Shown here in pieces: positions 1 to 64,000 of a stretch of 64,000 nucleotides of DNA. Every line of letters starts with the position of its first letter. Position 1 is the stretch's first letter. Position numbers and translations under genes: made by a program. Below the pieces are notes generated by a model that was not told where the DNA came from, made no database searches, and was given only the letters and a program-made list of their open reading frames with translations. Source of the DNA: Citrifermentans bremense (GTDB lineage: Bacteria > Desulfobacterota > Desulfuromonadia > Geobacterales > Geobacteraceae); assembly GCF_014218275.1 (NCBI RefSeq), contig NZ_AP023213.1, forward strand, positions 3,827,501 to 3,891,500, given 5' to 3'.

Positions 1-104
1 ATGTCGGCAAGGGCCTGGAGCGTCAGCCGCTGTTCCTGGCGCAGACCACGCACCTTCTCACCGAGCTTCATCTCTCTGATTTCCTGCTTTATCTTCTCTT
101 GCAC
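1..104 (-). CDS. XRE-family HTH transcriptional regulator, N-terminal part only
   Basis: The reverse strand opens with GTG at 104-102, behind a strong GGGAGGGGGAG ribosome site, and reads 34 codons to the window edge, so the C-terminus is missing. The visible residues include KLGEKVRGLRQEQRLTLQAL, the first helices of a Cro/C1-type helix-turn-helix. Proteins with this start often carry a C-terminal cupin, but that part cannot be seen. The gene is divergent from the protease gene at 280 and has its own promoter at 136-164, with a palindrome in the spacer that suggests autoregulation. The target genes are unknown. Confidence 0.72.
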   Translation of the reverse strand, partial: MQEKIKQEIREMKLGEKVRGLRQEQRLTLQALAD

Positions 105-135
105 GGCTCCCCCTCCCGGATATGACCCTCATGAA

Positions 136-164
136 TATATATGCAAAACGCCATCTGGCGTCAA
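136..164 (-). promoter_or_regulatory. Sigma-70-type promoter with spacer palindrome for the XRE regulator
   Basis: On the minus strand TTGACG (164-159) and TATATA (141-136) are separated by exactly 17 bases. The spacer holds the perfect palindrome ACGCCA-TC-TGGCGT (148-161). A dyad between the -35 and -10 boxes is a classic repressor site, so autoregulation by the XRE protein is a reasonable inference. Confidence 0.6.
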
Positions 165-211
165 GGGGTATTTGCAGCCACCCCCTCTCACCTCCGAAGC
201 GGCGGAAGGGG

Positions 212-240
212 TTGACATCAATCCTTTTTTTGGCTAGCCT
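212..240 (+). promoter_or_regulatory. Probable promoter of the DegP-like protease gene
   Basis: TTGACA (212-217) and TAGCCT (235-240) are 17 bases apart, about 40 bases before the ATG at 280. The -35 box is perfect and the -10 box is weak, which would fit an activated or stress-responsive promoter. Confidence 0.45.
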
Positions 241-279
241 TTACACTTCCTGCCCGAGCACCATCCCAAGGAGCGACAA

Positions 280-1710
280 ATGAAAAGCATCAGACTCCTC
301 GCTGTCTGCCTCATCGTCTCCACGTTAATGATTGCCTGCAAAAAAAAGGAGCAGGCTTCCTTCTACGAATCCGGCCGCAAGGAAACCGTCCCGGCGCCGG
401 TCCAGGAAGTCCCCAAGGACATACTGATCACTCAGCAGGCCTTCACCACGCTGGTGAAGACCGTAACCCCCTCTGTGGTGAACATCTCCACCATAGGCAA
501 GAAAAAGCTGGTACGCCCATTCTTCGAGTCGTCGCCTTTCTTCGACGAGTTCTTCGGTGAAAGCGTCCGTCCGCAGTACCGCAGGGAGCACAGCTTAGGC
601 TCCGGCTTCATCCTCAACAAGGAAGGGTATATCGTAACCAACGACCACGTGGTGCGAGACGCTGAAACCATACAGGTCAAACTCTCCAACGAAAGCGTCT
701 ACAAGGGAAAGGTGATCGGGTCGGACCCGAAGACGGACATCGCGGTGATCAAGATCGACGCCAAGGAGCCTTTGCCGGCAGCAGTACTCGGGGACTCCAG
801 CAAGCTGCAGGTAGGCCAGTGGGCCATAGCCATCGGTAACCCCTTCGGGCTGGACCGGACCGTGACCGTAGGCGTTGTCTCCGCGACCGGCAGGTCCAAC
901 ATGGGAATAGAGACCTACGAGGATTTCATCCAGACCGACGCCTCCATCAACCCGGGCAACTCCGGGGGTCCGCTGCTCAACATCTACGGCGAGGTGATCG
1001 GGATCAACACCGCCATTGTCGCCGCCGGCCAGGGTATCGGCTTCGCCATTCCCGTCAACATGGCGAAGCAGGTGGTGACGCAGTTGATCAGTAAGGGGAA
1101 CGTGAGCCGCGGCTGGCTCGGAGTCTCGATCCAGTCGGTCACCGAGGAGATGGCGAGTTCCTTCGGGCTTCCCAAGGCATACGGAGCCTTGGTGAACGAT
1201 GTAGTGCCTGGCGGCCCCGCAGCGAAGGCCGGCGTCCTGCAGGGCGACGTCATCACGGGCTTTGCCGGGACAACGGTGAAGGACGTCCGCCAGTTGCAGC
1301 GCCTCGTCGCCGAAACCCCCATCGGCAAGAAGGTCCCGGTGGAACTGTATCGCGACGGCAAGAAGATCAACGTCCAGATAATCACCGCTCCTGCCGACAG
1401 CGCCCAGGCCCAGGCGCAGAGACCGGCCGATCGGGAAGCTGGGGCACTGGGGCTCTCGGTCGAGGAACTGGGGGCGGAGATGCGTTCCCGCGGCATTACG
1501 GGCGTGGTGGTAAGCGACCTCGAACCAGGGGGGATCGCGGAGGAGAGCGGCATCCAGCGCGGCGACATCATCGTCTCTGTGAACCAGCGCAAGGTGAAGA
1601 ACCTCGCCGAGTACCAAAGGGCAATGGCAGACGCCAGCAAACGCGGCGCCGTGGCGCTATTGGTCAGGAGAGGCTCGGCCAGCATCTACTTCGCCCTAAA
1701 ATTAAGATAG
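280..1710 (+). CDS. DegP/HtrA-like periplasmic serine protease, predicted lipoprotein
   Basis: A 476-residue trypsin-fold protease with two PDZ domains (about 280-365 and 390-475), expected to degrade or refold damaged envelope proteins. The triad is visible: His123 in TNDHVV, Asp153 in KTDIAVIK and Ser228 in PGNSGGPL. The N-terminus is a signal peptide ending LMIAC, so Cys20 is probably lipidated and the enzyme membrane-anchored, unlike soluble DegP. The ATG follows AAGGAG at a good distance. The gene is monocistronic and divergent from the XRE regulator. Family membership is certain; the exact DegP/DegQ/DegS type is not. Confidence 0.95.
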   Translation: MKSIRLLAVCLIVSTLMIACKKKEQASFYESGRKETVPAPVQEVPKDILITQQAFTTLVKTVTPSVVNISTIGKKKLVRPFFESSPFFDEFFGESVRPQYRREHSLGSGFILNKEGYIVTNDHVVRDAETIQVKLSNESVYKGKVIGSDPKTDIAVIKIDAKEPLPAAVLGDSSKLQVGQWAIAIGNPFGLDRTVTVGVVSATGRSNMGIETYEDFIQTDASINPGNSGGPLLNIYGEVIGINTAIVAAGQGIGFAIPVNMAKQVVTQLISKGNVSRGWLGVSIQSVTEEMASSFGLPKAYGALVNDVVPGGPAAKAGVLQGDVITGFAGTTVKDVRQLQRLVAETPIGKKVPVELYRDGKKINVQIITAPADSAQAQAQRPADREAGALGLSVEELGAEMRSRGITGVVVSDLEPGGIAEESGIQRGDIIVSVNQRKVKNLAEYQRAMADASKRGAVALLVRRGSASIYFALKLR

Positions 1711-1770
1711 AATCTTGGGGAAAAACTGCGTATAGTGCGTTGCTGACATTCAGCACCGGGGAGCGATCCA

Positions 1771-2034
1771 ATGAGTCTCATTGAAAATCCAGACCATGCC
1801 AGAAGACTCGCCAGAGCCATCGTTTCGGATGTGGCCCTCTACAACCGTGAGAAAGTGGAGCAGGGGATCAAGGACGACAACATCTTCGAAGTGCTGAACG
1901 ACCAGCTGGCCGAGGGGCGGGAACATTTTGAGTCCCGGGTCAGTACCGAACTGGCGCAATCCAACATATTCGACATAGCTGTCGTCGATGTGCTGATCAA
2001 GCGGGCAGGGAAGATCGAATCCACCATCTGGTAG
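1771..2034 (+). CDS. Small conserved-looking acidic protein of unknown function
   Basis: An 87-residue charged, predicted alpha-helical protein without signal peptide or membrane segment. The ATG follows GGGGAG at 7 bases. The opening stretch ARRLARAIVSDVALYN followed by an acidic helix resembles short C-terminal segments I have seen on other deltaproteobacterial proteins, but I cannot name a family. It is expressed alone: 60 bases separate it from the protease gene and a terminator follows at 2070. Codon use matches its neighbours, so it is very likely real. Confidence 0.75.
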   Translation: MSLIENPDHARRLARAIVSDVALYNREKVEQGIKDDNIFEVLNDQLAEGREHFESRVSTELAQSNIFDIAVVDVLIKRAGKIESTIW

Positions 2035-2069
2035 GCAAGCAGCAATTTACCCAGTGCAGCTATAACCCC

Positions 2070-2107
2070 GGGCGCGCTTCCTTTAGAAACGCGCCCTCGT
2101 TTTTTTT
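2070..2107 (+). terminator. Rho-independent terminator
   Basis: GGGCGCG (2070-2076) pairs with CGCGCCC (2090-2096), followed within three bases by a run of eight T. It ends the transcript of the small gene at 1771. Confidence 0.85.
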
Positions 2108-2142
2108 AACGGGAGTCCTACTCCCTGGAGAACCGACAGGCA

Positions 2143-3102
2143 ATGGAACCGATTGAACTCACCTTCCCCAGCGACTCCGATCCGGAGCGGCTGGACAGCT
2201 TCATATCCCGCAGTATCCCCGAAGTGACCCGCTCGGCGGCGCTAAGGCTGATCGAGACAGGCTTTGCTACCGTCAACGGCGCAAAACAAAAACCCGCCCT
2301 GAAACTGAAGGGGGGCGAGGTGGTCCAGGTGGTGATACCGCCTCCGGTGCCGGCAGAGCCCCAGCCCGAGGAGATCCCCATCGAGGTGCTCTACGAGGAT
2401 GCCGAGCTGGTGGTGGTGAACAAGGGGGCGGGGATGGTGGTGCATCCCGGTGCCGGCAACCCGGAAGGGACCCTGGTGAACGCGCTATTGGCCCACTGCA
2501 AGGACCTCTCCGGCATAGGCGGGGAACTGCGTCCCGGCATAGTGCACCGCATCGACAAGGACACATCGGGGACTCTGGTGGTGGCCAAGAGCGACCGGGC
2601 CCACAACGCCCTCGCCGAACAGTTCAAGGAGCACACCATCAAAAGGGTGTACCTGGCCCTCGTCTACGGCTCGCCCAAAGAGGACAAGGGGAAAATCGAG
2701 TCCACCATCGGCCGCCATCCCACCGACCGCAAGAAGATGTCCGCCAAGGCGCGCCACGGCAAGACGGCGGTGACCCACTGGAAGGTGGTGGCCCGCTATC
2801 CCGGCATCACCTTGATACGGCTTAGGCTCGAGACCGGCCGCACCCACCAGATCAGGGTGCATATGTCCGAGGCCGGGCACCCGCTTCTGGCGGACGAGGT
2901 GTACGGCGGCACGGGACGTCTGTCCGGCGTGCAGGACCCGGTGCTCAAACAGATGATCAAGTCGATGGGACGGCAGGCGCTGCACGCGAAGACGCTAGGC
3001 TTTCTGCACCCGGTCTCCGGGGAGTACCTGGAGTTCGACACGGAGCTTCCCGCGGACATGGCCGGCATCGTCGCTTACCTGGAAGAAAAGAACAGGGGCT
3101 AG
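2143..3102 (+). CDS. rluD: 23S rRNA pseudouridine synthase, RluD family
   Basis: A 319-residue protein with an N-terminal S4 RNA-binding domain (about 16-75) and a pseudouridine synthase domain. The catalytic motif HRIDKDTSG is at 135-143 with Asp138 as nucleophile, and the downstream RLRLETGRTHQIRVH motif is intact. RluD isomerises uridines in helix 69 of 23S rRNA; this exact specificity is by family. Oddly, the last residues (Asn-Arg-Gly) and the TAG stop at 3100-3102 are built from the first unit of a GGGGCTA repeat array that continues downstream. Confidence 0.93.
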   Translation: MEPIELTFPSDSDPERLDSFISRSIPEVTRSAALRLIETGFATVNGAKQKPALKLKGGEVVQVVIPPPVPAEPQPEEIPIEVLYEDAELVVVNKGAGMVVHPGAGNPEGTLVNALLAHCKDLSGIGGELRPGIVHRIDKDTSGTLVVAKSDRAHNALAEQFKEHTIKRVYLALVYGSPKEDKGKIESTIGRHPTDRKKMSAKARHGKTAVTHWKVVARYPGITLIRLRLETGRTHQIRVHMSEAGHPLLADEVYGGTGRLSGVQDPVLKQMIKSMGRQALHAKTLGFLHPVSGEYLEFDTELPADMAGIVAYLEEKNRG

Positions 3103-3131
3103 GGGCTAGGGACTGGGGGCTGGTAAAACCA
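3094..3131 (+). repeat. GGGGCTA heptad repeat array at the rluD 3' end
   Basis: Imperfect 7-base units (GGGGCTA, GGGGCTA, GGGACTG, GGGGCT) run from 3094 to about 3120, followed by the small hairpin TGGTAAAACCA (3121-3131). The rluD stop codon lies in the first unit. The same unit order and hairpin recur near 27901-27932. Confidence 0.8.
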
Positions 3132-3193
3132 ACCGCCTCCTGGACCCGGCTCCCTGGCATCACCCCTTATATACATAAAAAGAGGTGTCATAC

Positions 3194-3994
3194 ATGGAAA
3201 TGCAAAAGGCAGGAAAGATCCAGTACCTGAAACCCGCCCTCAGCGCAGGCGGAGCCGTGGCCGGCTTCACCACCCGCCACGAGGGTGTTTCACGCCCGCC
3301 GTACAACTCGCTGAACCTCGGGAGCAACACCCTCGACTCCTCCCACAACGTCGAAGGAAACCGCAGCCTTCTGGCCCGAAGCCTCGGCTCCACCCTGGAC
3401 CGCTTCCTTACGGTGAGCCAGGTGCACGGGACCGATCTGCTGGTGATCGACGCCCCCAACCCTGAGCTCTCCCACTTCCTGAAGCTCGAATGCGACGGCA
3501 TCGTCACCAACCAGCCGGGGATCATGATCGCCATCTGCGTCGCCGACTGCGTCCCGATCCTTCTGCACGACCCGGTTAAGCGCGTGGTGGCGGCCCTGCA
3601 CGCCGGATGGCAGGGAACTGTGGGGAACATAGTCGGCAAAGGGGTGGAGGCTATGACCACGCTGTTTGGCTGCGAGCGCAAGGACATCCGCGCAGCCATC
3701 GGCCCGCACATCTCCGGCTGCTGCTACGAAGTGGACCAGCCGGTCCGCGACGCCTTCAAGAAAGCGGGCGCCGCCTGGGACCTGGCCGCCAAGGAGCAGG
3801 GAGACGGCAAATGGCTGCTCGATTTGGGAGAAGCGAACCGGCTGCTGCTCAAGGATGCCGGGCTTCGCGCCGACCAGATCCAGTCCAGCGACCTCTGCGT
3901 CAGCTGCAACCAGGAGCTCTTCTTCTCCTACCGCCGCGACGGAGGGGATACCGGCAGGCAGGTGGGATTCATCATGCTGGAGGAAGAGCAATAA
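3194..3994 (+). CDS. pgeF: Peptidoglycan editing factor PgeF (YfiH/laccase-domain family)
   Basis: Family members hydrolyse misincorporated residues from muropeptide precursors in the cytoplasm and bind a metal through conserved Cys and His. Visible signatures are CVADCVPILL, LHAGWQGTVGNIV and IGPHISGCCYEV, in the usual order. I start at ATG 3194 because AGAGGTG lies at the right distance; an upstream in-frame GTG at 3185 would overlap that site. The resulting 266 residues is normal. An rluD-pgeF order is common in proteobacteria, although here a repeat array separates the two. Confidence 0.9.
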   Translation: MEMQKAGKIQYLKPALSAGGAVAGFTTRHEGVSRPPYNSLNLGSNTLDSSHNVEGNRSLLARSLGSTLDRFLTVSQVHGTDLLVIDAPNPELSHFLKLECDGIVTNQPGIMIAICVADCVPILLHDPVKRVVAALHAGWQGTVGNIVGKGVEAMTTLFGCERKDIRAAIGPHISGCCYEVDQPVRDAFKKAGAAWDLAAKEQGDGKWLLDLGEANRLLLKDAGLRADQIQSSDLCVSCNQELFFSYRRDGGDTGRQVGFIMLEEEQ

Positions 3995-4070
3995 GCTGTG
4001 GCACTTACGGTAAGGTTCTGATATAAGACGGCATGGAAGTTAGAACCAGTTAGAGGAGGGCTTCATCCAG

Positions 4071-5105
4071 ATGCGGACTTTTTTTAAGCTGGCCCTGTTG
4101 GCCGTAGCGATCTGCACCATGTTTGGCTGCGCGCACAACTATTACAACATCCCGCAGGAGACGCTTGAGAAGAAGGTGAAGACCATCGGGGTGGCCCCGA
4201 TCTTCGTCGACCCCGACTCCGACATCAGGCACCCGAACAAGGACGCGATAGTCTCGCTGGTGCGGACCTACAACGCCAGGAACGAGAAGGAGCTTATCGC
4301 TCGACTGCGGGGGACCGGCATATTCTACGCGGTCAGGCAGGTTGACGGGGACCCGGCGCGGCTCTTCTCCACTCTCACCTGGAACAAGGAGAGACGGGAC
4401 GACGCGGGGATCATCTACAACAAGTACTTCTACAAGAAGGACGAGTTGACGCAGCTGATGACGGACAACGGGCTCGACGCCATCCTCTTCGTCGCCGTGA
4501 GCGGGCTAACCAGGCAGGGTAAGGTCTTCTCCAGCAATTACCTCTCCTACCTGGACACGGACTTCAACTACCTGATCATGACCGCGCAGATGATCGACCG
4601 CGAAGGGAACACCGTCTGGGAGTACCCCAACTTCAGGAGGGCATCGCTGTCGTTCCCCCTGTTCTTCCCGCTGCAGTACCCCGACTTCGACGAGGCCGCT
4701 GCCAACCTGAGCGAGAAGGTGGACGTGAAGTTCAAGACCGTCGCCGGCGTCAACGCCGCCTTCGCCAAGACCGAGGCCTCCGCCATCGCCAACGCGCCGG
4801 AGGTTTCCGTCCTCTACGCGCGCCAGTTCGACGAGATGCTCGCGCTCCTGAAGACCTACAAGCCACTTTTCGCCAAGGAGAAGGAGAAGGAAGTTCCAGC
4901 TCCGGTGAGCGTTCCCGCAGGCTATGCCCCGGCCAAGGCACTGTCCCCGGTGACAGCGCCCGCAGCGCCGCAGGCCCCGACCGCAGCTGCGCCTGCTCCC
5001 GCCGCACCGGCCGCACCGGCCGCACCGGCACCCGCGCCGCTTAAGACCGCCCCGGTGCAACTTGCGCCGGGCGAAATCGTCCCGGAGGAGCCGCCGGCGA
5101 AGTAA
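4071..5105 (+). CDS. Lipoprotein of unknown function with Pro/Ala-rich tail
   Basis: A 344-residue protein whose signal peptide ends MFGC (Cys20), indicating a lipoprotein. The body (about 25-275) is globular and looks like a conserved outer-membrane or periplasmic domain, but I recognise no family. The last 65 residues are low-complexity Ala-Pro repeats, probably a flexible spacer that crosses peptidoglycan or holds the domain away from the membrane. The gene stands alone between pgeF and a strong terminator. Confidence 0.85.
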   Translation: MRTFFKLALLAVAICTMFGCAHNYYNIPQETLEKKVKTIGVAPIFVDPDSDIRHPNKDAIVSLVRTYNARNEKELIARLRGTGIFYAVRQVDGDPARLFSTLTWNKERRDDAGIIYNKYFYKKDELTQLMTDNGLDAILFVAVSGLTRQGKVFSSNYLSYLDTDFNYLIMTAQMIDREGNTVWEYPNFRRASLSFPLFFPLQYPDFDEAAANLSEKVDVKFKTVAGVNAAFAKTEASAIANAPEVSVLYARQFDEMLALLKTYKPLFAKEKEKEVPAPVSVPAGYAPAKALSPVTAPAAPQAPTAAAPAPAAPAAPAAPAPAPLKTAPVQLAPGEIVPEEPPAK

Positions 5106-5148
5106 TCCCCCTCGCCATCCCCTGACGCCAAGGCTGCGGGGGACAAGG

Positions 5149-5190
5149 AAAAAAAAGGCGGCACCGGACAATCCCGGCGCCGCCTTTTCA
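5149..5190. terminator. Bidirectional terminator between convergent genes
   Basis: AAAAGGCGGC (5153-5162) pairs with GCCGCCTTTT (5179-5188), with an inner ACCGG/CCGG extension. A-runs on one side and T-runs on the other let it serve both the lipoprotein gene and the converging glgA transcript. Confidence 0.85.
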
Positions 5191-5218
5191 TATTGTACCG
5201 GGGCAGCTGCCCCAACTA

Positions 5219-5389
5219 TCAAAGTTCCTCGTAATCCTCCGGATCTTCGGCCTCATCGGTCGCGAGCTCCGCCTCTTCCTCGTCGTCGTAATCCTCGTCT
5301 GTTACCCGCTCCAAAAAGGCCTTGTTGCTTTCGATCAGCCTGCGAACCTCGTTGGCAAGCTCATCCAGGTCGTCGTGCCCCAAACTCAC
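5219..5389 (-). CDS. 56-residue acidic protein translationally coupled to glgA
   Basis: The GTG start (5389-5387) overlaps the glgA TGA stop (5388-5386) in a GTGA junction, so translation is probably coupled. The frame runs to TGA at 5221-5219. The product starts with a possible helix (DELANEVRRLIESNKAFLERV) and ends in a very acidic tail rich in Asp, Glu and Tyr. No signal or membrane segment is present. It sits directly before a terminator and is the last gene of the glucan operon. Function unknown; a GlgA partner or regulator is inference from position only. Confidence 0.68.
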   Translation of the reverse strand: MSLGHDDLDELANEVRRLIESNKAFLERVTDEDYDDEEEAELATDEAEDPEDYEEL

Positions 5390-6846
5390 GCTTCGCCCCC
5401 CTTGCGCTGCAGAGCCCTCTTGTAGAGCTCCAGGTATTTATGCACCGAGTGCTGCCAGGAGTAGTCGCTGCTCATGCCGCGGCGCATCAACTTTTTCCAG
5501 AACACCTTGTCCTTGTAGGCGGTCATGGCCCGGCTCATCGCCTCCCAAAGCGCGTCGGCGGTGTACTCCTCGAAGACGAACCCGTTCGGGGTCTTGTCGT
5601 TGTCCTGCGGGTCGAATACGCTGTCGGCGAGCCCCCCGGTGCGGCGCACGACCGGCACCGTCCCGTACCGCATGGCGATCAGTTGCCCGAGTCCGCATGG
5701 CTCGAAGAAGGAAGGCATGAGGAACATGTCGGCCCCGGCGTAGATCTTGGGCGCCAAGGCATGGTCAAAGCCGCTGGTGAAGGCTATGTTGCGCGCGCCG
5801 GCCGCCTTTATCTCGTTGAACGCCTTGGTGTAGCGCTCCTCGCCGTTGCCCAGAAGAACCAGTTGCATCGGCGCCTTGGCCATGACCGGAAGGAGCTCCG
5901 CGATCAGGTCGAACCCCTTCTGCGCCACCATGCGCGACACCATGCCGAAGAGCGGAATCTCCGGGGAGCTGGGAAGCCCCACCAGTCTTTGCAGCCCGAT
6001 CTTGTCCACCATCTTGCCGGAAAGGGAGGCATGGCTGTAATTCTTCATGATCTCCTTGTCCATGGCCGGGTTCCATTCGTCGTAGTCCAGCCCGTTCAGG
6101 ATCCCGACCAGGTCTTCCTTGCGGGTCTGCAGCACGCCATGCAGACCGCACCCCATTTCAGGGGTCTGGATTTCCCGGCAGTATGCCTCGGAGACGGTGG
6201 TGACCAGGTCGGCGCTCAGTATCCCCCCCTTCAAGAGGTTCACCTTGCCGTAGAACTCCAGGCCGTCGATGGTGAAGCACTCCCTGGAGAGCCCCATGGA
6301 GTTGAGTTCCTCCTTGGGGAAGAGCCCCTGGTAGGCCAGGTTGTGGATGGTGAAGACGATCCCGGTTCTGGCGAAGAATGGGTCGTTCTTCCTCTCGTGC
6401 TTCAGGTAGTGCGGTATCAGCGCGGTCTGCCAGTCATGGCAGTGTATGATGTCCGGACGGAAATCCATCTTCTTCAAGAGCTCGAGCACGCAGCGGCAGA
6501 AGAAGGAGAAGCGCTCGGCGTTGTCGGGATAATCGCCGCTGGGGGTTCCGTAGAGTTCTTCGCGGGAGAAGTACTCCTTGTTCTCGATCAGGTATACCGG
6601 TATCTCCCCCAGGGAGGCCTGACGCAGGAAGCCCTTTTTCTCGACGCCGTCAACCATGACCGACGCGCTCTTTCTCCCTTTGCGCACCGCCATACCGCCG
6701 CGCTCCACCACCGTGTAGAAGGGCATCATGATGCGGATGTCATGGCCGAGATTTTTTAGCGTCTTGGGAAGGGCGCTGGCCACGTCGGCTAAACCGCCGG
6801 TTTTGGCAAAGGGGGTGACCTCCGACGCCACAAACAAAATCTTCAT
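5386..6846 (-). CDS. glgA: Glycogen synthase (GT5, ADP-glucose type)
   Basis: A 486-residue GT-B glycosyltransferase that extends alpha-1,4-glucan from ADP-glucose. The substrate-binding motif KTGGLAD is at 15-21 and the C-terminal donor motif FFEPCGLGQLIAMRYGTVPV is present. Length is normal. ATG 6846 follows AGAGG. It lies downstream of the GH57 gene with a 73-base gap that holds its own TATAAT box, and it overlaps the small acidic gene after it. Together they indicate glycogen or maltodextrin storage. Confidence 0.95.
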   Translation of the reverse strand: MKILFVASEVTPFAKTGGLADVASALPKTLKNLGHDIRIMMPFYTVVERGGMAVRKGRKSASVMVDGVEKKGFLRQASLGEIPVYLIENKEYFSREELYGTPSGDYPDNAERFSFFCRCVLELLKKMDFRPDIIHCHDWQTALIPHYLKHERKNDPFFARTGIVFTIHNLAYQGLFPKEELNSMGLSRECFTIDGLEFYGKVNLLKGGILSADLVTTVSEAYCREIQTPEMGCGLHGVLQTRKEDLVGILNGLDYDEWNPAMDKEIMKNYSHASLSGKMVDKIGLQRLVGLPSSPEIPLFGMVSRMVAQKGFDLIAELLPVMAKAPMQLVLLGNGEERYTKAFNEIKAAGARNIAFTSGFDHALAPKIYAGADMFLMPSFFEPCGLGQLIAMRYGTVPVVRRTGGLADSVFDPQDNDKTPNGFVFEEYTADALWEAMSRAMTAYKDKVFWKKLMRRGMSSDYSWQHSVHKYLELYKRALQRKGGEA

Positions 6847-6868
6847 GTAAAACCTCTAAGACCCTGAA

Positions 6869-6874
6869 ATTATA
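6869..6874 (-). promoter_or_regulatory. -10 box upstream of glgA
   Basis: A perfect TATAAT (minus strand 6874-6869) sits in an AT-rich gap 22 bases before the glgA ATG. The -35 region 17 bases upstream is poor (CTATTA-like), so the promoter may need an activator. Confidence 0.45.
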
Positions 6875-6919
6875 AGGGATATGTTAGATTAATAGTTCCA
6901 TTAGGTAAAGGTTTTTCTG

Positions 6920-9106
6920 TTAATGATTATAATGAGCCTCGCATCCCGACTCCGGGGAGGTGCAGACCAGGGGCAGCGCCGCATCGGCGGGCCAGCGCCC
7001 GACTTCGGTCCCGGCGCGGGTAACGCAGAGGTAGCAAAGCACCGTCCCCTCCCCCCCGGGGCACAGGGGGAAGAGCGGAACTCGCGCGCCTGCGCTGCGC
7101 CCAAGGAAATAACGGCCGATGCTTCCGCTTCCCTGCCAGGTCCCGTCCTTGAGCACCTGCAACTCCCCCTCCCCCTCCCCCAACTGCACGTCCAGGCGCC
7201 ACTCCCCGGCGCCGAGCAGGTGCAGCGAGAGCGAGTCCTCGGGGCGCAATACTGTCTCCAGCGGCTGCACTCCCTCGATGCGGAAATAGAAGTACTCCAG
7301 ATCGTAGGCGTAGTAGAAGGACTGCAACAGGTTGTCGCTGTGGTGCATCGCTCCCCCCTGCCGGGTCAGGTCGTAGAGCCCCGCCGAGAGCCACTCGAAG
7401 TAGTCGTTCCCCACCTCGGATATGGACGGGGTGACCAGCCCCGCGGGAGCGCGCACGAACCCTGGCGGGCGCTCCTTCTTTATCGGCCGGTGCAGTTCGT
7501 CGGGGACCTCGAGTGCCAGCAGCTGGTAGACGCTCATCAGGTGGCTGCGAAACAGCAGGTCGAACCTTCCGGCGTGGGGGGAGAAGTGGTCGTCGCCGTA
7601 CCACCAGAACCAGTCGCTCCCCTGCGCCGCGTAAAGGGCCATGCAGGCCTGGCGCGCGGCCTCGTCGCCGCTCTCCCCCCCGGCCAGAAGCGTCGCCACC
7701 GCCGGGCTTTTCTGTACCGCCGCGGCACGCGCCTTGGCGATGTACTCCCAGCCGAGGTTCTCCTCGGGTTTCCCGATCCAGATGCCGTAGTCGGCGTTGA
7801 TCCAGGAGCCAGGATGGACGTGCTCCAGGACGCGCCGCTCGCCGCTGTGCCGCAACACCTCCGAGAAGGTCGCGAGCTTCACCCCGGTGGTCTGCGCCAG
7901 GGCCGCGTAGAGCCGGGAGAGGAAGGGAAAGCCGTTGTCCTGGTAGTGCTCCCAGGCGTTCTCGCCATCGAGGATCACCGGCACCACCTGCGCCTGGCGG
8001 CTGCGCTGCCTGACCTCCTTCACCCGCCCCACGAAGTCCGCAACCGCCCTTTCCGTCTCCCACTGGGAATAGCTGAAACCGATCAGGTCCGACAGCCCCT
8101 GGTCCCGGAAAAAGAGAGCGATCTCGCGGCCATCCTCACTGAAGGTGTAGGGGTGGTACAACGGCTCCCGCTCACGCGCGAGCCCACCCGGCAGGGTGTG
8201 GGCCAGCACCCATTCGTCTGAAGCGGTCCAGGAAAGCCCCGTCTGCGCCATGATGCCGAGCGCCTCGTCGCTCACCGACCCTTCCGAGGGCCAGATCCCC
8301 GTGGGGGGGAAGCCGAAGAGGCGCTCGAAGCTGGCGATCGCGTGCAGCAACTGGGCCCTTGCGTCCTCAGGGTAGCAGAAGGGGATACTGGGGAGCTTCG
8401 CCTTGGGAAGGGCGACCCGCGCGATCCCCGAGTCGCAAAGAAGCGGCAGGATCGGGTGAAAGTAGGGGGTGACCGAAAGCTCGACCTTCCCTTCCTGGTG
8501 CAGCTTCTTGTAAAGGGGTATCACCTGGGAGATCAGCTCGCGCTGCGCCTCGAAGAGCAGGTCCTTGTCCTCCTGGGTGAAACTGCCCCCCTTGCGGATC
8601 AGCTCCCTGAAGACGGGGAAGCGCCGCCTCGCCGCCTCGCCGGTCCAGGTGAGGTAGAACCAGACCTGGAGGTCCAGGAGGTCCTGGTCGGAAAAGGAGT
8701 CAAGGCGCAGAGCGGCCGCCCCCGGGGCGCCCTCCCCGGCCCGCGCGAAAAGCTCCCGGTAGCGGGGGTGCGGCTCGATCATGCGCCGCCGGTTGGCGGA
8801 GAAGAAGTTCTCCAGGATGAAGAGCCGATCGGCCGCGTCGAGCTCGGCGGGCGAGCGGCGGGCGCGGGCCAGGAACGGGTCCACCGCCTTCCCCTGGGCG
8901 TAGTCGAGGATCTGCTCCAAAAGCGAGGGGACCAGGTTGAACACCACCTTGGCGCCTTCGACCGCATCGACGATGGCCGGCATGTCGTAGTAGTCCTTCA
9001 CCGCATGCAGGTAGGCCCAGGGGAGGACGTACTCCCCCCGGACCGGATCCTTGTAGAAAGGCTGGTGCATGTGCCAGAGAAACGACACGTACAGTGGCTC
9101 GGTCAT
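6920..9106 (-). CDS. Glycoside hydrolase family 57 enzyme (alpha-glucan acting)
   Basis: A 728-residue protein beginning with the GH57 signature HMHQPFY (residues 12-18) in a (beta/alpha)7-barrel. Further family motifs are TPYFHPILPLLCDSG, TGIWPSEGS near 270 and LDGENAWEHY, the last two carrying candidate catalytic acids. The C-terminal third looks like a beta-sandwich domain. GH57 includes amylases, 4-alpha-glucanotransferases and branching enzymes; the glgA neighbour suggests glycogen building or turnover. GTG 9112 and ATG 9109 are also in frame; ATG 9106 has the best spacing to AAAGGGG. Confidence 0.9.
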   Translation of the reverse strand: MTEPLYVSFLWHMHQPFYKDPVRGEYVLPWAYLHAVKDYYDMPAIVDAVEGAKVVFNLVPSLLEQILDYAQGKAVDPFLARARRSPAELDAADRLFILENFFSANRRRMIEPHPRYRELFARAGEGAPGAAALRLDSFSDQDLLDLQVWFYLTWTGEAARRRFPVFRELIRKGGSFTQEDKDLLFEAQRELISQVIPLYKKLHQEGKVELSVTPYFHPILPLLCDSGIARVALPKAKLPSIPFCYPEDARAQLLHAIASFERLFGFPPTGIWPSEGSVSDEALGIMAQTGLSWTASDEWVLAHTLPGGLAREREPLYHPYTFSEDGREIALFFRDQGLSDLIGFSYSQWETERAVADFVGRVKEVRQRSRQAQVVPVILDGENAWEHYQDNGFPFLSRLYAALAQTTGVKLATFSEVLRHSGERRVLEHVHPGSWINADYGIWIGKPEENLGWEYIAKARAAAVQKSPAVATLLAGGESGDEAARQACMALYAAQGSDWFWWYGDDHFSPHAGRFDLLFRSHLMSVYQLLALEVPDELHRPIKKERPPGFVRAPAGLVTPSISEVGNDYFEWLSAGLYDLTRQGGAMHHSDNLLQSFYYAYDLEYFYFRIEGVQPLETVLRPEDSLSLHLLGAGEWRLDVQLGEGEGELQVLKDGTWQGSGSIGRYFLGRSAGARVPLFPLCPGGEGTVLCYLCVTRAGTEVGRWPADAALPLVCTSPESGCEAHYNH

Positions 9107-9157
9107 CATCACCCCTTTGCGGCGGCTGGCGCCCCTGCCGCCCCGCCCCCAAGCACG

Positions 9158-11668
9158 CTATTGGCCCAGCTCCTTCTTCCAGTTTTCCACTTTCTGCATG
9201 TACTCAGCGAGGAGCTTCTCCGCCCGCCTCTGCTCCTTCGCTTCGGCGACCACGTGGATCACGGGCTGGTACTGGTCCGGCAGCACCAGAACCCAGTCGT
9301 TGACGAAGGAGACCTTGATGCCGTCGATGAAGCTCGCCTCCTTGTCGAGGCTGTCCTCGCTCATCTTGCGCATGATCCCGCCCTTCTTCTCCCAGACGCA
9401 GGGGACCTTTCCCTGCAAAAAGGAGCTGCGCGGCACTTCCTTCAGGACACTGGATAGGGGTAGGCCGACGGCGGTGGAAAGCTCGATGGTCTTCGCCACG
9501 GTGAACATGCCGTCGAAGGCCGCCTGGAACTTCGGGAAGGCGAAACGCCCCCCCATCGATCCGGCCATGATCACCTCCGGCGAGATGGACGCCTCGATCA
9601 TGGAGCGCTCCATGCTCTTCGTGCGGCGCACAGAAGAGCCGTTTTCCTGAGCCAGCTGCTCGATGACCGAAGGTGCCGAGACCGGGACGGCAAGGGCGCC
9701 CCGGGCGCCGCTTTTCAGCATGAGCGCGGTCATGAGACAGAGGAGCTCCTCCGGCGCGTAGATCCTGCCGGTCTCGTCCACGAGGACGATTTCCTCGGCG
9801 GTCGGGTCGAGCCAGAAGCCGGCCCTTGCCTCCAGCGTCACCACGATCTTCGCGAGCTGCTGCAGGGAATTCGGCTTCTCGTCCAGCGTCTTCGCGCCGC
9901 GCTGCTCGTCCAGGTAGGTGTTGAGCCCGATCACCTCGCACCCCAGATCGTTCAGTATCTGCGGCAGAATCTGCCCCGCCGGGGAGTGGTTGAAGTCGAT
10001 CACCACCTTGGCGCCTGCCCCCCTGATCACCTGCTGGTCCAGGCCGCGGAAGAACCCCTCGCGGTAGAAATCCATCACCTGCGGCAGCTCGGTGATCCCC
10101 CCCGGCTCCATGTAATGGGCGCGCCTGAAGTTTTCCTTGTAGAAGATCCTCTCCACGTTTTTCCCCATGGAGGAGGAGAAATCGAGCCCGTCCGCGTCCA
10201 GAAAGACGATCTCGGTGGTGGCCGGATCATCGGTGGACTGGCGGAAATGCACCCCCCCCACCTCGCCGAAGGTGCGCAGCTTGTAGCGCAGGATCGGGAG
10301 CGAAACCATCTTGATGTCGCGCACATTGACCCCGGCGGAGAGGATCCCCCCCAAAAAGCTTCGCTTCAGCATGCGGGAGGAGAGGGTGGCGTCACGGCCG
10401 ACGAGGACGTGGCTCCCCTTGGGGAGCGAGGTGCCGTACGCGCAGCCGAGCTTGGCCACGAACTCCGGTGTGAGCTCGATGTTGGTGAGCCCCTTGATCA
10501 TCTCCCCCTCGAAGAGCGACTTCTTCCAGCGCTCCCCCCAGATGAGGTTGCCGGTCACGGTGGAGCCGGACTCGATCACCTTGCGGGGCCAGATCTTCAC
10601 GTCCCTTTTGATGTAGCTTTCCTCGCCTATGGAGGTGTCGTCTGCGACTACCCCACCCTCTTCCATGGTGGTGGCGGGGCCTACGCTCACGTTGTTGCAG
10701 ATGACGCAGTCGGTGATCTTAGCCCCCTTCTTGATGTAGACGTTGTCCCAGATGACGGCGCGGGAGAGCTTCACCCCCGGCTCGATGGTGCAGTTGCGTC
10801 CGATCACGCTGTCCTTGATCTGGCTGCCCCCCTTGACCTGGGAGTTGTCCCCCACCACCACGGTCCCCTCGACCGCCGTCCCCTCACCGAGCTTCACGTC
10901 GAGCCCAAGGCGCAGGTCCGCCCCCGCCATCTCCCGCCGGGACTCGTCCACCTTGACGCTGACCTTCCCCTTCAGTATGTCGTGGTGCGCCTCGCGGTAG
11001 GAGTCGGTATTGCCGATGTCGCGCCAGTACCCCTTGACCGGGAAGCCGAAGAGCGCCGACTTCTTCTTCAAGAGGAGCGGGAAGAGGTCCTGCGAGAAGT
11101 CGAAGTTCTCCCCCTCGGGGATGTACTTGAAGATCTCGGGCTCGAGCACGTAGATCCCGGTGTTGATGGTGTCCGAGATCACCTCGCCCCACCCCGGCTT
11201 CTCCAGGAACTGGGTGATCCGCTTCTCCTTGTCCGTGATCACCACGCCGAACTGCAGCGGGTCCTTCACCGAGGTGAGGGTGATGGTGGCAAGGGCCTTG
11301 TTGCTCTCGTGGAAGTCGATCACCTTCTGCAGGTTGAAGTCGGTTAGCAGGTCGCCGCTTATGATCAGGAAGCGCTCGTCCAGGTACTTCTCCGCGCATT
11401 TCACCGCCCCCGCGGTACCCATGTCCTCAAGGGGGGTGACGTAGGTGATCCTGACGCCAAGGTCGGCGCCGTCCCGGAAGAAGTTCTTGATCACGCTAGG
11501 CTGGTGGTAGAGCAGCATGACGAGGTCGGTGATCTGGTATTTCTTCAAAAGTTCCACGATGTGAAGCATGATGGGACGGTTCATCAGCGGAACCATCGGC
11601 TTGGGGATGTTGCAGGTAAGCGGCTGCATGCGGGTGCCAAATCCTCCCGCCATAATGACTGCCTTCAT
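9158..11668 (-). CDS. Sugar-phosphate nucleotidyltransferase fused to a phosphomannomutase-like domain
   Basis: An 836-residue fusion. Residues 1-235 are a nucleotidyltransferase with AGGFGTRMQPLT (7-18), probably making GDP-mannose or another sugar nucleotide. About 245-370 is a left-handed beta-helix of hexapeptides. Residues 380-836 resemble alpha-D-phosphohexomutases. The mutase half looks inactive: the phosphoserine loop expected as TASHNP reads HFRQSTDDPATT and the metal loop expected as DGDADR reads DPTAEEIVLVDE. Such fusions are known in Geobacter relatives and cyanobacteria. The gene lies between the response regulator and GH57, suggesting a role in storage or surface glycan supply. 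Confidence 0.9.
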   Translation of the reverse strand: MKAVIMAGGFGTRMQPLTCNIPKPMVPLMNRPIMLHIVELLKKYQITDLVMLLYHQPSVIKNFFRDGADLGVRITYVTPLEDMGTAGAVKCAEKYLDERFLIISGDLLTDFNLQKVIDFHESNKALATITLTSVKDPLQFGVVITDKEKRITQFLEKPGWGEVISDTINTGIYVLEPEIFKYIPEGENFDFSQDLFPLLLKKKSALFGFPVKGYWRDIGNTDSYREAHHDILKGKVSVKVDESRREMAGADLRLGLDVKLGEGTAVEGTVVVGDNSQVKGGSQIKDSVIGRNCTIEPGVKLSRAVIWDNVYIKKGAKITDCVICNNVSVGPATTMEEGGVVADDTSIGEESYIKRDVKIWPRKVIESGSTVTGNLIWGERWKKSLFEGEMIKGLTNIELTPEFVAKLGCAYGTSLPKGSHVLVGRDATLSSRMLKRSFLGGILSAGVNVRDIKMVSLPILRYKLRTFGEVGGVHFRQSTDDPATTEIVFLDADGLDFSSSMGKNVERIFYKENFRRAHYMEPGGITELPQVMDFYREGFFRGLDQQVIRGAGAKVVIDFNHSPAGQILPQILNDLGCEVIGLNTYLDEQRGAKTLDEKPNSLQQLAKIVVTLEARAGFWLDPTAEEIVLVDETGRIYAPEELLCLMTALMLKSGARGALAVPVSAPSVIEQLAQENGSSVRRTKSMERSMIEASISPEVIMAGSMGGRFAFPKFQAAFDGMFTVAKTIELSTAVGLPLSSVLKEVPRSSFLQGKVPCVWEKKGGIMRKMSEDSLDKEASFIDGIKVSFVNDWVLVLPDQYQPVIHVVAEAKEQRRAEKLLAEYMQKVENWKKELGQ

Positions 11669-11736
11669 AGAAACCCTCCAGAGATAACCGCAAAGTCAGA
11701 TTAAGATTGAGCTTAAGGGCCGGGCAGGATCGCGGG

Positions 11737-12111
11737 TCAGGTAAACGCCGCCTTCTGCCTCTTGGCAAGAACCCGGGAGATCTCGTCCTTCAACTCCTGC
11801 AGGTCGCTCGACTTCACCACGTAACCGTCGGCAAGCCAGGCGGAGAAGTCATCCTTGTAACAGGAAAAGGCGGTGCAAAGGATCACCGGGAGGGTGTGCC
11901 GCTCCTTGACGATGCGCTGCAAAAGCTCGATGCCGCTTTCGTTTTTCAACTTGATATCGATGACGGCCAGGTCGAAGCTGTCAGATTCGAGTTTCTCCAC
12001 CGCCTCCAGGGCCGAGGCGGCAGTCACCACGGAATAACCTTCGTCGCTTAACTCCTGCGCGTACAAAAGCCTGATATTCGCCTCGTCATCGACCACCAGC
12101 AGTTTTGCCAT
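11737..12111 (-). CDS. Single-domain response regulator (CheY-like receiver)
   Basis: A 124-residue stand-alone receiver. It has the acidic pair Asp8-Asp9, phospho-acceptor Asp52 in AVIDIKLK, Thr80 and Lys100 (YVVK). No output domain is present, so it must act by protein contact. It starts one base after the histidine kinase stop, so the two form a cognate pair on one transcript. The next gene downstream makes sugar nucleotides, so control of glycan metabolism is possible but unproven. Confidence 0.92.
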   Translation of the reverse strand: MAKLLVVDDEANIRLLYAQELSDEGYSVVTAASALEAVEKLESDSFDLAVIDIKLKNESGIELLQRIVKERHTLPVILCTAFSCYKDDFSAWLADGYVVKSSDLQELKDEISRVLAKRQKAAFT

Positions 12112-12112
12112 G

Positions 12113-13735
12113 TCAGATATTCTCCTTTCTCGTCAAGAGCCTGATGCTATAGGTATTGCCGCCGCCGGGACGGCTATATATGGTCAGGGAATTCCCCTGG
12201 CGCTCCAGGATCGACTTGCAAAGGGAAAGCCCCCCCCCCTCCCCCAGCTCCTGGGTCTGGAAAAACGGTGCGGTGAGCGCCTCCTGGGCGGTCTGGGTCA
12301 GGGGCTTGCCGCTGTCGCTGATCCGCAGCATCACGCCGTCGCCGTCGTTCAAGCTCTCCACGGTGAGCTCCCCCCCCTGCTCCATGCACGCCAGCGCCGT
12401 AGACGTGATGGTCTTCAGGCAGTAGCTGATCTGCTTGTAGTCGATGCGCACCATGGGAAGGTCGGAGGAGAGCTCCTGGCGGCAAACCACCTCCGCCTGC
12501 TCCATGGCCCCTTCCAGCTCGGCCAGGGCCTTGGTCACAAGCTCGTTCAGGTCCCAGAAGTCGGTGACCGGGAAGAGCGACTCCGAGTAATCCAGCACTT
12601 CGGACAGGACGTCTTCCAGCTGCCGGGTCTCGCGCACGATCGATTCGAGGTAGCTCCTTTTCTCGTCGTCCTCGGCGCTTCCCTTCAAAAGGGTGCGGGC
12701 GAAGCCGCCGATCACCATGAGCGGGTTGCGGATCGAGTGCGCGATGCTGGAGGTGATCTTCCCCACCAGCGCCATCTTCTCCATCTTCACTATCAGTTCC
12801 TGCTGCTCGCGCAGCTTCAGATTCGCCGACTTCTGCTTGGCGACTTCCTCCTGGAGCCGCTCGTAGAGCGAGGCGCGCTCCAGCGCGAAGGCGACCGGGA
12901 AGGCGAAGGTTTCCAGGGACTGCATGTCCTGCAGGGTGATCGGCTTTTGCGTGATGCAGTTGTCGGCGATGATCACGCCGATGCGGCGGTTACGGGAAAT
13001 GAGGGGCATGATGAGGAAGCAGTCGACGCCCAGTATGCGGGCCAGCCCCCGGTCGAGGTCCGGGTTGTTCAGCGCGTTCTCCACCAGGATGGGCTTTTTC
13101 CCCTGCAGGGCGCGGTTGAAGATGTGCCCCTGGTCGGCCAGCGGCACGGTGAGCTGGCTCAGGATGTCGTGGAACTTCACCTTTTCGTAGCTGAGCTTGG
13201 TCTTCTGGAAGTCGCGCGCCAGTTCCTTGAGGGTGAAGTTGCTGCGGCCGATGTCCTCCCAGGTCCGCCACGCCTCCTCGTAGTCGCGGGGCCCGACGCC
13301 GAGGTAGCCCCGGATGTGGCGGCGCTCCTTGTCTGTCATGAGCAGGAAGGCGCGGTTCATGCCGAACCCCTTTCCCGCCGTGATCGCCGTCATGGCGATG
13401 GAGAGTACCTCGTCGAGGTCGAGGGAGGTCTGCAGCACGATGCCGACCTCGCGCAGAAACTTGATCTCGCGGGTCTTGCTGTTCAAAAAGCTCAGCATCG
13501 CTTCCATCTGCGCCTTTTGTTCCTGAAACTCGGTCAGTATGAAAGGAAGGACGTCAGAGAGCGGGGAACCGGAGCCTTTCATCCGGGCCAGGTCGTTTTT
13601 GAAGCGGGGGCACTCCACACACTTCTCCACCACCCTGCGGCGGTGCGATGTGTAAAGATCCTCCTCCCCCTCCCCCACATAGGGGCAGTTCTCCGGCTCG
13701 ACCTCTTCCCTGCTCCAGCAACATTCCCAATCCAA
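12113..13735 (-). CDS. GAF-domain sensor histidine kinase with Cys-rich N-terminus and divergent ATPase
   Basis: A 540-residue soluble kinase. The N-terminus holds Cys5, Cys6, Cys17, Cys39 and Cys42, a spacing like a metal or redox cluster site. A GAF domain spans about 92-295, and the dimerisation helix carries His333 in AHSIRNP. The ATPase domain is atypical: the N-box reads TITSTALACM with no Asn, and the G1 box reads DSGKPL, although the G2-like GEGGGLSLCK remains. The start is TTG 13735, four bases after GGAGG. It heads the kinase-receiver operon behind a good promoter at 13787-13814. Confidence 0.9.
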   Translation of the reverse strand: MDWECCWSREEVEPENCPYVGEGEEDLYTSHRRRVVEKCVECPRFKNDLARMKGSGSPLSDVLPFILTEFQEQKAQMEAMLSFLNSKTREIKFLREVGIVLQTSLDLDEVLSIAMTAITAGKGFGMNRAFLLMTDKERRHIRGYLGVGPRDYEEAWRTWEDIGRSNFTLKELARDFQKTKLSYEKVKFHDILSQLTVPLADQGHIFNRALQGKKPILVENALNNPDLDRGLARILGVDCFLIMPLISRNRRIGVIIADNCITQKPITLQDMQSLETFAFPVAFALERASLYERLQEEVAKQKSANLKLREQQELIVKMEKMALVGKITSSIAHSIRNPLMVIGGFARTLLKGSAEDDEKRSYLESIVRETRQLEDVLSEVLDYSESLFPVTDFWDLNELVTKALAELEGAMEQAEVVCRQELSSDLPMVRIDYKQISYCLKTITSTALACMEQGGELTVESLNDGDGVMLRISDSGKPLTQTAQEALTAPFFQTQELGEGGGLSLCKSILERQGNSLTIYSRPGGGNTYSIRLLTRKENI

Positions 13736-13786
13736 GCTACCTCCAGGAAACCAACTTCATGATCTGGACACCGCGGAAACGGGCAA

Positions 13787-13814
13787 ATTATAGCAGCCTC
13801 TTTCGTCATATCAA
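13787..13814 (-). promoter_or_regulatory. Sigma-70 promoter of the histidine kinase operon
   Basis: TTGATA (minus strand 13814-13809) and a perfect TATAAT (13792-13787) are spaced by 16 bases. Transcription would start near 13780, giving a leader of about 45 bases. Confidence 0.65.
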
Positions 13815-13985
13815 GCGCATTCTGCGCTTTTCGATAAAAATGTTAATTAATATTTTAGATTCAAACGCTTGAAGCGCGGCTTCCGTGCCGGGGGCGCCGG
13901 TTGCGCCGTGAGAGGCGGCGGACCTGGGAAGGAGGGGGTGCTGAAGGGAGGGGACGGGGACCGGAACTAATAAATTGGAATCAAC

Positions 13986-14022
13986 AAAAACGGCACGTTC
14001 CCTCCTACAAGGAAACGTGCCG
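13986..14022 (-). terminator. Rho-independent terminator of the Crp/Fnr gene
   Basis: CGGCACGTT (13991-13999) pairs with AACGTGCCG (14014-14022), and CC/GG extend the stem. Read on the minus strand it is followed by TTTTTGTTG. Confidence 0.85.
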
Positions 14023-14074
14023 TTGCGAACTTTGTCGCCGCGCGATGCGGGGCGGCGATTAGGGAATGCGGGTC

Positions 14075-14758
14075 TTATTTGCCCGCGATCATCCTCAGTT
14101 TTTCCATCTGCATAATGGTCACCTTGTTGCCGTCCATCTCGATGACCCCCTCGTCCTTCATCTTCTTGAAGGTGCGGGAGAGGGTCTCGCTCACGGTCCC
14201 CAGGCGGGAGGCGAGCTCCCCCTTGCGCATGTCCAGCTCCAAGTAGGTCTTTCCCTGGTAACTGGTGCTCTTCCTGGCGGCGAGCTCGATGAGGTAGGAG
14301 GCGACCCTCGCGGGAGCGTCGGCGAAGGAGAGTTCCTCGATCTGGTGCGCGAAGCGGCGCAGCAGCATGGAGAGCGAGGCGATCAGGTTCATCGAGAAAC
14401 GCGGGTTTCGCTCCAACAGCCCCATGAAGGCGCCTCTGGAGAAGAAGAACACCTCCCCCTTCTCGACGCCGCGCGCCTCGGCGGGGTACTTGCCGTCGCC
14501 GAAAAAGGCGGCCTCGGCGAAGGTCTCGATGGGGTGCACCATGTGCAGCACCTTTTCTCTGCCGTCCGGGGAGATCTTGCAGAGTTTGAGGGCGCCCGAG
14601 GCGAGGAGGTAGAACCCTTCCGCCTTCTCCCCCTCGGTGAACAGGGTCTCTCCCTTGGCAAAGGCGCGGCGTACGGCGATGGCGGCAACCTCCGCCAGGT
14701 ACTCGTCGTCCAGCCCCGAAAACAGCAACGCCTTCTTGATTATGTCTTTATTTTCCAT
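14075..14758 (-). CDS. Crp/Fnr-family transcriptional regulator
   Basis: A 227-residue regulator with an N-terminal cyclic-nucleotide-binding-like beta-roll (about 12-125), a dimer helix and a C-terminal winged helix (about 168-215) with the recognition stretch LASRLGTVSETLSRTFKKM. The four N-terminal cysteines of Fnr are absent, so it is not an oxygen-sensing 4Fe-4S protein; it is closer to Dnr-like or other effector-sensing members. It is monocistronic, divergent from lptF and has its own terminator. Effector and targets are unknown. Confidence 0.92.
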   Translation of the reverse strand: MENKDIIKKALLFSGLDDEYLAEVAAIAVRRAFAKGETLFTEGEKAEGFYLLASGALKLCKISPDGREKVLHMVHPIETFAEAAFFGDGKYPAEARGVEKGEVFFFSRGAFMGLLERNPRFSMNLIASLSMLLRRFAHQIEELSFADAPARVASYLIELAARKSTSYQGKTYLELDMRKGELASRLGTVSETLSRTFKKMKDEGVIEMDGNKVTIMQMEKLRMIAGK

Positions 14759-14836
14759 GTCCCCCTTTTACCCAAAGCGAAAACAAAGGTCAAGCTCCAA
14801 TAGGATCCAGAAGATCCTCAAGGCCCCTGTCCTTCC

Positions 14837-14865
14837 TTTACTTCGCGCGCCATCTGCGGTATCAT
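14837..14865 (+). promoter_or_regulatory. Probable promoter of lptF-lptG, giving a near-leaderless mRNA
   Basis: TTTACT (14837-14842) and TATCAT (14860-14865) are 17 bases apart. Transcription would begin near 14872, only a few bases before the ATG at 14876. Confidence 0.45.
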
Positions 14866-14875
14866 GCCGAACTTC

Positions 14876-16039
14876 ATGAAAAAGACCCTTTACGCTTACA
14901 TCTTCAAGGAAATCCCCCCCCCTTTCCTGGTCGGCATGGTGACCTTCACCTTCGTGCTCCTCATGGGACGCTTCCTCAAGCTGGCGGAGATGGTGGTGGA
15001 GAAGGGGGTCCCCTTCGGCGACGTGGTCCGGATGGTGGCATACCTCCTCCCGCCGTTCTGGCTCTTCACCATCCCGATGGCGCTTTTGCTCGCCATGCTG
15101 CTTGCCTTCGGCCGCCTTTCCGGCGACAGCGAAATCACCGCCATGAAGAGTTGCGGCATCAGTCTCTACGGGCTCCTCCCGCCCCCCCTGGTTTTCGCCG
15201 CCTGCGCCACCCTAGCCTGCCTCTGGGTCACCGTCTACGCCGTCCCCTGGGGGAACTCCGGCTTCAAGAAGCTCATGGTGGAGATCGCCCAGAGCAGCGC
15301 GGGGATCGCCATCAAGGAGAAGGTCTTCAACAACGCCTTCCCCGACATGGTCATCTACACCCAGACCCTGGATACCAAGGCTCAGACCATGGGTGGGGTG
15401 ATCGTTCACGACGAGCGGGATCCCCGCACCCCGACCACCATCTTCGCCTCCACCGGCGCGCTGGTCTCCGACCCCAAATCGAACTCCATGGAGTTCCAGC
15501 TGCGTAACGGATCCATCCACCGCGCCGAGGAAAAGGGGGGGTACCGGATGGTGCAGTTCCAGGAATACAACCTGAGGGTGTCGCTCGCCGAGGGGGGGAG
15601 CAAGGCCCCCAGGAAGGCGAGCGAGATGACGCTCGACGAGCTGCTTCACCCCCCAAAGGGAGCACAGCAAAAGGAGATCCTCTCCAGGGGCCTCGAATAC
15701 CACGGCCGCCTGGCACTCCCCTTCTCCTGTTTCGTCTTCACGCTTTTGGCCATACCTCTGGGGATCCAGAACCGCCGCTCGGGGAAGGCCTCCGGGTTCT
15801 CCCTTAGCATCGGCGTCATACTCCTTTACTACGTCGCCCTCTCCGCCTTCAAGACGCTCGGGGAGCGGGGCATGCTGCCGCCGCTTGCAGCCGGATGGGG
15901 CCCGAACCTCGTATTCCTCCTGGCGGGTATCTACCTGTTCAAGAAAACGGCCGACGAAGAACGTCTTCCCATCTTCTACCTCTACCCGCGCCTGAAGGAG
16001 GCGTTGCGGGGACGCCTGGGCAAGGGGGGGAAACGATGA
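14876..16039 (+). CDS. lptF: LPS export ABC transporter permease LptF (YjgP/YjgQ family)
   Basis: A polytopic inner-membrane protein with three N-terminal and three C-terminal membrane segments around a periplasmic beta-jellyroll (about 105-270). With LptG and LptB2 it pulls lipopolysaccharide from the inner membrane. Family marks are the N-terminal YIFKEI and the C-terminal LAIPLGIQNRRSGKA coupling helix. An in-frame ATG at 14864 lies inside the likely -10 box, so I prefer ATG 14876 (387 residues); no ribosome site precedes either. It overlaps lptG by ATGA. LptB is not in this window. Confidence 0.9.
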   Translation: MKKTLYAYIFKEIPPPFLVGMVTFTFVLLMGRFLKLAEMVVEKGVPFGDVVRMVAYLLPPFWLFTIPMALLLAMLLAFGRLSGDSEITAMKSCGISLYGLLPPPLVFAACATLACLWVTVYAVPWGNSGFKKLMVEIAQSSAGIAIKEKVFNNAFPDMVIYTQTLDTKAQTMGGVIVHDERDPRTPTTIFASTGALVSDPKSNSMEFQLRNGSIHRAEEKGGYRMVQFQEYNLRVSLAEGGSKAPRKASEMTLDELLHPPKGAQQKEILSRGLEYHGRLALPFSCFVFTLLAIPLGIQNRRSGKASGFSLSIGVILLYYVALSAFKTLGERGMLPPLAAGWGPNLVFLLAGIYLFKKTADEERLPIFYLYPRLKEALRGRLGKGGKR

Positions 16040-17118
16040 CCATCCTCACCCGCTACATAGCGAAGGCCTACCTGAAGATGCTCTCGCTCTGCCTGGGCTC
16101 GTTCCTCACCATCTACCTGGTAGTCGACTTCATGGAGAAGGTCTCCCGCTTCACGCGCGCCGGCGCAAGCTGGAAGCACCTGGCCCTCTTCTTCATCACC
16201 AAGATCCCGGAGATGATCATCGACGCGGCGCCCCTTGCCGTCCTGATGGCGACGCTGCTCACCCTGGGGACCCTGTCGCTCACTTCCGAGCTCACCGCGA
16301 TACGCAGCTGCGGGGTGAGTCTCTTCCGCATCAGCCTCCCTATCCTGGTCATCTCAGTGCTGATGAGCCTCGGGGTGCTGGCCATAGGTGAGTTCGTGCT
16401 CCCCAAGAGCTTCGCGCAGCGCACCTACATACAGGAGGTGCTGATCCAGAAGAAAAGCCCCAGCGCCTTTTTCCGGCAGCAGAACATCTGGTTCAGAGAG
16501 GAAGGGACGGTGCTCAGGGCGAGCCTTTTCGAGCCGGCGAGAAACGAACTGAAGGGGATCACCCTTTGGGAGCTCCAGCCTCAGACCGGGGAGCCGCTCA
16601 AGCGGACCGAAGCGGACATGGCGCTTCTGGGACCCAAGGGGTGGGTGTTCCGGGACGTGACGGTGCGGCAGTTCAGCGGCGGGGAGATCACGGCAACGCA
16701 GAAGTACCGCGAGCTGCCGGTCCAGCTCCAGCTGAAGCCCGCCGACCTGAAGACGCTGGGGAAATTTTCCGACAGCATGTCGCTTGTGGAGCTTGCCCGC
16801 TACTGCAGGAAGCTCAGAGCCAGCGGCTACGACCCCACCAGGTACGTCACCCAGATGCACAGCAGGATCTCGATGCCCTTCGGCTGCGCGGTGATGGCGT
16901 TTCTGGGGATTCCTTTCGCCTTGCGCGGCGGGAGGTCGAGCGGGATCGCCTTCGGCGTCGGCCTCTCCATCGGGGTCGGCTTTCTCTACGTCATCGTCAA
17001 CTCCGTGATCATCTCGGTGGGGCAGGTGGGGCTGCTGCCGCCCGTGGTGGCGGCGTGGGCGACCAACTTCATCTTCTTCGTGGCTGGCGCGTGGCTGTCG
17101 CTTACGATTGACAACTGA
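16036..17118 (+). CDS. lptG: LPS export ABC transporter permease LptG
   Basis: A 360-residue partner of LptF with the same architecture: membrane helices at about 12-115, a periplasmic jellyroll, and C-terminal helices with FLGIPFALRGGRSSGIAFG. ATG 16036 overlaps the lptF stop in ATGA. The reading frame is open further upstream, but the overlap and the family start (TILTRYIAKAYL) fix the start. The last residues, Thr-Ile-Asp-Asn, and the TGA stop are made of GATTGAC-AACTGAC heptads. Confidence 0.93.
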   Translation: MTILTRYIAKAYLKMLSLCLGSFLTIYLVVDFMEKVSRFTRAGASWKHLALFFITKIPEMIIDAAPLAVLMATLLTLGTLSLTSELTAIRSCGVSLFRISLPILVISVLMSLGVLAIGEFVLPKSFAQRTYIQEVLIQKKSPSAFFRQQNIWFREEGTVLRASLFEPARNELKGITLWELQPQTGEPLKRTEADMALLGPKGWVFRDVTVRQFSGGEITATQKYRELPVQLQLKPADLKTLGKFSDSMSLVELARYCRKLRASGYDPTRYVTQMHSRISMPFGCAVMAFLGIPFALRGGRSSGIAFGVGLSIGVGFLYVIVNSVIISVGQVGLLPPVVAAWATNFIFFVAGAWLSLTIDN

Positions 17119-17138
17119 CGGGCGGGAATCGACAATGT
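17104..17138 (+). repeat. TTGACAA-type heptads at the lptG 3' end
   Basis: Imperfect 7-base units GATTGAC, AACTGAC, GGGCGGG, AATCGAC and AATGTGG span the lptG stop (17116-17118). They resemble better-preserved arrays at 39142-39172 and 61301-61446. Confidence 0.5.
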
Positions 17139-17172
17139 GGTGTGTGGTCAAATCGATTCATTGGAGGGTCGC

Positions 17173-18066
17173 ATGCTTCGCAAATCGTTGCTCATACTGC
17201 TGGTCCCCTTGCTCCTGCCTTTAATATCCGCCGCGCAGGGCCCCGCGCCCAAGAAGCCGGCGCCTGTCACTTCCCCGCCGCTCAGCGTCCTGTCCATCAT
17301 CCCGGCACAGGGCGAGCCCGGCACCACCGTCACCCTTAACGGGACCGGCTTCACCAGTGGTACGGGCGTTTTCCTCGGCAGCCGCCAGCTCCCGGCGACG
17401 CTGGTGGGAAACCGGCTGCTCACCGTGGAGCTTCCCGACCTCCCCCCAGGCGTCTACGCGCTCTACCTGAAGCGGGAGGACGGCAGCACCAGCAGGGCTT
17501 TCAACTTCGCGCTGCAGCCTCAGAAACCGGTTGCGCTCTCACTCTCCCCCGACACGGTCACCGCCTGCTCAACCGGAAGGGAGCGGGAGGTAGTGGTGAC
17601 CGGTTCGAAGTTCCAGAGCGGGGCCCGCGTCTTTCTGGACGGAGCAGCCCTCACCACCCGCTTCATCTCCCCGACCGCGCTCTCCTTCACCGCACCCGCC
17701 GTCGCCGCCGGGCTGCACCAGGTGCAGGTAAAGAACCCCTCCGACGCAGGGTCCGGGGTGCTGGCACTTTTCATCGACGCCAAGCCCGAAATAGCCAGCG
17801 TCTCCATAGGGCGTGAGTTCGTGAGCGCTTACGAGTTGGTCCTGACGGGGAAGAATTTCCAGCAGAGTTCGGTGCTGGTGGCCGACGGCAAGCGGGTCGC
17901 AACGGGAGAGCAGATGGCTACGGAAAGGGAGCGGCTGATTTACCTCGGCTGCAACCAGATGGTCTACGAGCGCCACCCCTACGACCCGACACCGAAAGAA
18001 ATACGGCTGCAGGTGGTGAACCCGAACGGAGAGGAGAGCGGCCTCTTCACCATCAGCGCGCCCTGA
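17173..18066 (+). CDS. Secreted IPT/TIG-domain protein
   Basis: A 297-residue exported protein with a signal peptide (about 1-20, ending SAAQG) and three immunoglobulin-like IPT/TIG repeats. The first is marked by GEPGTTVTLNGTGFTSGTGV; the others begin near 125 and 205 with VVVTGSKFQSG and LVLTGKNFQQSS. Such folds mediate binding at the cell surface or in the periplasm. ATG 17173 follows GGAGG. It lies just downstream of lptG on the same strand and may be cotranscribed. No catalytic residues are seen and the role is unknown. Confidence 0.82.
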   Translation: MLRKSLLILLVPLLLPLISAAQGPAPKKPAPVTSPPLSVLSIIPAQGEPGTTVTLNGTGFTSGTGVFLGSRQLPATLVGNRLLTVELPDLPPGVYALYLKREDGSTSRAFNFALQPQKPVALSLSPDTVTACSTGREREVVVTGSKFQSGARVFLDGAALTTRFISPTALSFTAPAVAAGLHQVQVKNPSDAGSGVLALFIDAKPEIASVSIGREFVSAYELVLTGKNFQQSSVLVADGKRVATGEQMATERERLIYLGCNQMVYERHPYDPTPKEIRLQVVNPNGEESGLFTISAP

Positions 18067-18073
18067 CCCCGCA

Positions 18074-18475
18074 CTAGCGCAGCGATTCCTCCAGAACCAC
18101 GAGGTAGCCGTCAGGGTCGAAGCACCACAGTTCCATGGTGCCGTAGGGCTTTTGCTGCAACGGGTAGAGTATCTCCAGATCCTCCTCCAGAAGCTCCTGG
18201 TACACCTCTTCTATCCCCGTGACGCTCAGATGAAGCGTCATGCCGACTCCCTTGGGGAACCCTTCCAGGCGTGCCTCCAGAATCGGGTGCAGCTGCCCCA
18301 CCGCGTCATCCTCCACGAAGTAGACCTTGCAGCCGTCCAGCGTCAGCACCAGGTGCTCAGGAGCCCCCACCGCGGTAAGCGCCCGGTGCACCGGCAGCCC
18401 GATGATCCCCGCGTAAAAGGCCTCCGTGGTTCCCAGGTCGGCAACGGAGAGTTGAATGGAAAAGGGAGAGGCCAC
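18074..18475 (-). CDS. VOC-family (glyoxalase/bleomycin-resistance fold) protein
   Basis: A 133-residue protein with paired beta-alpha-beta-beta-beta modules. The start IQLSVADLGTTEAFYAGIIG and the end YGTMELWCFDPDGYLVVLEE are typical of the vicinal oxygen chelate fold. Likely metal ligands are His near 87 (TLHLSV) and a C-terminal Glu. Reactions in this superfamily vary widely, so no substrate is assigned. It lies downstream of the CcdA gene on the same strand. Confidence 0.85.
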   Translation of the reverse strand: MASPFSIQLSVADLGTTEAFYAGIIGLPVHRALTAVGAPEHLVLTLDGCKVYFVEDDAVGQLHPILEARLEGFPKGVGMTLHLSVTGIEEVYQELLEEDLEILYPLQQKPYGTMELWCFDPDGYLVVLEESLR

Positions 18476-18517
18476 GACATCTCCTTCGGCCCGGTCGTTT
18501 GCCGCAGGCTGGGCCTG

Positions 18518-19234
18518 CTACTCTCCGAACCAGGCGCTGGTGTACCTGCTGATCACCACCAGGGAGTTGGTGAAGATGAGGATGCCGACTATCACCATGA
18601 AGCCCCCCGTGATGATCTCGAACAGACGTATGTGCCGTTTGAAACGCTTGAAGAACACCAGGAACTGGTGCAGGGCGAGGGAAGCGAGGAAAAACGGGAT
18701 CGCGAGCCCCATCGAGTAGGCAAGGAGCAGCCATACGCCGCGCCCCTCGGTTGCGGCCACGGCCAGAATGGTGGCTAGGATGGGGCCGATGCAGGGGGTC
18801 CACCCAGCGGCGAAGACCACGCCGACCACGAAGCTCCCGAGGTAGCCGGCGGGCTTTCGGTGCAGGGTCAGCTTCTTCTCACCCAGGAGCAGCCCGATGT
18901 CGAACAGGCCGGAAACGTGGACGCCGAAGATGACGATCAAGGCCCCGCCGATGCGCCTGATCGCCGTCTTGTGCTCCTGCAGGAAGTCCCCCAGAAAGGT
19001 AGCCGAGGCCCCGAGGAGCACGAAAACGCAGGTGAAGCCCGCGATGAAGAGCAGCGAGTGGATGATGGTCTGCTGGCGCACCTTGTGGGAGGGGTGCTCG
19101 GCCTGCAGGTCCGCGAAGGACAGCCCGGTTATGTAGGTGATGTAGGAGGGGATAAGCGGCAAGACGCAGGGGGAAAGAAACGACAACAACCCTGCGACGA
19201 AGGCGCCTATTATGCTGATGTTCTGCGCTTGCAT
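18518..19234 (-). CDS. ccdA: CcdA-type thiol-disulfide electron transporter
   Basis: A 238-residue membrane protein of about six helices. The two redox cysteines lie in LSPCVLPLIPSY and GWTPCIGPILA, the hallmark of CcdA/DsbD-beta proteins. It moves electrons from cytoplasmic thioredoxin to periplasmic thioredoxin-like partners during cytochrome c maturation. The partner is evidently the TlpA-like lipoprotein encoded just upstream. A heavy demand for c-type cytochromes fits the ResB/CcsB genes at 56-59 kb. Confidence 0.92.
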   Translation of the reverse strand: MQAQNISIIGAFVAGLLSFLSPCVLPLIPSYITYITGLSFADLQAEHPSHKVRQQTIIHSLLFIAGFTCVFVLLGASATFLGDFLQEHKTAIRRIGGALIVIFGVHVSGLFDIGLLLGEKKLTLHRKPAGYLGSFVVGVVFAAGWTPCIGPILATILAVAATEGRGVWLLLAYSMGLAIPFFLASLALHQFLVFFKRFKRHIRLFEIITGGFMVIVGILIFTNSLVVISRYTSAWFGE

Positions 19235-19291
19235 GGCTGTACCTCCTGGCTTTGGTGCAACGCCCGCCTGCCCCCGGCGCCGCTTGGTGCT

Positions 19292-19801
19292 CTATTTACC
19301 CTGCATCAGCCCTTCGAGATACTGGAGCACCTCCGGCGCACTCCAGTCGACACCGCCGATCACCTTCTTCCTGATTATCCCCTTGCCGTCGACTATGAAG
19401 GTTTCGGGAACGCCGGTGGTGCCGTAGCGCCTGGACACGCTGCCGTCGGTGTCGAAGAGCGCCGGGAGGGAGACGCCGTTTTGCCGGAAGAACTCCTGCA
19501 CCGCCTGCTTGCCACCCTCGTCCACGGAGATGGCGAGCATCTGGAAGTTCTTCCCCTGCATGACCTGGTTCAGTTTCACCATGGAAGGGATTTCCTCGCG
19601 GCAGGGGGGGCACCAGGTGGCCCAGAAGTTAACCAGCACCACCTTCCCCTTGAGCGAAGAAAGCTGCACCTGCTTTCCCGATAGGTCCTGCAGGGTGAAG
19701 TCGGGGGCGGCGGCACCTTCCTGCGCCGGGACCTCCTTCTTGGAGCAGCCGGAAACCGCCACAGCGATTACAAGCAACAGTACCCAAAAGATACGTTTCA
19801 T
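19292..19801 (-). CDS. TlpA/ResA-like thiol-disulfide oxidoreductase lipoprotein
   Basis: A 169-residue thioredoxin-fold protein. The signal peptide ends in VSGC (Cys19), giving a lipid anchor. The active site WCPPC is at 63-67, as in ResA and TlpA, which reduce apocytochrome haem-binding cysteines. Its start overlaps the stop of the NtrC-type regulator by ATGA (19798-19801), and ccdA follows, so regulator, reductase and electron donor form one operon. Confidence 0.92.
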   Translation of the reverse strand: MKRIFWVLLLVIAVAVSGCSKKEVPAQEGAAAPDFTLQDLSGKQVQLSSLKGKVVLVNFWATWCPPCREEIPSMVKLNQVMQGKNFQMLAISVDEGGKQAVQEFFRQNGVSLPALFDTDGSVSRRYGTTGVPETFIVDGKGIIRKKVIGGVDWSAPEVLQYLEGLMQGK

Positions 19802-21162
19802 GACTTTCTCCCCGGTTGCACTATATTGTATTTTTCCATTCTGTAAATCAGGGTATGGCGCGGTATGCGCAGAAACCTGGCTGCCGCGGTCTGGTTCCAG
19901 TCACACCTGGTGAGCGCCTCCAGCACCACCTCCCGCTCCAGTTGTTCGAGCGAGTATCCTCCAGGCGGCAGCCTGAGCACTCCCCCCTCGGAGGGGGGGG
20001 AGGTGGCCGAAATCTTCTCAGGGAGCTCGGCGACCCCGATCCGGTCGCTGTCGCGCATGATCAAAAGGCGCTCGACGGTGTTTTCCAGTTCGCGCACGTT
20101 GCCCGGCCAGCTGTAGGCCTGCAACCGCTCCAGCGCCTCCTTGTCGAAGCTCACCCCTTCCGCCCCGAACTTGGCGCAGAAGTAGCGCAGCAAAAGCTGC
20201 ACATCCTCCACCCGCTCCCTCAAAGGCGGGAGCTGGATCGGGATCACAGAGAGACGATAGTAGAGGTCCTCGCGGAACTTCCCTTCCACGATCCAGCGCT
20301 CAAGGTCAGCGTTAGTCGCCGCCACCACGCGCAGGTCAATCTTCTGCAGCGAGGTGCCGCCGACCGGTTCGACCACGCGCTCCTGCAGGACGCGCAGCAG
20401 TTTGGGCTGCAGCTCCAGGGGAAGATCCCCCACCTCGTCCAGAAAGATGGTGCCGCCGTCGGCCAGCTGGAACTTCCCCTCCTTGTCGCGGATCGCCCCG
20501 GTGAAGGCCCCCTTCACATGGCCGAAGAGCTCGCTCTCCAGAAGGTCCTTGGGGATGGCCGCGCAGTTGACGGCGATAAAGGGGGCGCCGCGGCGGGAGC
20601 TCCCGGAGTGGATGGCGCGGGCCACCAGTTCCTTGCCAGTTCCCGATTCCCCGGTGATGAGAACGGTGGCCTCGGTGTCCGCCACCTTGCGCACCACCGA
20701 AAAAACGCCTTCCATGGCGCGTGAGGTACCGACGATGCTCTTGAACTCGGCGCGCCCGGAAAGTTCTTCCTTCAGCAGCCGGTTCTCCTCTGAAAGCCCC
20801 TGCAGTTGCAGCGCCTTCAGGACGGTAACCTTCAGCTCCTCCCGGTTGAAAGGCTTGGTGAGGTAGTGAAAGGCCCCAAGCTTCATCGCCTCGACAGCCG
20901 TATCGATGGCGCCGAAAGCGGTGAGCACGATGACCACGGTGGCGGGGGAGCTCTCCTTGATGGCGGAGAGGACCTCGAAACCGCTTTTGCCCGGCATCTT
21001 CAGGTCGGTGATGACCAGTGCCGGCAGCTTCTCGGCGAAGAGCCGCAGCCCGGCTTCGCCGTCGGCGGCGGTGTAGACGTCGTACCCCTCCTGCTGCAGG
21101 TTGTACTCGAGCACGCGTCTTAATGAACTGTCATCGTCTATGACTAGTATTTTTGCGGGCAT
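19798..21162 (-). CDS. Sigma-54-dependent response regulator (NtrC type)
   Basis: A 454-residue activator: receiver domain with Asp53 and Lys103, AAA+ domain with Walker A GESGTGKE (171-178) and the sigma-54 contact loop GAFTGA (218-223), and a C-terminal Fis-type helix-turn-helix ending in TAAARFLRIPRHTLIYRMEK. The frame extends 15 codons upstream, but MPAKILVIDDD at ATG 21162 is the natural start with AGGA before it. No histidine kinase lies next to it. Control of the downstream tlpA-ccdA genes is inference. Confidence 0.92.
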   Translation of the reverse strand: MPAKILVIDDDSSLRRVLEYNLQQEGYDVYTAADGEAGLRLFAEKLPALVITDLKMPGKSGFEVLSAIKESSPATVVIVLTAFGAIDTAVEAMKLGAFHYLTKPFNREELKVTVLKALQLQGLSEENRLLKEELSGRAEFKSIVGTSRAMEGVFSVVRKVADTEATVLITGESGTGKELVARAIHSGSSRRGAPFIAVNCAAIPKDLLESELFGHVKGAFTGAIRDKEGKFQLADGGTIFLDEVGDLPLELQPKLLRVLQERVVEPVGGTSLQKIDLRVVAATNADLERWIVEGKFREDLYYRLSVIPIQLPPLRERVEDVQLLLRYFCAKFGAEGVSFDKEALERLQAYSWPGNVRELENTVERLLIMRDSDRIGVAELPEKISATSPPSEGGVLRLPPGGYSLEQLEREVVLEALTRCDWNQTAAARFLRIPRHTLIYRMEKYNIVQPGRKS

Positions 21163-21459
21163 AGGTCCTGGAAGGGCGCCTGAGACTGGAGCGGGCGCCA
21201 GTGTCAATTTTTAACTGATTTAAAGGTTCAGGGCAACCTTTTTATAATGAACAGGGAGGAACACGGGGGGCGAAGCGGGTCATTGGGGGACGGCCGGAGA
21301 GCTTGTTTCAGGGAGAAGCGTTTCTTTCTTGGGGGGGATTGGCAGCGAGCGGACCAGCAAGCTGAGCCTGGGAGGTTGAAACCAAGGCGCGCACGTTCCC
21401 AACCGATGCGGCAAAGATGCATCAGGAAACGGCGCAGCCGAGAAACGACCCAGGCGGTG

Positions 21460-21720
21460 CTAGACCCGGCGCCCCCTGGGTCTGCGCGGGTACCCCAGGT
21501 AGCTCTGGGTAAGCTCGCGGGTACCGATCGCCAGCGGGAGCAGGTTCTCGTGTTTTTGTAAGGTTTCGGGAAGTGAAGAGCCGTCGGTGATGATGTAGTC
21601 GTCCTCACCCAGGCAGGTCTTGGCGAAGAACCTTCCCGCTGAGCTGCAGAAAATGTTGATGCTAAAAGTCTCGCCGTTGACTTCCAACTCAGTTGAGTGT
21701 AGCAGCATCTCTTCGTCCAC
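21460..21720 (-). CDS. Small protein of unknown function
   Basis: An 86-residue protein starting at GTG 21720 behind a GGGGGG tract. It has a beta-rich look (NGETFSINIFCSSAGRFFA) and a basic C-terminus ending in repeated Arg-Pro/Arg-Gly. No signal or membrane segment is visible. Its frame and composition are protein-like, while overlapping plus-strand frames are Arg-rich shadows. It is monocistronic; I recognise no family. The 250 bases between it and the NtrC-type gene hold nothing I can support. Confidence 0.6.
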   Translation of the reverse strand: MDEEMLLHSTELEVNGETFSINIFCSSAGRFFAKTCLGEDDYIITDGSSLPETLQKHENLLPLAIGTRELTQSYLGYPRRPRGRRV

Positions 21721-21850
21721 GGTCCCCCCCGATCTTACTCATTCCTATTGAATGAATTTTCATCAGCAAAAAGCGGACCAAGGAAGCTGGCAAGAGCGCC
21801 TATGCGCCCGGACAAGAGGCAAACAGTCAGCACTACTCAGGTTAAACAAA

Positions 21851-21876
21851 ATGAGCACCGATTAAACGGTGCTCAT
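21851..21876 (-). terminator. Terminator-like hairpin downstream of the prenyl synthase gene
   Basis: A perfect 10-base inverted repeat, ATGAGCACCG (21851-21860) and CGGTGCTCAT (21867-21876), with a six-base loop. On the minus strand TTTGTTTAAC follows. It lies about 85 bases beyond the prenyl synthase stop. Confidence 0.6.
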
Positions 21877-21961
21877 TAATGGATCGATTCAATTGTTAAA
21901 CTAGGTTATTTTTCGTACCCTGCGGGATGTGACGCCGTTAAATGACGGCTCGGCGTGACGG

Positions 21962-22930
21962 TTATTTGACGCGGGTGACGACGTACTCGGCCAGTTCGGC
22001 CAGCGCGTCGCGGGTGGCGGAGGGGGGGAATTTCTCCAGGTGCTGTTTGCAAAGGAGTACGTGCTCCCCGGCCGAGGCCACGGTGTGCTCGATGCCGCCG
22101 TAGCGCTGCACCAGCTCCAGCACCAGGGCGAAGTCCTCGTCGGAGAGGAGTTCCTTTTCCACCACCGAAGCGATCAGGTCTCGTTCCTGTTCCGTACACT
22201 TCTTGAGGGTGTGGATCAGGGGGAGAGTTATCTTCCCTTCCTCAAGGTCGTGGCCGATGCTTTTGCCGAACTGCTCCTCGCTCGCAGTGTAGTCGAGGGT
22301 ATCGTCCATCAACTGGAAGGCGATGCCGAGATCCATGCCGTAATCCGCCAGTGCCTGCCTGTGTTTCGGGTCGGCCTCCCCGAGGATGGCCCCCACCTCG
22401 CAGGCAGCGGAGAGCAGGATCGCGGTCTTGCTCCGGACCACCTCGATGTAGCGCTCAATGGTGATGTCGAGGTCGCTGGTGCAGACCAGCTGCAGGACTT
22501 CCCCCTCGGCGATGATCGTGGTGGCGTCCGCCAGCACCTTCAGTATGCGCAGGTCGCCGTCAGCCACCATGAGCGAAAACGACTTGGAGAAGAGGAAGTC
22601 GCCGACCAGCACCGAAGCTTCGTTCCCCCAAAGCGTGTTGGCCGAGGCGAGCCCGCGGCGCAGGTTGGCGTTGTCGACGACGTCGTCGTGCAAAAGGGTT
22701 GCCGTGTGAATGAACTCCACGACGCTTGCCAGAGGGACGCTGCGATCGCCGCCGTAGCCGCAAAGCCTGGAAGCCAGCAGCACCAGGGCGGGGCGGATAC
22801 GCTTGCCGCCGCTGGATAGGACATACTCACCCACCTTGCGAATCAGGGGGACATCCGACTGCAGGTCCTTCTTGAACTGCAGTTCCACGTTTTTCAGGTC
22901 ATCGCCGATAAGGGCAAGCGCTGCATCCAT
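21962..22930 (-). CDS. ispB: Trans-polyprenyl diphosphate synthase (IspB-like)
   Basis: A 322-residue all-helical enzyme that chains isopentenyl diphosphate to make the quinone side chain. The first Asp-rich motif HDDVVD has Asp82, Asp83 and Asp86; the second reads QLMDDTLDY. The GGKRIRPALVLL motif for diphosphate binding is intact. Length fits octaprenyl or related synthases; exact chain length cannot be read. It is monocistronic with a promoter at 23042-23070 and a leader of about 105 bases. Confidence 0.93.
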   Translation of the reverse strand: MDAALALIGDDLKNVELQFKKDLQSDVPLIRKVGEYVLSSGGKRIRPALVLLASRLCGYGGDRSVPLASVVEFIHTATLLHDDVVDNANLRRGLASANTLWGNEASVLVGDFLFSKSFSLMVADGDLRILKVLADATTIIAEGEVLQLVCTSDLDITIERYIEVVRSKTAILLSAACEVGAILGEADPKHRQALADYGMDLGIAFQLMDDTLDYTASEEQFGKSIGHDLEEGKITLPLIHTLKKCTEQERDLIASVVEKELLSDEDFALVLELVQRYGGIEHTVASAGEHVLLCKQHLEKFPPSATRDALAELAEYVVTRVK

Positions 22931-23041
22931 AAGAGGCCTCGGTACTATGCGCGCGCGACAGGATCGACACGCTTAAAAGATCTTAACACTTCGAAATTAC
23001 GCCGGATTTTCCAAGGTGGGTTCGCTTTGGAAAGACGGATC

Positions 23042-23070
23042 ACCATAGCAAATCCTTTCTCATTATTCAA
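23042..23070 (-). promoter_or_regulatory. Probable promoter of the prenyl synthase gene
   Basis: On the minus strand TTGAAT (23070-23065) and TATGGT (23047-23042) are 17 bases apart. The leader that follows contains the inverted pair TTTCCAA and TTGGAAA. Confidence 0.45.
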
Positions 23071-23115
23071 GGCATTTCATGGGCGGAAACACGCCTAGCC
23101 CGCGGCAGAGAACGG

Positions 23116-23141
23116 AAAAGGGGGCTGACGCCCCCCCTTTT
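23116..23141. terminator. Hairpin terminator after the Fis-like regulator gene
   Basis: AAAAGGGGGC pairs with GCCCCCC-CTTTT around a TGAC loop. It lies about 30 bases beyond the stop of the gene at 23170 and is nearly symmetrical, so it could stop transcription from either side. Confidence 0.65.
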
Positions 23142-23169
23142 ACTGCCGGCAACTTTTTGCACCCCCCGC

Positions 23170-23646
23170 TCAGGCCGCCTCTTTTTCGCGGTTCCAGAGC
23201 CCGCAGCGCTTCAGTTCCTTCTCGAGCTTGCTCTTGCTGAGCCCAAGCGCCCGGCAGATCTTGTCGGTGTTGCAGTGGTAGCGCTCCATCGCCATTAAAA
23301 GCAGTGCCTTTCTAAGCGACAGCGACAACTTGTCCATGACGTGCTGCTGCGAGGTCGCCGAAATGAGCGTGAACAACGGCTCCAGGCTCTTCTTGAAAAG
23401 CTGCGCGCTCTCGTCCACATGCACCGGGTTTTGTCTGTTCATCTGCTTCACCCTCACCAGATTGTTCGCGATACTGTCCATATCCTCATTCACCAGGCGC
23501 CAGATGTCGGGATCGTTGCCTAGGGTCAACACGACCGCCATGCGTTCCGCGGAATCCTTGGGCTGCTTTTTCACCAGCACCACCTCCATGGCGCCGAACC
23601 CGTTGCTGCTGCAGTCCGCGCTCGCACCTGCAAATCTGCCTTCCAT
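23170..23646 (-). CDS. Fis-type helix-turn-helix protein, probable regulator
   Basis: A 158-residue protein. The C-terminal 45 residues (from LRKALLLMAMERYHCNTDKI, then CRALGLSKSKLEKELKRCGL) form a Fis/NtrC-type DNA-binding motif. The N-terminal 100 residues are helical and have no receiver or AAA+ domain, so this is a free-standing DNA-binding module. ATG 23646 follows GGAGGTGAGGC. It is divergent from pgi, with a large inverted repeat in between. Targets unknown. Confidence 0.75.
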   Translation of the reverse strand: MEGRFAGASADCSSNGFGAMEVVLVKKQPKDSAERMAVVLTLGNDPDIWRLVNEDMDSIANNLVRVKQMNRQNPVHVDESAQLFKKSLEPLFTLISATSQQHVMDKLSLSLRKALLLMAMERYHCNTDKICRALGLSKSKLEKELKRCGLWNREKEAA

Positions 23647-23720
23647 GCCTCACCTCCGCATACCAGTCCGATCGGTTCCAGACCGGCGCCAGCCGCACCT
23701 GCGCCAGGCAGGGCTGCCGT

Positions 23721-23754
23721 TTGGTAGGCTTATCCGTTACATAAGCCGTACCAA
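23721..23754. promoter_or_regulatory. Long interrupted palindrome, candidate operator
   Basis: TTGGTA-GGCTTAT pairs with ATAAGCC-G-TACCAA across a 7-base loop; thirteen base pairs are broken by a single inserted G. It lies 75 bases before the Fis-like gene and overlaps a weak minus-strand TTGGTA/TAAGCC promoter-like pair. It has no T-run, so an operator is likelier than a terminator. Confidence 0.5.
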
Positions 23755-23926
23755 GTTCAGCGCTGCCGCCCCCTTCCGGCTAAAGTGCCGTCGTAGCATG
23801 TCTTTTATGGAAAGAGGCGCCGGGAAAAGGAGGGCGGCCGACCGGTTTCCTGTTCACACCTTGCACAGCCGGCTGTTACATGTGCAAAACCCGCCCTTCC
23901 AGTGACAGCGCCGGCGCTGCTCATAC

Positions 23927-23954
23927 TTGAATAAAATTTAATCCATGCTATCAT
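23927..23954 (+). promoter_or_regulatory. Probable pgi promoter
   Basis: TTGAAT (23927-23932) and TATCAT (23949-23954) are 16 bases apart in an AT-rich stretch, about 60 bases before the pgi ATG. Confidence 0.5.
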
Positions 23955-24012
23955 GCCCCGACGCACATGAGAGCTGACCTTCCACCAGACTAACAAAAGC
24001 AGCGGAGGCCAT

Positions 24013-25605
24013 ATGCAGAAACAGCAGCTTTGGCAGCGGTACAAGAACCTGCTCTACCACGACCCCGAACTGGAGCTAAGCGTCGACACCAGCCGTATCA
24101 ACTTCCCGGACGGGTTCTTCGAGGAGATGGAGCCGCGTCTGCAACAGGCCTACCAGGAGATGGAGGCGCTGGAACAGGGCGCCATTGCCAACCCGGACGA
24201 AAACCGCATGGTGGGTCACTACTGGCTCCGGGCTCCGGAACTGGCCCCGGAGCCGGCCCTCACCGAGGAAATCGTCTCGACGCTGGCCGCGATCAAGGCG
24301 TTCGCCGCCTCGGTGCACCAGGGGAACATCGCAGCACCCGACGGCCACCGCTTCACCGACCTCCTGATCATCGGCATCGGCGGCTCTGCGTTGGGACCGC
24401 AGTTCGTCGCTGACAGCCTGGGCGGATCTCGGGATCTGCTGCGGATCTGGTTCTTCGACAACACCGACCCGGACGGGATGGACAAGGTCATCTCCGGGAT
24501 CGGCGCGGCGCTCAAGCAGACGCTGGTGGTGGTCATCTCCAAGAGCGGCGGCACCAAGGAAACCCGCAACGGGATGCTGGAGGCGCGCCAAGGGTTCGAG
24601 CGCGCCGGCCTCAACTTCGCGGCGCATGCCGTGGCCGTGACCGGCAGCGGCAGCGAGCTGGACGCAACAGCCTCCGGGGAGAGCTGGCTCGGGGTCTTCC
24701 CGATGTGGGACTGGGTCGGCGGGCGCACCTCCGTCACCTCGGCGGTCGGGCTTCTTCCCGCAGCGCTTCAGGGGATCGACGTGGACCGGCTGCTAGCCGG
24801 AGCCCGCGCCTGCGACGAAAAGACGCGCTCCCGGGTCACCCGTGACAACCCCGCCGCCCTCCTGGCCCTGACGTGGTTCCATGCCACCCAGGGAAAGGGC
24901 GCACGCGACATGGTGCTGCTCCCCTACAAGGACAGGCTGCTTCTGTTTTCCCGCTACCTGCAGCAGCTCATCATGGAGTCCCTGGGAAAAGAGTTGGACC
25001 GCGACGGCAAGCAGGTTCTGCAGGGGGTCGCCGTCTACGGCAACAAGGGGTCCACCGACCAGCACGCTTACGTGCAGCAGTTGCGGGAAGGGGTGCACAA
25101 CTTCTTCGTCACCTTCATCGAGGTGCTCAAGGACCGCGAGGGACCGTCCATGGAAGTGGAGCCCGGTGCCACCTCCGGCGACTACCTGTCCGGTTTTTTC
25201 CAGGGGACCCGGTCCGCCCTCTATGAAAAAGGGCGGGAATCGGTTACTATCACCGTCCGCGAGATCTCCCCGGCCGGCATCGGAGCCCTCATCGCCCTGT
25301 ACGAGCGCGCGGTGGGGCTGTACGCCTCGCTCGTCAACGTGAACGCCTACCACCAGCCCGGAGTCGAGGCGGGGAAAAAGGCTGCCGGAGCCGTGCTCAA
25401 GCTGCAGGGTGAAATCGTCGAGATGCTGAGGCGCCAACCCAACCGCGAATTCACCTGCGAGGAAATGGCGATGGCCCTGGCGCGCCCGGAGGAGGTGGAA
25501 ACCACCTTCATGATCCTTAGGCACATGGCCGCCAACGGCGACCACGGGGTGGCCGTCACCGTTAAAGACAAGATCTGGGAAAACAAGTACCGCAGCAAAG
25601 ATTAG
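24013..25605 (+). CDS. pgi: Glucose-6-phosphate isomerase
   Basis: A 530-residue enzyme interconverting glucose-6-phosphate and fructose-6-phosphate. The sugar-phosphate motifs [12 protein letters not shown] and [14 protein letters not shown] are intact, as are [16 protein letters not shown] and the C-terminal helix with [15 protein letters not shown] that contributes a catalytic Lys. This is the family branch of about 530-540 residues. It leads a plus-strand run with the threonine aldolase gene and supplies hexose phosphate for the glucan and polysaccharide genes elsewhere in the window. Confidence 0.95.
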
Positions 25606-25625
25606 CAGCGCTGATAGGGGAGCAG

Positions 25626-26645
25626 ATGAAGAAAGTGGATTTGAGAAGCGACACGGTGACATTGCCCTCTCAGGCGATGCGCCAGGTACTGGCAGCAGCC
25701 CCGGTGGGGGACGACGTCTACGGGGAGGACCCGACGGTAAACCGGCTGGAATCGATGGCTGCAGAACTGCTGGGTAAGGAGGCGGCGCTCTTCGTCCCGA
25801 CCGGGACCATGGGGAACCTCCTTGCCCTTTTGTCCCACTGCGGCCGCGGCGACGAGTACATCGCTGGGCAGGACGCGCACATCTACCGGTGGGAGGGGGG
25901 CGGCGGGGCCATCTTCGGCGGGATTCAGCCGCAGCCGATCGAGTTCGAAGAGGACGGAACCCTCGACCTCGACAAGGTGCGACGCGCCGTGAAGCCGTCG
26001 GACTACCATCACCCGGTGACGAGGCTCCTCTGCCTCGAGAACACCCAAGGGGGGAAGGTGTTGCCCCTCGACTACCTGGAGAAGGCTGCGGAACTGGCGA
26101 AAAGCCTCGGGCTTTCCCTGCACCTGGACGGTGCCCGTGTCTTCAACGCGGCCGTGTACCTTGGGGTCCCGGTCGGCACCATCGCCGCCCGTTTCGACTC
26201 GGTCTCGGTCTGCCTCTCAAAGGGGCTGGGCGCCCCTGCCGGCACGGTCCTTTGCGCCAGCCGTGAGCTCGTCGGCCGCGCGCGCCGCTGGCGCAAGGTG
26301 GCCGGCGGCGGCATGCGCCAGGCGGGTATCCTGGCCGCGGCCGGCATCCACGCACTCGAGAACAACGTGCAGCGCCTTGCCGAGGACCACGAGAACGCGG
26401 AACTTCTGGCCGCGGGCCTTGGCCACATCGAGGAGCTTTTGGTGAGCCCTGCGCGCACCAACATCCTCTTCGTCACCCCACCGGCCGGCAGGGCCGATTC
26501 CCTGCGCAAGGCGCTAGCCGCGGAAGGGATAATCCTTGGCGGTGGGGACCAGATACGACTGGCAACGCATTTGGACGTGACCAGCGCGGACGTGGAGCGC
26601 ACCGTTGCTGCCTTCAAACGCTTCTTTGCGGCAGGGGGAAAGTGA
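25626..26645 (+). CDS. ltaE: Low-specificity L-threonine aldolase
   Basis: A 339-residue PLP enzyme splitting L-threonine or allo-threonine to glycine and acetaldehyde. The start DLRSDTVTLPSQAM, GDDVYGEDPTVNRLE and the PLP-lysine region SVCLSKGLGAP (Lys199) are family signatures. ATG 25626 lies 20 bases after pgi and is close to the CsaA-like gene, so the three probably share a transcript. Related beta-eliminating lyases share the fold, but the motifs favour the aldolase. Confidence 0.92.
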   Translation: MKKVDLRSDTVTLPSQAMRQVLAAAPVGDDVYGEDPTVNRLESMAAELLGKEAALFVPTGTMGNLLALLSHCGRGDEYIAGQDAHIYRWEGGGGAIFGGIQPQPIEFEEDGTLDLDKVRRAVKPSDYHHPVTRLLCLENTQGGKVLPLDYLEKAAELAKSLGLSLHLDGARVFNAAVYLGVPVGTIAARFDSVSVCLSKGLGAPAGTVLCASRELVGRARRWRKVAGGGMRQAGILAAAGIHALENNVQRLAEDHENAELLAAGLGHIEELLVSPARTNILFVTPPAGRADSLRKALAAEGIILGGGDQIRLATHLDVTSADVERTVAAFKRFFAAGGK

Positions 26646-26646
26646 C

Positions 26647-26982
26647 GTGGCCGAGATAAACTGGGACGATTTCGAAAAGGTGGAGCTGCGGGTGGGGACC
26701 GTGCTGGAAGTGGAGGAGTTCCCGGAGGCACGGAAGCCGGCTTACAAGCTGCTGGTGGATTTCGGCGAGGCTGGGGTGCGCAGGTCGAGCGCTCAGATCA
26801 CGAAGCACTACCAGAGGGAAGAGCTGGTGGGAAAGCAGGTGATCGGGGTCTGCAACTTCCCCAGGAAACAGATCGGGCGCTTCTTCTCGGAGGTGCTCAT
26901 CACCGGCTTTGCCGACGCAAACGGCGACATCGTCCTCGCCGTCCCCGAGCGTACAGTCCCAAACGGCAGCAAGCTCTGCTGA
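26647..26982 (+). CDS. csaA: CsaA-like tRNA-binding-domain protein
   Basis: A 111-residue OB-fold protein of the tRNA-binding (EMAP-II/Arc1p-like) type, seen from VELRVGTVLEVEEFPEARKP to the end NGSKLC. CsaA proteins are dimers with chaperone-like or tRNA-binding activity. I start at GTG 26647, two bases after the aldolase stop, behind a GGGGGAAAG site; the open frame further upstream lies inside the aldolase gene. Its stop is only one base from the convergent rsmI stop. Confidence 0.85.
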   Translation: MAEINWDDFEKVELRVGTVLEVEEFPEARKPAYKLLVDFGEAGVRRSSAQITKHYQREELVGKQVIGVCNFPRKQIGRFFSEVLITGFADANGDIVLAVPERTVPNGSKLC

Positions 26983-26983
26983 C

Positions 26984-27814
26984 CTACCCCCTGATTCTCA
27001 GGGCCTCCGCATAGACCTCGCTCTTGTGGAGGCCCGTTTCCAAAGTCACCCTCTTCACGGCGTCCTTCAACGTCATCTCCCCGGAAGAAAGATACTTCTG
27101 CAGCAACTCTTCCATCCCTGGCGCGTCCGTTGCCTCCGGCTCCTCCGCGGGGGTGACCAGGATCGCCACCTCCCCCCGGATCTCCCTTTCCTGCACCTGC
27201 ATGACCAGTGCGGAAAGCCTCCCCCGCAGGAACTCCTCGTACATCTTGGTGAGTTCCCGCGCCACCACGACCTCTCGATCCCCCATGGTTTCCAGCATGT
27301 CCTGCAGGGTCGCCAGGAGGCGCTTGGGCGACTCGTAGAAGATCAGCACCGCCCTGTCGCCGGCAAGCGACTGCAGCCGCTCGCGCCTTTTCCCCTGCTT
27401 ATTGGGAAGAAAACCCGCGAAGCTGAAGTGGTCGGTGGGAAGCCCCGAGGCCGAGAGTGCGGTGATGGCGGCACAGGCGCCGGGAATGGGAACCACGGAG
27501 ATCCCGCCCGCGACCGCGTCGCGCACGAGCTGGTAGCCCGGGTCCGAGATGCAGGGTGTCCCGGCATCGGTGATGAGGGCGACGCTCTGTCCCTCTCGGA
27601 GCCGGTCCAGGATCTGGTCCCCCTTCAGGTCCTTGTTGTGGTCGAAGTAGGAGGTGAGCGGCTTGGAAATGCCGAAATGGGTGAGGAGCTTCCTGGAGTG
27701 GCGGGTATCCTCGGCCGCGACCAGGTCCACCTCCTTCAGGATGCGCAGGGCGCGCAAGGTGATGTCCTCGAGATTGCCGATCGGCGTGGCTACGATGTAA
27801 AGAGTTCCGGACAT
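26984..27814 (-). CDS. rsmI: 16S rRNA 2'-O-ribose C1402 methyltransferase
   Basis: A 276-residue tetrapyrrole-methylase-fold enzyme. GTLYIVATPIGNLEDITLRA at the start, VAAEDTRHSRKLL and ITDAGTPCISDPGYQLV are RsmI signatures. It methylates the ribose of C1402 in the decoding centre of 16S rRNA. The frame is open upstream to 27886, but that extension is translated from the repeat array; ATG 27814 with AGG before it is the natural start. Confidence 0.94.
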   Translation of the reverse strand: MSGTLYIVATPIGNLEDITLRALRILKEVDLVAAEDTRHSRKLLTHFGISKPLTSYFDHNKDLKGDQILDRLREGQSVALITDAGTPCISDPGYQLVRDAVAGGISVVPIPGACAAITALSASGLPTDHFSFAGFLPNKQGKRRERLQSLAGDRAVLIFYESPKRLLATLQDMLETMGDREVVVARELTKMYEEFLRGRLSALVMQVQEREIRGEVAILVTPAEEPEATDAPGMEELLQKYLSSGEMTLKDAVKRVTLETGLHKSEVYAEALRIRG

Positions 27815-27830
27815 ATGAAACCTGCAAAGC

Positions 27831-27933
27831 GGGGCTAGGGGCGGGGGACCAGGGGCTAGTGAACCAAAGTCGGGGCTAGGGGCCAAGGGGGGGCTGGTTT
27901 TACCAGTCCCTAGCCCCTAGTCCCTAGCCCCGG
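27831..27933 (-). repeat. GGGGCTA heptad array between nadE and rsmI
   Basis: The right half, read on the minus strand, carries GGGGCTA-GGGACTA-GGGGCTA-GGGACT followed by the hairpin TGGTAAAACCA, starting three bases after the nadE stop. The left half carries GGGGCTA units in the opposite orientation, so the whole element can fold on itself. Its layout matches the rluD array. Confidence 0.8.
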
Positions 27934-27935
27934 TT

Positions 27936-28757
27936 CTACTTCCCCCAATCCCTGGCGTAACGGAAGTCGCGGTCGATGGTCCGGTTGGAGACCTTGGCGA
28001 TGATGGGAAGACGCCGCTTGAAGTGGGAGCCCTGCACCTTCCTGTGCACGTTGTCGATGAACTGCGCGTCGAAACCGGCGGCAATCAACTCTTCGCGGCT
28101 CATGCGCTGGTCCACCATCCGGTAGAGGAGCTCATCGGCGTCGCGATAGGTGAAACCCAGTTCCTGCTCGTCGGTCTGCCCGGCCCACAGGTCCGCCGAA
28201 GGCTTCTTCTCGATCACCTCGTGCGGCACCCCCATCGCCTCGGAAAGCTCCCACACCTGGCTCTTGTAGATGTCGCCGATGGGGTTGAGCGCGCTCGCCA
28301 TGTCGCCGTGGAGCGTACCATAGCCCAGCAGAAGCTCGGTCTTGTTGCTGGTCCCGAGCACCAGTCCCGCCACTTCGGCGCTGTGGTCGTAGAGGATGGT
28401 CATCCGCTCGCGCGCCATCTTGTTGCCGCGCCTCATGTTGCTCGCCTCGGGGTAGAGGTCGAAATAGGCGTCGACCATCCCGGTGATCTCGATCACCTTG
28501 AAGTTTATGCCGAGGCTCTCGGCGACCAGGCGGGCGTGCGCCTCGCTCTCCGGGTTGCTGGTGCGATACGGCATGCAGTAGGCGTAGACGTTCTCCGGGC
28601 CCAGCGCCTCGGCGGCGATGTAGGCGACCAGCGCGGAATCGATCCCGCCCGAAAGCCCCAGCACACCCTTCTTAAGTCCTACCTTGCAAACCTCGTCGCG
28701 CACGAAGCCGACCAGGATCTGGCGCAAGAGCGCCGTATTAACACTAAGGGCACCCAT
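27936..28757 (-). CDS. nadE: NAD synthetase, ammonia-type catalytic subunit
   Basis: A 273-residue ATP-pyrophosphatase that amidates deamido-NAD to NAD. The P-loop SGGIDSA is at 36-42; [18 protein letters not shown] and the C-terminal SHFKRRLP are typical. It lacks the glutaminase domain found in long NadE proteins. That function is encoded by the nitrilase gene just upstream, whose TGA shares one base with this ATG (TGATG). The pair is therefore a split glutamine-dependent NAD synthetase. Confidence 0.93.
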
Positions 28758-29608
28758 CAGTACTCTTTCTCCCTGTCGATTCTTTTGAGCTCCTTCACGG
28801 TGATGGCGAGGTTCTCGTCGCGCATAATCGGGGAAAAGATCCGCTCGCGCCTGAGCGCGCCGCCGTCCACCTTGGCGATCACCAGGTCCTCTTCAAGGAT
28901 CGCTCCCCGGTCGGTGACCTCGCCCGAAGGGGAAATAGCCTCGGAGCCTCCCCAGAAGTTGATGCCGTCCTCGTACCCCACGCGGTTGCAGTAGAAGACG
29001 CGGCAGTTGAGGAACATCGCCGTGGTGGAAGTGAGCTTCTGCCAGGCGGCGGCCGATCCCAAACCCTCGGTGCCGCTCACGCCGCGCCCGGGGCTCGACG
29101 ACAGGCAGAGGAGCGTCATGGCGCCGTCCATGGCAAGGACGTAAGGGGCCGAAAGGTGCCACATGTCCTCGCAGATGAGCATCCCGACCCGGCCGAAGCG
29201 GGTGTCGAAGGCGCGCAACCGCTCGCCGCGCGCCATGTAGCGCTGCTCGTCGAACAGCCCGTAGGTCGGCAGGTACACCTTCCTGTGCACGTGGCGGATT
29301 TCCCCCTCTTCCAGGTAAAGGGCAGAATTGAAAAACCGGAAATCGGAGGAGACCTCGACGAAGCCGATGGCGATGGAGATCCGCTTTGACAGGGTTTTGA
29401 GTTTTTCTATCTGGGGGGCGTCGAGACGCAGCGCCACCTCGGGGACCAGGTCCTTCAGGAAGTACCCGGTGAGCGCGAGCTCCGGGAACACGATCAGGTC
29501 GGCTCCTGCGGCAATCCCCTTTTCTATGGCGGCCTCTACCAGGGCCATGTTGTCGTCCAGACAGCCCAACTTCGGCTTGATCTGGGCCAGGGCAACGGTG
29601 AAATCCAT
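28757..29608 (-). CDS. Nitrilase-superfamily amidase, probable NadE glutaminase partner
   Basis: A 283-residue carbon-nitrogen hydrolase. The triad is Glu43 (FPELALTGY), Lys110 (HRKVYLPT) and Cys146 (LICEDMWH), with the ED-W context seen in NAD synthetase glutaminase domains. ATG 29608 ([12 protein letters not shown]) is the natural start. The 1-base overlap with nadE argues that it supplies ammonia from glutamine to NadE. Whether a tunnel forms between separate chains cannot be read from sequence. Confidence 0.87.
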
Positions 29609-29665
29609 GAGCTTCTCCGCAATTTTTTTCTCATTACTAGCACAGCGGGAGAGTCTTTGCAAACG

Positions 29666-29693
29666 TCAATGGCTAAAACCACTTAGCCACTGA
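29666..29693. other. Inverted repeat between the amidase and DUF4149 genes
   Basis: TCAATGGCTAA (29666-29676) and TTAGCCACTGA (29683-29693) form an 11-base stem with one mismatch and a six-base loop. No T-run follows on either strand. It lies about 75 bases beyond the DUF4149 stop and upstream of the amidase gene. Role unclear. Confidence 0.4.
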
Positions 29694-29766
29694 CAAAATC
29701 TGAAAGATTCTAGGAGAGGCTTTATTCATTGGTGCAGCGCTCACCTTTGCTCTCCACTCAAGGAGG

Positions 29767-30207
29767 CTAAAGCAGGATCACCAGCACCACTCCTCCGGCG
29801 ATGACCGAGAGGTTGCAGACGGCTGAGACGCCGTGGAGCTTGGCGAACTCGCGGCGCAAGGGATCGTCCTTGGAGGTCGTTTCGAAGGAGACGATCTGAC
29901 GCTTCAGCTCGGCCGCTTTGGGCTCGATGTAGAAAGCCTGGAAGGAGGAGAGGAGCAGCATCGCCACTATGATGGCGGCTGCCAGGTATTTGGATTTGCT
30001 TGTGATGATGATCCGGCAGATCAGGGCAATGACGCCGCAGGCAAGCCCCCAGCGGAAGTAGCCGGGGAAGAAAAGTCCGACGATGCGCCCCGCCACGTCC
30101 CTGCTCTCAGAGCGGAACAAGATTGGGGTGAGCACGAAGGTGAAGAGGGCTGCACCCCCGAGCCAAAGTGAAATCGCCAACCGGTAGATTACGTGTACTG
30201 CCTGCAT
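29767..30207 (-). CDS. DUF4149-like membrane protein
   Basis: A 146-residue protein with four predicted membrane helices: near 5-25 (AISLWLGGAALFTFVLTPIL), 47-65, 74-92 and at the C-terminus. The first helix with its TPILF end is typical of DUF4149/TMEM205-like proteins. Function unknown. ATG 30207 follows a strong GGAGGAAG; an upstream ATG at 30240 would disrupt it. It sits alone between yraN and the amidase gene. Confidence 0.8.
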   Translation of the reverse strand: MQAVHVIYRLAISLWLGGAALFTFVLTPILFRSESRDVAGRIVGLFFPGYFRWGLACGVIALICRIIITSKSKYLAAAIIVAMLLLSSFQAFYIEPKAAELKRQIVSFETTSKDDPLRREFAKLHGVSAVCNLSVIAGGVVLVILL

Positions 30208-30254
30208 CTCGCTTCCTCCTGTTGATAACATTTCAGTCAAACGCCAGTCTGTGA

Positions 30255-30632
30255 CTAGTAAGCCAGCTCGAACGCGTTTCTTATGTGCTCTATCACCGGC
30301 AGCTCATGCTCGCGCAGCACGATGGCGACCACGTCGAAGCGCGCCTCGGCGTCAAACAGCTTCTTCTTGGAAAGCCAAACCAGGGCTGCCTTGGAGATCT
30401 GGCGCTGTTTGAACTGCGTCACCGCCAGCTGCGGCACACCGTAGTTATAGTTCTTGCGGCACTTCACTTCTACAAAGACGAGTTCGCGGCCGTCTCTGGC
30501 GATAATGTCGACCTCACCGCAGACGCTGCGAAAGTTGCACTCCACTATCTTGAAGCCCTGCCCCCTCAGGTAGGTGACCGCAATGGATTCCCCTATTCCG
30601 CCGAGAGAGCTGTTGCTGCTTTTATCCGACAT
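30255..30632 (-). CDS. yraN: YraN/UPF0102-family nuclease-fold protein
   Basis: A 125-residue restriction-endonuclease-like fold protein. The signature GEVDIIARDGRELVFVEVKC carries the Asp and Glu-x-Lys of the nuclease core and is intact. Function in most bacteria is unclear, with suggested links to recombination or Holliday-junction processing. It follows rnhB on the same strand, the usual yraN neighbourhood. ATG 30632 has AGGGG before it. Confidence 0.9.
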   Translation of the reverse strand: MSDKSSNSSLGGIGESIAVTYLRGQGFKIVECNFRSVCGEVDIIARDGRELVFVEVKCRKNYNYGVPQLAVTQFKQRQISKAALVWLSKKKLFDAEARFDVVAIVLREHELPVIEHIRNAFELAY

Positions 30633-30738
30633 GGCCACCCCTGATGAAATGTCACTGTACGGCAAAGCATCACAACAGTGTAGCAGCTAGTTCAGCCGGC
30701 ACATGAATAAACTGTAGATTCTTTTAGCGAGCTCTTGA

Positions 30739-31431
30739 TCAGAAAGAGAATAAGCCAGTGGAGGGTCCCGCAGTGTCACTGCCGGGCAGGGGAGGAAGGT
30801 GCTCCTTCACGCCGCTGAAGGTTTTGCGGTGGATGGGGCAGGGTCCCAGCTCTGTGATGGCGGCCAGATGCGAAGCGGCGCCGTACCCCTTGTGGCTCGC
30901 GAACCCGTAGCCAGGGTACTCTACGTCGTACTGCACCATCATCCGGTCACGGGTGACCTTGGCGATAATCGAGGCGGCCGCAATCGAGAGGCTCAGGGAA
31001 TCTCCCTTTTTCACGGTGCGCTGCGGGATGTTCATAGGGACGTTGGAGATGCCGTCGATGAGGAGGAAATCGGGGGTTAGGCTCAAGGCCCGGACCGCGT
31101 CGCGCATGGCGCTGAGGGTCGCCTGTAGGATATTGATGCTGTCGACGAGGGCATGATCGCCGATGCCGACACCGACCGCGAGCGCCTCGCGGTGAATGAC
31201 ATCGAAGAGCTCCTCCCTTTTTTCTTCGGTGAGCTGCTTGGAGTCGTTGACCCCGGGGAGGAGCATTCCGGAGGGAAGTACAACTGCGGCGGCCACGACC
31301 GGCCCCGCCAGCGGTCCTCGGCCGGCCTCGTCAATCCCCGCTATCCGGCAGTAGCCGCGACGAAGCGCCTGCGCCTCGAGGGCTAGCATGTCGATGGGAG
31401 CACCCGGGTTGTCGGGGAAAAGACCTGTCAT
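30739..31431 (-). CDS. rnhB: Ribonuclease HII
   Basis: A 230-residue enzyme that cuts the RNA strand of RNA-DNA hybrids and removes single ribonucleotides. GIDEAGRGPLAGPVVAAAVV gives the first Asp and Glu, and LLIDGISNVP and SIIAKVTRDR supply the rest of the active site. ATG 31431 follows AAGGGA; the open frame upstream is not needed. It is separated from rplS by a strong terminator, so it is partly insulated from the ribosomal operon. Confidence 0.93.
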   Translation of the reverse strand: MTGLFPDNPGAPIDMLALEAQALRRGYCRIAGIDEAGRGPLAGPVVAAAVVLPSGMLLPGVNDSKQLTEEKREELFDVIHREALAVGVGIGDHALVDSINILQATLSAMRDAVRALSLTPDFLLIDGISNVPMNIPQRTVKKGDSLSLSIAAASIIAKVTRDRMMVQYDVEYPGYGFASHKGYGAASHLAAITELGPCPIHRKTFSGVKEHLPPLPGSDTAGPSTGLFSF

Positions 31432-31632
31432 AGCAATCCCTTGCCGCAGAGAAACATACGCGTATAGCCCCGCCGCGCTCACTCCTCCCCCGGAGGGTGG
31501 AGTTCGGGAAAGGGGGGGAGCCTTGCCCGAGCGAGTCGCTACGCGCCCCCTCCCTGTCCCTCCCCTTCCTGGGGGTGGGAACGTGACCGCACGCGATCTC
31601 GTGGAAGGTTGCCCGTGGCAAGCATTTCAACA

Positions 31633-31670
31633 AAAAAAGCCCCGGCCGCATACGTGACCGGGGCTTTTTT
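31633..31670. terminator. Strong bidirectional terminator after rplS
   Basis: AAAAAAGCCCCGG (31633-31645) and CCGGGGCTTTTTT (31658-31670) are perfect complements around a 12-base loop. It lies 14 bases beyond the rplS stop and ends the ribosomal operon. Confidence 0.9.
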
Positions 31671-31683
31671 GCTGTGAGCCTTG

Positions 31684-32040
31684 TTATTGGCCGGCGACGT
31701 ATTTCCGCTCTTTGATCCTGGAAGCCTTGCCGCGCAGCTTGCGCAGGTAGTAGAGCTTCGCGCGACGGACCTGGCCGCGGGTCACTACTTCGATCGCCTC
31801 GATGGACGGGGAGTGCAGCGGGAACACCCTCTCAACGCCGACGCCGTTGGAGATCTTGCGAACGGTGAAGGACTCGCGGATCCCGCCGTTCTGACGGCCA
31901 AGGCAGACGCCCTGGAAAGCCTGGATACGGCTCTTGTCGCCCTCAACGATTTTCACCTGCACCTTGATGGTGTCGCCAGGAATGAATTTGGGAATGTTCT
32001 TCTTCATCTGTGCCATTTCAATCATGTCAATCTTGTTCAT
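31684..32040 (-). CDS. rplS: Ribosomal protein L19
   Basis: A 118-residue L19 that helps form a bridge between the 30S and 50S subunits. [32 protein letters not shown] and [20 protein letters not shown] are unmistakable. ATG 32040 follows GGGAGGAAG; a longer open frame upstream is spurious. It is the last gene of the ffh-to-rplS block before the terminator at 31633. Confidence 0.97.
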
Positions 32041-32146
32041 CGTACTTCCTCCCTTATCTGTAACCTCTAGTCTTGCAAGATTTTTAATACATTTTGGCGT
32101 AAAGCCGTGCCGCTTTGCTACGAAAACCAACCGGGCGGCCAGTCAT

Positions 32147-32177
32147 CCAGCCCCTAGCCCCCAGCCTCTAGCCCCTG
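32147..32177 (-). repeat. GGGGCTA heptad array between the SPOUT methylase and rplS genes
   Basis: On the minus strand units GGGGCTA, GAGGCTG, GGGGCTA and GGGGCTG begin five bases after the methylase stop. This places a repeat inside the ribosomal operon, in the transcribed spacer before rplS. Confidence 0.75.
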
Positions 32178-32182
32178 TTTCT

Positions 32183-32752
32183 CTACCGCCCGAACAGCCG
32201 ATCCAACATGATCGACGCCGCGGAGCGCACCGAGAGGTGGTTGTAATCACCAGCCCCCCTGATCGGCTCCAGCACCAGGTCGCTCTTGTTGAAGACCTGC
32301 TCGATCAGCCCCCATCCGGTCCCGAGCAGCAGCAAATAGGGCTGCTGCGGGTCTGCGTCGATGAGCGCCTTGAGTTCTGCAAAGGTCACACTGTTGTCGC
32401 GGCCGGTGGCGCCGGTGACAACGACCTTCGGCCTGCGGCCGGTCCGCTGCTCGATGTCGGCGACGGCTGTATCGACCGACACTTCCAGCTGCAGCGTTTC
32501 GAGCGCCATCTTGCGCTTCGGGTTGTAGGTGGAACCCCAGCCGGTAAGCCAGTGCTCCCTCACCTTTTCAACGAGCTTTTGCTGTTCCTCGACCGGGGTC
32601 ACGATGTAGTAGCGATCCAGCCCGAAGGTCCGGGCCAGCCGTGACATGTCGTGGATATCCAGGTTGGTCACCGAGGTGGCGACCACGTCCTTGTGTTTGT
32701 CGTACACCGGGTAATGAACCAGCGCGATGCTGAAGTTTTCTGCTGAGGTCAT
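32183..32752 (-). CDS. SPOUT-class RNA methyltransferase (TM1570-like family)
   Basis: A 189-residue predicted knotted SAM-dependent RNA methyltransferase. It starts [20 protein letters not shown] and has the C-terminal knot region [11 protein letters not shown] with [20 protein letters not shown]. Members of this small family lie beside trmD in several phyla; their RNA target is not established to my knowledge. ATG overlaps the trmD stop by ATGA, so the two are translationally coupled. Confidence 0.85.
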
Positions 32753-33498
32753 TTAGTCACCTTCTCCGAGGTGCCTATGCCGACCTCTGCCAGTAGTTTC
32801 TTGTCCGCCTTGCTCCACTCGATCCCATCGAGGAGCTCGGGACGGGAGGCGAGCGTCCTCTTCATCTGCTCCTTGCGCCGCCACTTGGCGATCTCGGCGT
32901 GGTTGCCGGAAAGGAGGATGTCGGGAACCTTCTCACCCCTGAATTCGGGGGGCCTCGTGTACTGCGGGTACTCCAGAAGCCCGTCTGCAAATGAATCGTA
33001 CTGCGCCGATTCCTCGGAGCCCAAAACGCCCGGCACCAGCCGGGAAACGGCATCGACGATGACCATGGCGGCGATCTCCCCGCCGGTCAGCACGAAATCC
33101 CCCAGGGAGATCTCGTCGTCCACGAACAGGGTGCGCACCCGCTCGTCGACTCCTTCGTAGCGGCCGCAGATGATGATGACACCTTCCTCGCGGGAAAGCT
33201 CCTCGGCAACCTGGTGGTTGAAAGGACGCCCGCAGGGAGTGGTCAGTATCACCTTCGAGTTGGGGTGCTTCGCCTTCACCGCCTCGATGGCGCCGGCTAT
33301 CGGCTCGACCTTCATCACCATCCCGGCGCCGCCGCCGTAGGGGGAGTCGTCGGCCGTGGCATGCTTGTCGAAGGCCCAGTCGCGGATGTTGTGCAGCGCG
33401 ACCTCTATGAGCCCCTTCTCGCTGGCCCGCTTCAGGATGCTCTCCGTCAGCGGCCCTTCGAACATGGCCGGGAACAGGGTCAGGATGTCGAATTTCAT
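32749..33498 (-). CDS. trmD: tRNA (guanine-N1-)-methyltransferase
   Basis: A 249-residue SPOUT enzyme making m1G37 in tRNAs, which prevents frameshifting. [45 protein letters not shown] and [16 protein letters not shown] are all present. It overlaps rimM before it and the SPOUT methylase after it by four bases each, giving a tightly coupled operon. Confidence 0.97.
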
Positions 33499-34013
33499 AG
33501 ATCGAGCAGCCCCTCCGGGAGAGAGACCGTCATGCGCCCTTCAGCCAGGTCGATCGACAATACGACATCCTCGAGCGCGGGAATAAGCACCTCGCGCCCG
33601 TCCTTCTTCACCACGTAAACGTCGTTGCTGCCGGTCTCGATGATGTCGACCAGCTCTCCCAGCTCTTCCCCGTCCGAAGTTGCAACCTGGAGCCCCAGGA
33701 GGTCGGACCAGTAGAACTCGTCGTCGGGGAGTTCCGGAAGCGACACCCGGTCGGCATAGATCTCTCGGCCGACCAGGTGCAGCACCTGGTTTATGTTGTC
33801 AAACGGCCTGAGGGTCAGGATCACCCTTTTGCCGTGCGCCTTGGCGGAAACCACCGCGAACGGCTCCAAGGCGCCTGTCGGAGACTTCAGGAAGACCTCG
33901 TTCAGTTGCGAGATACTGGAAGCATCCCCCGCGAAGGGAATGACCCGCAACTGTCCCTTGATCCCCTGCGTCCCCTGGATCTTGCCAATCAATAATTTTT
34001 TACTACCGGACAT
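33495..34013 (-). CDS. rimM: Ribosome maturation factor RimM
   Basis: A 172-residue 30S assembly factor with an N-terminal RimM beta-barrel ([20 protein letters not shown]) and a C-terminal PRC barrel ([20 protein letters not shown], then [13 protein letters not shown]). It binds S19 during maturation of the 30S head. It starts three bases after the khpA stop and overlaps trmD, the conserved order of this operon. Confidence 0.95.
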
Positions 34014-34016
34014 CTA

Positions 34017-34247
34017 TCACTCTACAATTTTCAGGATCGCTTTCTTGTTGTCCTTTGTGGAAACAGCATTCAACAGGGTGCGGATCGCCTTTGCAGTGCG
34101 TCCTTCCTTGCCGATGATACGGCCCATGTCCTCTTTTGCGACGGTCAGCTTGATTACGTTGGTTTCTTCTTCCAACTCCTCGGTGGCTCGCACCTGGCTC
34201 GGGTCATCAACAAGTGCCTTGGCGATGGTCTCAACAAGCTCTTTCAT
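34017..34247 (-). CDS. khpA: KH-domain RNA-binding protein KhpA
   Basis: A 76-residue single KH domain with the RNA-binding loop MGRIIGKEGRTAKAIRTLL (Gly-Lys-Glu-Gly). Homologues (YlqC/KhpA) lie between rpsP and rimM in many bacteria and bind RNA, often with KhpB. RBS GAGGATAGCGAC precedes the ATG. Context and size make the call secure. Confidence 0.94.
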   Translation of the reverse strand: MKELVETIAKALVDDPSQVRATEELEEETNVIKLTVAKEDMGRIIGKEGRTAKAIRTLLNAVSTKDNKKAILKIVE

Positions 34248-34298
34248 GTCGCTATCCTCTGTAGTGTGGGATATCCGGCTGACCGGAACTAACAGGAA

Positions 34299-34565
34299 TT
34301 AAGCGGCCGGAGAGACAAACTTCTCCCAGATACCGACCTTCTTCAGGATCTGCTTGACCGTGTCGGTAGGCTGTGCGCCTTTACCGAGCCACTCAAGAGT
34401 CTTCCCTTCTTCCAGGTTGTACACCGCCGGGTTCTTGTTCGGGTCGTAGGTACCGACGTTCTCGATGAAACGCCCGTCCCTGCGGCAACGGCAGTCAGCA
34501 ACTACTACCTGGTAAAAGGGTTTCTTCTTAGCGCCCGCACGTGCAAGTCTGATCTTTATAGCCAT
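34299..34565 (-). CDS. rpsP: Ribosomal protein S16
   Basis: An 88-residue S16 with the start [20 protein letters not shown] and [17 protein letters not shown]. It binds 16S rRNA early in 30S assembly. RBS GGAGGAAGAA is strong. It lies between ffh and khpA, 51 bases before the latter. Confidence 0.97.
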
Positions 34566-34584
34566 TTCTTCCTCCTGGTGTTCT

Positions 34585-34601
34585 CGGATCCTTTAGATCC
34601 G
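34585..34601 (-). other. Small hairpin in the ffh-rpsP spacer
   Basis: CGGATC (34585-34590) and GATCCG (34596-34601) form a six-base stem with a five-base loop about 20 bases before the rpsP start. No T-run follows. It may be an RNA-processing or stability element; this is inference. Confidence 0.35.
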
Positions 34602-34670
34602 CCATTTTGTGTAAGTGGTGTTTCGAACTGCTAACTGTACCTGTATCGGCTGCTATCGTCAAAGGCACGG

Positions 34671-36032
34671 TTAAAAGGGGAGCATCCCTTTTCCCATACC
34701 CTTCATTCCCTTCAAAAGCCCCTTGGGACCCATCTTCTGCAACTGCTTCACCACCTTCTGCGCCTCACTGAAGCGCTTGAGCAACTGGTTCACTTCCTGA
34801 ACGCTGGTGCCGCTCCCCTTGGCGATCCTCAAACGGCGGCTGCCGTTGATGATGGTGTGGTTGGCGCGCTCCTTCGCGGTCATGGAGTCGATGATCGCCT
34901 CGATCCGCTTCAGCTCCTTCTCCGAAGGCTGAGCCCCCTGCATCTGCTTCATCGCCTTCCCCATCCCGGGGATCATGTTCATGATGGATTCGAGCGAGCC
35001 CATCTTCTTGATCTGCTGCAGCTGGTTTCTGAAATCCTCCAGATCGAACTGGCCGGATTTCTTCATCTTGTCCTGTAGGCGGACCGCTTCCTTCTCGTCC
35101 ATGGTCGCCTGCGCCTTCTCGATCAGGGTGAGCACGTCACCCATGCCGAGGATGCGGGAGACCAGGCGGTCGGCGTGGAACACGTCCAGCGCGTCGAGCT
35201 TCTCGCCCAGGCCGACGAACTTGACCGGCTTGCCGGTGACGGCCTTGATGGAAAGCGCTGCGCCCCCCTTGGCGTCGCCGTCGAGCTTGGTCAGGATCAC
35301 CCCGGTGATGCCGAGGCGGTCGTTGAAGCCGGTTGCGACGTTGACCGCTTCCTGGCCGGTCATGGCGTCGGCCACGAACAGGATCTCGCGCGGAGCCAGC
35401 TCGTCGCGGATACCTTCCAGCTCTTCCATCAGGTAGTCGTCTATCTGGTGGCGGCCGGCGGTATCGAAGATGACGACGTCGAAGCCGTTCAGGGTCGCGT
35501 AGTGGTTAGCGGCGCGGCAGATATCCAAAGGCTTCTGGGTCGCCTCCGAGCCGAACACCTCGATGTCGAGCTGACGCCCCAGCACCTTGAGCTGCTCGAT
35601 GGCGGCAGGGCGGTAGACGTCGGCCGGGACCAGCAGCGGCTTTTTCCTTTGCGCCTTGAGGAACTTCGCCAGTTTGCCGCAGGAGGTGGTCTTACCCGCA
35701 CCCTGCAGGCCGACCAGCATGATCGCCACCGGCGGCTTGGCCGCGAGGTCGAGGGAGTTGTCCTCCCCGCCACCCATGAGCAGCACCAGCTCGTCATGGA
35801 CGATCTTGATTACCTGCTGCCCGGGGGCAAGGCTTTGCAGCACCTCGGTGCCGACGGCGCGGCCGCGAACCTTCTCGACGAACTCCTTGACAACCTTGAA
35901 ATTGACGTCCGCTTCAAGGAGCGCCAGGCGCACTTCACGCAGGGCGTCCTTGACGTTTTCTTCAGTCATGACCCCCTGGCCGCGCAGCTTCTTGAAAACC
36001 AGGTCAAGCTTGTCGGAAAGTGTTGCAAACAT
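34671..36032 (-). CDS. ffh: Signal recognition particle GTPase Ffh
   Basis: A 453-residue SRP54 protein that targets membrane proteins cotranslationally. The N-domain helices are followed by the G-domain with GLQGAGKTTSCGKLA, DTAGRHQ and TKLDGDAKGG, and then the Met-rich M-domain (MNMIPGMGKAMKQMQG) that binds 4.5S RNA and signal peptides. It is the first gene of the ribosome-maturation operon, with the promoter at 36129-36157. Confidence 0.97.
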   Translation of the reverse strand: MFATLSDKLDLVFKKLRGQGVMTEENVKDALREVRLALLEADVNFKVVKEFVEKVRGRAVGTEVLQSLAPGQQVIKIVHDELVLLMGGGEDNSLDLAAKPPVAIMLVGLQGAGKTTSCGKLAKFLKAQRKKPLLVPADVYRPAAIEQLKVLGRQLDIEVFGSEATQKPLDICRAANHYATLNGFDVVIFDTAGRHQIDDYLMEELEGIRDELAPREILFVADAMTGQEAVNVATGFNDRLGITGVILTKLDGDAKGGAALSIKAVTGKPVKFVGLGEKLDALDVFHADRLVSRILGMGDVLTLIEKAQATMDEKEAVRLQDKMKKSGQFDLEDFRNQLQQIKKMGSLESIMNMIPGMGKAMKQMQGAQPSEKELKRIEAIIDSMTAKERANHTIINGSRRLRIAKGSGTSVQEVNQLLKRFSEAQKVVKQLQKMGPKGLLKGMKGMGKGMLPF

Positions 36033-36128
36033 CTCAAACCTATAAGTTAGCGAGAACGCTCGTTATTTTTAACAGGGCCGCGTCGCGTGACGGCAAAAGC
36101 GCACAGGTATCCCGCGGCAAGAGAGTCA

Positions 36129-36173
36129 CTTTAGTGGATAAACTCTCTTATTGTCAAGCTAAATTATCCACTA
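36129..36173 (-). promoter_or_regulatory. ffh operon promoter flanked by inverted DnaA-box-like 9-mers
   Basis: On the minus strand TTGACA (36157-36152) and CTAAAG (36134-36129) are 17 bases apart. The perfect 10-base inverted repeat TAGTGGATAA (36132-36141) and TTATCCACTA (36164-36173) brackets the -35 box. Each arm contains TTATCCACT, one base from the DnaA-box consensus TTATNCACA. Confidence 0.55.
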
Positions 36174-36202
36174 CAGCGCAAGTTAACGGCGGTGACGAAA
36201 CG

Positions 36203-36790
36203 CTACAGCCGCACCACCGAACGCGCCTGCAGCATGCTTTCGGCGATGGTGAACATGTTGGTCACCCCGCCCGCCGCCAGCAGTTCCTTCTTCTTGTAGA
36301 AGTCGAGGCAGATGCCGCAGGAGAGGACTTCCACCCCGCGGTTTCCCAGTTCCTCGAGCGCCTCGATCACCTCGGACCCCTGCGCTGCCAGGAGCACACC
36401 GCTGTTGACGAAGAAGATGCGGTCCGGAAGCTCGGACATATCGAGCAGGGTGATGATGAAGTTCTTCATCAAAAGCCGCCCCAGTTCTTCCGCGCCGTCT
36501 CCCAGCCGGTCGCTCCCGATCAGCATCACGGTAGCGCCGCTGCGTTCGGTGGGAGCGGCTTCACGCTTGGCGGAGCCGGAGCCGGCCCCGGTGATGGTGA
36601 AGGCGAAACCGCCTTCGATCTGCTCTTCCTGCACCTGGTAGCCACGCCCCTGCACGAAGCGCTTCACGTTCTCCCGGGGAGCGCCGTCGTCCAAGAGCAC
36701 GCGCAGTTCACCTTCAGCAGACTCCAGCGCCCTTTTCACTGATACGACCGGCAGCGGGCAGGCCATGCCCCTGACATCCAAACTCTTCAT
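36203..36790 (-). CDS. yedF: YedF-family sulfurtransferase-like protein (TusA + DsrE-like)
   Basis: A 195-residue two-domain protein. The TusA-like N-terminus has the active Cys11 in GMACPLPV; the C-terminal DsrE-like domain has VNSGVLLAAQGSEVIEALEE and the Cys pair CGICLDFY. This TIGR-type fusion is associated with selenium metabolism in anaerobes. It overlaps the DUF3343 gene by four bases, the usual partner, so handling of selenium or persulfide is likely. No selD or selA is in the window. Confidence 0.88.
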   Translation of the reverse strand: MKSLDVRGMACPLPVVSVKRALESAEGELRVLLDDGAPRENVKRFVQGRGYQVQEEQIEGGFAFTITGAGSGSAKREAAPTERSGATVMLIGSDRLGDGAEELGRLLMKNFIITLLDMSELPDRIFFVNSGVLLAAQGSEVIEALEELGNRGVEVLSCGICLDFYKKKELLAAGGVTNMFTIAESMLQARSVVRL

Positions 36791-37050
36791 TTTTCTTCTC
36801 CTATCTTGACGAACTCTTCTCCGTTTTTTCGGTACAGGTCCCGGGGGAGCAACCCCGCGTCGGCAAGTGCGCCCTCCACCTCGCTCCGGATCTCTTCGGC
36901 GTAACGGATGGCGAGACCGCAGTCTGCAGCCAGGGCACGGGGGGCCGGGATGAGGAGGATCTTCAGGCTCTTGTCCTTCAAGAGCCGCTCCGCCTCCATG
37001 ACCCGGTGTATCGAGTTGAATATGGCAACGTAATCGCCGTCTTTTATCAC
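36787..37050 (-). CDS. DUF3343 putative selenium/sulfur carrier protein
   Basis: An 87-residue protein with the start VIKDGDYVAIFNSIHRVMEA and LLIPAPRALAADCGLAIRY, whose single Cys is the proposed carrier residue. I start at GTG 37050 because AAAGGAG lies six bases upstream; the longer frame to 37077 would absorb that site. It overlaps yedF in ATGA, and the pair is a recurring unit in anaerobes. Confidence 0.85.
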   Translation of the reverse strand: MIKDGDYVAIFNSIHRVMEAERLLKDKSLKILLIPAPRALAADCGLAIRYAEEIRSEVEGALADAGLLPRDLYRKNGEEFVKIGEEK

Positions 37051-37094
37051 AACAACTCCTTTATCGAACCAGGACAACTGCTAATAGAAGCACA

Positions 37095-37123
37095 TTGACA
37101 AAGAGCGGTCAAATCCATAGTAT
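37095..37123 (+). promoter_or_regulatory. Promoter of the small membrane protein and DciA-like genes
   Basis: TTGACA (37095-37100) and TAGTAT (37118-37123) are 17 bases apart; an alternative TATTAT lies three bases later. The transcript would start about 15 bases before the ATG at 37146. Confidence 0.6.
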
Positions 37124-37145
37124 TATCGACCCAAGAGGGCATTAC

Positions 37146-37412
37146 ATGGATACAGCGCTCAAGGCAGCGGCTCTGATCATTTTGGCTACTGCAGTCAACA
37201 TACCGCTCGGGTACCGCCGGCAGTACTACCCGAAGTTTTCTTTCGGCTGGTATTTCTACGTCCACATTTCCATTCCCGCCATCGTCTACTTCAGGATCAA
37301 GACGGGGCTTGGCTGGGGATTTATCCCCTTCAGCATCACCAGTGCTATTATCGGACAGGTGATCGGCGGCAGGATGCACAGAAAGAGAAACAAGGTTGAA
37401 AAAACCGACTGA
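37146..37412 (+). CDS. Small membrane protein of unknown function
   Basis: An 88-residue protein with hydrophobic segments at about 5-20, 32-50 and 57-75 and a basic tail (MHRKRNKVEKTD). No family recognised. ATG 37146 follows AGAGGG. An in-frame start nearer the promoter would lie inside the -35 box and is rejected. Its end overlaps the DciA-like gene by 17 bases, so the two are probably cotranslated. Confidence 0.75.
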   Translation: MDTALKAAALIILATAVNIPLGYRRQYYPKFSFGWYFYVHISIPAIVYFRIKTGLGWGFIPFSITSAIIGQVIGGRMHRKRNKVEKTD

Positions 37413-37881
37413 CAAGCGCCCCAGGATGCGCAGGCCGGCTCCAGTCTCCGACCTTCTGAGCCAGATGCTGCACGGCACCCCGGCCGAGCAGAGGCTGAAG
37501 GAGGGGCGCATCTGGCTGGTCTGGGATGAAGCAGTGGGAAGCCGCATCGCCTCCCATGCCCAGCCCTCGTCCTTCAGGGCGGGCGCCCTCACCATCAGCG
37601 TGGACAGCTCCCCGTGGTTGCAGCAGCTCAACTATCTGAAGAAAGAACTGATCGGCAAGGTCAACGACGCGCTCGAAGAAGAGCTCGTAACGGAGCTGCA
37701 GTTCAAGGGGGGTAAGGTGAATCCCTCCTCCGCAATAAAGTCCCCCGCCCCTCCCAAGCGCCGGGATTTGAGCGACGAAGAAAGGCAGTGGATCGAGGAA
37801 CAGGCAGAATCCGTCGCCGACCCGGAACTGCGTGCCGTATTCGAAAGCCTCATCCGAAAAGACAAGGAAAGCAGGGGCTAG
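37396..37881 (+). CDS. DUF721/DciA-like protein
   Basis: A 161-residue protein with the DUF721 core at about 17-105: LSQMLHGTPAEQRLKEGRIW, then LVWDEAVGSRIASHAQPSSF and GALTISVDSSPWLQQLNYLK. DciA proteins of this family load the replicative helicase in bacteria that lack DnaC. The start is TTG 37396 behind CAAGG, inside the previous gene. The last residues (Ser-Arg-Gly) and the TAG stop are the first unit of a GGGGCTA array. Confidence 0.82.
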   Translation: MKKPTDKRPRMRRPAPVSDLLSQMLHGTPAEQRLKEGRIWLVWDEAVGSRIASHAQPSSFRAGALTISVDSSPWLQQLNYLKKELIGKVNDALEEELVTELQFKGGKVNPSSAIKSPAPPKRRDLSDEERQWIEEQAESVADPELRAVFESLIRKDKESRG

Positions 37882-37902
37882 GGGCTGGGGGTTAGGGGCT
37901 AC
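37873..37902 (+). repeat. GGGGCTA heptad array at the DUF721 gene 3' end
   Basis: Units GGGGCTA, GGGGCTG, GGGGTTA and GGGGCTA start inside the last codons of the DUF721 gene, supplying its TAG stop at 37879-37881. They fill the gap to the converging four-helix-bundle gene. Confidence 0.8.
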
Positions 37903-37905
37903 AAC

Positions 37906-38271
37906 CTAAGCTCTTGCCTCCAATGATCTCTGCAGCGCCCGAAGCATCTTGCCTAGTTCTACGTACTTATGCAACAGCTGGTCGACAGTGTCGCTCCCCA
38001 CGTACTCAATCCTTTGCCCGATCAAAAGCTGTGTCTCAACTTCCGCAACAGAACCCAAGCTGATGTTAAGAAAATGAATGAAGTCCTTAGTACTTCCTCG
38101 GGCATGCCCTTCCGCAATATTTGACGGTACGGACACAGCAGCCCTTTGAAGTTGGCTGGACAACCCAAAGATCTCTGATTTCGGGAACAGACGAGTCACG
38201 TCGTACACCTCTGCAGCCAGATCAACGCCAAGCTGCCAAACCTTCAGGTCGCGGTAACTGTGAATCTCCAT
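37906..38271 (-). CDS. Four-helix-bundle protein (S23 / 23S rRNA intervening-sequence family)
   Basis: A 121-residue all-helical protein. YRDLKVWQLGVDLAAEVYDV, then LSSQLQRAAVSVPSNIAEGH and FLNISLGSVAEVETQL are the hallmarks of the family first found inside intervening sequences of 23S rRNA genes and common as free genes in many genomes. Function unknown. Here no rRNA is near. The gene stands alone, bracketed on both sides by oppositely oriented GGGGCTA arrays, which suggests acquisition as a unit. Confidence 0.88.
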   Translation of the reverse strand: MEIHSYRDLKVWQLGVDLAAEVYDVTRLFPKSEIFGLSSQLQRAAVSVPSNIAEGHARGSTKDFIHFLNISLGSVAEVETQLLIGQRIEYVGSDTVDQLLHKYVELGKMLRALQRSLEARA

Positions 38272-38280
38272 GCCGTCCCC

Positions 38281-38358
38281 CTGCCTCTGCCTTTTAGCCC
38301 CAGCCTAGTCCCGCCTCTGCCTTTTTAGCCCCCAGTCCCCAGTCCCTAGCCCCTGCCT
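38281..38358 (-). repeat. GGGGCTA heptad array at the methyltransferase gene 3' end
   Basis: Read on the minus strand: GGGGCTA, GGGACTG, GGGACTG, GGGGCTA, then a spacer AAAAGGCAGAGGC that occurs twice with another GGGGCTA. The first unit supplies the methyltransferase TAG stop at 38348-38346. Confidence 0.8.
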
Positions 38359-39104
38359 CTATAGATCCTCAGCTTCTCCTCGCTGTAGCCGCCGTCTTCG
38401 CCTCTCACCATCATGGGGGGCTCCACACGCAGCTCTCCGCTTCTCCCCTTCGCCAATTCGATCATGAACATCCGGGCTTCCATCCGGCTGTTGCCGTGCA
38501 CCATCCTGAGCCTTAACGGTGCCAGCTTCTGCTGGGCGGCCTGCGCCATCAGCTCGGCCAGACGGCTGGTGTGATAGATGAGACAGATCCGCCCGGAAGG
38601 CTTCACGAGGTACTTCGCCGCCGCCAGGAAATCGGCCAGGGCCGCGGTGCTCTCGTGCCGGGAATCGTCGCGCCCTGCCCGGGGACTCACCTTGCCAGTG
38701 CCGGGCCTGCGGTAAGGAGGGTTGGACACGACGAGATCGAAGCTGTCCACCGGGAAACGGGACTTGACAGAGACCACATCCTCCTCGACCACCTCGACGC
38801 GGCCGGAAAGCCCGTTCAGCACGACGTTCCGCTCAGCGATCCGCGCCACCGCCTGCTGGAACTCGATGGCGGCGACGGAGCAGTCCTCGCACAGCCGGGC
38901 CAACAGCAGCGCGATCACCCCGCAGCCGGTCCCGAGATCGACGCAGCTTTCCCCCGCCCGCACTCCGGCGAAGTCGGCCAGAAGCAGCGGGTCCACCGAG
39001 AAACGGTAGCCGTGCCGCGGCTGAATGATACGCAGGTCATAGCCTGAGAGTTGGTCGAGAGTTTCCGATTCCTGGCAGCAAGGCGGCGGTTCCAAGTTGT
39101 CCAC
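38346..39104 (-). CDS. tRNA1(Val) A37 N6-methyltransferase-like (TrmN6 family)
   Basis: A class I SAM methyltransferase of about 252 residues. The SAM motif VDLGTGCGVIALLLA and the catalytic NPPYRRPG (an N6-adenine/N5-glutamine motif) are intact, and the start QPRHGYRFSVDPLLLADF is typical of TrmN6. The start is uncertain: GTG 39104 or TTG 39095, the latter better spaced from AGGGG; a longer frame to 39146 begins in repeat DNA. The last residues, Gly-Arg-Gly, and the stop come from a GGGGCTA repeat. Confidence 0.82.
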   Translation of the reverse strand: MDNLEPPPCCQESETLDQLSGYDLRIIQPRHGYRFSVDPLLLADFAGVRAGESCVDLGTGCGVIALLLARLCEDCSVAAIEFQQAVARIAERNVVLNGLSGRVEVVEEDVVSVKSRFPVDSFDLVVSNPPYRRPGTGKVSPRAGRDDSRHESTAALADFLAAAKYLVKPSGRICLIYHTSRLAELMAQAAQQKLAPLRLRMVHGNSRMEARMFMIELAKGRSGELRVEPPMMVRGEDGGYSEEKLRIYRGRG

Positions 39105-39141
39105 CCCTGCCCCACAGGTGCTTGATTGGCCACAAGTGATA

Positions 39142-39172
39142 CTCAACTGTCAATTCTCCACTGCCAATTGCC
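39142..39172 (-). repeat. TTGACAA-type heptads at the YfhO gene 3' end
   Basis: On the minus strand CAATTGG, CAGTGGA, GAATTGA and CAGTTGA encode the end of the YfhO protein (Gln-Leu-Ala-Val-Glu-Asn) and provide its TGA stop (39152-39150). Confidence 0.65.
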
Positions 39173-41603
39173 TCTTCCTCTGCCACGCTTCCCTTCCCAG
39201 GAAGACGGCGAAGACAGCAAAGGAGGCCAGGGTCAGGTACTTGCCGATCTTGAAGGGAAGCGGGTCGAAGACGAACTCGACCTTGTGCGTTCCCGGGGTT
39301 AGGTAGACCCCGCGCAGCACGTGGTTTACCGGGTAGATCTCGGTGAGCTTCCCGTCCACCGTAGCACGCCAGCCCCGGTAGTATTTCTCTCCCATGACCA
39401 GCAGGGAGTTCATGGCGACCGATGCATCCAGGTCGATCCGCTCCCCTTCATAGCGCACCACGCGCACCTGCCCCGGCGTCGTAGCGATCCGGGCGTTCGG
39501 CGCAGCCAGCGGGATGGGGGGGTCCGACTCCACCACAGCCATGAGCCTCGGGTCGAAAGCGGGGTTTTGCAGCGCCACGAGAGATTCCTGCGCGGAGGTG
39601 GCCTTCAACGCGACAGGCACCAGCCACGCCTTGGGAAGCACGTTCTGATTTTCGAGGATGACGGCACCGCCGTCAGGGGTGGTGAAGACGGGGCGGTACT
39701 TGCCGGCCAAACTCGCCTGATCCTGACGGTACTGGTCCCTCCCCAGCACCAGGTACCTTACGTTGAGCATGTCAGGCATGCTGGAGAGGAGGTTGAAATT
39801 GTCCAGCAATTCCTGCCAGCGACGCTGCTGCACCGCGTTCGAGGTGAACATCACTGGAATTCCTGAATCCGCGTACGGCATCGGGTCGCCCCCCAGGGGA
39901 AGGGTCCGGTACTCCTTGGGCTGGTTGGCGAGAAAAGCGATCTCGGGGGGCTTCACGCCCGCTGCCTTGTGCGGCTCGTCAACGAGGAAAAGGAACTTGG
40001 AATTGACGCGCCCCACGTCCAGCAGGAAAAGCGCGGTCAGCACCAGGGGAACCAGCTTCGCCGCCAGCTTCCCGCGGTGGTACAGGGCGAACGCCGCGGC
40101 GAAAAGAGCGGCAAGCCCTGCAGCGATTGCCGTTTCGGCCACCAGGTTGTTCCAGCGCTCAAGCACGAGCTGCTCGCTTTGGGGCTGGTAGCGGGTCGGC
40201 TGGGCGAGCATGTCGATGAACTGGTTGACCCAGAACTGCCCGGTCGCGATCTCGGTCCCGACCAGCGCCAGGAGAAGCACCGGCAACAGCACGACCCCCA
40301 GGATGTAGCGCTTGAAGGCGCGGGTGGCGCGGACGACCGGGTCCAGCAGCAGGTCGAGCCCCAGTGCGGAGAGCACGCCAAGACCCAGCACTGGGATAAA
40401 CATCATCATCTTCGGGACCCTGAAGCGGTTGATCCCGGGGAAGTAGTCGAAGAGGAGGTTGTAGAAAAGGGTGTATTTCCCCATTGAGAAGAAGATCCCG
40501 ACCACGACCGCGGAAAGGGCGAGCCAGGTGTAGCGGTCGCGCCGGAAGATGAGCGGCAACGGCAACAGGAGCCAGGGGAGAAGTCCCATGTAGCTCACCG
40601 TCTGGGTGAAGTGCATCCGCCCCCAGTAGTAGGCGTCTATGTTGTCGGGGTTTTCCCCAGCTTCCTGGCGGGAGAACCCGAACATGCCGGGAATGATGAA
40701 GGCGGCGGCTTCCTCCGGCGGCATGGACCAAGACATTGCCTCCTCGCGGGCCAGGCCGCCTTTCGCCTCAGAGCTGCCGGAAGCCGTGGACACATTGGCG
40801 CCGCTGTTCACGCCGCGGTTGGTGTCCTTGGACCAGTTGGCCAGAGGTACCAGCGAGATGGCGACGGTGGTGAGGAAGAACGCCAGGAGCGCAAGGTTCA
40901 GCCCGAACAAGCGGCGGAACTCCTTCTTCCCCTCCGGTTCCCCCATCACGATCGCCAGCGAGCGGGCGATGCCGTAGACGCCGACGGCGAGACAGGTGTA
41001 GTAGGCGATCTGCCAGTGGGTGTGAAAGAATTGGAAGGCAAGCACGACTGCGGTGGTCAGGAAAAAGATCAGGCGCCTGGTGATGAACCCCTTCTCCAGG
41101 AAGTAAAAGGCCCAGGGCGCAAAAGTGATGGTGGCGATCTTCATCACGTGCCCGGCGTTGATCAGGGAAGCATTTTCGGGGGCGACGGCGAAGACGAGGC
41201 CCGCCAGGAAAGAGGCGGGCCTGCCCGCGCCGATGAGCCGGCAGAGGCAGTAGGTGCCGGCCGCGCCGAAGAAAAGCTGCGCCACGATGTACCACGCGAC
41301 GCTTGCCGGCGCGGGGAAGATCCAGAAGATCAGGTTTCGGATGATGAGGAACTGCTCCGAAACCATCCCCCCCTCGTTGGTGTGCCCGGAGTTCAGCAAG
41401 GGGTTCCACCCCGCGCTGGAGAAGTCGACCTTGAACAGTGAAAGAAACGGCCTGCTCCCGAAGCCCTTGATGCCCCAGTAGAACTCGTTGATGATGTCAG
41501 GGGCGCGGATGATCTGCGAGGTAAATAGTATTTTGGAAAAAAGTATCAAGAGCACTGCCAGCAGGCCGGACAGTATCAGCAGGTCTTTTTTGCGCTCGGT
41601 CAT
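39150..41603 (-). CDS. YfhO-family polytopic membrane protein
   Basis: An 817-residue protein with about a dozen membrane helices in the first 550 residues and an extracytoplasmic C-terminal domain (about 560-775), then a last helix. The early loop (RAPDIINEFYWGIKGFGSRP, then the Asn-Pro-Leu-Leu-Asn-Ser-Gly-His segment) and LINAGHVMKIATITFAPWAF match YfhO proteins, thought to be GT-C-like glycosyltransferases working on lipid-linked sugars or teichoic acids. At the end of the polysaccharide cluster it could transfer or polymerise lipid-linked glycans; no other Wzy-like gene is seen. The reaction is inference. Confidence 0.88.
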   Translation of the reverse strand: MTERKKDLLILSGLLAVLLILFSKILFTSQIIRAPDIINEFYWGIKGFGSRPFLSLFKVDFSSAGWNPLLNSGHTNEGGMVSEQFLIIRNLIFWIFPAPASVAWYIVAQLFFGAAGTYCLCRLIGAGRPASFLAGLVFAVAPENASLINAGHVMKIATITFAPWAFYFLEKGFITRRLIFFLTTAVVLAFQFFHTHWQIAYYTCLAVGVYGIARSLAIVMGEPEGKKEFRRLFGLNLALLAFFLTTVAISLVPLANWSKDTNRGVNSGANVSTASGSSEAKGGLAREEAMSWSMPPEEAAAFIIPGMFGFSRQEAGENPDNIDAYYWGRMHFTQTVSYMGLLPWLLLPLPLIFRRDRYTWLALSAVVVGIFFSMGKYTLFYNLLFDYFPGINRFRVPKMMMFIPVLGLGVLSALGLDLLLDPVVRATRAFKRYILGVVLLPVLLLALVGTEIATGQFWVNQFIDMLAQPTRYQPQSEQLVLERWNNLVAETAIAAGLAALFAAAFALYHRGKLAAKLVPLVLTALFLLDVGRVNSKFLFLVDEPHKAAGVKPPEIAFLANQPKEYRTLPLGGDPMPYADSGIPVMFTSNAVQQRRWQELLDNFNLLSSMPDMLNVRYLVLGRDQYRQDQASLAGKYRPVFTTPDGGAVILENQNVLPKAWLVPVALKATSAQESLVALQNPAFDPRLMAVVESDPPIPLAAPNARIATTPGQVRVVRYEGERIDLDASVAMNSLLVMGEKYYRGWRATVDGKLTEIYPVNHVLRGVYLTPGTHKVEFVFDPLPFKIGKYLTLASFAVFAVFLGREAWQRKRQLAVEN

Positions 41604-41629
41604 CGGGAGACAACTCCTTTAACTGCGGA

Positions 41630-41660
41630 AAAATCAAAAAGAATCCCCCTGAAGCGGGGG
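41630..41660 (-). terminator. Terminator downstream of the polysaccharide gene run
   Basis: CCCCC (41645-41649) and GGGGG (41656-41660) form a short GC stem; on the minus strand ATTCTTTTTGATTTTT follows. It separates the glycosyltransferase run from the YfhO gene. Confidence 0.6.
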
Positions 41661-41742
41661 CACAAATCATTCCAGCGCCGCATTATCCACATATTTACAG
41701 ATTTGTGCAACGGTAAGCTGCCCCGCGACTGAAGGGGGGTGG

Positions 41743-42945
41743 TTACTTCGTCGAGACGCCGGCGCCCCTCCCATAGAAAGCGTCGAGGCGCAGCGCCGCA
41801 TCCTTCCAGTTGAAGTTTTCCTGCAGGTAAAGGCGCGCCTTTTCCCCCATCTGCCGCTGCCTTTCCGGCGAGCGCAAAAGCGCCAGGGTCTCATCCGCCA
41901 TCTGCCGCCAGTCGTCCGGGTCGCACAGGATGCCGGAGCGCCCGTCGTCGATGTATTCTGCCAACTGACCGACGCGGTCGCCGACCACGGGGGTCCCGGC
42001 CAGAAGTATCTCGGTAAGCTTTGCCGGGCACTTGGTGCGGTTCACCAGGGTCTGGGCGAAGGGGTAGATGGCGACGTTCCCGGCCGCCAGCAGGTCCGGT
42101 ATCGACTCAGGGACCACCCATCCGGCCATTGCAAGAGCTGCTTCGAAACCGGATTCCCTTGCCGCCTTCACCAGCAGGTCCTCTTCGCCGTGGCGTCCCT
42201 TCCCCACCACCAGGAAGCGGACCTGCGGCATCTGCCTGAACAGTTCCCCAAAGAGGTAGTGCAGCTTCTCCTGGCTGAACTCGAAGAACCGGGTGTAGAG
42301 AAGGACAACCGGCGCGTCGGAAGCGATGCCGAGCCTGGCCCGGGCCCCTGCCCCGTCGACTGCGGGCGCCGCCGCGACGCAGTTGGGCAGGTAAAGCGTC
42401 CTCTCCCCGGGTATCCCCATCCCTGCTACCAGCCGCTCCAGTTCCCGGCTCGCGACCGTCACCCCAACGGCATTTTTACTGATCCACTGCTCCTGGAAGC
42501 GGTAAAAGCGCTTCTCGACCCCGGAGTAGTCGTGCAGGTCGTTCATTCCCCCCTCGCCTTCCCAGTCGTCGGTATCGAGGAAAAGCGGCGGCATCCTGAT
42601 TCCCAGGCGCTGCAGCGAGATGAGGAGCATCCCCGCGATGCCGCCGTACCCCTTGGGCTTGAAGAGGTGAACCAGGTCCGGCTTCTCGGCCAGTGCCGCT
42701 CGCAGCATGCGCCAGGCGAGGAAGGGGGCGGCGAGCGCCTTGTGCTTCGGCCCGAGGAGGACGTTCACCAGCCGCACACCCCGCACAACTTCGCTCTTTC
42801 CCGAATCCTCGGGGTTGGTGTAGGGAGGCGCCACGATTACGACCTCGTGCCCCACCCTCTGCAGTTCGACGGCAAGCGGAAGCATGCGGGCGATGAGGGT
42901 TCCTTTGGGGCGGATGCCGAAAGGCGCCAGAAAGACGATCTTCAA
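41743..42945 (-). CDS. GT4-family glycosyltransferase
   Basis: A 400-residue GT-B enzyme. The N-terminal fold begins KIVFLAPFGIRPKGTLIARM; the donor domain has LLYTRFFEFSQ and the region ALAMAGWVVPESIPDLLAAG, while the family E-x7-E motif is seen only loosely (KLTEILLAGTPVVGDRVG). The start is TTG 42945 behind GGGAGG, overlapping the previous stop in TTGA. Sugar and acceptor unknown; probably cytoplasmic assembly of the repeat unit. Confidence 0.9.
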   Translation of the reverse strand: MKIVFLAPFGIRPKGTLIARMLPLAVELQRVGHEVVIVAPPYTNPEDSGKSEVVRGVRLVNVLLGPKHKALAAPFLAWRMLRAALAEKPDLVHLFKPKGYGGIAGMLLISLQRLGIRMPPLFLDTDDWEGEGGMNDLHDYSGVEKRFYRFQEQWISKNAVGVTVASRELERLVAGMGIPGERTLYLPNCVAAAPAVDGAGARARLGIASDAPVVLLYTRFFEFSQEKLHYLFGELFRQMPQVRFLVVGKGRHGEEDLLVKAARESGFEAALAMAGWVVPESIPDLLAAGNVAIYPFAQTLVNRTKCPAKLTEILLAGTPVVGDRVGQLAEYIDDGRSGILCDPDDWRQMADETLALLRSPERQRQMGEKARLYLQENFNWKDAALRLDAFYGRGAGVSTK

Positions 42946-43916
42946 GGTTTCCTCCCTTGCGAAGGCTTTGAGGATGGCAAGTCAGACTGCCGCCCCCTAC
43001 GTGCAGACGCGAGCAATACCGCAAAATCGAGCTGAAAAAAGAGAAAGGAGAGGCGGTTGCTGCCGCTATAAAGGAACAGTTTTTTCAGCAGCCGGTCCAT
43101 CCCGGCCAATAGCGGCGCGGGCACGGACTCCAGCAAGCGGACCACTTTGCTGATGGAAGAGGCGTGGAACGCCTCGGGGCGAAGCGACTTCAAAAGCAGG
43201 TAATTGGAGACCGAATTGCGCATCTTCTCGCAGGTCCGCGCCTTGGTGACCAGCCCCAGGTGGGAGGCTGTATTGTCGACGTGCAGGATCTTGAACCTCT
43301 CCGCCAACCGCGCCCCCCACTCGACATCTTCATAGCCGTAGCCGGTGAACCGCTCGTCGAAGGGGGTCGCCATGAAAACACTCTTCCTGACCATGATGTT
43401 CGAGGTGAGGATATGCCGCCACGGCTCTAGGTTCCTCACCGCCGCAGGCTTCACTTCCTTCCTCCCTCCGAGGTAGGCGTGGTAGTCGAACTCATGGCCG
43501 TCAAGGACCCTGGTGCGGTAGCTGATACCCCCGGTCACCACGTCGAAGTCGCCGGAATCGGCAAAGGAGAGGTAGCTCCGGATGAAGTCCGGAGCGTCGG
43601 GAAGGACGTCACAGTCGAGAAACAGCAGGAACTCCCCGGAGGCCTCGGCAGCAAGGAGGTTCCGTATGGCAGCCCGCCCCAGGTTACGCTCCAGGATGCT
43701 GTGCCTAAGATAGGGCTTTGCCAGACCGGCGAGGAGGGTTTCATTGCAAGAGCGCAGCGAACCGTCGCTGGAATGGTCGTCGATCACGATCACCTCCAGC
43801 TTTTCACCCAACTGGAACTGGTCTATCTCGGACACGAGGCTCGGCAGCAGCAGGGACAGGTCCCAGTTAAAGACCGGGATCAGGATCGACATCTGCAGAC
43901 GCGAAGTTCCGGTCAT
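42942..43916 (-). CDS. GT2-family glycosyltransferase (GT-A fold)
   Basis: A 324-residue enzyme. MSILIPVFNWDLSLLLPSLV opens the nucleotide-binding fold, VIVIDDHSSDGS and LFLDCDVLPD give the metal-binding acidic residues, and YGYEDVEWGARL is the acceptor-side ED motif. ATG 43916 lies one base beyond the upstream gene's TGA, behind GGGGGG; the longer frame is rejected. It is coupled to both neighbours. Confidence 0.9.
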   Translation of the reverse strand: MTGTSRLQMSILIPVFNWDLSLLLPSLVSEIDQFQLGEKLEVIVIDDHSSDGSLRSCNETLLAGLAKPYLRHSILERNLGRAAIRNLLAAEASGEFLLFLDCDVLPDAPDFIRSYLSFADSGDFDVVTGGISYRTRVLDGHEFDYHAYLGGRKEVKPAAVRNLEPWRHILTSNIMVRKSVFMATPFDERFTGYGYEDVEWGARLAERFKILHVDNTASHLGLVTKARTCEKMRNSVSNYLLLKSLRPEAFHASSISKVVRLLESVPAPLLAGMDRLLKKLFLYSGSNRLSFLFFQLDFAVLLASARRGRQSDLPSSKPSQGRKP

Positions 43917-43917
43917 G

Positions 43918-45114
43918 TCACTGCCCCCCGGCAGCAAGAAGCAAAGAGCGGTACGAGGAGCAGAACCGCTCGCCGCCGAAGTTTTTACGGGCGTATTCGT
44001 AGGCTGCGGCTGACATCGTGTTCAACAACTCCCTCTCCCGGCACATCCTGGCTATGATGCCAACCATCTCCTCGACGATCTCGTCTTCGCCCTGCCCCGC
44101 GGAGACGAGCCAGCCGTTGCGCCCCGAGGAGACATGGACCGGGATGCCGCCGACGTCGGTGGAAACCGGAACCACACCTTGCGCCATCGCCTCCATGATC
44201 ACCATGGGAAACCCTTCCCGGGTGGAGGTCAAAAGCAGCAGGTCGCAGTCCCGGTAGATGCTCCGCAGTTCGTCCTCCGCGGCGATCTCGCCTAGGAAGG
44301 TGCAAAAGCCCCGATCCTCTTCGGCCACAGCGTGCAAGGCGTCTCCTACAACGACGACCTCGATCGGAAGTCCCTGCTCTTTGCAGCTCACAGCGATGCG
44401 TCCCACCAGGTGAACCCGTTTCTCCTCGGATCCCCTTCCGACGTACAAGGCCTTCAAAGGTAATCGTGTCGCCCTTGCGGGGTGCGAGTCCGGCACCGTC
44501 ACCGAGTTCTCTATGAGGGTCACGCGGCCTGCCAGGTTTTCCGGCAGTCCCTGCTTGCGGCACTGCTCCTTCAGGTCGGCGGCTGTTTTCCCGTTGATGG
44601 CCACCCTGGCAGCGAGCCGCTCAGCAACGGGGAGACTGAAATTTTCGGAGCCGCCGCCAAAGGCGTGCATCAGGTCGATGCAGCGCGCCTCTGGCTTCAG
44701 GAACGGGACCAGCAGGTAGAAGAAGAGACTGTTGCTGCCGAATACCACCGGCCGCGGCTGCCTGTTGATGAATCCGGCCATCACGCCGACGCTCAGGGGG
44801 TAACCGTACTTAAGGAGCGACCAGAAATTGCACAGCCGCGCCTGTTTTCCAAAGAGCCGCAGGAACCCGTCGTTGGCCGACTTTTTGGTGAAGAAGACCC
44901 AGGGGCGCTCCGCGGCAAAGCAGTTGACGATGGCGGCATGCACCTTCTCCGCCCCCCCTACATGAAAGAAAGGGAAGAAAAAGAACAGGGGCGACCCGGA
45001 GCGTACCGGCAGCATCCGCCCGATCAGTTTTCCCAGCGCCACACCGTATCGAACAGCGGCGCTGCCGTTGATACGCATCGCCAGCATGTCTTTTTCGGAA
45101 GCAGTCATCGCCAT
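43918..45114 (-). CDS. GT4-family glycosyltransferase
   Basis: A 398-residue GT-B enzyme. FFPFFHVGGAEKVHAAIVNC is the N-terminal acceptor-side motif; the donor half has LKALYVGRGSEEKRVHLVGR and STREGFPMVIMEAMAQGVVP with the E-x7-E glutamates. ATG 45114 follows GGGAG; the longer frame to 45162 would begin inside the upstream gene. Part of the polysaccharide operon. Confidence 0.9.
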   Translation of the reverse strand: MAMTASEKDMLAMRINGSAAVRYGVALGKLIGRMLPVRSGSPLFFFFPFFHVGGAEKVHAAIVNCFAAERPWVFFTKKSANDGFLRLFGKQARLCNFWSLLKYGYPLSVGVMAGFINRQPRPVVFGSNSLFFYLLVPFLKPEARCIDLMHAFGGGSENFSLPVAERLAARVAINGKTAADLKEQCRKQGLPENLAGRVTLIENSVTVPDSHPARATRLPLKALYVGRGSEEKRVHLVGRIAVSCKEQGLPIEVVVVGDALHAVAEEDRGFCTFLGEIAAEDELRSIYRDCDLLLLTSTREGFPMVIMEAMAQGVVPVSTDVGGIPVHVSSGRNGWLVSAGQGEDEIVEEMVGIIARMCRERELLNTMSAAAYEYARKNFGGERFCSSYRSLLLAAGGQ

Positions 45115-45130
45115 CCGGCACTCCCTTGCA

Positions 45131-46291
45131 TCACTTCTCACCCAGGCTCTCGGCAAGAGCACCGGCTATGATATCGGTCGATCTGCGGCACATCTTTTCC
45201 AGGGAGAAACTCTGTTCCGCCCTTTGCCGCAACGCCGCGCCCAGCTGCCGCCGCTTTACCTCGTCCCGCAAAAGCTCGACGATCAGTTCCGCCAGTTTCC
45301 CGCTATCCGCTACCGGCGCCAGGCGCAGACCCCCTTCCGGGCCCACGGCTTCCCTTATCCCGGGGATGTCGGTCCCCACGACGGCCACTTCGGAAGCCAT
45401 CGCCTCCAACACCCCGTTCGGGACCCCCTCGCTGCGGGAGGAATAGGCGAAGAGATCCAGCGCCTGAAGCACACCAGCCACATCGTCAACTGGACCGACG
45501 AACCTCACCTGCGCCGTGATGCCAAGTTCCGCCGCGAGCTTTTGCAACCCTTGCTCGGCCCCGTCGCCACGCCCGGCCAATACCAGCACCGGTGGATGCT
45601 CCCAGGCGGAAGAAACGACGCGAGCCCACGCCTTCAGCAGCGTTTCATGATCCTTGTACACGCTGAGGTTCGCCACCATGCCGACGACCGGCGCGCCAGG
45701 AGGGATTTCCCATTCCCTGAGCCACTGATCGCGCGAGGTCCTGGCGGCGGGGAGGGCTATGCCGTTGTGAACCAGGTGCACGCGCTCGGCGGCAATACCG
45801 TAGGTCTCCAAGAGGAAATCGCGCCCCCTGGTCGAGTTGGAGATGAAGCAGTGCGGAACGCAGGCGGCAAGGCGAAACGGCAGGGAGCCGTTCAACAGCA
45901 GCCCCTCGTCGGCCTGATTCCAGATCAACAGCTTCGCTCCGATCCATCTCGCTCCCCAGGCGCAGACAAGGTTCGGCACGCGCGTGTACGACAAGACGAT
46001 GTCAGGGGCAGCAGCGCGCAGAGCCAGCACCGCCCTCAAAAAGGAAGGGATGCGCCGCCTGAGCCCCCAATGAAACGAAACGCCGCGCCAGGGAATCCCC
46101 AGCCCGTCGCAGAGGGCGGAGAGTTTCCCCGGGGTGCGGTTGAGGCCGACCACCTGCACCGCGGCCCCCACCTGCGCCTGGAGGTACTCCGCCAACAGCA
46201 GGCCGCGGCGCTCGGAGCCACCCAGGTCGAGGCTGCCAAAGACGAAGACGACCTTCTTCCCCCGGAGCATCTCTTGTGAAGAGGTCACCAC
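45131..46291 (-). CDS. GT4-family glycosyltransferase
   Basis: A 386-residue GT-B enzyme with VFVFGSLDLGGSERRGLLLA at the N-terminus and the donor motifs VGMVANLSVYKDHETLLKAW and SSRSEGVPNGVLEAMASEVA. I start at GTG 46291, seven bases after AAGGGG; GTG 46288 is an alternative. It begins four bases beyond the ATP-grasp gene stop, so it is transcribed with it. Confidence 0.88.
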   Translation of the reverse strand: MVTSSQEMLRGKKVVFVFGSLDLGGSERRGLLLAEYLQAQVGAAVQVVGLNRTPGKLSALCDGLGIPWRGVSFHWGLRRRIPSFLRAVLALRAAAPDIVLSYTRVPNLVCAWGARWIGAKLLIWNQADEGLLLNGSLPFRLAACVPHCFISNSTRGRDFLLETYGIAAERVHLVHNGIALPAARTSRDQWLREWEIPPGAPVVGMVANLSVYKDHETLLKAWARVVSSAWEHPPVLVLAGRGDGAEQGLQKLAAELGITAQVRFVGPVDDVAGVLQALDLFAYSSRSEGVPNGVLEAMASEVAVVGTDIPGIREAVGPEGGLRLAPVADSGKLAELIVELLRDEVKRRQLGAALRQRAEQSFSLEKMCRRSTDIIAGALAESLGEK

Positions 46292-46295
46292 GCTC

Positions 46296-47375
46296 TCACC
46301 CCTTCGCTGACCCGGCCGCCCCATTAGCAGAGCCGGCGTTGCCCCGCTTTGCTACCTCCGCGATAAAATCCTCCACCTGTGCCTGCTGAGGCCACATCTG
46401 CCCCTCGTGCCATTTCAGATCGCGGTCCCAATGTCCGGGACACTTGTGAACGGCGGCATCGATGAAGGTGTAGCTGATTTCGCAGATGACAGGTTTGCCG
46501 TCCTTGTAAAGAAAGTCGTAGGCCATGGTCTGGAAGTTGGCCTTAGAGGAAACCTCCAGTGCGATCTCCAGGCAGGCGGGGTCGATAGCCTCAGGGCTCC
46601 AATCGATGTTGCCGCTTCCAGAGGCGCGGAAATCGCCGGGACGGTTCATGCGCCGGAAGGCGAAGGCGCGGTCGCCAATGACGGTAACCCTGGTGTCGAA
46701 TTCGTTATGAGGCAGAAACTCCTGAAAAAAGGCGTACCCCTTCTCCGGTTTCCACCACTGGTCCGGCAGGGCCGGGAACTCGCCGGTGACGACGTGCCTG
46801 GCTGCGTCGATGAAACGCCGCACCCGCTCCTTCGCTTGACGCCGTGTCTTGGGGAGGAACGAGGGGCGGTACTCGTTCATCGTCATAGGAAAGGTCCCAC
46901 GGCCGAACATCAGCTCGATGATTTCTTCAGCCTCAGCAGCGCTCTCCAGCTTCAGCACATTGGATGAGCCGGCGCCAGTGGCAAGCTTGAAGATGACCGG
47001 GTAGTCGGCGCTTTTGGCCCACTCGACGGCACGCTCTTTCTCCCACCAGACCCATGCTTGCGGCTGGGGCGCCCCCAGCGCATCCAAAAGGTAGGTTTGA
47101 GCAACCTTGTCGTCGAAATGCCAAGAAGTGGCTATCGAGGGAAAAACTGGGAGGTTCAGACAGCTCTCGATGGCCTGCAGTATGACCTTCGCGGACTGCT
47201 TGTCGTCCTGGATATGGAACCAGCGCCACATGACACCGTCACACGACCTCGCCTGCTCTATGGCATCAGGGGCGAGCAGGTCCAAAAGGACCGCTTCCAC
47301 ACCCTGCTCGACAAGAAACTGCTGCCATTTTTCCGAAAATGCCCGGTCTCGGTCCGGATTAATCCCGATTCTCAT
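46296..47375 (-). CDS. ATP-grasp ligase-like protein in the polysaccharide cluster
   Basis: A 359-residue protein with an ATP-grasp fold. YPVIFKLATGAGSSNVLKLE is the central ATP loop, FFQEFLPHNEFDTRVTVIGD and FLYKDGKPVICEISYTF supply the metal and ATP residues (Asp, Glu). ATP-grasp enzymes join a carboxylate to an amine or thiol, so an amide on sugar or lipid is possible. ATG 47375 overlaps the DUF362 stop in ATGA. The tail (Gly-Ser-Ala-Asn-Gly repeats) is low complexity. Substrate unknown. Confidence 0.83.
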   Translation of the reverse strand: MRIGINPDRDRAFSEKWQQFLVEQGVEAVLLDLLAPDAIEQARSCDGVMWRWFHIQDDKQSAKVILQAIESCLNLPVFPSIATSWHFDDKVAQTYLLDALGAPQPQAWVWWEKERAVEWAKSADYPVIFKLATGAGSSNVLKLESAAEAEEIIELMFGRGTFPMTMNEYRPSFLPKTRRQAKERVRRFIDAARHVVTGEFPALPDQWWKPEKGYAFFQEFLPHNEFDTRVTVIGDRAFAFRRMNRPGDFRASGSGNIDWSPEAIDPACLEIALEVSSKANFQTMAYDFLYKDGKPVICEISYTFIDAAVHKCPGHWDRDLKWHEGQMWPQQAQVEDFIAEVAKRGNAGSANGAAGSAKG

Positions 47376-48742
47376 TTGCCGCTCCGCTCGATGTGACCAC
47401 GCCATCCGGCCGCCGGTTGGAATTCCCTTCCGAAGCGCCTTCCGGCCTCTTCTGGGGTAAGTTCCTCGCCATCGCAGATGACCCGGCAAGAGCCGGGATC
47501 TAGCGAGGTGAGGGGGTAGCGGAAGTCGCCGAAAGCCTCACGCAGCGTCGGAACCTTGCGCCAGTCGAAATTCATCAGCGCCGAGCTGACCATATCCGCG
47601 AAGACAGATGAAGTCGCGAAGGTAAGCACTCCCATCTGAACCGGGCGGGGAGCCAGAGGTCCTTCCCCTTCGCCGGCGACGATGGCATCGGTCAGCGAAT
47701 ATATCCTGCGCAGCGGGGTTTCCGACATAGTGCCGTCCGCACGGCCGTACAGGAGCAAACGGTTGAGATCCAGCGTCATCCTCCACACCGTGTCGTTGCC
47801 GTGCCACCCCCCCTCGATCTCGGGGTTTCCTACGATGCTTTGCAGACGCACCAGCCGGCCGGAGCGCTTCAACCACCGCTCGCATTCCGGCGTCCCTATG
47901 GCACGGTTGGCTTCATCGTAGCAGCGCTCAGCCATGGATTTCAGGACCGACCTGCCGGGATAGCAATCCCCTCCGACGCCATGGCCTCCAACCCTGTGAT
48001 GCGGGAGAAACTCCTTATTGCCGTTCAGCCCGACGATGTTCTTCAAGGCCCCGGTGATCCCGGCCTTCTTGTGGCACTTCATCTTCGGAAGGTTGATGAC
48101 GACATCCGCTTCGAAGGGCTCCCTGGCCAACAGGTACTGATGCGTGCCCGGACGGTGATGCCTTGCCAGGAGATCGGGATCGTAACAGGTGATGCGGAAC
48201 TTGTTGTCGGAAGTAGAAACCGGTTCCAGCAGGCTGTCTGCGCCAAGATCGAACAGCGTGTAGCGATCCTCGGAGCGGAGATCCTGGTCCTGACCTGCAG
48301 TGAAGCCCTCGCTGCGCAAGACGGTGCGGCGGAGATCTATTATGTCCACGGGGCAGGACAGAAGGCCTTTTGCCTGCTCCCGCCACCCGGCAGGCACCAG
48401 CAGATCGAAATCGCACCCCTGGATAGGCGCGTCAGCGATGATGACACGGCCGGGCTTCGCCTTTTCGATTTCCGTCAGCAGCGCAAGGATCAGGTTTGGA
48501 TGCGTTACCAGGCAGTCATTTCCCTGCCCGCTGTAGTTCTTGTGCAGCACCCAGTTTGGCTTCAGAAGCACGGTCATCCCCGGCTCTATGATCCTTTTGA
48601 AGGGGTCACTGCCGTCGTCAGCACCGAAGCCTGCGTCCCGAATCAGCCCGCGAATCATCTCCTGCAGGGATTCCAGGTCCGCATAAGGAGAGGCAAGTGA
48701 CTCTGCAGGCGCTTTTCTTACAGCAACGTAGCTCTCTAGCAT
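47372..48742 (-). CDS. DUF362-domain protein in the polysaccharide cluster
   Basis: A 456-residue protein. VLLKPNWVLHKN, VIIADAPIQGCDFDLL, VVINLPKMKCHKKAGITGAL and KNIVGLNGNKEFLPHHR mark the DUF362 fold. No ferredoxin cysteine motif follows, unlike many DUF362 proteins. ATG 48742 begins seven bases beyond the methyltransferase stop. It is coupled to the ATP-grasp gene. The family's reaction is not known to me; here it probably modifies a glycan or its carrier (inference). Confidence 0.82.
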   Translation of the reverse strand: MLESYVAVRKAPAESLASPYADLESLQEMIRGLIRDAGFGADDGSDPFKRIIEPGMTVLLKPNWVLHKNYSGQGNDCLVTHPNLILALLTEIEKAKPGRVIIADAPIQGCDFDLLVPAGWREQAKGLLSCPVDIIDLRRTVLRSEGFTAGQDQDLRSEDRYTLFDLGADSLLEPVSTSDNKFRITCYDPDLLARHHRPGTHQYLLAREPFEADVVINLPKMKCHKKAGITGALKNIVGLNGNKEFLPHHRVGGHGVGGDCYPGRSVLKSMAERCYDEANRAIGTPECERWLKRSGRLVRLQSIVGNPEIEGGWHGNDTVWRMTLDLNRLLLYGRADGTMSETPLRRIYSLTDAIVAGEGEGPLAPRPVQMGVLTFATSSVFADMVSSALMNFDWRKVPTLREAFGDFRYPLTSLDPGSCRVICDGEELTPEEAGRRFGREFQPAAGWRGHIERSGK

Positions 48743-48749
48743 AGGGGCC

Positions 48750-49553
48750 TCACAACTTCCTGGCGAGAACACAAAGGTTCGGGCCGGGGGCACATCGTGG
48801 GAGGTAGAGCCTGCCATCCTTTGCCGCTACTGGAGCTACCAGGTCGAGAAGCGTGTTGACGAAAAACTTCCCGGCCCTCTTGAAAGAGTGCCGGGTAATC
48901 TTCTTCTCGCCCTGCAACGCCAGCAGATCGATTGCCTCGCAGTAAAGAACCTCGAACCCGTACTGCTTCAGAAGATCCGTGATGCTTTCGCGGGTGAACC
49001 GCCTCACATGCTGCACCTTGTGAAATTCGTGATTGCAAAAGGGACAGTAAATCAAGCTTTCGGAGAGGTTTTCGTTGAAGGGCGTGGTAAAAAAGGCAAT
49101 TCCGTCCTGCTTCAAGAGACGGGACAACTCCGTCAGCGTATCCGGCAGCATCTCGTCGAGCAAATGCTCCAAAGTCTCGATGCAGGAGATGAAATCGAAG
49201 AAGTTGTCCTGGTACCCCACCGGAAGCTGGGTAGATGAGATCGCCCCTTTCCAGTTCCTGATGGCCGCAAACTTTGCGTTGACCCTGTCTACCGTCGCAT
49301 TCGAGAAATCGAACCCGTAACAATCCGCCCCCGAAGTCAGCAGTCGCTCCAGCAGGAAACCCGGCCCACAGCCGAAATCCAGGATGTTTCCCTGGCGCGG
49401 GGTGGCATGAGCGCGCTGCAGCAGGTTCGCAAGGGCATCAACTACCTGGAAGGAAAAATATTCCGTTTCGACTTGGGTTTTTTGCCCCTGGTAGTTCCAG
49501 AACCTCCTGATGCTCTCTGGTGACCAAGCCGCTGTTACAGGTTTTTCGTTCAT
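48750..49553 (-). CDS. Class I SAM-dependent methyltransferase
   Basis: A 267-residue enzyme with the SAM motif ILDFGCGPGFLLERLL, the acidic FDFSNATVDRV and LEHLLDEMLPDTLTELSRLL. The segment YCPFCNHEFHKVQHVRRFT carries two Cys and two His, as in methyltransferases of surface-glycan clusters. It likely methylates a sugar or the chain end. It lies between the flippase and DUF362 genes. Confidence 0.88.
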   Translation of the reverse strand: MNEKPVTAAWSPESIRRFWNYQGQKTQVETEYFSFQVVDALANLLQRAHATPRQGNILDFGCGPGFLLERLLTSGADCYGFDFSNATVDRVNAKFAAIRNWKGAISSTQLPVGYQDNFFDFISCIETLEHLLDEMLPDTLTELSRLLKQDGIAFFTTPFNENLSESLIYCPFCNHEFHKVQHVRRFTRESITDLLKQYGFEVLYCEAIDLLALQGEKKITRHSFKRAGKFFVNTLLDLVAPVAAKDGRLYLPRCAPGPNLCVLARKL

Positions 49554-49572
49554 TTAAGCGTCCTCGGAAGTG

Positions 49573-50907
49573 TTACCAAAATCTGGGATAAACAAAAGCC
49601 CGCGTCATCATGCCGGCTGTTCTGCGCAGCGGCTTATAGAGATAGCAGGCGCCGTGCCCGGCTACCCAGTAAGAAATGACCGAGGCGGCGGCGGCCCCAA
49701 CCCCGCCGTACTTCGGCACCAGTAAATAGTTTAAAGCGATGTTTGCCAAAGCCCCCAGGAAGGTCATGACAAGGAGAACCCTGGTCCAGTTCATCGCCAT
49801 CAGGAAAGCGTTCCTTGCAACGGCGAGGTTGGCGAAGACGTCGCTCCAAATAAGGAGAACCAGCATCGGCGCTGCGGATGAGTATGCTTCACCGTAGAAG
49901 AGCGAGACGACAATGCCGGCCAAAAACGTCGTGGGAATGGCGATGACATAACCCAGGAACGCGAGCAGGTTGTAAAGCTTTTGCAGCCGGCCGTAGAACT
50001 CTTTCTCGTCTGTCTCTCTCGCCCTGATGATATTGGGGAACACGGAGGACACTATGGCGGTGGGTATAAAAAACCAGATCTCCGCAATCTTCACAGCTGA
50101 GGCGTAGACGCCAAGTTCATGAGAAGTGGACATCTGCCCGAGCATGATCTGGTCGATCCGCAGGTACACCATGAAGACTATGCCGGACAAAAGCAGCGGC
50201 CAGGAGTCCGAAAGCAGCTTCCAAGCAAGTTGCAGCCTGACCCGCCACCTGCTGATGAACTGGCCGTTGTGCCGGTACATGCAGCAAAGCCCCACAGCTG
50301 CCAGCCCGAATTCGAGCGAGTTAGCGGCCGCGAAAGCGACCAAGGGGGCCTTGGCGAGAACCAGCCCCCCCCGGACAGCGGAGGAGATGATGAAAGCCGA
50401 GTTTTTGGCGTAGACGACGTACTTCGATTGGACTTTCGACTGGAACCAGAGGTCGATGGTGTCGAAGGAGCCGAAAATCAGGGTCCATCCCATGACCGCT
50501 ACCAACACCTGTGAGAGACGATCATCGGGGCGCAGGTAGAAGGTTGCACCTACGGTAAGGAGGTACGCGGCTAGACTTGCGGCCAGCCGCAGGGTCATGA
50601 CCGTTCCCAGTATCTCCTGTTCCCTCTCGGGCTCTCTCACCACTTCGCGGACGACTATTGCGTCCAGCCCAAGTATCGCTATTGCAGAGAATACGGCGCA
50701 CATGGACGACGCGTAGCTCAACAGGCCATACTGAGTGGGGCCGAGATAGCGCGCGATCCAGATGCCGACGAAGAGCCCCACCCCCATTCGGAGCAGGCGG
50801 TCGCCAAAGAGCCAGCCGGTATTGGTTAGTACTTTTTGCAGTTCCTGCCTTCCCTCGACCTTCTTTCTGAGGAACGCCGGAAGATAGCTGACCCATCCCT
50901 GATTCAT
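49573..50907 (-). CDS. Wzx-type oligosaccharide flippase (MOP superfamily)
   Basis: A 444-residue protein with about 12 membrane helices. NTGWLFGDRLLRMGVGLFVG, RYLGPTQYGLLSYASSMCAV and LRIDQIMLGQMSTSHELGVY are typical of Wzx/RfbX proteins, which flip undecaprenyl-linked repeat units to the periplasm. It defines the locus as lipid-linked polysaccharide assembly. ATG 50907 follows AAAGGAACAG. Confidence 0.92.
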   Translation of the reverse strand: MNQGWVSYLPAFLRKKVEGRQELQKVLTNTGWLFGDRLLRMGVGLFVGIWIARYLGPTQYGLLSYASSMCAVFSAIAILGLDAIVVREVVREPEREQEILGTVMTLRLAASLAAYLLTVGATFYLRPDDRLSQVLVAVMGWTLIFGSFDTIDLWFQSKVQSKYVVYAKNSAFIISSAVRGGLVLAKAPLVAFAAANSLEFGLAAVGLCCMYRHNGQFISRWRVRLQLAWKLLSDSWPLLLSGIVFMVYLRIDQIMLGQMSTSHELGVYASAVKIAEIWFFIPTAIVSSVFPNIIRARETDEKEFYGRLQKLYNLLAFLGYVIAIPTTFLAGIVVSLFYGEAYSSAAPMLVLLIWSDVFANLAVARNAFLMAMNWTRVLLVMTFLGALANIALNYLLVPKYGGVGAAAASVISYWVAGHGACYLYKPLRRTAGMMTRAFVYPRFW

Positions 50908-50934
50908 CTGTTCCTTTCTCTTCTCGACCTGCCG

Positions 50935-51276
50935 CTATTTGTATTCCGGATCGTCTTCCTTCACGCGGTACATCCCATGATGCGCTTCAGTGTCAGCGCG
51001 ATGCTCAGACAAATCAGCTGCGACGGCATCGAGCTTGGTGCTAAGTCGCTCATCGAGTTCATCGATGCGATTGCCTAGGCGTCCATCGAGCTCATCGATC
51101 CGTTTGCTCAAGCTGTCGTTGACCACTCCGATCATGAACGTGTTTTGCTCTATCTTCTCGTTCAGTTCGTCGAACTTGGCGTCTAACTTCTTGTCCAGCG
51201 CGGCGTGACCTTCGAGAACCAGGTTGAACTTGCTGTTCATCTCCTCAAGCAGTATTTCAAAGTGCTCCTTTTTCAT
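50935..51276 (-). CDS. Coiled-coil protein of unknown function
   Basis: A 113-residue hydrophilic protein that is almost entirely coiled coil: repeated motifs of the type DELNEKIEQ, KRIDELDGRLGNRIDELDER and STKLDAVAADLSEHR with a seven-residue hydrophobic spacing. No signal or membrane segment. ATG 51276 follows AGGAGTGTGAA. Between the flippase and the MarR-type gene it might scaffold or tune the locus; function unknown. Confidence 0.78.
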   Translation of the reverse strand: MKKEHFEILLEEMNSKFNLVLEGHAALDKKLDAKFDELNEKIEQNTFMIGVVNDSLSKRIDELDGRLGNRIDELDERLSTKLDAVAADLSEHRADTEAHHGMYRVKEDDPEYK

Positions 51277-51297
51277 TTCACACTCCTGACTATGAGG

Positions 51298-51903
51298 TTA
51301 CTTTTGCGCCGCCTGAAAGATCCGCCCGGGCTCGACTCCCATCCTGAGAAGTTCCTCGCGCAGGGCTTCGCCGCGTTTCAAGGAAGTTATCACGATGTTG
51401 TGGTTGCCTGACAAAAGGGCGATGGCCGGAGTGACCACGGCCCGGTCGAAGAACTTCGCGCCGGCATTCTCGGTGTCCATGGCCAGCACCATTTTCATAC
51501 CCGCCTCTTTAAGGGAGAGATAGGCGATCTCGGCGACCTCATCTATGCCGCAGAAGGCCACGCTTTTCACTCCCTGGGCCGCCATCCCCTTGAACAGCTT
51601 CAGGTAGTCCTGGCGCGCCACGGTGTAAAGCCCGGAGAAGTAGCTCAAGTGCTGGTAAGCGAGGCGGCTTTTTTCGGCGAAACCTTTGGGGGTGAGTAGG
51701 TAGGCGTAACGGTTCTTGGGGAAGTTGTTGACCCGGATGAACCCCTTGGCTACCAGGTTCTTCAGGTAGGAGTTGACCAGGCCGAGGGCGATGCCGAGGC
51801 GTTTGGCCAATTCGCGCTGGGAGAGTTGCTGATCGCCGGAGATCTCCGAGAGGAGGAGGAAAGAGCGATAAGTGTCTAAAACCTTTTCGTCGTCACCGTT
51901 CAT
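51298..51903 (-). CDS. MarR-type winged-helix regulator of the polysaccharide locus
   Basis: A 201-residue protein. Residues 8-85 form a winged helix (LSQRELAKRLGIALGLVNSY, then NRYAYLLTPKGFAEKS), as in EPS-associated MarR-like regulators. The C-terminal half (from SVAFCGIDEVAEIAYLSLKE) looks like a nucleotide- or ligand-binding fold. ATG 51903 is preferred over 51939, which lies upstream of the -10 box. No ribosome site is visible and the leader would be about six bases. The 20-bp tandem array begins 130 bases upstream. Confidence 0.8.
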   Translation of the reverse strand: MNGDDEKVLDTYRSFLLLSEISGDQQLSQRELAKRLGIALGLVNSYLKNLVAKGFIRVNNFPKNRYAYLLTPKGFAEKSRLAYQHLSYFSGLYTVARQDYLKLFKGMAAQGVKSVAFCGIDEVAEIAYLSLKEAGMKMVLAMDTENAGAKFFDRAVVTPAIALLSGNHNIVITSLKRGEALREELLRMGVEPGRIFQAAQK

Positions 51904-51915
51904 GGGCTGAACAGT

Positions 51916-51943
51916 AGTATAGAATGAGCGGATTTTCAATCAA
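51916..51943 (-). promoter_or_regulatory. Promoter of the MarR-type regulator
   Basis: On the minus strand TTGATT (51943-51938) and TATACT (51921-51916) are 16 bases apart. The expected start lies near 51909, only about six bases before the ATG. Confidence 0.55.
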
Positions 51944-52032
51944 AAACTAAGACCATCAGCCGCCGAGAAAACCTGGGGGCTTCTCACCTCCCCTGATTTT
52001 GCAGCGAAGTCGAAGGCGTCATATTTTTTTCA

Positions 52033-52274
52033 GATGTGACGAATTGAATTTGGATGTGACGAATTGAATTTCAATTTGACGAATTGGATTTGGATATGAC
52101 GAATTCGGATTCAGATGTGACGAATTGGATTTCAATTTGATGAATTGGATTTGGATATGGCGAATTCGGATTCAGATGTGACGAATTGGATTTGGATGTG
52201 ACGAATTGGATTTGGATGTGACGAATTGAATTCGGATGTGACGAATTGGATTCAGATATGACGAATTCGGATCA
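52033..52274. repeat. Tandem array of twelve 20-bp units
   Basis: Twelve head-to-tail copies of a 20-base unit (two are 21), consensus GATGTGACGAATTGGATTTG, with no spacers. Units begin at 52033, 52053, 52073, 52093, 52114, 52134, 52154, 52175, 52195, 52215, 52235 and 52255. TGACGAATT is the most constant core; variation falls in the flanks (GATAT, AATTT, GAATTC). The period is close to two helical turns, so the cores lie on nearly one DNA face. Confidence 0.93.
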
Positions 52275-52326
52275 CCGCCGCAGCATACCTGCACACCCCT
52301 TAAGTCGCTCTCCGTCATCAGGTGTC

Positions 52327-53505
52327 TCAGATGTCCTTGCGAAGGGATTCATAGATCTCAACGAGCTCCTTCCCCCTTGCCTGCCATGAATGGAGGGCTA
52401 TGGCGCGCTCGCGCCCTTCCTTTCCCAGCACTTCCCTCAACTCCCGGTCGCCTGCCAGCCGACCTATGGCGCCGGCCAGGTCCGCCGCATCGCCGAACTT
52501 GGCGTACAACGCCGCATCTCCCAATATCTCGCGGTTGACTGGGGTGTCGAAGACGACGGTGGGAAGCCCGCAGGCGATGTAGTTGAACAGCTTGCCGTTC
52601 GCCTCGGTGAGCGAGACCTTGGGCGAGACCGCCAAATCTCCTGCAGATAGATAAAGAGGCGCTTCGCTGTACGGGATCCTGCCGGTGAAGGTGATGATGT
52701 CGTCGACCCCCATCTCCTCGGCCTTCTCCCGGTACGCAGCCTCAGGGAACCCCATGATAAGGTAATGCAGTTTCGCCCCCTGCCCTTTCAGGTTCGCCGC
52801 GGCCTCCAGGAGCAGGTCGACCCCCTGGTAGCTGTTCATCAGCCCCAGGTAGACGACGACGGGACGCTTCTGCGGCAGCCCGAGCCGGGCACGGATCTCT
52901 TCTTTGGGCTGGGGAGCGAAGACGCCGGTGTCGACGCCGTCGATGAGCGCCCGGACCCGCTCCTTCGGTACGCCGTCGAACAAGAGCAGATCCACGGTCG
53001 GGGTAGCGCTGGTGACGATGAAATCGGAGCTGCGGTTGATCCAATGCTCCAGGGTGGCGAAGAAGCGCTGCAGCAGGGAACCGGGCTTGACGAAGCCGTG
53101 GTCGGTGATCTCGGCGGTGAGGCTTCCCTGGCAGTCGAAGAGCATAGGGACTCGGATCAGCATCTTGAGAAAGGCGCCGAAGAAGGCGCCTTCGTGAAGG
53201 TGGGCGTGAATCAGGTGCGGCTTGAACTGACGCGCTACCTTGAGGGCCTTGAAAAGGAGCTGCAGATCGAGGAATGGCTTGACCCAGGATGGACCGGCTT
53301 CGAGCTTCTTGTACCAGGAGAACCCTGAGATCCTCTCCGTGGGGATGCCGGGGACGTCGTTGCCGATGTGGTAGGTGACCAGGCGCATCTCAACGTCGCA
53401 GGCCATGGCGGCTCTCGCCTCCTCGAGGATGCGGACGTGGCACCCCCGGTCGGCGAAGAACGGGGTAGGCGCCAGCACCAGTACGCGCAAAGGCCGCTCA
53501 GCCAA
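52327..53505 (-). CDS. GT4-family glycosyltransferase
   Basis: A GT-B enzyme of 392 residues. LRVLVLAPTPFFADRGCHVR opens the fold, PHLIHAHLHEGAFFGAFLKM is the acceptor-side motif, VVYLGLMNSYQGVDLLLEAA marks the donor domain and KVSLTEANGKLFNYIACGLP replaces the usual E-x7-E. The start is uncertain: TTG 53505 overlaps the previous stop (TTGGCTGA), a later TTG is at 53490. The upstream frame is a shadow of the previous gene. Confidence 0.86.
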   Translation of the reverse strand: MAERPLRVLVLAPTPFFADRGCHVRILEEARAAMACDVEMRLVTYHIGNDVPGIPTERISGFSWYKKLEAGPSWVKPFLDLQLLFKALKVARQFKPHLIHAHLHEGAFFGAFLKMLIRVPMLFDCQGSLTAEITDHGFVKPGSLLQRFFATLEHWINRSSDFIVTSATPTVDLLLFDGVPKERVRALIDGVDTGVFAPQPKEEIRARLGLPQKRPVVVYLGLMNSYQGVDLLLEAAANLKGQGAKLHYLIMGFPEAAYREKAEEMGVDDIITFTGRIPYSEAPLYLSAGDLAVSPKVSLTEANGKLFNYIACGLPTVVFDTPVNREILGDAALYAKFGDAADLAGAIGRLAGDRELREVLGKEGRERAIALHSWQARGKELVEIYESLRKDI

Positions 53506-54442
53506 AGTTGAGCTTGTCCTTGATGTTGTAGATCGGCTTTCCCTGCGCCTCGTAATAGGTCCGGGCGGAGAGTTCGGCCAAAAGCCCAAGGACGATGAAC
53601 TGCACCCCCATGAAGAGGAGGAACGCGGTCAGAATCAGGAGCGGGTTGCGGTTCATGCTCATGCCTTCGAAGAACTTCATGTAGACGGTGGCCGCGCCGC
53701 TCAGGCACCCTGCGGCGAGGGTGTAGATCCCCCAGCGGCCGAAGAGCTGGATCGGCTTGGTGGAGTAGCTTAGGAGGAATTTGACCGTCATCAGGTCGAG
53801 GATGACCTTCATGGTGCGGGAGATGCCGTACTTGCTCTTGCCGTGCAGCCTTTCATGGTGCCGCACCGGCATCTCGGTCACCCGGGCGCCGACCTGGTGG
53901 GCGAGCGCGGGAACGAAGCGGTGCATCTCCCCGTAAAGGTTCACATCGTCCAGCACGTCGCGGCGGTAGGCCTTCAGGGTGCAGCCGTAGTCGTGCAGAT
54001 GCACGCCGGTCATCCTGGAGATCATGCCGTTGGCAAGCATGGAAGGGAGCTTGCGGTTCACGAAGGTGTCTTTGCGGTCCTTGCGCCACCCGGAGACCAC
54101 GTCATACCCCTCGTCGATGCGCGCCAAAAGCAGCGGGATGTCCAAGGGATCGTTCTGCAGGTCCCCGTCCATGGGAATGACCACGCGCCCTGAGGCGGAA
54201 TCGAAGCCGGCTGCCATGGCTGCGGTCTGCCCGAAATTGCGGCGCAGGCGGATCACCCTGACCCGGTCGTCCTTCGCGGCCAGGCGCTTCAAACCGGAAT
54301 AGGAATTGTCTGAAGAGCCATCATCCACGAGTATCAGCTCGTACTCGAGGTTGGTATCCCCCAGCGCCTCGGTGACCCGCTCATGCAGAATCGGGATGTT
54401 GTCTTCCTCGTTGTAAATCGGGACTACGATGCTGAGATCCAC
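53498..54442 (-). CDS. GT2-family polyprenyl-phosphate glycosyltransferase-like membrane enzyme
   Basis: A 314-residue protein. SIVVPIYNEEDNIPILHERV, LVDDGSSDNS and IPMDGDLQNDP are the nucleotide and metal motifs of DPM/GtrB-type enzymes; VRHHERLHGKSKYGISRTMK is also typical. Two C-terminal membrane helices (about 232-255 and 266-290) anchor it. Such enzymes load a sugar on undecaprenyl phosphate or modify lipid-linked glycans. It is coupled to the next glycosyltransferase. Confidence 0.9.
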   Translation of the reverse strand: MDLSIVVPIYNEEDNIPILHERVTEALGDTNLEYELILVDDGSSDNSYSGLKRLAAKDDRVRVIRLRRNFGQTAAMAAGFDSASGRVVIPMDGDLQNDPLDIPLLLARIDEGYDVVSGWRKDRKDTFVNRKLPSMLANGMISRMTGVHLHDYGCTLKAYRRDVLDDVNLYGEMHRFVPALAHQVGARVTEMPVRHHERLHGKSKYGISRTMKVILDLMTVKFLLSYSTKPIQLFGRWGIYTLAAGCLSGAATVYMKFFEGMSMNRNPLLILTAFLLFMGVQFIVLGLLAELSARTYYEAQGKPIYNIKDKLNFG

Positions 54443-54471
54443 AGGTTTCTCCTAAAAAATCCAAAGAACCA

Positions 54472-54563
54472 GTTCAAGGTTCAAGGTTCAACGTTCATAG
54501 AATCCGTTCAACGTTCTGCGTTCAACGTTCAAATCCGTTCAAGGTTCAACGTTCGACCTTCAA
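54472..54563 (-). repeat. GTTCAAC heptad array at a glycosyltransferase 3' end
   Basis: On the plus strand about a dozen 7-base units (GTTCAAG, GTTCAAC, GTTCATA, GTTCTGC, GTTCAAA and others) are broken by two short AATCC/TCC inserts. The first unit on the minus strand (TTGAAGG) contains the TGA stop of the gene at 54560. Confidence 0.85.
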
Positions 54564-55615
54564 TTACAAATCTCGCTATCCGCGAAGGCCTTCACCCGCC
54601 TCACTTCGACATCCCAGTGGGTCTGCTTGCCACCCCGGTAACGGGGACGGGCAAGGCCGCGCAAAACGCCTGCGCCGTAGACCAAGTGAAGCGTCGGAAA
54701 CACCAGCAACAGCCTGGGGAGCAGCGACAGGTCGCCCTGGGTGAAGGTAGCGGCAACTGAGGCTGTGGCAACCAAGATCAGGTAGCAAAGAAGCGGCAAC
54801 AAATAAAAGCCCCCTCCCAAGCCCGCTACGAGGAACGGGAGCGACAGGAGGTAGATTAGAAACAACGACGGCGCGAGGGAGACCGGCTTCACCTTGCCCG
54901 AGATCAGGGTCTGCTCGCCGCGTCCCCGGCCGTAACCGTACATCTGCCTGACGTACGCGCGATAGGTCCTGCGCTGGCTGCGCACCACGGCAAGTTCAGG
55001 GTCGTGCACCAGCAGGTTTCCCTCCTGCTGCAGCCGGTCCATCAGCTCGTTCTCCTCGTTCGGGTAGAGCCGCTCGTCCAGCCCCTCGTGGGAGAGGAAG
55101 ATGTCGCGTCTGAAGCTTAGATTGCAGAGGATCAGCTCGCTGTCGTTGCTGTACCGGGCGCTCCCGCTCTTCCGATATCGGTTGCGCACCCCGCCGCCGC
55201 CAACCGGAGAGGTGAAGGCGATCCCTATCGCCCTTTGCAGCGGCGAATCGGTGGCAGGGGTGAGTGAGGGACCTCCTACCGCCGCGACCTTCGCCTCCCG
55301 GTAGTGGGCCGCCGCCCGGACAAGAAAGTCAGGTGCGACCAGGGAATCGTCGTCCAGGAAATAGAGGAGCTCTCCCCTGGCCTCGCGGGCGGCGACGTTT
55401 CTCTGCACGCTGGGCTGACAGCCGTAGGCGACCAGCACTTCGAAAAGGTCGTCCGGATAGGCCGCCTCTCGCACGCCGGCCAGGGCACGCACCTCGCCCC
55501 CCGGCTTCACCGGTATGATGATGGAGAACTTGGGGAGCGCCGCAGGGTCGGACCGCAGGGCCGGCTGAAGATCTCCCCCGGGTAGAGGAACGTCGGGGGG
55601 GGGGCTATTGGACAA
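54560..55615 (-). CDS. GT2-family glycosyltransferase with C-terminal membrane helices
   Basis: A 351-residue enzyme. FSIIIPVKPGGEVRALAGVR starts the GT-A fold; LLYFLDDDSLVAPDFLV gives the metal site and YPNEENELMDRLQQEG an ED-like motif. Two or three membrane helices follow (about 245-300). The apparent start TTG 55615 overlaps the cytochrome gene by 11 bases and lacks a clear ribosome site, so it is likely coupled. The stop TGA and last residue lie in a GTTCAAC-type heptad. Confidence 0.85.
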   Translation of the reverse strand: MSNSPPPDVPLPGGDLQPALRSDPAALPKFSIIIPVKPGGEVRALAGVREAAYPDDLFEVLVAYGCQPSVQRNVAAREARGELLYFLDDDSLVAPDFLVRAAAHYREAKVAAVGGPSLTPATDSPLQRAIGIAFTSPVGGGGVRNRYRKSGSARYSNDSELILCNLSFRRDIFLSHEGLDERLYPNEENELMDRLQQEGNLLVHDPELAVVRSQRRTYRAYVRQMYGYGRGRGEQTLISGKVKPVSLAPSLFLIYLLSLPFLVAGLGGGFYLLPLLCYLILVATASVAATFTQGDLSLLPRLLLVFPTLHLVYGAGVLRGLARPRYRGGKQTHWDVEVRRVKAFADSEICN

Positions 55616-56600
55616 CGGGGTTCACCCTGTCGTAGCGGAGTGTCCTGTGGCAGCCGACGGAACAGCCGCCGCCGGTTTGAGTCGCCTCGAACTTGATCGG
55701 GATCTCCCAGCTGCCGAAGCCGTAGGCTTTCGGGTAGATGAGCCGGTCCTGGACCTCAGCGTGAGGGTTGTGGCACATCTTGCAGGAGCGACCTTTCCCG
55801 GGCTTGTTCACGTGGACGGCATGCAGGTTGCGGTCGCCGTTTCTAAACTTGGTGATCCGGTCCGTCTTGGGCGCTTCGGCAAGAGCGGGATCGTGGCAGG
55901 TAAAGCAAAGCGGGAAGGCGTCGCTGTTGAACGGACGGTACAGCTCCGTCGGGTAGTCCCCTTTGAGCAGCTTACGGCAGGGGGAGCCGTGGATGGCATG
56001 GCAGTTGACACATTCCCCCGCGACAACCGGATTGTGCACCGATTTCCCCGTAAAAAGCTTCGCGTCATGGCACAGGAAGCAGAGCTCGGAGCCGGGCTTT
56101 CTGAGAAGGCTTCTGCCGTCGGCCTGGTGTGCGTCGTGGCAGGCCAGACATTCACCGTTGGCGACCGACGCATGTGTGAAGACACCGGTGTAACGCTCGC
56201 GGGCGTGGCAACGGAAGCAAAGCTCGGGGGAGCGGTCCTTCAGGAGGTACTTCACATCGGCGCTGTGGGCCATGTGGCACCCGGTGCACTCGCCGGTTCC
56301 CACCGGCTTATGCAGGAACTTCTTCTTCACGACGTGGGGGTGGCACCCGGCGCAGAGGTTTTGCTTGGGGACCTTGAACTCCATGCTGTCCTTGCCGAGC
56401 GGGTGGTTGTCGTTGAACTGCTTGTGGCAGTCCATGCAACGCCCCGCCGCGACCGGCTTGTGCGGCACACTCCCCTGGACCAGGTCCTTGTGGCAGATGC
56501 TGCAGGTAAAATCGGCCCGGGCGGCATCCGGCATCAGGATGGCGCCAAGAACGAACATTACCGGAGCTTCTGCAGGACGTGTCCAGAGGGAGTGTCGCAT
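55605..56600 (-). CDS. Multiheme c-type cytochrome (11 haem-binding sites)
   Basis: A 331-residue exported protein with a signal peptide (cleavage near AARAD). Ten CXXCH motifs are visible: CSICH, CMDCH, CAGCH, CTGCH, CFRCH, CLACH, CFLCH, CVNCH, CFTCH and CKMCH. An eleventh site, CSVGCH, has three residues between the cysteines. Spacing in doublets resembles doubled-CXXCH (DmsE/NrfB-like) cytochromes. It likely carries electrons across the periplasm. It is the third gene of the resB-ccsB run and overlaps the glycosyltransferase gene. Confidence 0.93.
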   Translation of the reverse strand: MRHSLWTRPAEAPVMFVLGAILMPDAARADFTCSICHKDLVQGSVPHKPVAAGRCMDCHKQFNDNHPLGKDSMEFKVPKQNLCAGCHPHVVKKKFLHKPVGTGECTGCHMAHSADVKYLLKDRSPELCFRCHARERYTGVFTHASVANGECLACHDAHQADGRSLLRKPGSELCFLCHDAKLFTGKSVHNPVVAGECVNCHAIHGSPCRKLLKGDYPTELYRPFNSDAFPLCFTCHDPALAEAPKTDRITKFRNGDRNLHAVHVNKPGKGRSCKMCHNPHAEVQDRLIYPKAYGFGSWEIPIKFEATQTGGGCSVGCHRTLRYDRVNPVVQ

Positions 56601-56618
56601 GGCCTCAGTTTGCCCTTT

Positions 56619-57467
56619 TTATTTGCCGTAGCTGTGCAGACCCGAAAGGAACAGGTTTACGCCCAGGTAGCAGAAGATGGTTGCCGCGAAGCCGATGACG
56701 GAAAGGATGGCGGCGCGACGGCCGACCCAACCGCGGGTGATGCGTGCGTGCAGGAAGGCTGCGTAAACGAACCAGACGATCAGGGACCAGGTCTCTTTCG
56801 GGTCCCAACTCCAATAGGTGCCCCAGGCGTAGTTGGCCCAGGCGGCGCCGGTGACGATCCCCAGGGTCAAAAGCGGGAAACCGATCATGATCGCCTTGTA
56901 GTTCAGGTCGTCCAGGATCTTGATAGAAGGGAACATGGAAAGAAGCCCGCCGGCCTGGGCGTTGCCCCCACCCTGCTCCATCCGCTCCCGGATCAGGTAC
57001 ATGATGGAGATGCCGCAGGCGACCGCGAAGGCGGCATAGCCGAGGAAGCAGGTGATGACGTGGTACACAAGCCAATTACTCTGCAGCGCGGGGACCAGCG
57101 GCTCGATGTTGCTGTCCAGGCTCAACTGGGCCCAGGCCATGCCGAACAGCGCAAAAGGCATGACGAAGAAGCCGATGGCGCGGTACTTGTACTTGAAGTC
57201 GATTAACAGGAAGATCATCACGATGGTCCAGGAGAAGAAGACCACCGACTCGAACAGGTTGGACAAAGGCGCGTGGCCATGCCCCATGTCGTAGGATTCC
57301 TTCCAGCGCATGCCGATGGCCGCGGTCTGTACCGCGAACCCGAACAAAGCAGCGTAGGTGCCGAGCGCCCCGACCGTCTTGTTGCGCGAGGCAAGGAACG
57401 CGAAGAATATGCAGGTTGAAACCATATAAACGATCATGGTGACGTTGAACAGCGAGGAACTGGACAT
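56619..57467 (-). CDS. ccsB: Cytochrome c biogenesis protein CcsB/ResC (CcsA family)
   Basis: A 282-residue membrane protein with about eight helices and the haem-handling WWD motif in WANYAWGTYWSWDPKETWSL. His residues near the ends of neighbouring helices should ligate haem. With ResB it forms system II synthase, attaching haem to CXXCH. It precedes the multiheme cytochrome gene by 18 bases. Confidence 0.93.
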   Translation of the reverse strand: MSSSSLFNVTMIVYMVSTCIFFAFLASRNKTVGALGTYAALFGFAVQTAAIGMRWKESYDMGHGHAPLSNLFESVVFFSWTIVMIFLLIDFKYKYRAIGFFVMPFALFGMAWAQLSLDSNIEPLVPALQSNWLVYHVITCFLGYAAFAVACGISIMYLIRERMEQGGGNAQAGGLLSMFPSIKILDDLNYKAIMIGFPLLTLGIVTGAAWANYAWGTYWSWDPKETWSLIVWFVYAAFLHARITRGWVGRRAAILSVIGFAATIFCYLGVNLFLSGLHSYGK

Positions 57468-57526
57468 CGGTATTACCCTCCGGTCATCATTCTGTTAGCG
57501 CGGTGATGGGGGCATTCCCCCCTAGA

Positions 57527-58885
57527 CTATAATTTATTGAGTTTTTCCACCAGTTCGTCGAAAGCGATCTCGAAACCGGTGGGGTTCTTGCTGGCGGAGC
57601 CCCCCAGGGTGACGCCCGCATCGGAAACGCGAGCCCAGACCCTCTTGTGCGACATGAAGAAGGCCATGCAGATGCCGACCACCATCAGGAAGCAGCCGAG
57701 CCAGACCACCCATACGCCGGGGTCCTTGGCGACCTGCAGCCCGGTGAAGAACTTCTGGTCCATCCCGTCGAAGGTCAGCACCAGGTCGCCGCCGTGCTGG
57801 GCGTTGAAAGACTCGTACTTGTCGGAGAGGATCACGAACGGCTGCGGGTTGCCACCGGCAGGGGTGAATTCAACCTGTGCGCCGGGGCCGTCGAAACCCC
57901 TCATGAAGGGACGCACGTCCATGGTCGCTTCCATGACGGAAACGAAGGCGCCGCCCGGAAGTGCCAGCCGCTCGCCCTGGCGCGCTTTGAGTTTTACCGG
58001 CTGGCCGCCGTTGCGGTTACGCACGGTGAGGTAGTAGGAGACACCCTCGTCGGACTGGCCGTAGCTGGACTGGTAGAAGGTGATCCCCTTGTAGGTAAGC
58101 GGGTCGTTCACGATGATGGGAACGTGCTGCAGGCCCGGGACAGGCTGCCCCTTGTCGGTGACGCTCAGGATGCTCTTGAACTCCTTGGGAGCGCCGGTGT
58201 CGTAGAAGCTGACCGAGAACTTCTCGCAGCGCACGTCAAAGCCGAGGTCGATCACCTTGCCGCTGTTGGTCTGCACCTGCGACACGGAACCACCCTCAGG
58301 GATGTTAACGTAGGCCTTGTATCCGAAGAAGGAGCCGACCAGCGCTCCGATGAAGACGATGATGATGGAGAGATGCACCACGTAGACGCCAAGCCGGCAC
58401 CACGGGTGCTTCTGGGCGAAGAGGTGGTACTCGCCTCCCTGCTCCGTGATCACGGGTTCTGCGAACTCCGCCTTGAGGAAGGAGACCATCCTGTCCTTCA
58501 GCTCCTCCTTCGACCCCTTGAGCTTGAACTCCTTCACGTTGGAGAGGCTCTTCTCGAAGTTGTCGTCCATCACCTTGACCGGCTCGGAAACGACCTTCCA
58601 TACGCGCGGCAGCCTCTTGATGGAGCAGCAGATCAGGTTCAGCGTGAGGAGGTACAGAAGCAGGATGAACCACCATGAGTGGTACATGTCAAAGAAGCCA
58701 AGGGAACTGTAGAGTTTGATCTTGGTCTCACTCAAAGTGGCAAGGTATTCACGTTGAGGTCCCTGCGGTATCACCGTACCGATGATCGAGACCAGTGCCA
58801 GGCCAATCAGCAGGAAAATCGAAAGTTTCAAGGAACAGAAAAAATCCCAAACCTCTTGTGCAAATCCGCGTTTGTTCGTTGTCAA
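57527..58885 (-). CDS. resB: Cytochrome c biogenesis protein ResB
   Basis: A 452-residue partner of CcsB: three N-terminal helices (VWDFFCSLKLSIFLLIGLAL and following), a large periplasmic domain (about 205-415) and a last helix (VWVVWLGCFLMVVGICMAFF). Start TTG 58885 follows GGGAG; the longer frame to 59044 is not protein-like. ResB holds apocytochrome for haem attachment. It is first in the run, so resB-ccsB-cytochrome-glycosyltransferase share a transcript. Confidence 0.92.
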   Translation of the reverse strand: MTTNKRGFAQEVWDFFCSLKLSIFLLIGLALVSIIGTVIPQGPQREYLATLSETKIKLYSSLGFFDMYHSWWFILLLYLLTLNLICCSIKRLPRVWKVVSEPVKVMDDNFEKSLSNVKEFKLKGSKEELKDRMVSFLKAEFAEPVITEQGGEYHLFAQKHPWCRLGVYVVHLSIIIVFIGALVGSFFGYKAYVNIPEGGSVSQVQTNSGKVIDLGFDVRCEKFSVSFYDTGAPKEFKSILSVTDKGQPVPGLQHVPIIVNDPLTYKGITFYQSSYGQSDEGVSYYLTVRNRNGGQPVKLKARQGERLALPGGAFVSVMEATMDVRPFMRGFDGPGAQVEFTPAGGNPQPFVILSDKYESFNAQHGGDLVLTFDGMDQKFFTGLQVAKDPGVWVVWLGCFLMVVGICMAFFMSHKRVWARVSDAGVTLGGSASKNPTGFEIAFDELVEKLNKL

Positions 58886-59003
58886 GGCCGTCTCCCGGAA
58901 AGGTGATCGTACAGCTTGGTTATAGTCAGGCGAGCCATTATAGTCAAATTGACAATAAGCGCAAAATAAAAATTGCGAATACAATGGGGGGGGTAACAAA
59001 AAA

Positions 59004-59028
59004 GGGGCGACAGGATACCTGTCGCCCC
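59004..59028 (-). terminator. Terminator of the triheme cytochrome gene
   Basis: GGGGCGACAGG (59004-59014) and CCTGTCGCCCC (59018-59028) are perfect complements with a three-base loop. On the minus strand TTTTTTGTTACC follows. Confidence 0.92.
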
Positions 59029-59059
59029 TAAATCCAGCAATCATCCTCTTAGAGGAGCA

Positions 59060-59329
59060 TTACTTCTTGTGGCAATCGCCGCACTTGGTCGGGCCGCCCT
59101 TGGCTGCGTGGCACTCTTTGCATGCCTTGCCGTGAGCCGCTTCCTTGTTGATAGCGATCTTCGCCGGTGCGCCGTCGCCGTGACATACTTTGCACTCGTT
59201 TTTACCCTGGTGAGCCTTGTGGTTGAAGGTTACGTTGCCGTTTTTGGCGGGGTAAACGACGCTGTCTGCGGCCATTGCGGAAACAGCAAATGCGAGAGTC
59301 AGAGCTACTGCAGCGACAATCTTCTTCAT
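59060..59329 (-). CDS. Triheme cytochrome c7 (PpcA family)
   Basis: An 89-residue periplasmic protein with a signal peptide cleaved after AMA (about residue 20). Three CXXCH sites (CKVCH, CKECH, CGDCH) and the distal His residues VTFNHKAHQGKNECKVC give bis-His haems as in PpcA-PpcE, which carry electrons from the inner membrane to outer-membrane conduits during metal respiration. ATG 59329 follows GGAGG. It is monocistronic with a strong terminator. Which paralogue it is cannot be told. Confidence 0.95.
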   Translation of the reverse strand: MKKIVAAVALTLAFAVSAMAADSVVYPAKNGNVTFNHKAHQGKNECKVCHGDGAPAKIAINKEAAHGKACKECHAAKGGPTKCGDCHKK

Positions 59330-59419
59330 TAGGAGTCCCTCCATAAATTTAAAATATGTGCGGCTCGAAAGTATACAACCCCGGCCCTTCTGTCAAGCAA
59401 AATCACTGAGAAGGCCGCT

Positions 59420-59926
59420 CTAGCCCCGCCTTGACACCTGAAGAGCCTGGTCCTTCTGCTCGACCTCTTCGGCCATTTTCGTCTTGTAGGAAACGAGCTT
59501 CGCGCGCAGCTCCGGAGCGGCCAGGGAGAGGATCTGCACGGCGAAGAGCCCGGCGTTCTTGGCGCCCGCTTTGCCTATGGCCATGGTGCCGACCGGTATG
59601 CCGCCAGGCATCTGTACCATGGCGTAGAGCGCGTCGACGCCGTTGAGCGCTCCGCCCGTCATCGGTACGCCGATCACCGGGAGAGTGGTTTCGGCGGCGA
59701 TGACGCCGGCCAGGTGCGCGGCCATGCCGGCTGCGGCGATGATCACCTGGATGCCGCGCCCGGCAGCCTCAGAGGCAAGTTTCGCGGTTTTCACCGGCGA
59801 GCGGTGGGCCGAAGAGACGTGGATTTCGTAGGGGACGCCGAACTCCGAAAGGACCTTGGTGGTCTCTTCCATGGTGGAGAGATCGGAATCGCTTCCCATC
59901 AGAATCAGTACGGTCGGTTCAGTCAT
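59420..59926 (-). CDS. purE: N5-carboxyaminoimidazole ribonucleotide mutase
   Basis: A 168-residue class I PurE. LILMGSDSDLSTMEETTKVL, then VSSAHRSPVKTAKLASEAAG with the catalytic His, and IIAAAGMAAHLAGVIA are diagnostic. It converts N5-CAIR to CAIR. It follows purD on the minus strand; purK is not present in the window. Confidence 0.96.
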   Translation of the reverse strand: MTEPTVLILMGSDSDLSTMEETTKVLSEFGVPYEIHVSSAHRSPVKTAKLASEAAGRGIQVIIAAAGMAAHLAGVIAAETTLPVIGVPMTGGALNGVDALYAMVQMPGGIPVGTMAIGKAGAKNAGLFAVQILSLAAPELRAKLVSYKTKMAEEVEQKDQALQVSRRG

Positions 59927-60010
59927 TTTTCAATCTCCGGGAAACCTTTCGTTTTTCACCCCTAGCCATTTTTCTTCTCTCAGAATTCTCCGTGGCTAGA
60001 GCTTGTGGTT

Positions 60011-61282
60011 TTAGCGCTTCATCGCCTTGGCGCCGATGTCCTTCCTGTAATGAACGCCGGGCCAGGAGATCTCTTTAACTCCCTGGTAGGCGCGCTCGAT
60101 CGCTTCCTTGACCGTTGTGCCCAAAGCGGTCACGCCAAGCACGCGGCCGCCGCTGGTGACCACCCCCTCGCCGGTCGCCTTGGTTCCGGCGTGGAACACG
60201 ACGAGGTCCTCTATCCGCCCTGCGGCGTCGAGCCCGGCGATGAGGTCCCCCTTGCGGTAGTCCGCCGGGTACCCCTCGGCCGCCATGACCACGCAGACCG
60301 CCGCCTTGTCGTGCCACTCTATCTCCACCCCCTCCAGGCTACCGGAGGCGACGGCCATGAGAATGGGGACTATGTCGGACTTCATCCGCATCAAAAGAGG
60401 CTGGCATTCGGGGTCGCCGAAGCGGGCGTTGAACTCCAGGGTCTTCACCGAGTCGCCGTCGATCATGAGTCCAGCGTAGAGGACGCCGCGGTAGGTACGC
60501 CCCTCGGCCTTCATCCCGTCCACGGTGCGGCGCATCACCTCGGCCATGGCCTTGTCGTGGATGGCGGGGGTGACCACCGGTGCCGGGGAGTAGGCTCCCA
60601 TCCCGCCGGTATTGGGCCCCTGGTCGCCGTCAAAGACGGCCTTGTGGTCCTGGGCGCTAGCAAGCGGGATGATCCTTTCGCCGTCGGTGAAGGCGAGGAA
60701 GGAGGCTTCCTCCCCTTTCAGGAACTCCTCGATGACCACCCTGGAGCCTGCCGCGCCGAAGGCGTTGCCGGAGAGCATGTCGGTCACGGCCGCAACCGCC
60801 TCGTCGCGGGTCTGGGCGATGATCACCCCTTTGCCTGCGGCAAGCCCGTCCGCCTTGATGACGATGGGGATCCCAGTACGGTCGATGAAGGAGACGGCGG
60901 GCTCGACTTCGGTGAAGACGCCGTAGGCCGCGGTGGGGACGTTGTACTTGTGCATCAGGTCCTTCGAGAACGCCTTGCTCGCCTCTATGATGGCGGCGTT
61001 TTTCCTGGCGCCGAACGCCTTCAGGCCGTTCTCCTCGAACAGATCGACGAGACCCAGGGAAAGCGGAAGCTCCGGGCCTACCACGGTGAGTTCGACCCCT
61101 TCCTTGCGGGCGAAGTCGAGGAGCCCCTGGAGGTTGTCCACCGCTATGTCCACGTTTTGCGCCAGGGTGGCCGTTCCCGGATTCCCCGGCGCGCAGAACA
61201 CCTGGCTTACCAGCGGGGACTGGGCGATCTTCCAGACCAGCGCGTGCTCGCGCCCTCCGCTACCTACTACCAAAACCTTCAT
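60011..61282 (-). CDS. purD: Phosphoribosylamine-glycine ligase
   Basis: A 423-residue ATP-grasp enzyme joining glycine to phosphoribosylamine. KVLVVGSGGREHALVWKIAQ at the start, GLAAGKGVIIAQTRDEAVAA and EFNARFGDPECQPLLMRM are intact. ATG 61282 follows AAGGAG; the frame open to 61441 is translated repeat DNA. It lies between purH and purE on one strand, with a large hairpin upstream. Confidence 0.96.
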   Translation of the reverse strand: MKVLVVGSGGREHALVWKIAQSPLVSQVFCAPGNPGTATLAQNVDIAVDNLQGLLDFARKEGVELTVVGPELPLSLGLVDLFEENGLKAFGARKNAAIIEASKAFSKDLMHKYNVPTAAYGVFTEVEPAVSFIDRTGIPIVIKADGLAAGKGVIIAQTRDEAVAAVTDMLSGNAFGAAGSRVVIEEFLKGEEASFLAFTDGERIIPLASAQDHKAVFDGDQGPNTGGMGAYSPAPVVTPAIHDKAMAEVMRRTVDGMKAEGRTYRGVLYAGLMIDGDSVKTLEFNARFGDPECQPLLMRMKSDIVPILMAVASGSLEGVEIEWHDKAAVCVVMAAEGYPADYRKGDLIAGLDAAGRIEDLVVFHAGTKATGEGVVTSGGRVLGVTALGTTVKEAIERAYQGVKEISWPGVHYRKDIGAKAMKR

Positions 61283-61300
61283 AAGCAAACTCCTTAAACC

Positions 61301-61446
61301 AATTAACAATGGATAATTGACAATTGACGATGAAAACCTGGCCTCCCCGTCCAGTTGCAGCACAACCTGGTGCGGACGGCATGAAAGAGACAATGGACAA
61401 TGGCAACAAAGCGTTGTCAATTGTCCATTGTCAATTGTCAATTGAG
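61301..61446 (-). repeat. TTGACAA-type heptad arrays forming a hairpin between purH and purD
   Basis: Two blocks of 7-base units, ATTGACA-ATTGACG at 61301-61332 and TTGTCAA-TTGTCCA-TTGTCAA at 61413-61446, lie in opposite orientation. Within the second, GACAATGGACAAT (61389-61401) pairs perfectly with ATTGTCCATTGTC (61420-61432). The array ends three bases from the purH stop. Confidence 0.85.
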
Positions 61447-61449
61447 GTT

Positions 61450-63012
61450 TTAGTGCCTGAAGTGCCTCATGCTGGTGAAGACCATGGCGATGCCGTGCTC
61501 GTCTGCTGCGGCGATGACCTCGGCGTCACGCATGCTGCCGCCAGGCTGGATCACCGCGGTGACACCCACGGAGGCGGCATTGTCGAGGCCGTCCCTGAAC
61601 GGGAAGAAGGCGTCGGACGCCATGACCGCGCCCTGGACCGGGATGCCGGCATGCTCCGCCTTGATGGCGGCGATGCGGGCGGAGTTGACGCGGCTCATCT
61701 GGCCCGCGCCCACGCCGACGGTGGAGTTGTCGCGGCCGTAGACGATGGCGTTGGATTTGACGAACTTCGCCACGCGCCAGGTGAAGAGGAGGTCTTCCAT
61801 CTCCTTGTCGGTCGGCGCCCTCTTGGTCACCACCTTCAGCTCGGTGAAGAGCTCGAGGTCGGCGTCCTGGACCAGCATGCCCCCGTTCACCCTCTTGTAA
61901 TCGAAACGCGGCGCGGGGTTCTCGGGCCAGAAGCCGCACTCCATGAGGCGGACGTTCTTCTTGGCCGCGACCACTTCGCTTGCGGCCTCGGTCACCTTGG
62001 GAGCGATGATCACTTCGACGAACTGGCGCTCGACGATGGCGCGGGCGGTGGACTCGTCCAGTTCGCGGTTGAAGGCGATGATGCCGCCGAAGGCGGACTC
62101 GGGGTCGGTCTTGTACGCCTTGTCATAGGCTTCCATGATGTTCGCGCCGAGCGCCACGCCGCAGGGATTGGCATGCTTCACGATTACGCAGGCCGGCTCG
62201 GTGAACTGCTTCACGCATTCCAGCGCCGCATCGGTGTCGCCGATGTTGTTGTAGGAGAGTTCCTTCCCCTGGATCTGGCGCGCCGTGGAGATGGAGGCTT
62301 CTTTGGACCCCTTCTCGACGTAGAAGGCGCCGGACTGGTGCGGGTTCTCGCCGTAGCGCATCCCTTGGGCCAGCTTGTACTGCATGGTGAGGGTGTCCGG
62401 GAAAGCAGCGACCCCCTCGCCGGTACGGGCGCCGAGCCAGTTGGAGATGGCGCCGTCGTAGGCTGCGGTGTGCTGGTATACCTTGACCGCCAGCCGGAAA
62501 TTGGTCTCGCGCGACACGCTGCCGCCGGAGTTTTTCATCTCGTCCAGGACCACCTGGTAGTCGGCGTGGTCAACGACCACGGTGACGTCGCGGTTGTTCT
62601 TGGCCGCGGAGCGGAGCATGGTCGGGCCGCCGATGTCGATGTTCTCGATGGCGTCCTCCATGGTGCAGTCCTCCTTGGCGACGGTCGCCTCGAAGGGGTA
62701 GAGGTTCACTACCACCATGTCGATGGGCTCGATGCCGTGCTCCTGCATCTTGGCCACGTGGGCCGGATTCTCGCGCATGCCGAGGATGCCGCCGTGAACC
62801 TTCGGGTGCAGGGTCTTCACCCGGCCGTCCAGCATCTCGGGGAAACCGGTGAACTCGGAGACGTCCTTGACGGCGATGCCCGCCTCACGCAGAAGCTTCG
62901 CGGTACCGCCGGTGGAGAGGATCTCCACGCCGTAACCCGCCAGCGCCCGGGAAAATTCCACCACACCAGTCTTCTCCGACACGCTGATCAGCGCGCGCCC
63001 AATCTTTGCCAT
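61450..63012 (-). CDS. purH: Bifunctional AICAR transformylase / IMP cyclohydrolase
   Basis: A 520-residue enzyme. The N-terminal IMP cyclohydrolase starts [20 protein letters not shown] and has [20 protein letters not shown]; the transformylase half has [22 protein letters not shown] and the C-terminal [20 protein letters not shown]. It performs the last two steps of purine synthesis. ATG 63012 follows AAAAGGAG. Its 3' end abuts a repeat array. Confidence 0.97.
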
Positions 63013-63068
63013 GTTTAACTCCTTTTGCGGCTTTTGATGTCGATTCTAGAAACTAAAAGCGAAAGCTC

Positions 63069-63183
63069 GCCACAGAGACACAGAGGTTCACCGGGGACAC
63101 GGAGGATAACCGGGTTACGGGTCAAAACTTCAGTTTCAACGCCTTTCCTCCGGGACCTCCGTGTACCGCTGCGTCCTCTGTGG
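63069..63183. repeat. Paired CCACAGAG-type repeats between a corrinoid-activator-like gene and purH
   Basis: GCCACAGAGACACAGAGG (from 63069) and, on the other strand, TACCACAGAGGACGCAGCGG (from 63184) are related and face each other, each followed by a CACGGAGG or ACGGAGG unit. The right copy begins about nine bases after the stop of the gene at 63191. A weaker relative (TAGCCACGGAGAATTC) follows purD near 59980-60000. Confidence 0.6.
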
Positions 63184-63190
63184 TAAAGCT

Positions 63191-64000
63191 TTAGGTCTTT
63201 GGAAAGTCTACGTTCGCCAGGAAGTGTTTTTCGAAGAGCGGAGTGCCGGAAAGGGGTATCACCCGGACCTTTTGCGCCAGGTCCTCCATCTGGTCCCGGC
63301 CATCATTCAAGAGCAGCATCCGCTCCACTCCGGCCAGGGCCCCTTCCTTAATGAATCCGGTGATTCTTACCATCTTTTCGTTGAAAATTCCAACCTTTTT
63401 TAGCACCTCCGGCGACAGCACCGCTCCGAAGGAACCGGTCAGCACCACGCGGGAAAGATCGTCCGCAGAAAGCCCCGCCTTCCCCATAAGGATCTCCATC
63501 CCCCCCCGCAGCGCACCCTTGGCGAGCTGCAGCGCGCGAACATCCTCCTGGTCCAGAAAGACGGACCCCGAGGCGTCGCGGTGCAGTACGAAAGCCGGGA
63601 TGCCGTTCACCTCCTGAACCCGGTTCCCCAGGTTGGAATCGATCTCGGCGGCGGGACGGATCCTGCCGCTAGGCTCGATGATGCCGGCCTCTAAAAGCGC
63701 CGCCACCGTCTCCAGCACGCCGGACCCGCAGATGCCGCGGGGGGTGGCGCCGGCTATGGTGCTCAAGAGCAGACGGTCGCCGTCGATGCTGACTCCGCTG
63801 ACGGCGCCGGGAAGCGCAGACATGCCGCAGCGGAGGTTCCCCCCTTCGAAGGCGGGACCGGCGGCGGCCGAGGTGGCGAGGAAATGTTCGCCGTCGAAAA
63901 GAGCGATCTCGGCGTTGGTACCCATGTCAAGATAGAGCGTCCCCCTCGCCGGTTCTTCGGCAAGGCCGAAGAGGAAGGCCACCAGGTCGCCGCCGACGAA
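63191..64000 (-). CDS. ASKHA-domain protein (RACo/DUF4445-like), partial
   Basis: The C-terminal 269 codons of a larger protein; the frame runs off the window's right edge. LYLDMGTNAEIALFDGEHFL, then GPAFEGGNLRCGMSALPGAV and GICGSGVLETVAALLEAGII are nucleotide-binding motifs of the acetate/sugar kinase fold, and VLTGSFGAVLSPEVLKKVGI is typical of DUF4445/RACo proteins, which reactivate corrinoid proteins with ATP using a missing N-terminal 2Fe-2S domain. No corrinoid enzyme lies in view. Confidence 0.85.
   Translation of the reverse strand, partial: FVGGDLVAFLFGLAEEPARGTLYLDMGTNAEIALFDGEHFLATSAAAGPAFEGGNLRCGMSALPGAVSGVSIDGDRLLLSTIAGATPRGICGSGVLETVAALLEAGIIEPSGRIRPAAEIDSNLGNRVQEVNGIPAFVLHRDASGSVFLDQEDVRALQLAKGALRGGMEILMGKAGLSADDLSRVVLTGSFGAVLSPEVLKKVGIFNEKMVRITGFIKEGALAGVERMLLLNDGRDQMEDLAQKVRVIPLSGTPLFEKHFLANVDFPKT

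Follow-up and report, generated by a model that had tools for sequence, protein, structure and literature searches.

Why do several genes in one stretch of the Citrifermentans bremense genome end inside tandem repeats of seven nucleotides? The window (the whole stretch of DNA analyzed, 64,000 nucleotides) was described in an earlier note as holding six genes with heptad-derived stop codons. Five of these stand, three of them cleanly: the TAGs of the rluD-like, dciA, and TrmN6-like genes lie inside arrays, the last residues and stop of yfhO are encoded within a degenerate array, and the glycosyltransferase TGA falls within the first unit of a further array (Table 1). The sixth, lptG, has no such array. 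The proposal that arrays insert at 3′ ends and replace native stops is supported by orthologue comparison, as protein ends are array coded in array-bearing congeners and different in array-free congeners; the B-type stop of yfhO is also found in congener G011. The earlier note overlooked both the inverted arrangement of the arms and the PF05635 gene.

Table 1. Heptad arrays (arms) of the window and the genes at their borders
Feature	Position	Strand	Remarks
rluD-like gene	2143-3102	+	C terminus EEKNRG-stop
A-family arm (AGGGGCT units)	3094..3123	+	Supplies TAG 3100-3102 of rluD-like gene; congener comparison
lptG	16036-17118		C terminus TIDN-stop; array absent, ~1.7 degenerate units by eye
A-family inverted arm pair	27837..27931	.	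Forward arm 27837-27857, reverse arm 27905-27931; in gap between genes 26984-27814 and 27936-28757 (both -)
A-family arm	32149..32176	-	Directly 3′ of stop of gene 32183-32752 (-)
dciA (Pfam DciA; DUF721 in earlier note)	37396-37881	+	C terminus KESRG-stop
A-family left arm of PF05635 element	37873..37901	+	Supplies TAG of dciA
PF05635 23S_rRNA_IVP/TIGR02436 four-helix-bundle gene, 121 aa	37906..38271	-	E 5.2e-39; between inverted A arms
A-family right arm of PF05635 element	38326..38354	-	Supplies TAG of TrmN6-like gene
TrmN6-like methyltransferase gene	38346-39146	-	C terminus YRGRG-stop
Degenerate B-type array (CAATTGA type)	39142..39169	-	Contains yfhO TGA 39150-39152
yfhO	39150-41603	-	C terminus LAVEN-stop
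C-family array (GTTGAAC on - strand)	54472..54564	-	In gap between genes 53498-54442 and 54560-55615; oriented like upstream arm of the next gene
Glycosyltransferase gene	54560-55615	-	C terminus ICN-stop; TGA lies in first unit of array 54472-54564
B-family inverted pair	61300..61444	.	Arms 61300-61331 and 61414-61444
GARS gene (purD-like)	60011-61282	-	Flank of B pair
AICARFT/IMPCHase gene (purH-like)	61450-63012	-	Flank of B pair

The position of the arrays in frame with the stop, which had been singled out as special, has a simpler basis. Overlaps of family A use the first in-frame TAG of each frame: in the 12 cases, the array starts 9 nt (six arms), 16 nt (five arms), or 23 nt (one arm) before the end of the stop, and overlap arises because 7 mod 3 = 1. 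Arms are placed nonrandomly with respect to stop codons, as the note had supposed, but overlap itself is not in excess (17 of 124 arms versus 26±4 under uniform placement). Stop triplets in forward units are not in excess either (37/89 versus 34.6±3.7 in shuffled units), and supplying stops therefore looks like a by-product of the arms; on these counts, stop capture as a selected function was rejected as the main cause. Reverse-complement units are richer in stop triplets (30 versus 20.2±3.5 shuffled). Nor is stop capture undescribed, since heptads overlapping stops already appear in the available portions of PMC4692102 and PMC4679880.

Period 7 stands out from the other periods between 4 and 15, with 22 intergenic and two coding arrays in 1.264 Mb; no other period gave more than six intergenic arrays in that sample, except period 14, a multiple of 7, with 13. 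In the 1.264 Mb, 34 of the 36 period-7 arrays between genes fall into three families, A, B, and C, whose genome-wide matches number 139 versus 6 in reversed-pattern controls for A, 147 versus 0 for B, and 63 versus 6 for C. A units are G rich, and G runs are absent from B and C units. The 127 arms group into 84 clusters, including 32 pairs. Of the arms that have a gene on either side (124), 84 are nearest a stop (median distance, 5 nt) and 40 are nearest a start (median distance, 22.5 nt); a single orientation rule holds for 108. Four is the commonest number of units in all families (58/124 arms), and 92 arms have four to five.

The PF05635 genes provide a link between these repeats and a protein. 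All three PF05635 genes above the profile cutoff in the 4.46-Mb genome are flanked by matching inverted heptad arms, one gene each for families A, B, and C, versus 1 of 1003 non-PF05635 genes in the 1.264 Mb sampled with a home-made gene finder and array scorer. The protein sequence of the gene is conserved (dN 0.048 and dS 0.856 for one B-type pair). The window protein also matches Pfam bAvd, below the cutoff of that profile.

The PF05635 gene occurs in many bacteria and some archaea, and its bracketing recurs in many phyla. Within the family, 86 of 99 matches above the cutoff were examined, the other 13 being partial, contig-end, or short different-kind matches. Arms are present on at least one side of 71/74 loci and on both sides of 63/74, compared with 16/72 and 1/72 control windows from the same loci, and a further 12 loci, one of them (L230) below the profile cutoff, all have arms on both sides. 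In named genomes from many phyla (68 of 80 loci, after exclusion of 12 with short flanks), arms occur on at least one side of 60/68 loci and on both sides of 46/68, compared with 37/126 and 2/126 controls; the one-sided control rate is high in these genomes. No array was found at the threshold used in 3 of the 74 family loci and 8 of the 68 named loci. Period 7 as an obligatory feature was rejected, as 13 of 16 family genes lacking a period-7 array at the first threshold carry arrays with a different period on one or both sides. The PF05635 gene is codirectional with both neighbors at all 18 tandem congeneric loci, which represent few orthologous groups. Eight plasmid loci, from 19 matching records, all have an arm, and six have both by program; at two of them the gene is opposite to both neighbors. 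The phage collection gave no IVP match at E 1e-5. Cas operon settings occur among the plasmid loci, and IVP genes are described in cas operons in the available part of PMC3936711; an arm-bracketed element is a possible reason for their occurrence there.

The two arms are usually inverted copies of each other: at 79/93 loci, the right unit is at most one mismatch from the reverse complement of the left unit, versus 5% when other loci are compared. Arm units vary among lineages and covary with the PF05635 protein (Mantel r of 0.39 for n = 118, 0.59 within the family [57], and 0.26 across phyla [61]; 0/2000 permutations matched the observed values), and this correlation is in part shared descent. 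At protein distances of <0.25, units were identical within one mismatch in 36/36 pairs. For TGGTGAT, dispersal follows the gene: this is the IVP arm unit in G029 and G032, with 105 and 66 genomic matches, and it has 15 and 1 matches in two congeners of these genomes and none in the remaining 44. CGAGGTT, by contrast, is present in 18/48 genomes, more widely than the single source genome chosen.

Taken together, these features suggest that the arms around PF05635 genes mark a widespread, unrecognized genetic element that spreads repeats. The heptad arrays are probably the arms of a repeat/protein system, a selfish element resembling the 23S rRNA intervening sequence (IVS) and REP/RAYT, which we infer to be mobilized in trans. 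The PF05635 protein would bind its own heptads and aid their spread or persistence in trans, the element would travel as a 23S rRNA IVS or as REP/RAYT does, and the arms would pair within mRNA. Additional copies of the arms, either alone or as inverted pairs, are dispersed in intergenic gaps and would persist where they are harmless, just 3′ of stops or mostly distant enough upstream of starts to spare the ribosome-binding site. Where an arm enters the final codons, the gene is reterminated within the array, since any stop triplet contained in a 7-nt unit comes into all three frames within 21 nt. A broader reading is held more tentatively, and our judgment of it falls just on the doubtful side: each PF05635 protein, in bacteria and some archaea, would recognize and propagate its own repeat, many unexplained heptads would be arms of one ancient selfish class, and captured stops would be the footprint of element traffic across operon junctions. 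On this broader reading, the protein may also set the period, with one protomer per heptad, as the solved relatives 2GSC and 2RLD have five chains and most arms in this genome have four to five units (92/124). The five-chain structure 2GSC is that of the PF05635 protein XCC0516, from Xanthomonas.

Some observations constrain the role of the gene. We know of no catalytic domain in PF05635, and neither target duplication nor movement was seen. A strict rule that arrays are absent where the gene is absent was rejected by G019, where A matches number 248 and B matches 130 and where, as in G011, there is no PF05635 match at all. Arrays also occur in G011, G013, and G028; the latter two have just short PF05635 matches, and both scanned loci of that kind (L148 and L149, below the cutoff and outside the 74) lack arrays. 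Within the genus, counts of A in the five genomes with an A-armed gene (84, 81, 29, 40, and 50) overlap those in the 14 without one (0 to 248). The gene is therefore not required at present.

Alternatively, the arrays could be functional 3′-end elements, i.e., terminators or mRNA processing or stability sites selected near stops, with PF05635 as an autoregulating binder acting through its own arms. Such a role would fit the median distance of 5 nt from stops, the orientation fixed in 108/124 arms, and the covariation of unit and protein. Two window elements also fold better than shuffled sequences, the PF05635 element with both ends paired in the predicted fold (z, -2.49; 0/100 shuffles as good) and the B pair at 61300..61444 as RNA (z, -3.57; 1/200 as good), and most repeats of this type are transcribed according to the available portion of Rehm 2015 (PMC4692102). 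However, repeat families at the trmN6-dciA junction differ across 19 congeners, with almost nothing there (13 bp) in one congener, arm numbers differ strongly among congeners, and in several convergent gaps a separate terminator-like hairpin, seen by eye, already lies between the arms. We consider this explanation unlikely.

Two further explanations leave the protein without a role. Under a plain MITE-like model, to which we assign little probability, one inverted-repeat element is copied by an ordinary transposase and the PF05635 gene is a passenger. Inverted arms around a short interior, presence/absence differences among congeners, and one pair of interiors sharing 42 nt at 88% are as this model predicts, whereas the dispersed pairs (12 A, 12 B, and 8 C) are not: arms within a pair show no greater complementarity to each other than to outside arms, and interiors are mostly unrelated (five matches with E <0.01 among 32 pairs). 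Dispersed pairs are therefore not copies of one mobile unit and were rejected as such. The frequency of single arms (127 arms in 84 clusters, with 32 pairs) also argues against plain MITE copies, as do arms built from tandem heptads with a unit that varies with the protein. Even less probable, and largely refuted, are plain microsatellites, generated by slippage anywhere and spared by selection in intergenic regions, with an incidental protein link. Array lengths do vary, period-7 arrays are nearly missing from coding sequence (2 versus 22 intergenic), and stop overlap does not rise above the expectation for uniform placement, but slippage accounts neither for three heptads covering 34/36 arrays nor for fixed arm orientation, and the bracketing of 3/3 PF05635 genes by matching inverted heptads (versus 1/1003 others) is repeated across phyla.

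An element with PF05635 and heptad arms would join two orphans. To our knowledge, short tandem heptads have a long record but no known maker, and the common 23S-IVP or “four helix bundle” proteins lack an established function. Should the protein act on its own heptad, a single experiment could test both, and repeat families would be predictable from the gene. The link also explains the strong differences in some gene ends among these congeners. Propagation in trans, if demonstrated, would make the system categorically new. No published association of IVP with heptads was found among the matches listed in the open-licence PMC literature, preprints excluded; heptads overlapping stops were already known.

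REP/RAYT systems consist of a RAYT tyrosine transposase gene flanked by inverted copies of a dispersed intergenic repeat, with one family per gene. Here too the gene-flanking repeat is the dispersed repeat (A, B, and C in this genome and TGGTGAT in G029 and G032), but the bracketed genes are PF05635 rather than tyrosine transposase genes, and the repeats are tandem arrays, whereas REPs are single palindromes. In diversity-generating retroelements, Avd is accompanied by a reverse transcriptase and by template/variable repeats. No reverse transcriptase is present among the identified window neighbors (dciA, the TrmN6-like gene, and yfhO). PF05635 is tied to the Avd of these retroelements in the accessible part of PMC10053308.

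Other heptads share part of this pattern. Within the portion available, Rehm 2015 (PMC4692102) describes G-rich intergenic heptads of Xanthomonas and Nostoc that prefer four units, lie near and overlap stops on the sense strand, and, in Xanthomonas, also occur as inverted pairs (70 and 75 cases). The arrays reported here share the four-unit preference, intergenic location, stop overlap, and inverted pairs; they differ in that families B and C are not G rich and in that no protein gene is linked to the heptads in that portion. The TAACTGA repeats of Beggiatoaceae (MacGregor 2015, PMC4679880, in part) are likewise intergenic, and 13 sets overlap the upstream stop, which was attributed to stops in all three frames; unlike the arms here, they lie mostly upstream of starts, with S1, Csp, and CsrA as candidate binders. 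Multicopy intergenic repeats of Geobacter include four-fold GGGACCG heptads at 49 places and direct repeats of 6 to 42 nt, called possible regulatory elements (PMC2700814 and PMC2996986); those Geobacter are probably related to this genome, and the sections available contain no PF05635 link.

The 23S rRNA IVS carries an S23/IVP open reading frame in the loop between terminal inverted repeats, as in a 428-nt element with a 28-bp stem (PMC4990558, in part). The window element differs in lying between protein genes (dciA and the TrmN6-like gene), outside rRNA, and in having arms of tandem heptads that are dispersed elsewhere in the genome. As in the IVS, a PF05635 open reading frame (E 5.2e-39) is enclosed by inverted repeats, here in an element of 482 nt with 29-nt arms, and the ends are capable of forming a stem (predicted fold z of -2.49), with matching inverted units in 79/93 loci.

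Short tandem heptad arrays (arms) enclose PF05635 (23S_rRNA_IVP; IVP) genes in the Citrifermentans bremense genome; the window is part of a single contig of 4,458,493 bases. The open reading frame between the window's two A arms belongs to this family (E 5.2e-39), as does one between C arms at a different locus (E 1.3e-30). Three PF05635 genes in the genome exceed the cut-off and the third lies between B arms; there is therefore exactly one for each heptad family. Two weaker PF05635 matches in the genome have no arrays nearby. In a 1.264-Mb sample, made up of the window and 60 systematic 20-kb stretches (1145 genes called by a home-made hexamer model, 86% coding), matching inverted heptads enclose all 3 IVP genes, versus 1 of 1003 other genes and none of the 217 of these with ≤150 codons. 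Period 7 is also the outlier among periods 4 to 15 in this sample, with 22 intergenic and 2 coding arrays; other periods have ≤6 intergenic arrays, except 14, a multiple of 7, with 13. A lower threshold gave 36 intergenic arrays, 34 of which were assigned to the three families by hand count. Genome-wide, pattern matches far outnumber those of reversed-pattern controls (A, 139 versus 6; B, 147 versus 0; C, 63 versus 6).

Heptad families of the genome and located features of the window
Feature	Position	Strand	Unit
Family A			AGGGGCT
Family B			CAATTGA
Family C			GTTCAAC
IVP gene between dciA and the TrmN6-like gene	37906-38271	-	
20-nt repeat, about 12 copies in one gap, not a heptad	52033-52272		GATGTGACGAATTGGATTTG

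The association extends well beyond this genome. PF05635 matches over the cut-off occur in 41 of 48 family genomes and in none of 14 control genomes. Arms of period 5 to 12 are present on at least one side of 71 of 74 unique family IVP loci and on both sides of 63, versus 16 and 1, respectively, of 72 control windows inside the same loci; 12 of 12 further IVP loci, including four partial or broken genes, have arms on both sides. By record titles, the best 80 of at least 586 IVP matches in a scan of named genomes include Proteobacteria, Bacteroidetes, Planctomycetota, Acidobacteria, Anaerolineae, a cyanobacterium, Clostridia, Verrucomicrobia, Patescibacteria, and ANME-1 archaea. Full flanks were available for 68 of these 80 loci: an arm is present at 60 of them and a pair, one on each side, at 46, compared with 37 and 2 of 126 control windows. 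The best arms over all 80 are mostly of period 7 (102 of 124) or 8 (16 of 124). Five congeners carry the IVP gene at one common junction, which we take to resemble gspC/gspD, with mostly 6-nt arms (ATAAAG or ATTAAG). Eight of 19 matching plasmid records, all cyanobacterial, were examined; all eight loci have an arm, and by program six have one on both sides. Some plasmid IVP genes lie at operon junctions (cas6/cas4, cas10/cmr3, or two ribonucleotide reductase genes); at L372, L377, and L378, the gene and its adjoining short tandem arrays are at cas6/cas4 or cas10/cmr3. Such placement may explain the reports of IVP near CRISPR systems in PMC3936711 and PMC10910872.

The two arms of a locus are usually inverted copies of one unit. 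Period-7 arms lie on both sides of 93 loci; in 79 of them the right-hand unit reads as the left one's reverse complement with at most one mismatch (5% against other loci), and the inverted fit is better than the direct in 83, worse in 8, and tied in 2. Units vary widely across lineages, and close proteins have common units: unit distance correlates with protein distance (Mantel r, 0.39 for 118 loci, 0.59 for 57 family loci, and 0.26 for 61 loci across phyla; 0 of 2000 permutations matched the observed r). Shared descent contributes to this covariation. Nevertheless, the unit is common within one mismatch to 64% of 171 pairs at 25 to 40% protein divergence, which is high for noncoding DNA. TGGTGAT, chosen as the unit on IVP arms in the family genomes G029 and G032, has 105 and 66 matches there, 15 in G031, 1 in G030, and none in the remaining 44 genomes. 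CGAGGTT, chosen from G031 (108 matches), has 137 in G033, whose own IVP gene carries this unit, and is present in 18 of 48 genomes overall. The units have a weak oriented pattern in common (log-likelihood per unit, -7.22 versus -7.45 ± 0.06 for shuffled letters).

The IVP gene is conserved, with dN of 0.048 and dS of 0.856 for the single B-type pair tested and a median dN of about 0.22 in the A and C types, where synonymous sites are saturated among the pairs listed. It is codirectional with both neighbors in 18 of 18 tandem cases among 22 congeneric loci (few orthologous groups), where outer arm edges lie -7 to +14 nt from the upstream stop, and is opposed to both neighbors in two of eight plasmid loci. 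Solved structures of IVP relatives (2GSC and 2RLD) have five chains each. We infer that the protein functions in trans.

Dispersed arms were hand-typed as at least 84 clusters, one place per array, among the matches listed, with some weak or overlapping matches left out. Read by eye in the 84 clusters with genes, forward-orientation arms lie downstream of a stop, and reverse-orientation arms lie upstream of the next start or of a convergent gene's stop; 108 of 124 arms with two flanking genes (127 arms in all) keep this rule. The nearest feature is a stop for 84 of the 124 (median, 5 nt) and a start for 40 (median, 22.5 nt), and 58 have four units. At L101 and L106, some arms continue into long arrays of a different unit (gggaact, agaggga, or aggcaaa), as if they seeded secondary slippage.

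The earlier note placed six gene ends of the window in short repeats, which holds for the rluD-like gene, dciA (DUF721), the TrmN6-like methyltransferase, yfhO (a degenerate array), and the glycosyltransferase but not for lptG. Its proposal that arrays replace native stops is borne out among 19 congeners. At the trmN6-dciA junction, where the gap in G020 is only 13 bp, four genomes (G000, G012, G021, and G023) carry an A-armed four-helix-bundle gene in gaps of 409 to 464 bp, and G028 retains the A arms with the bulk of the gene lost (132 bp). In all five, dciA terminates RG* on the array TAG, and trmN6 ends GRG* in three and with array-coded residues in another frame in two. The dciA stop of G019 also lies at an A-like array, and the four-helix-bundle gene is absent there; 10 other congeners have, by eye, different inverted repeats and other C termini. 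The junction looks like a repeat hotspot, because other inverted-arm families occupy it in congeners; those at L312, L318, and L329 are ccacagagaaaatctgag, CGCAAAG-type, and CGCGGATTT-type. At L328 (G027), the trmN6 TGA seems to derive from another heptad, GGGATGA/GGGCTGA. For rluD, judged by eye, the stop comes from an A unit in 10 of the 19 congeners, and such a unit directly follows a TAA in 2; the 7 without one differ in final residues. Of the 17 congeners in which yfhO was found (not found in the other two), G000 and G011 have the B-type stop and the remaining 15 lack it.

Overlap with stops is not enriched: 17 of the 124 arms overlap one, versus 26 ± 4 expected under uniform placement of arms touching the gap. 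The 12 A-family overlaps start 9, 16, or 23 nt before the end of the stop (6, 5, and 1 arms), the offsets of the first in-frame TAG in each of the three frames. With no enrichment and this phasing, supplying stops is a mechanical by-product of the arms, of a kind already in print rather than undescribed.

Several results count against simple forms of the idea that gene and arms make up an element: array-rich G019 has no detectable PF05635 gene, A counts do not distinguish congeners that have an A-armed gene from those that lack one, and dispersed pairs are ruled out as copies of each other, their interiors mostly not being in common. No description of the link between a PF05635 gene and cognate short tandem arms was found in a search of open-licence papers, preprints excluded. 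In REP/RAYT systems, a protein gene is flanked by a repeat scattered over the genome, an arrangement that the PF05635 gene and its scattered repeat would resemble by analogy. PMC4990558 describes 23S rRNA intervening sequences whose loop, bounded by terminal inverted repeats, carries an open reading frame of the PF05635 family. The element here does not lie in rRNA, and tandem heptads, which also occur dispersed, form its arms. For each of these two systems, a defining feature is lacking, and the PF05635 gene with its arms is a member of neither.
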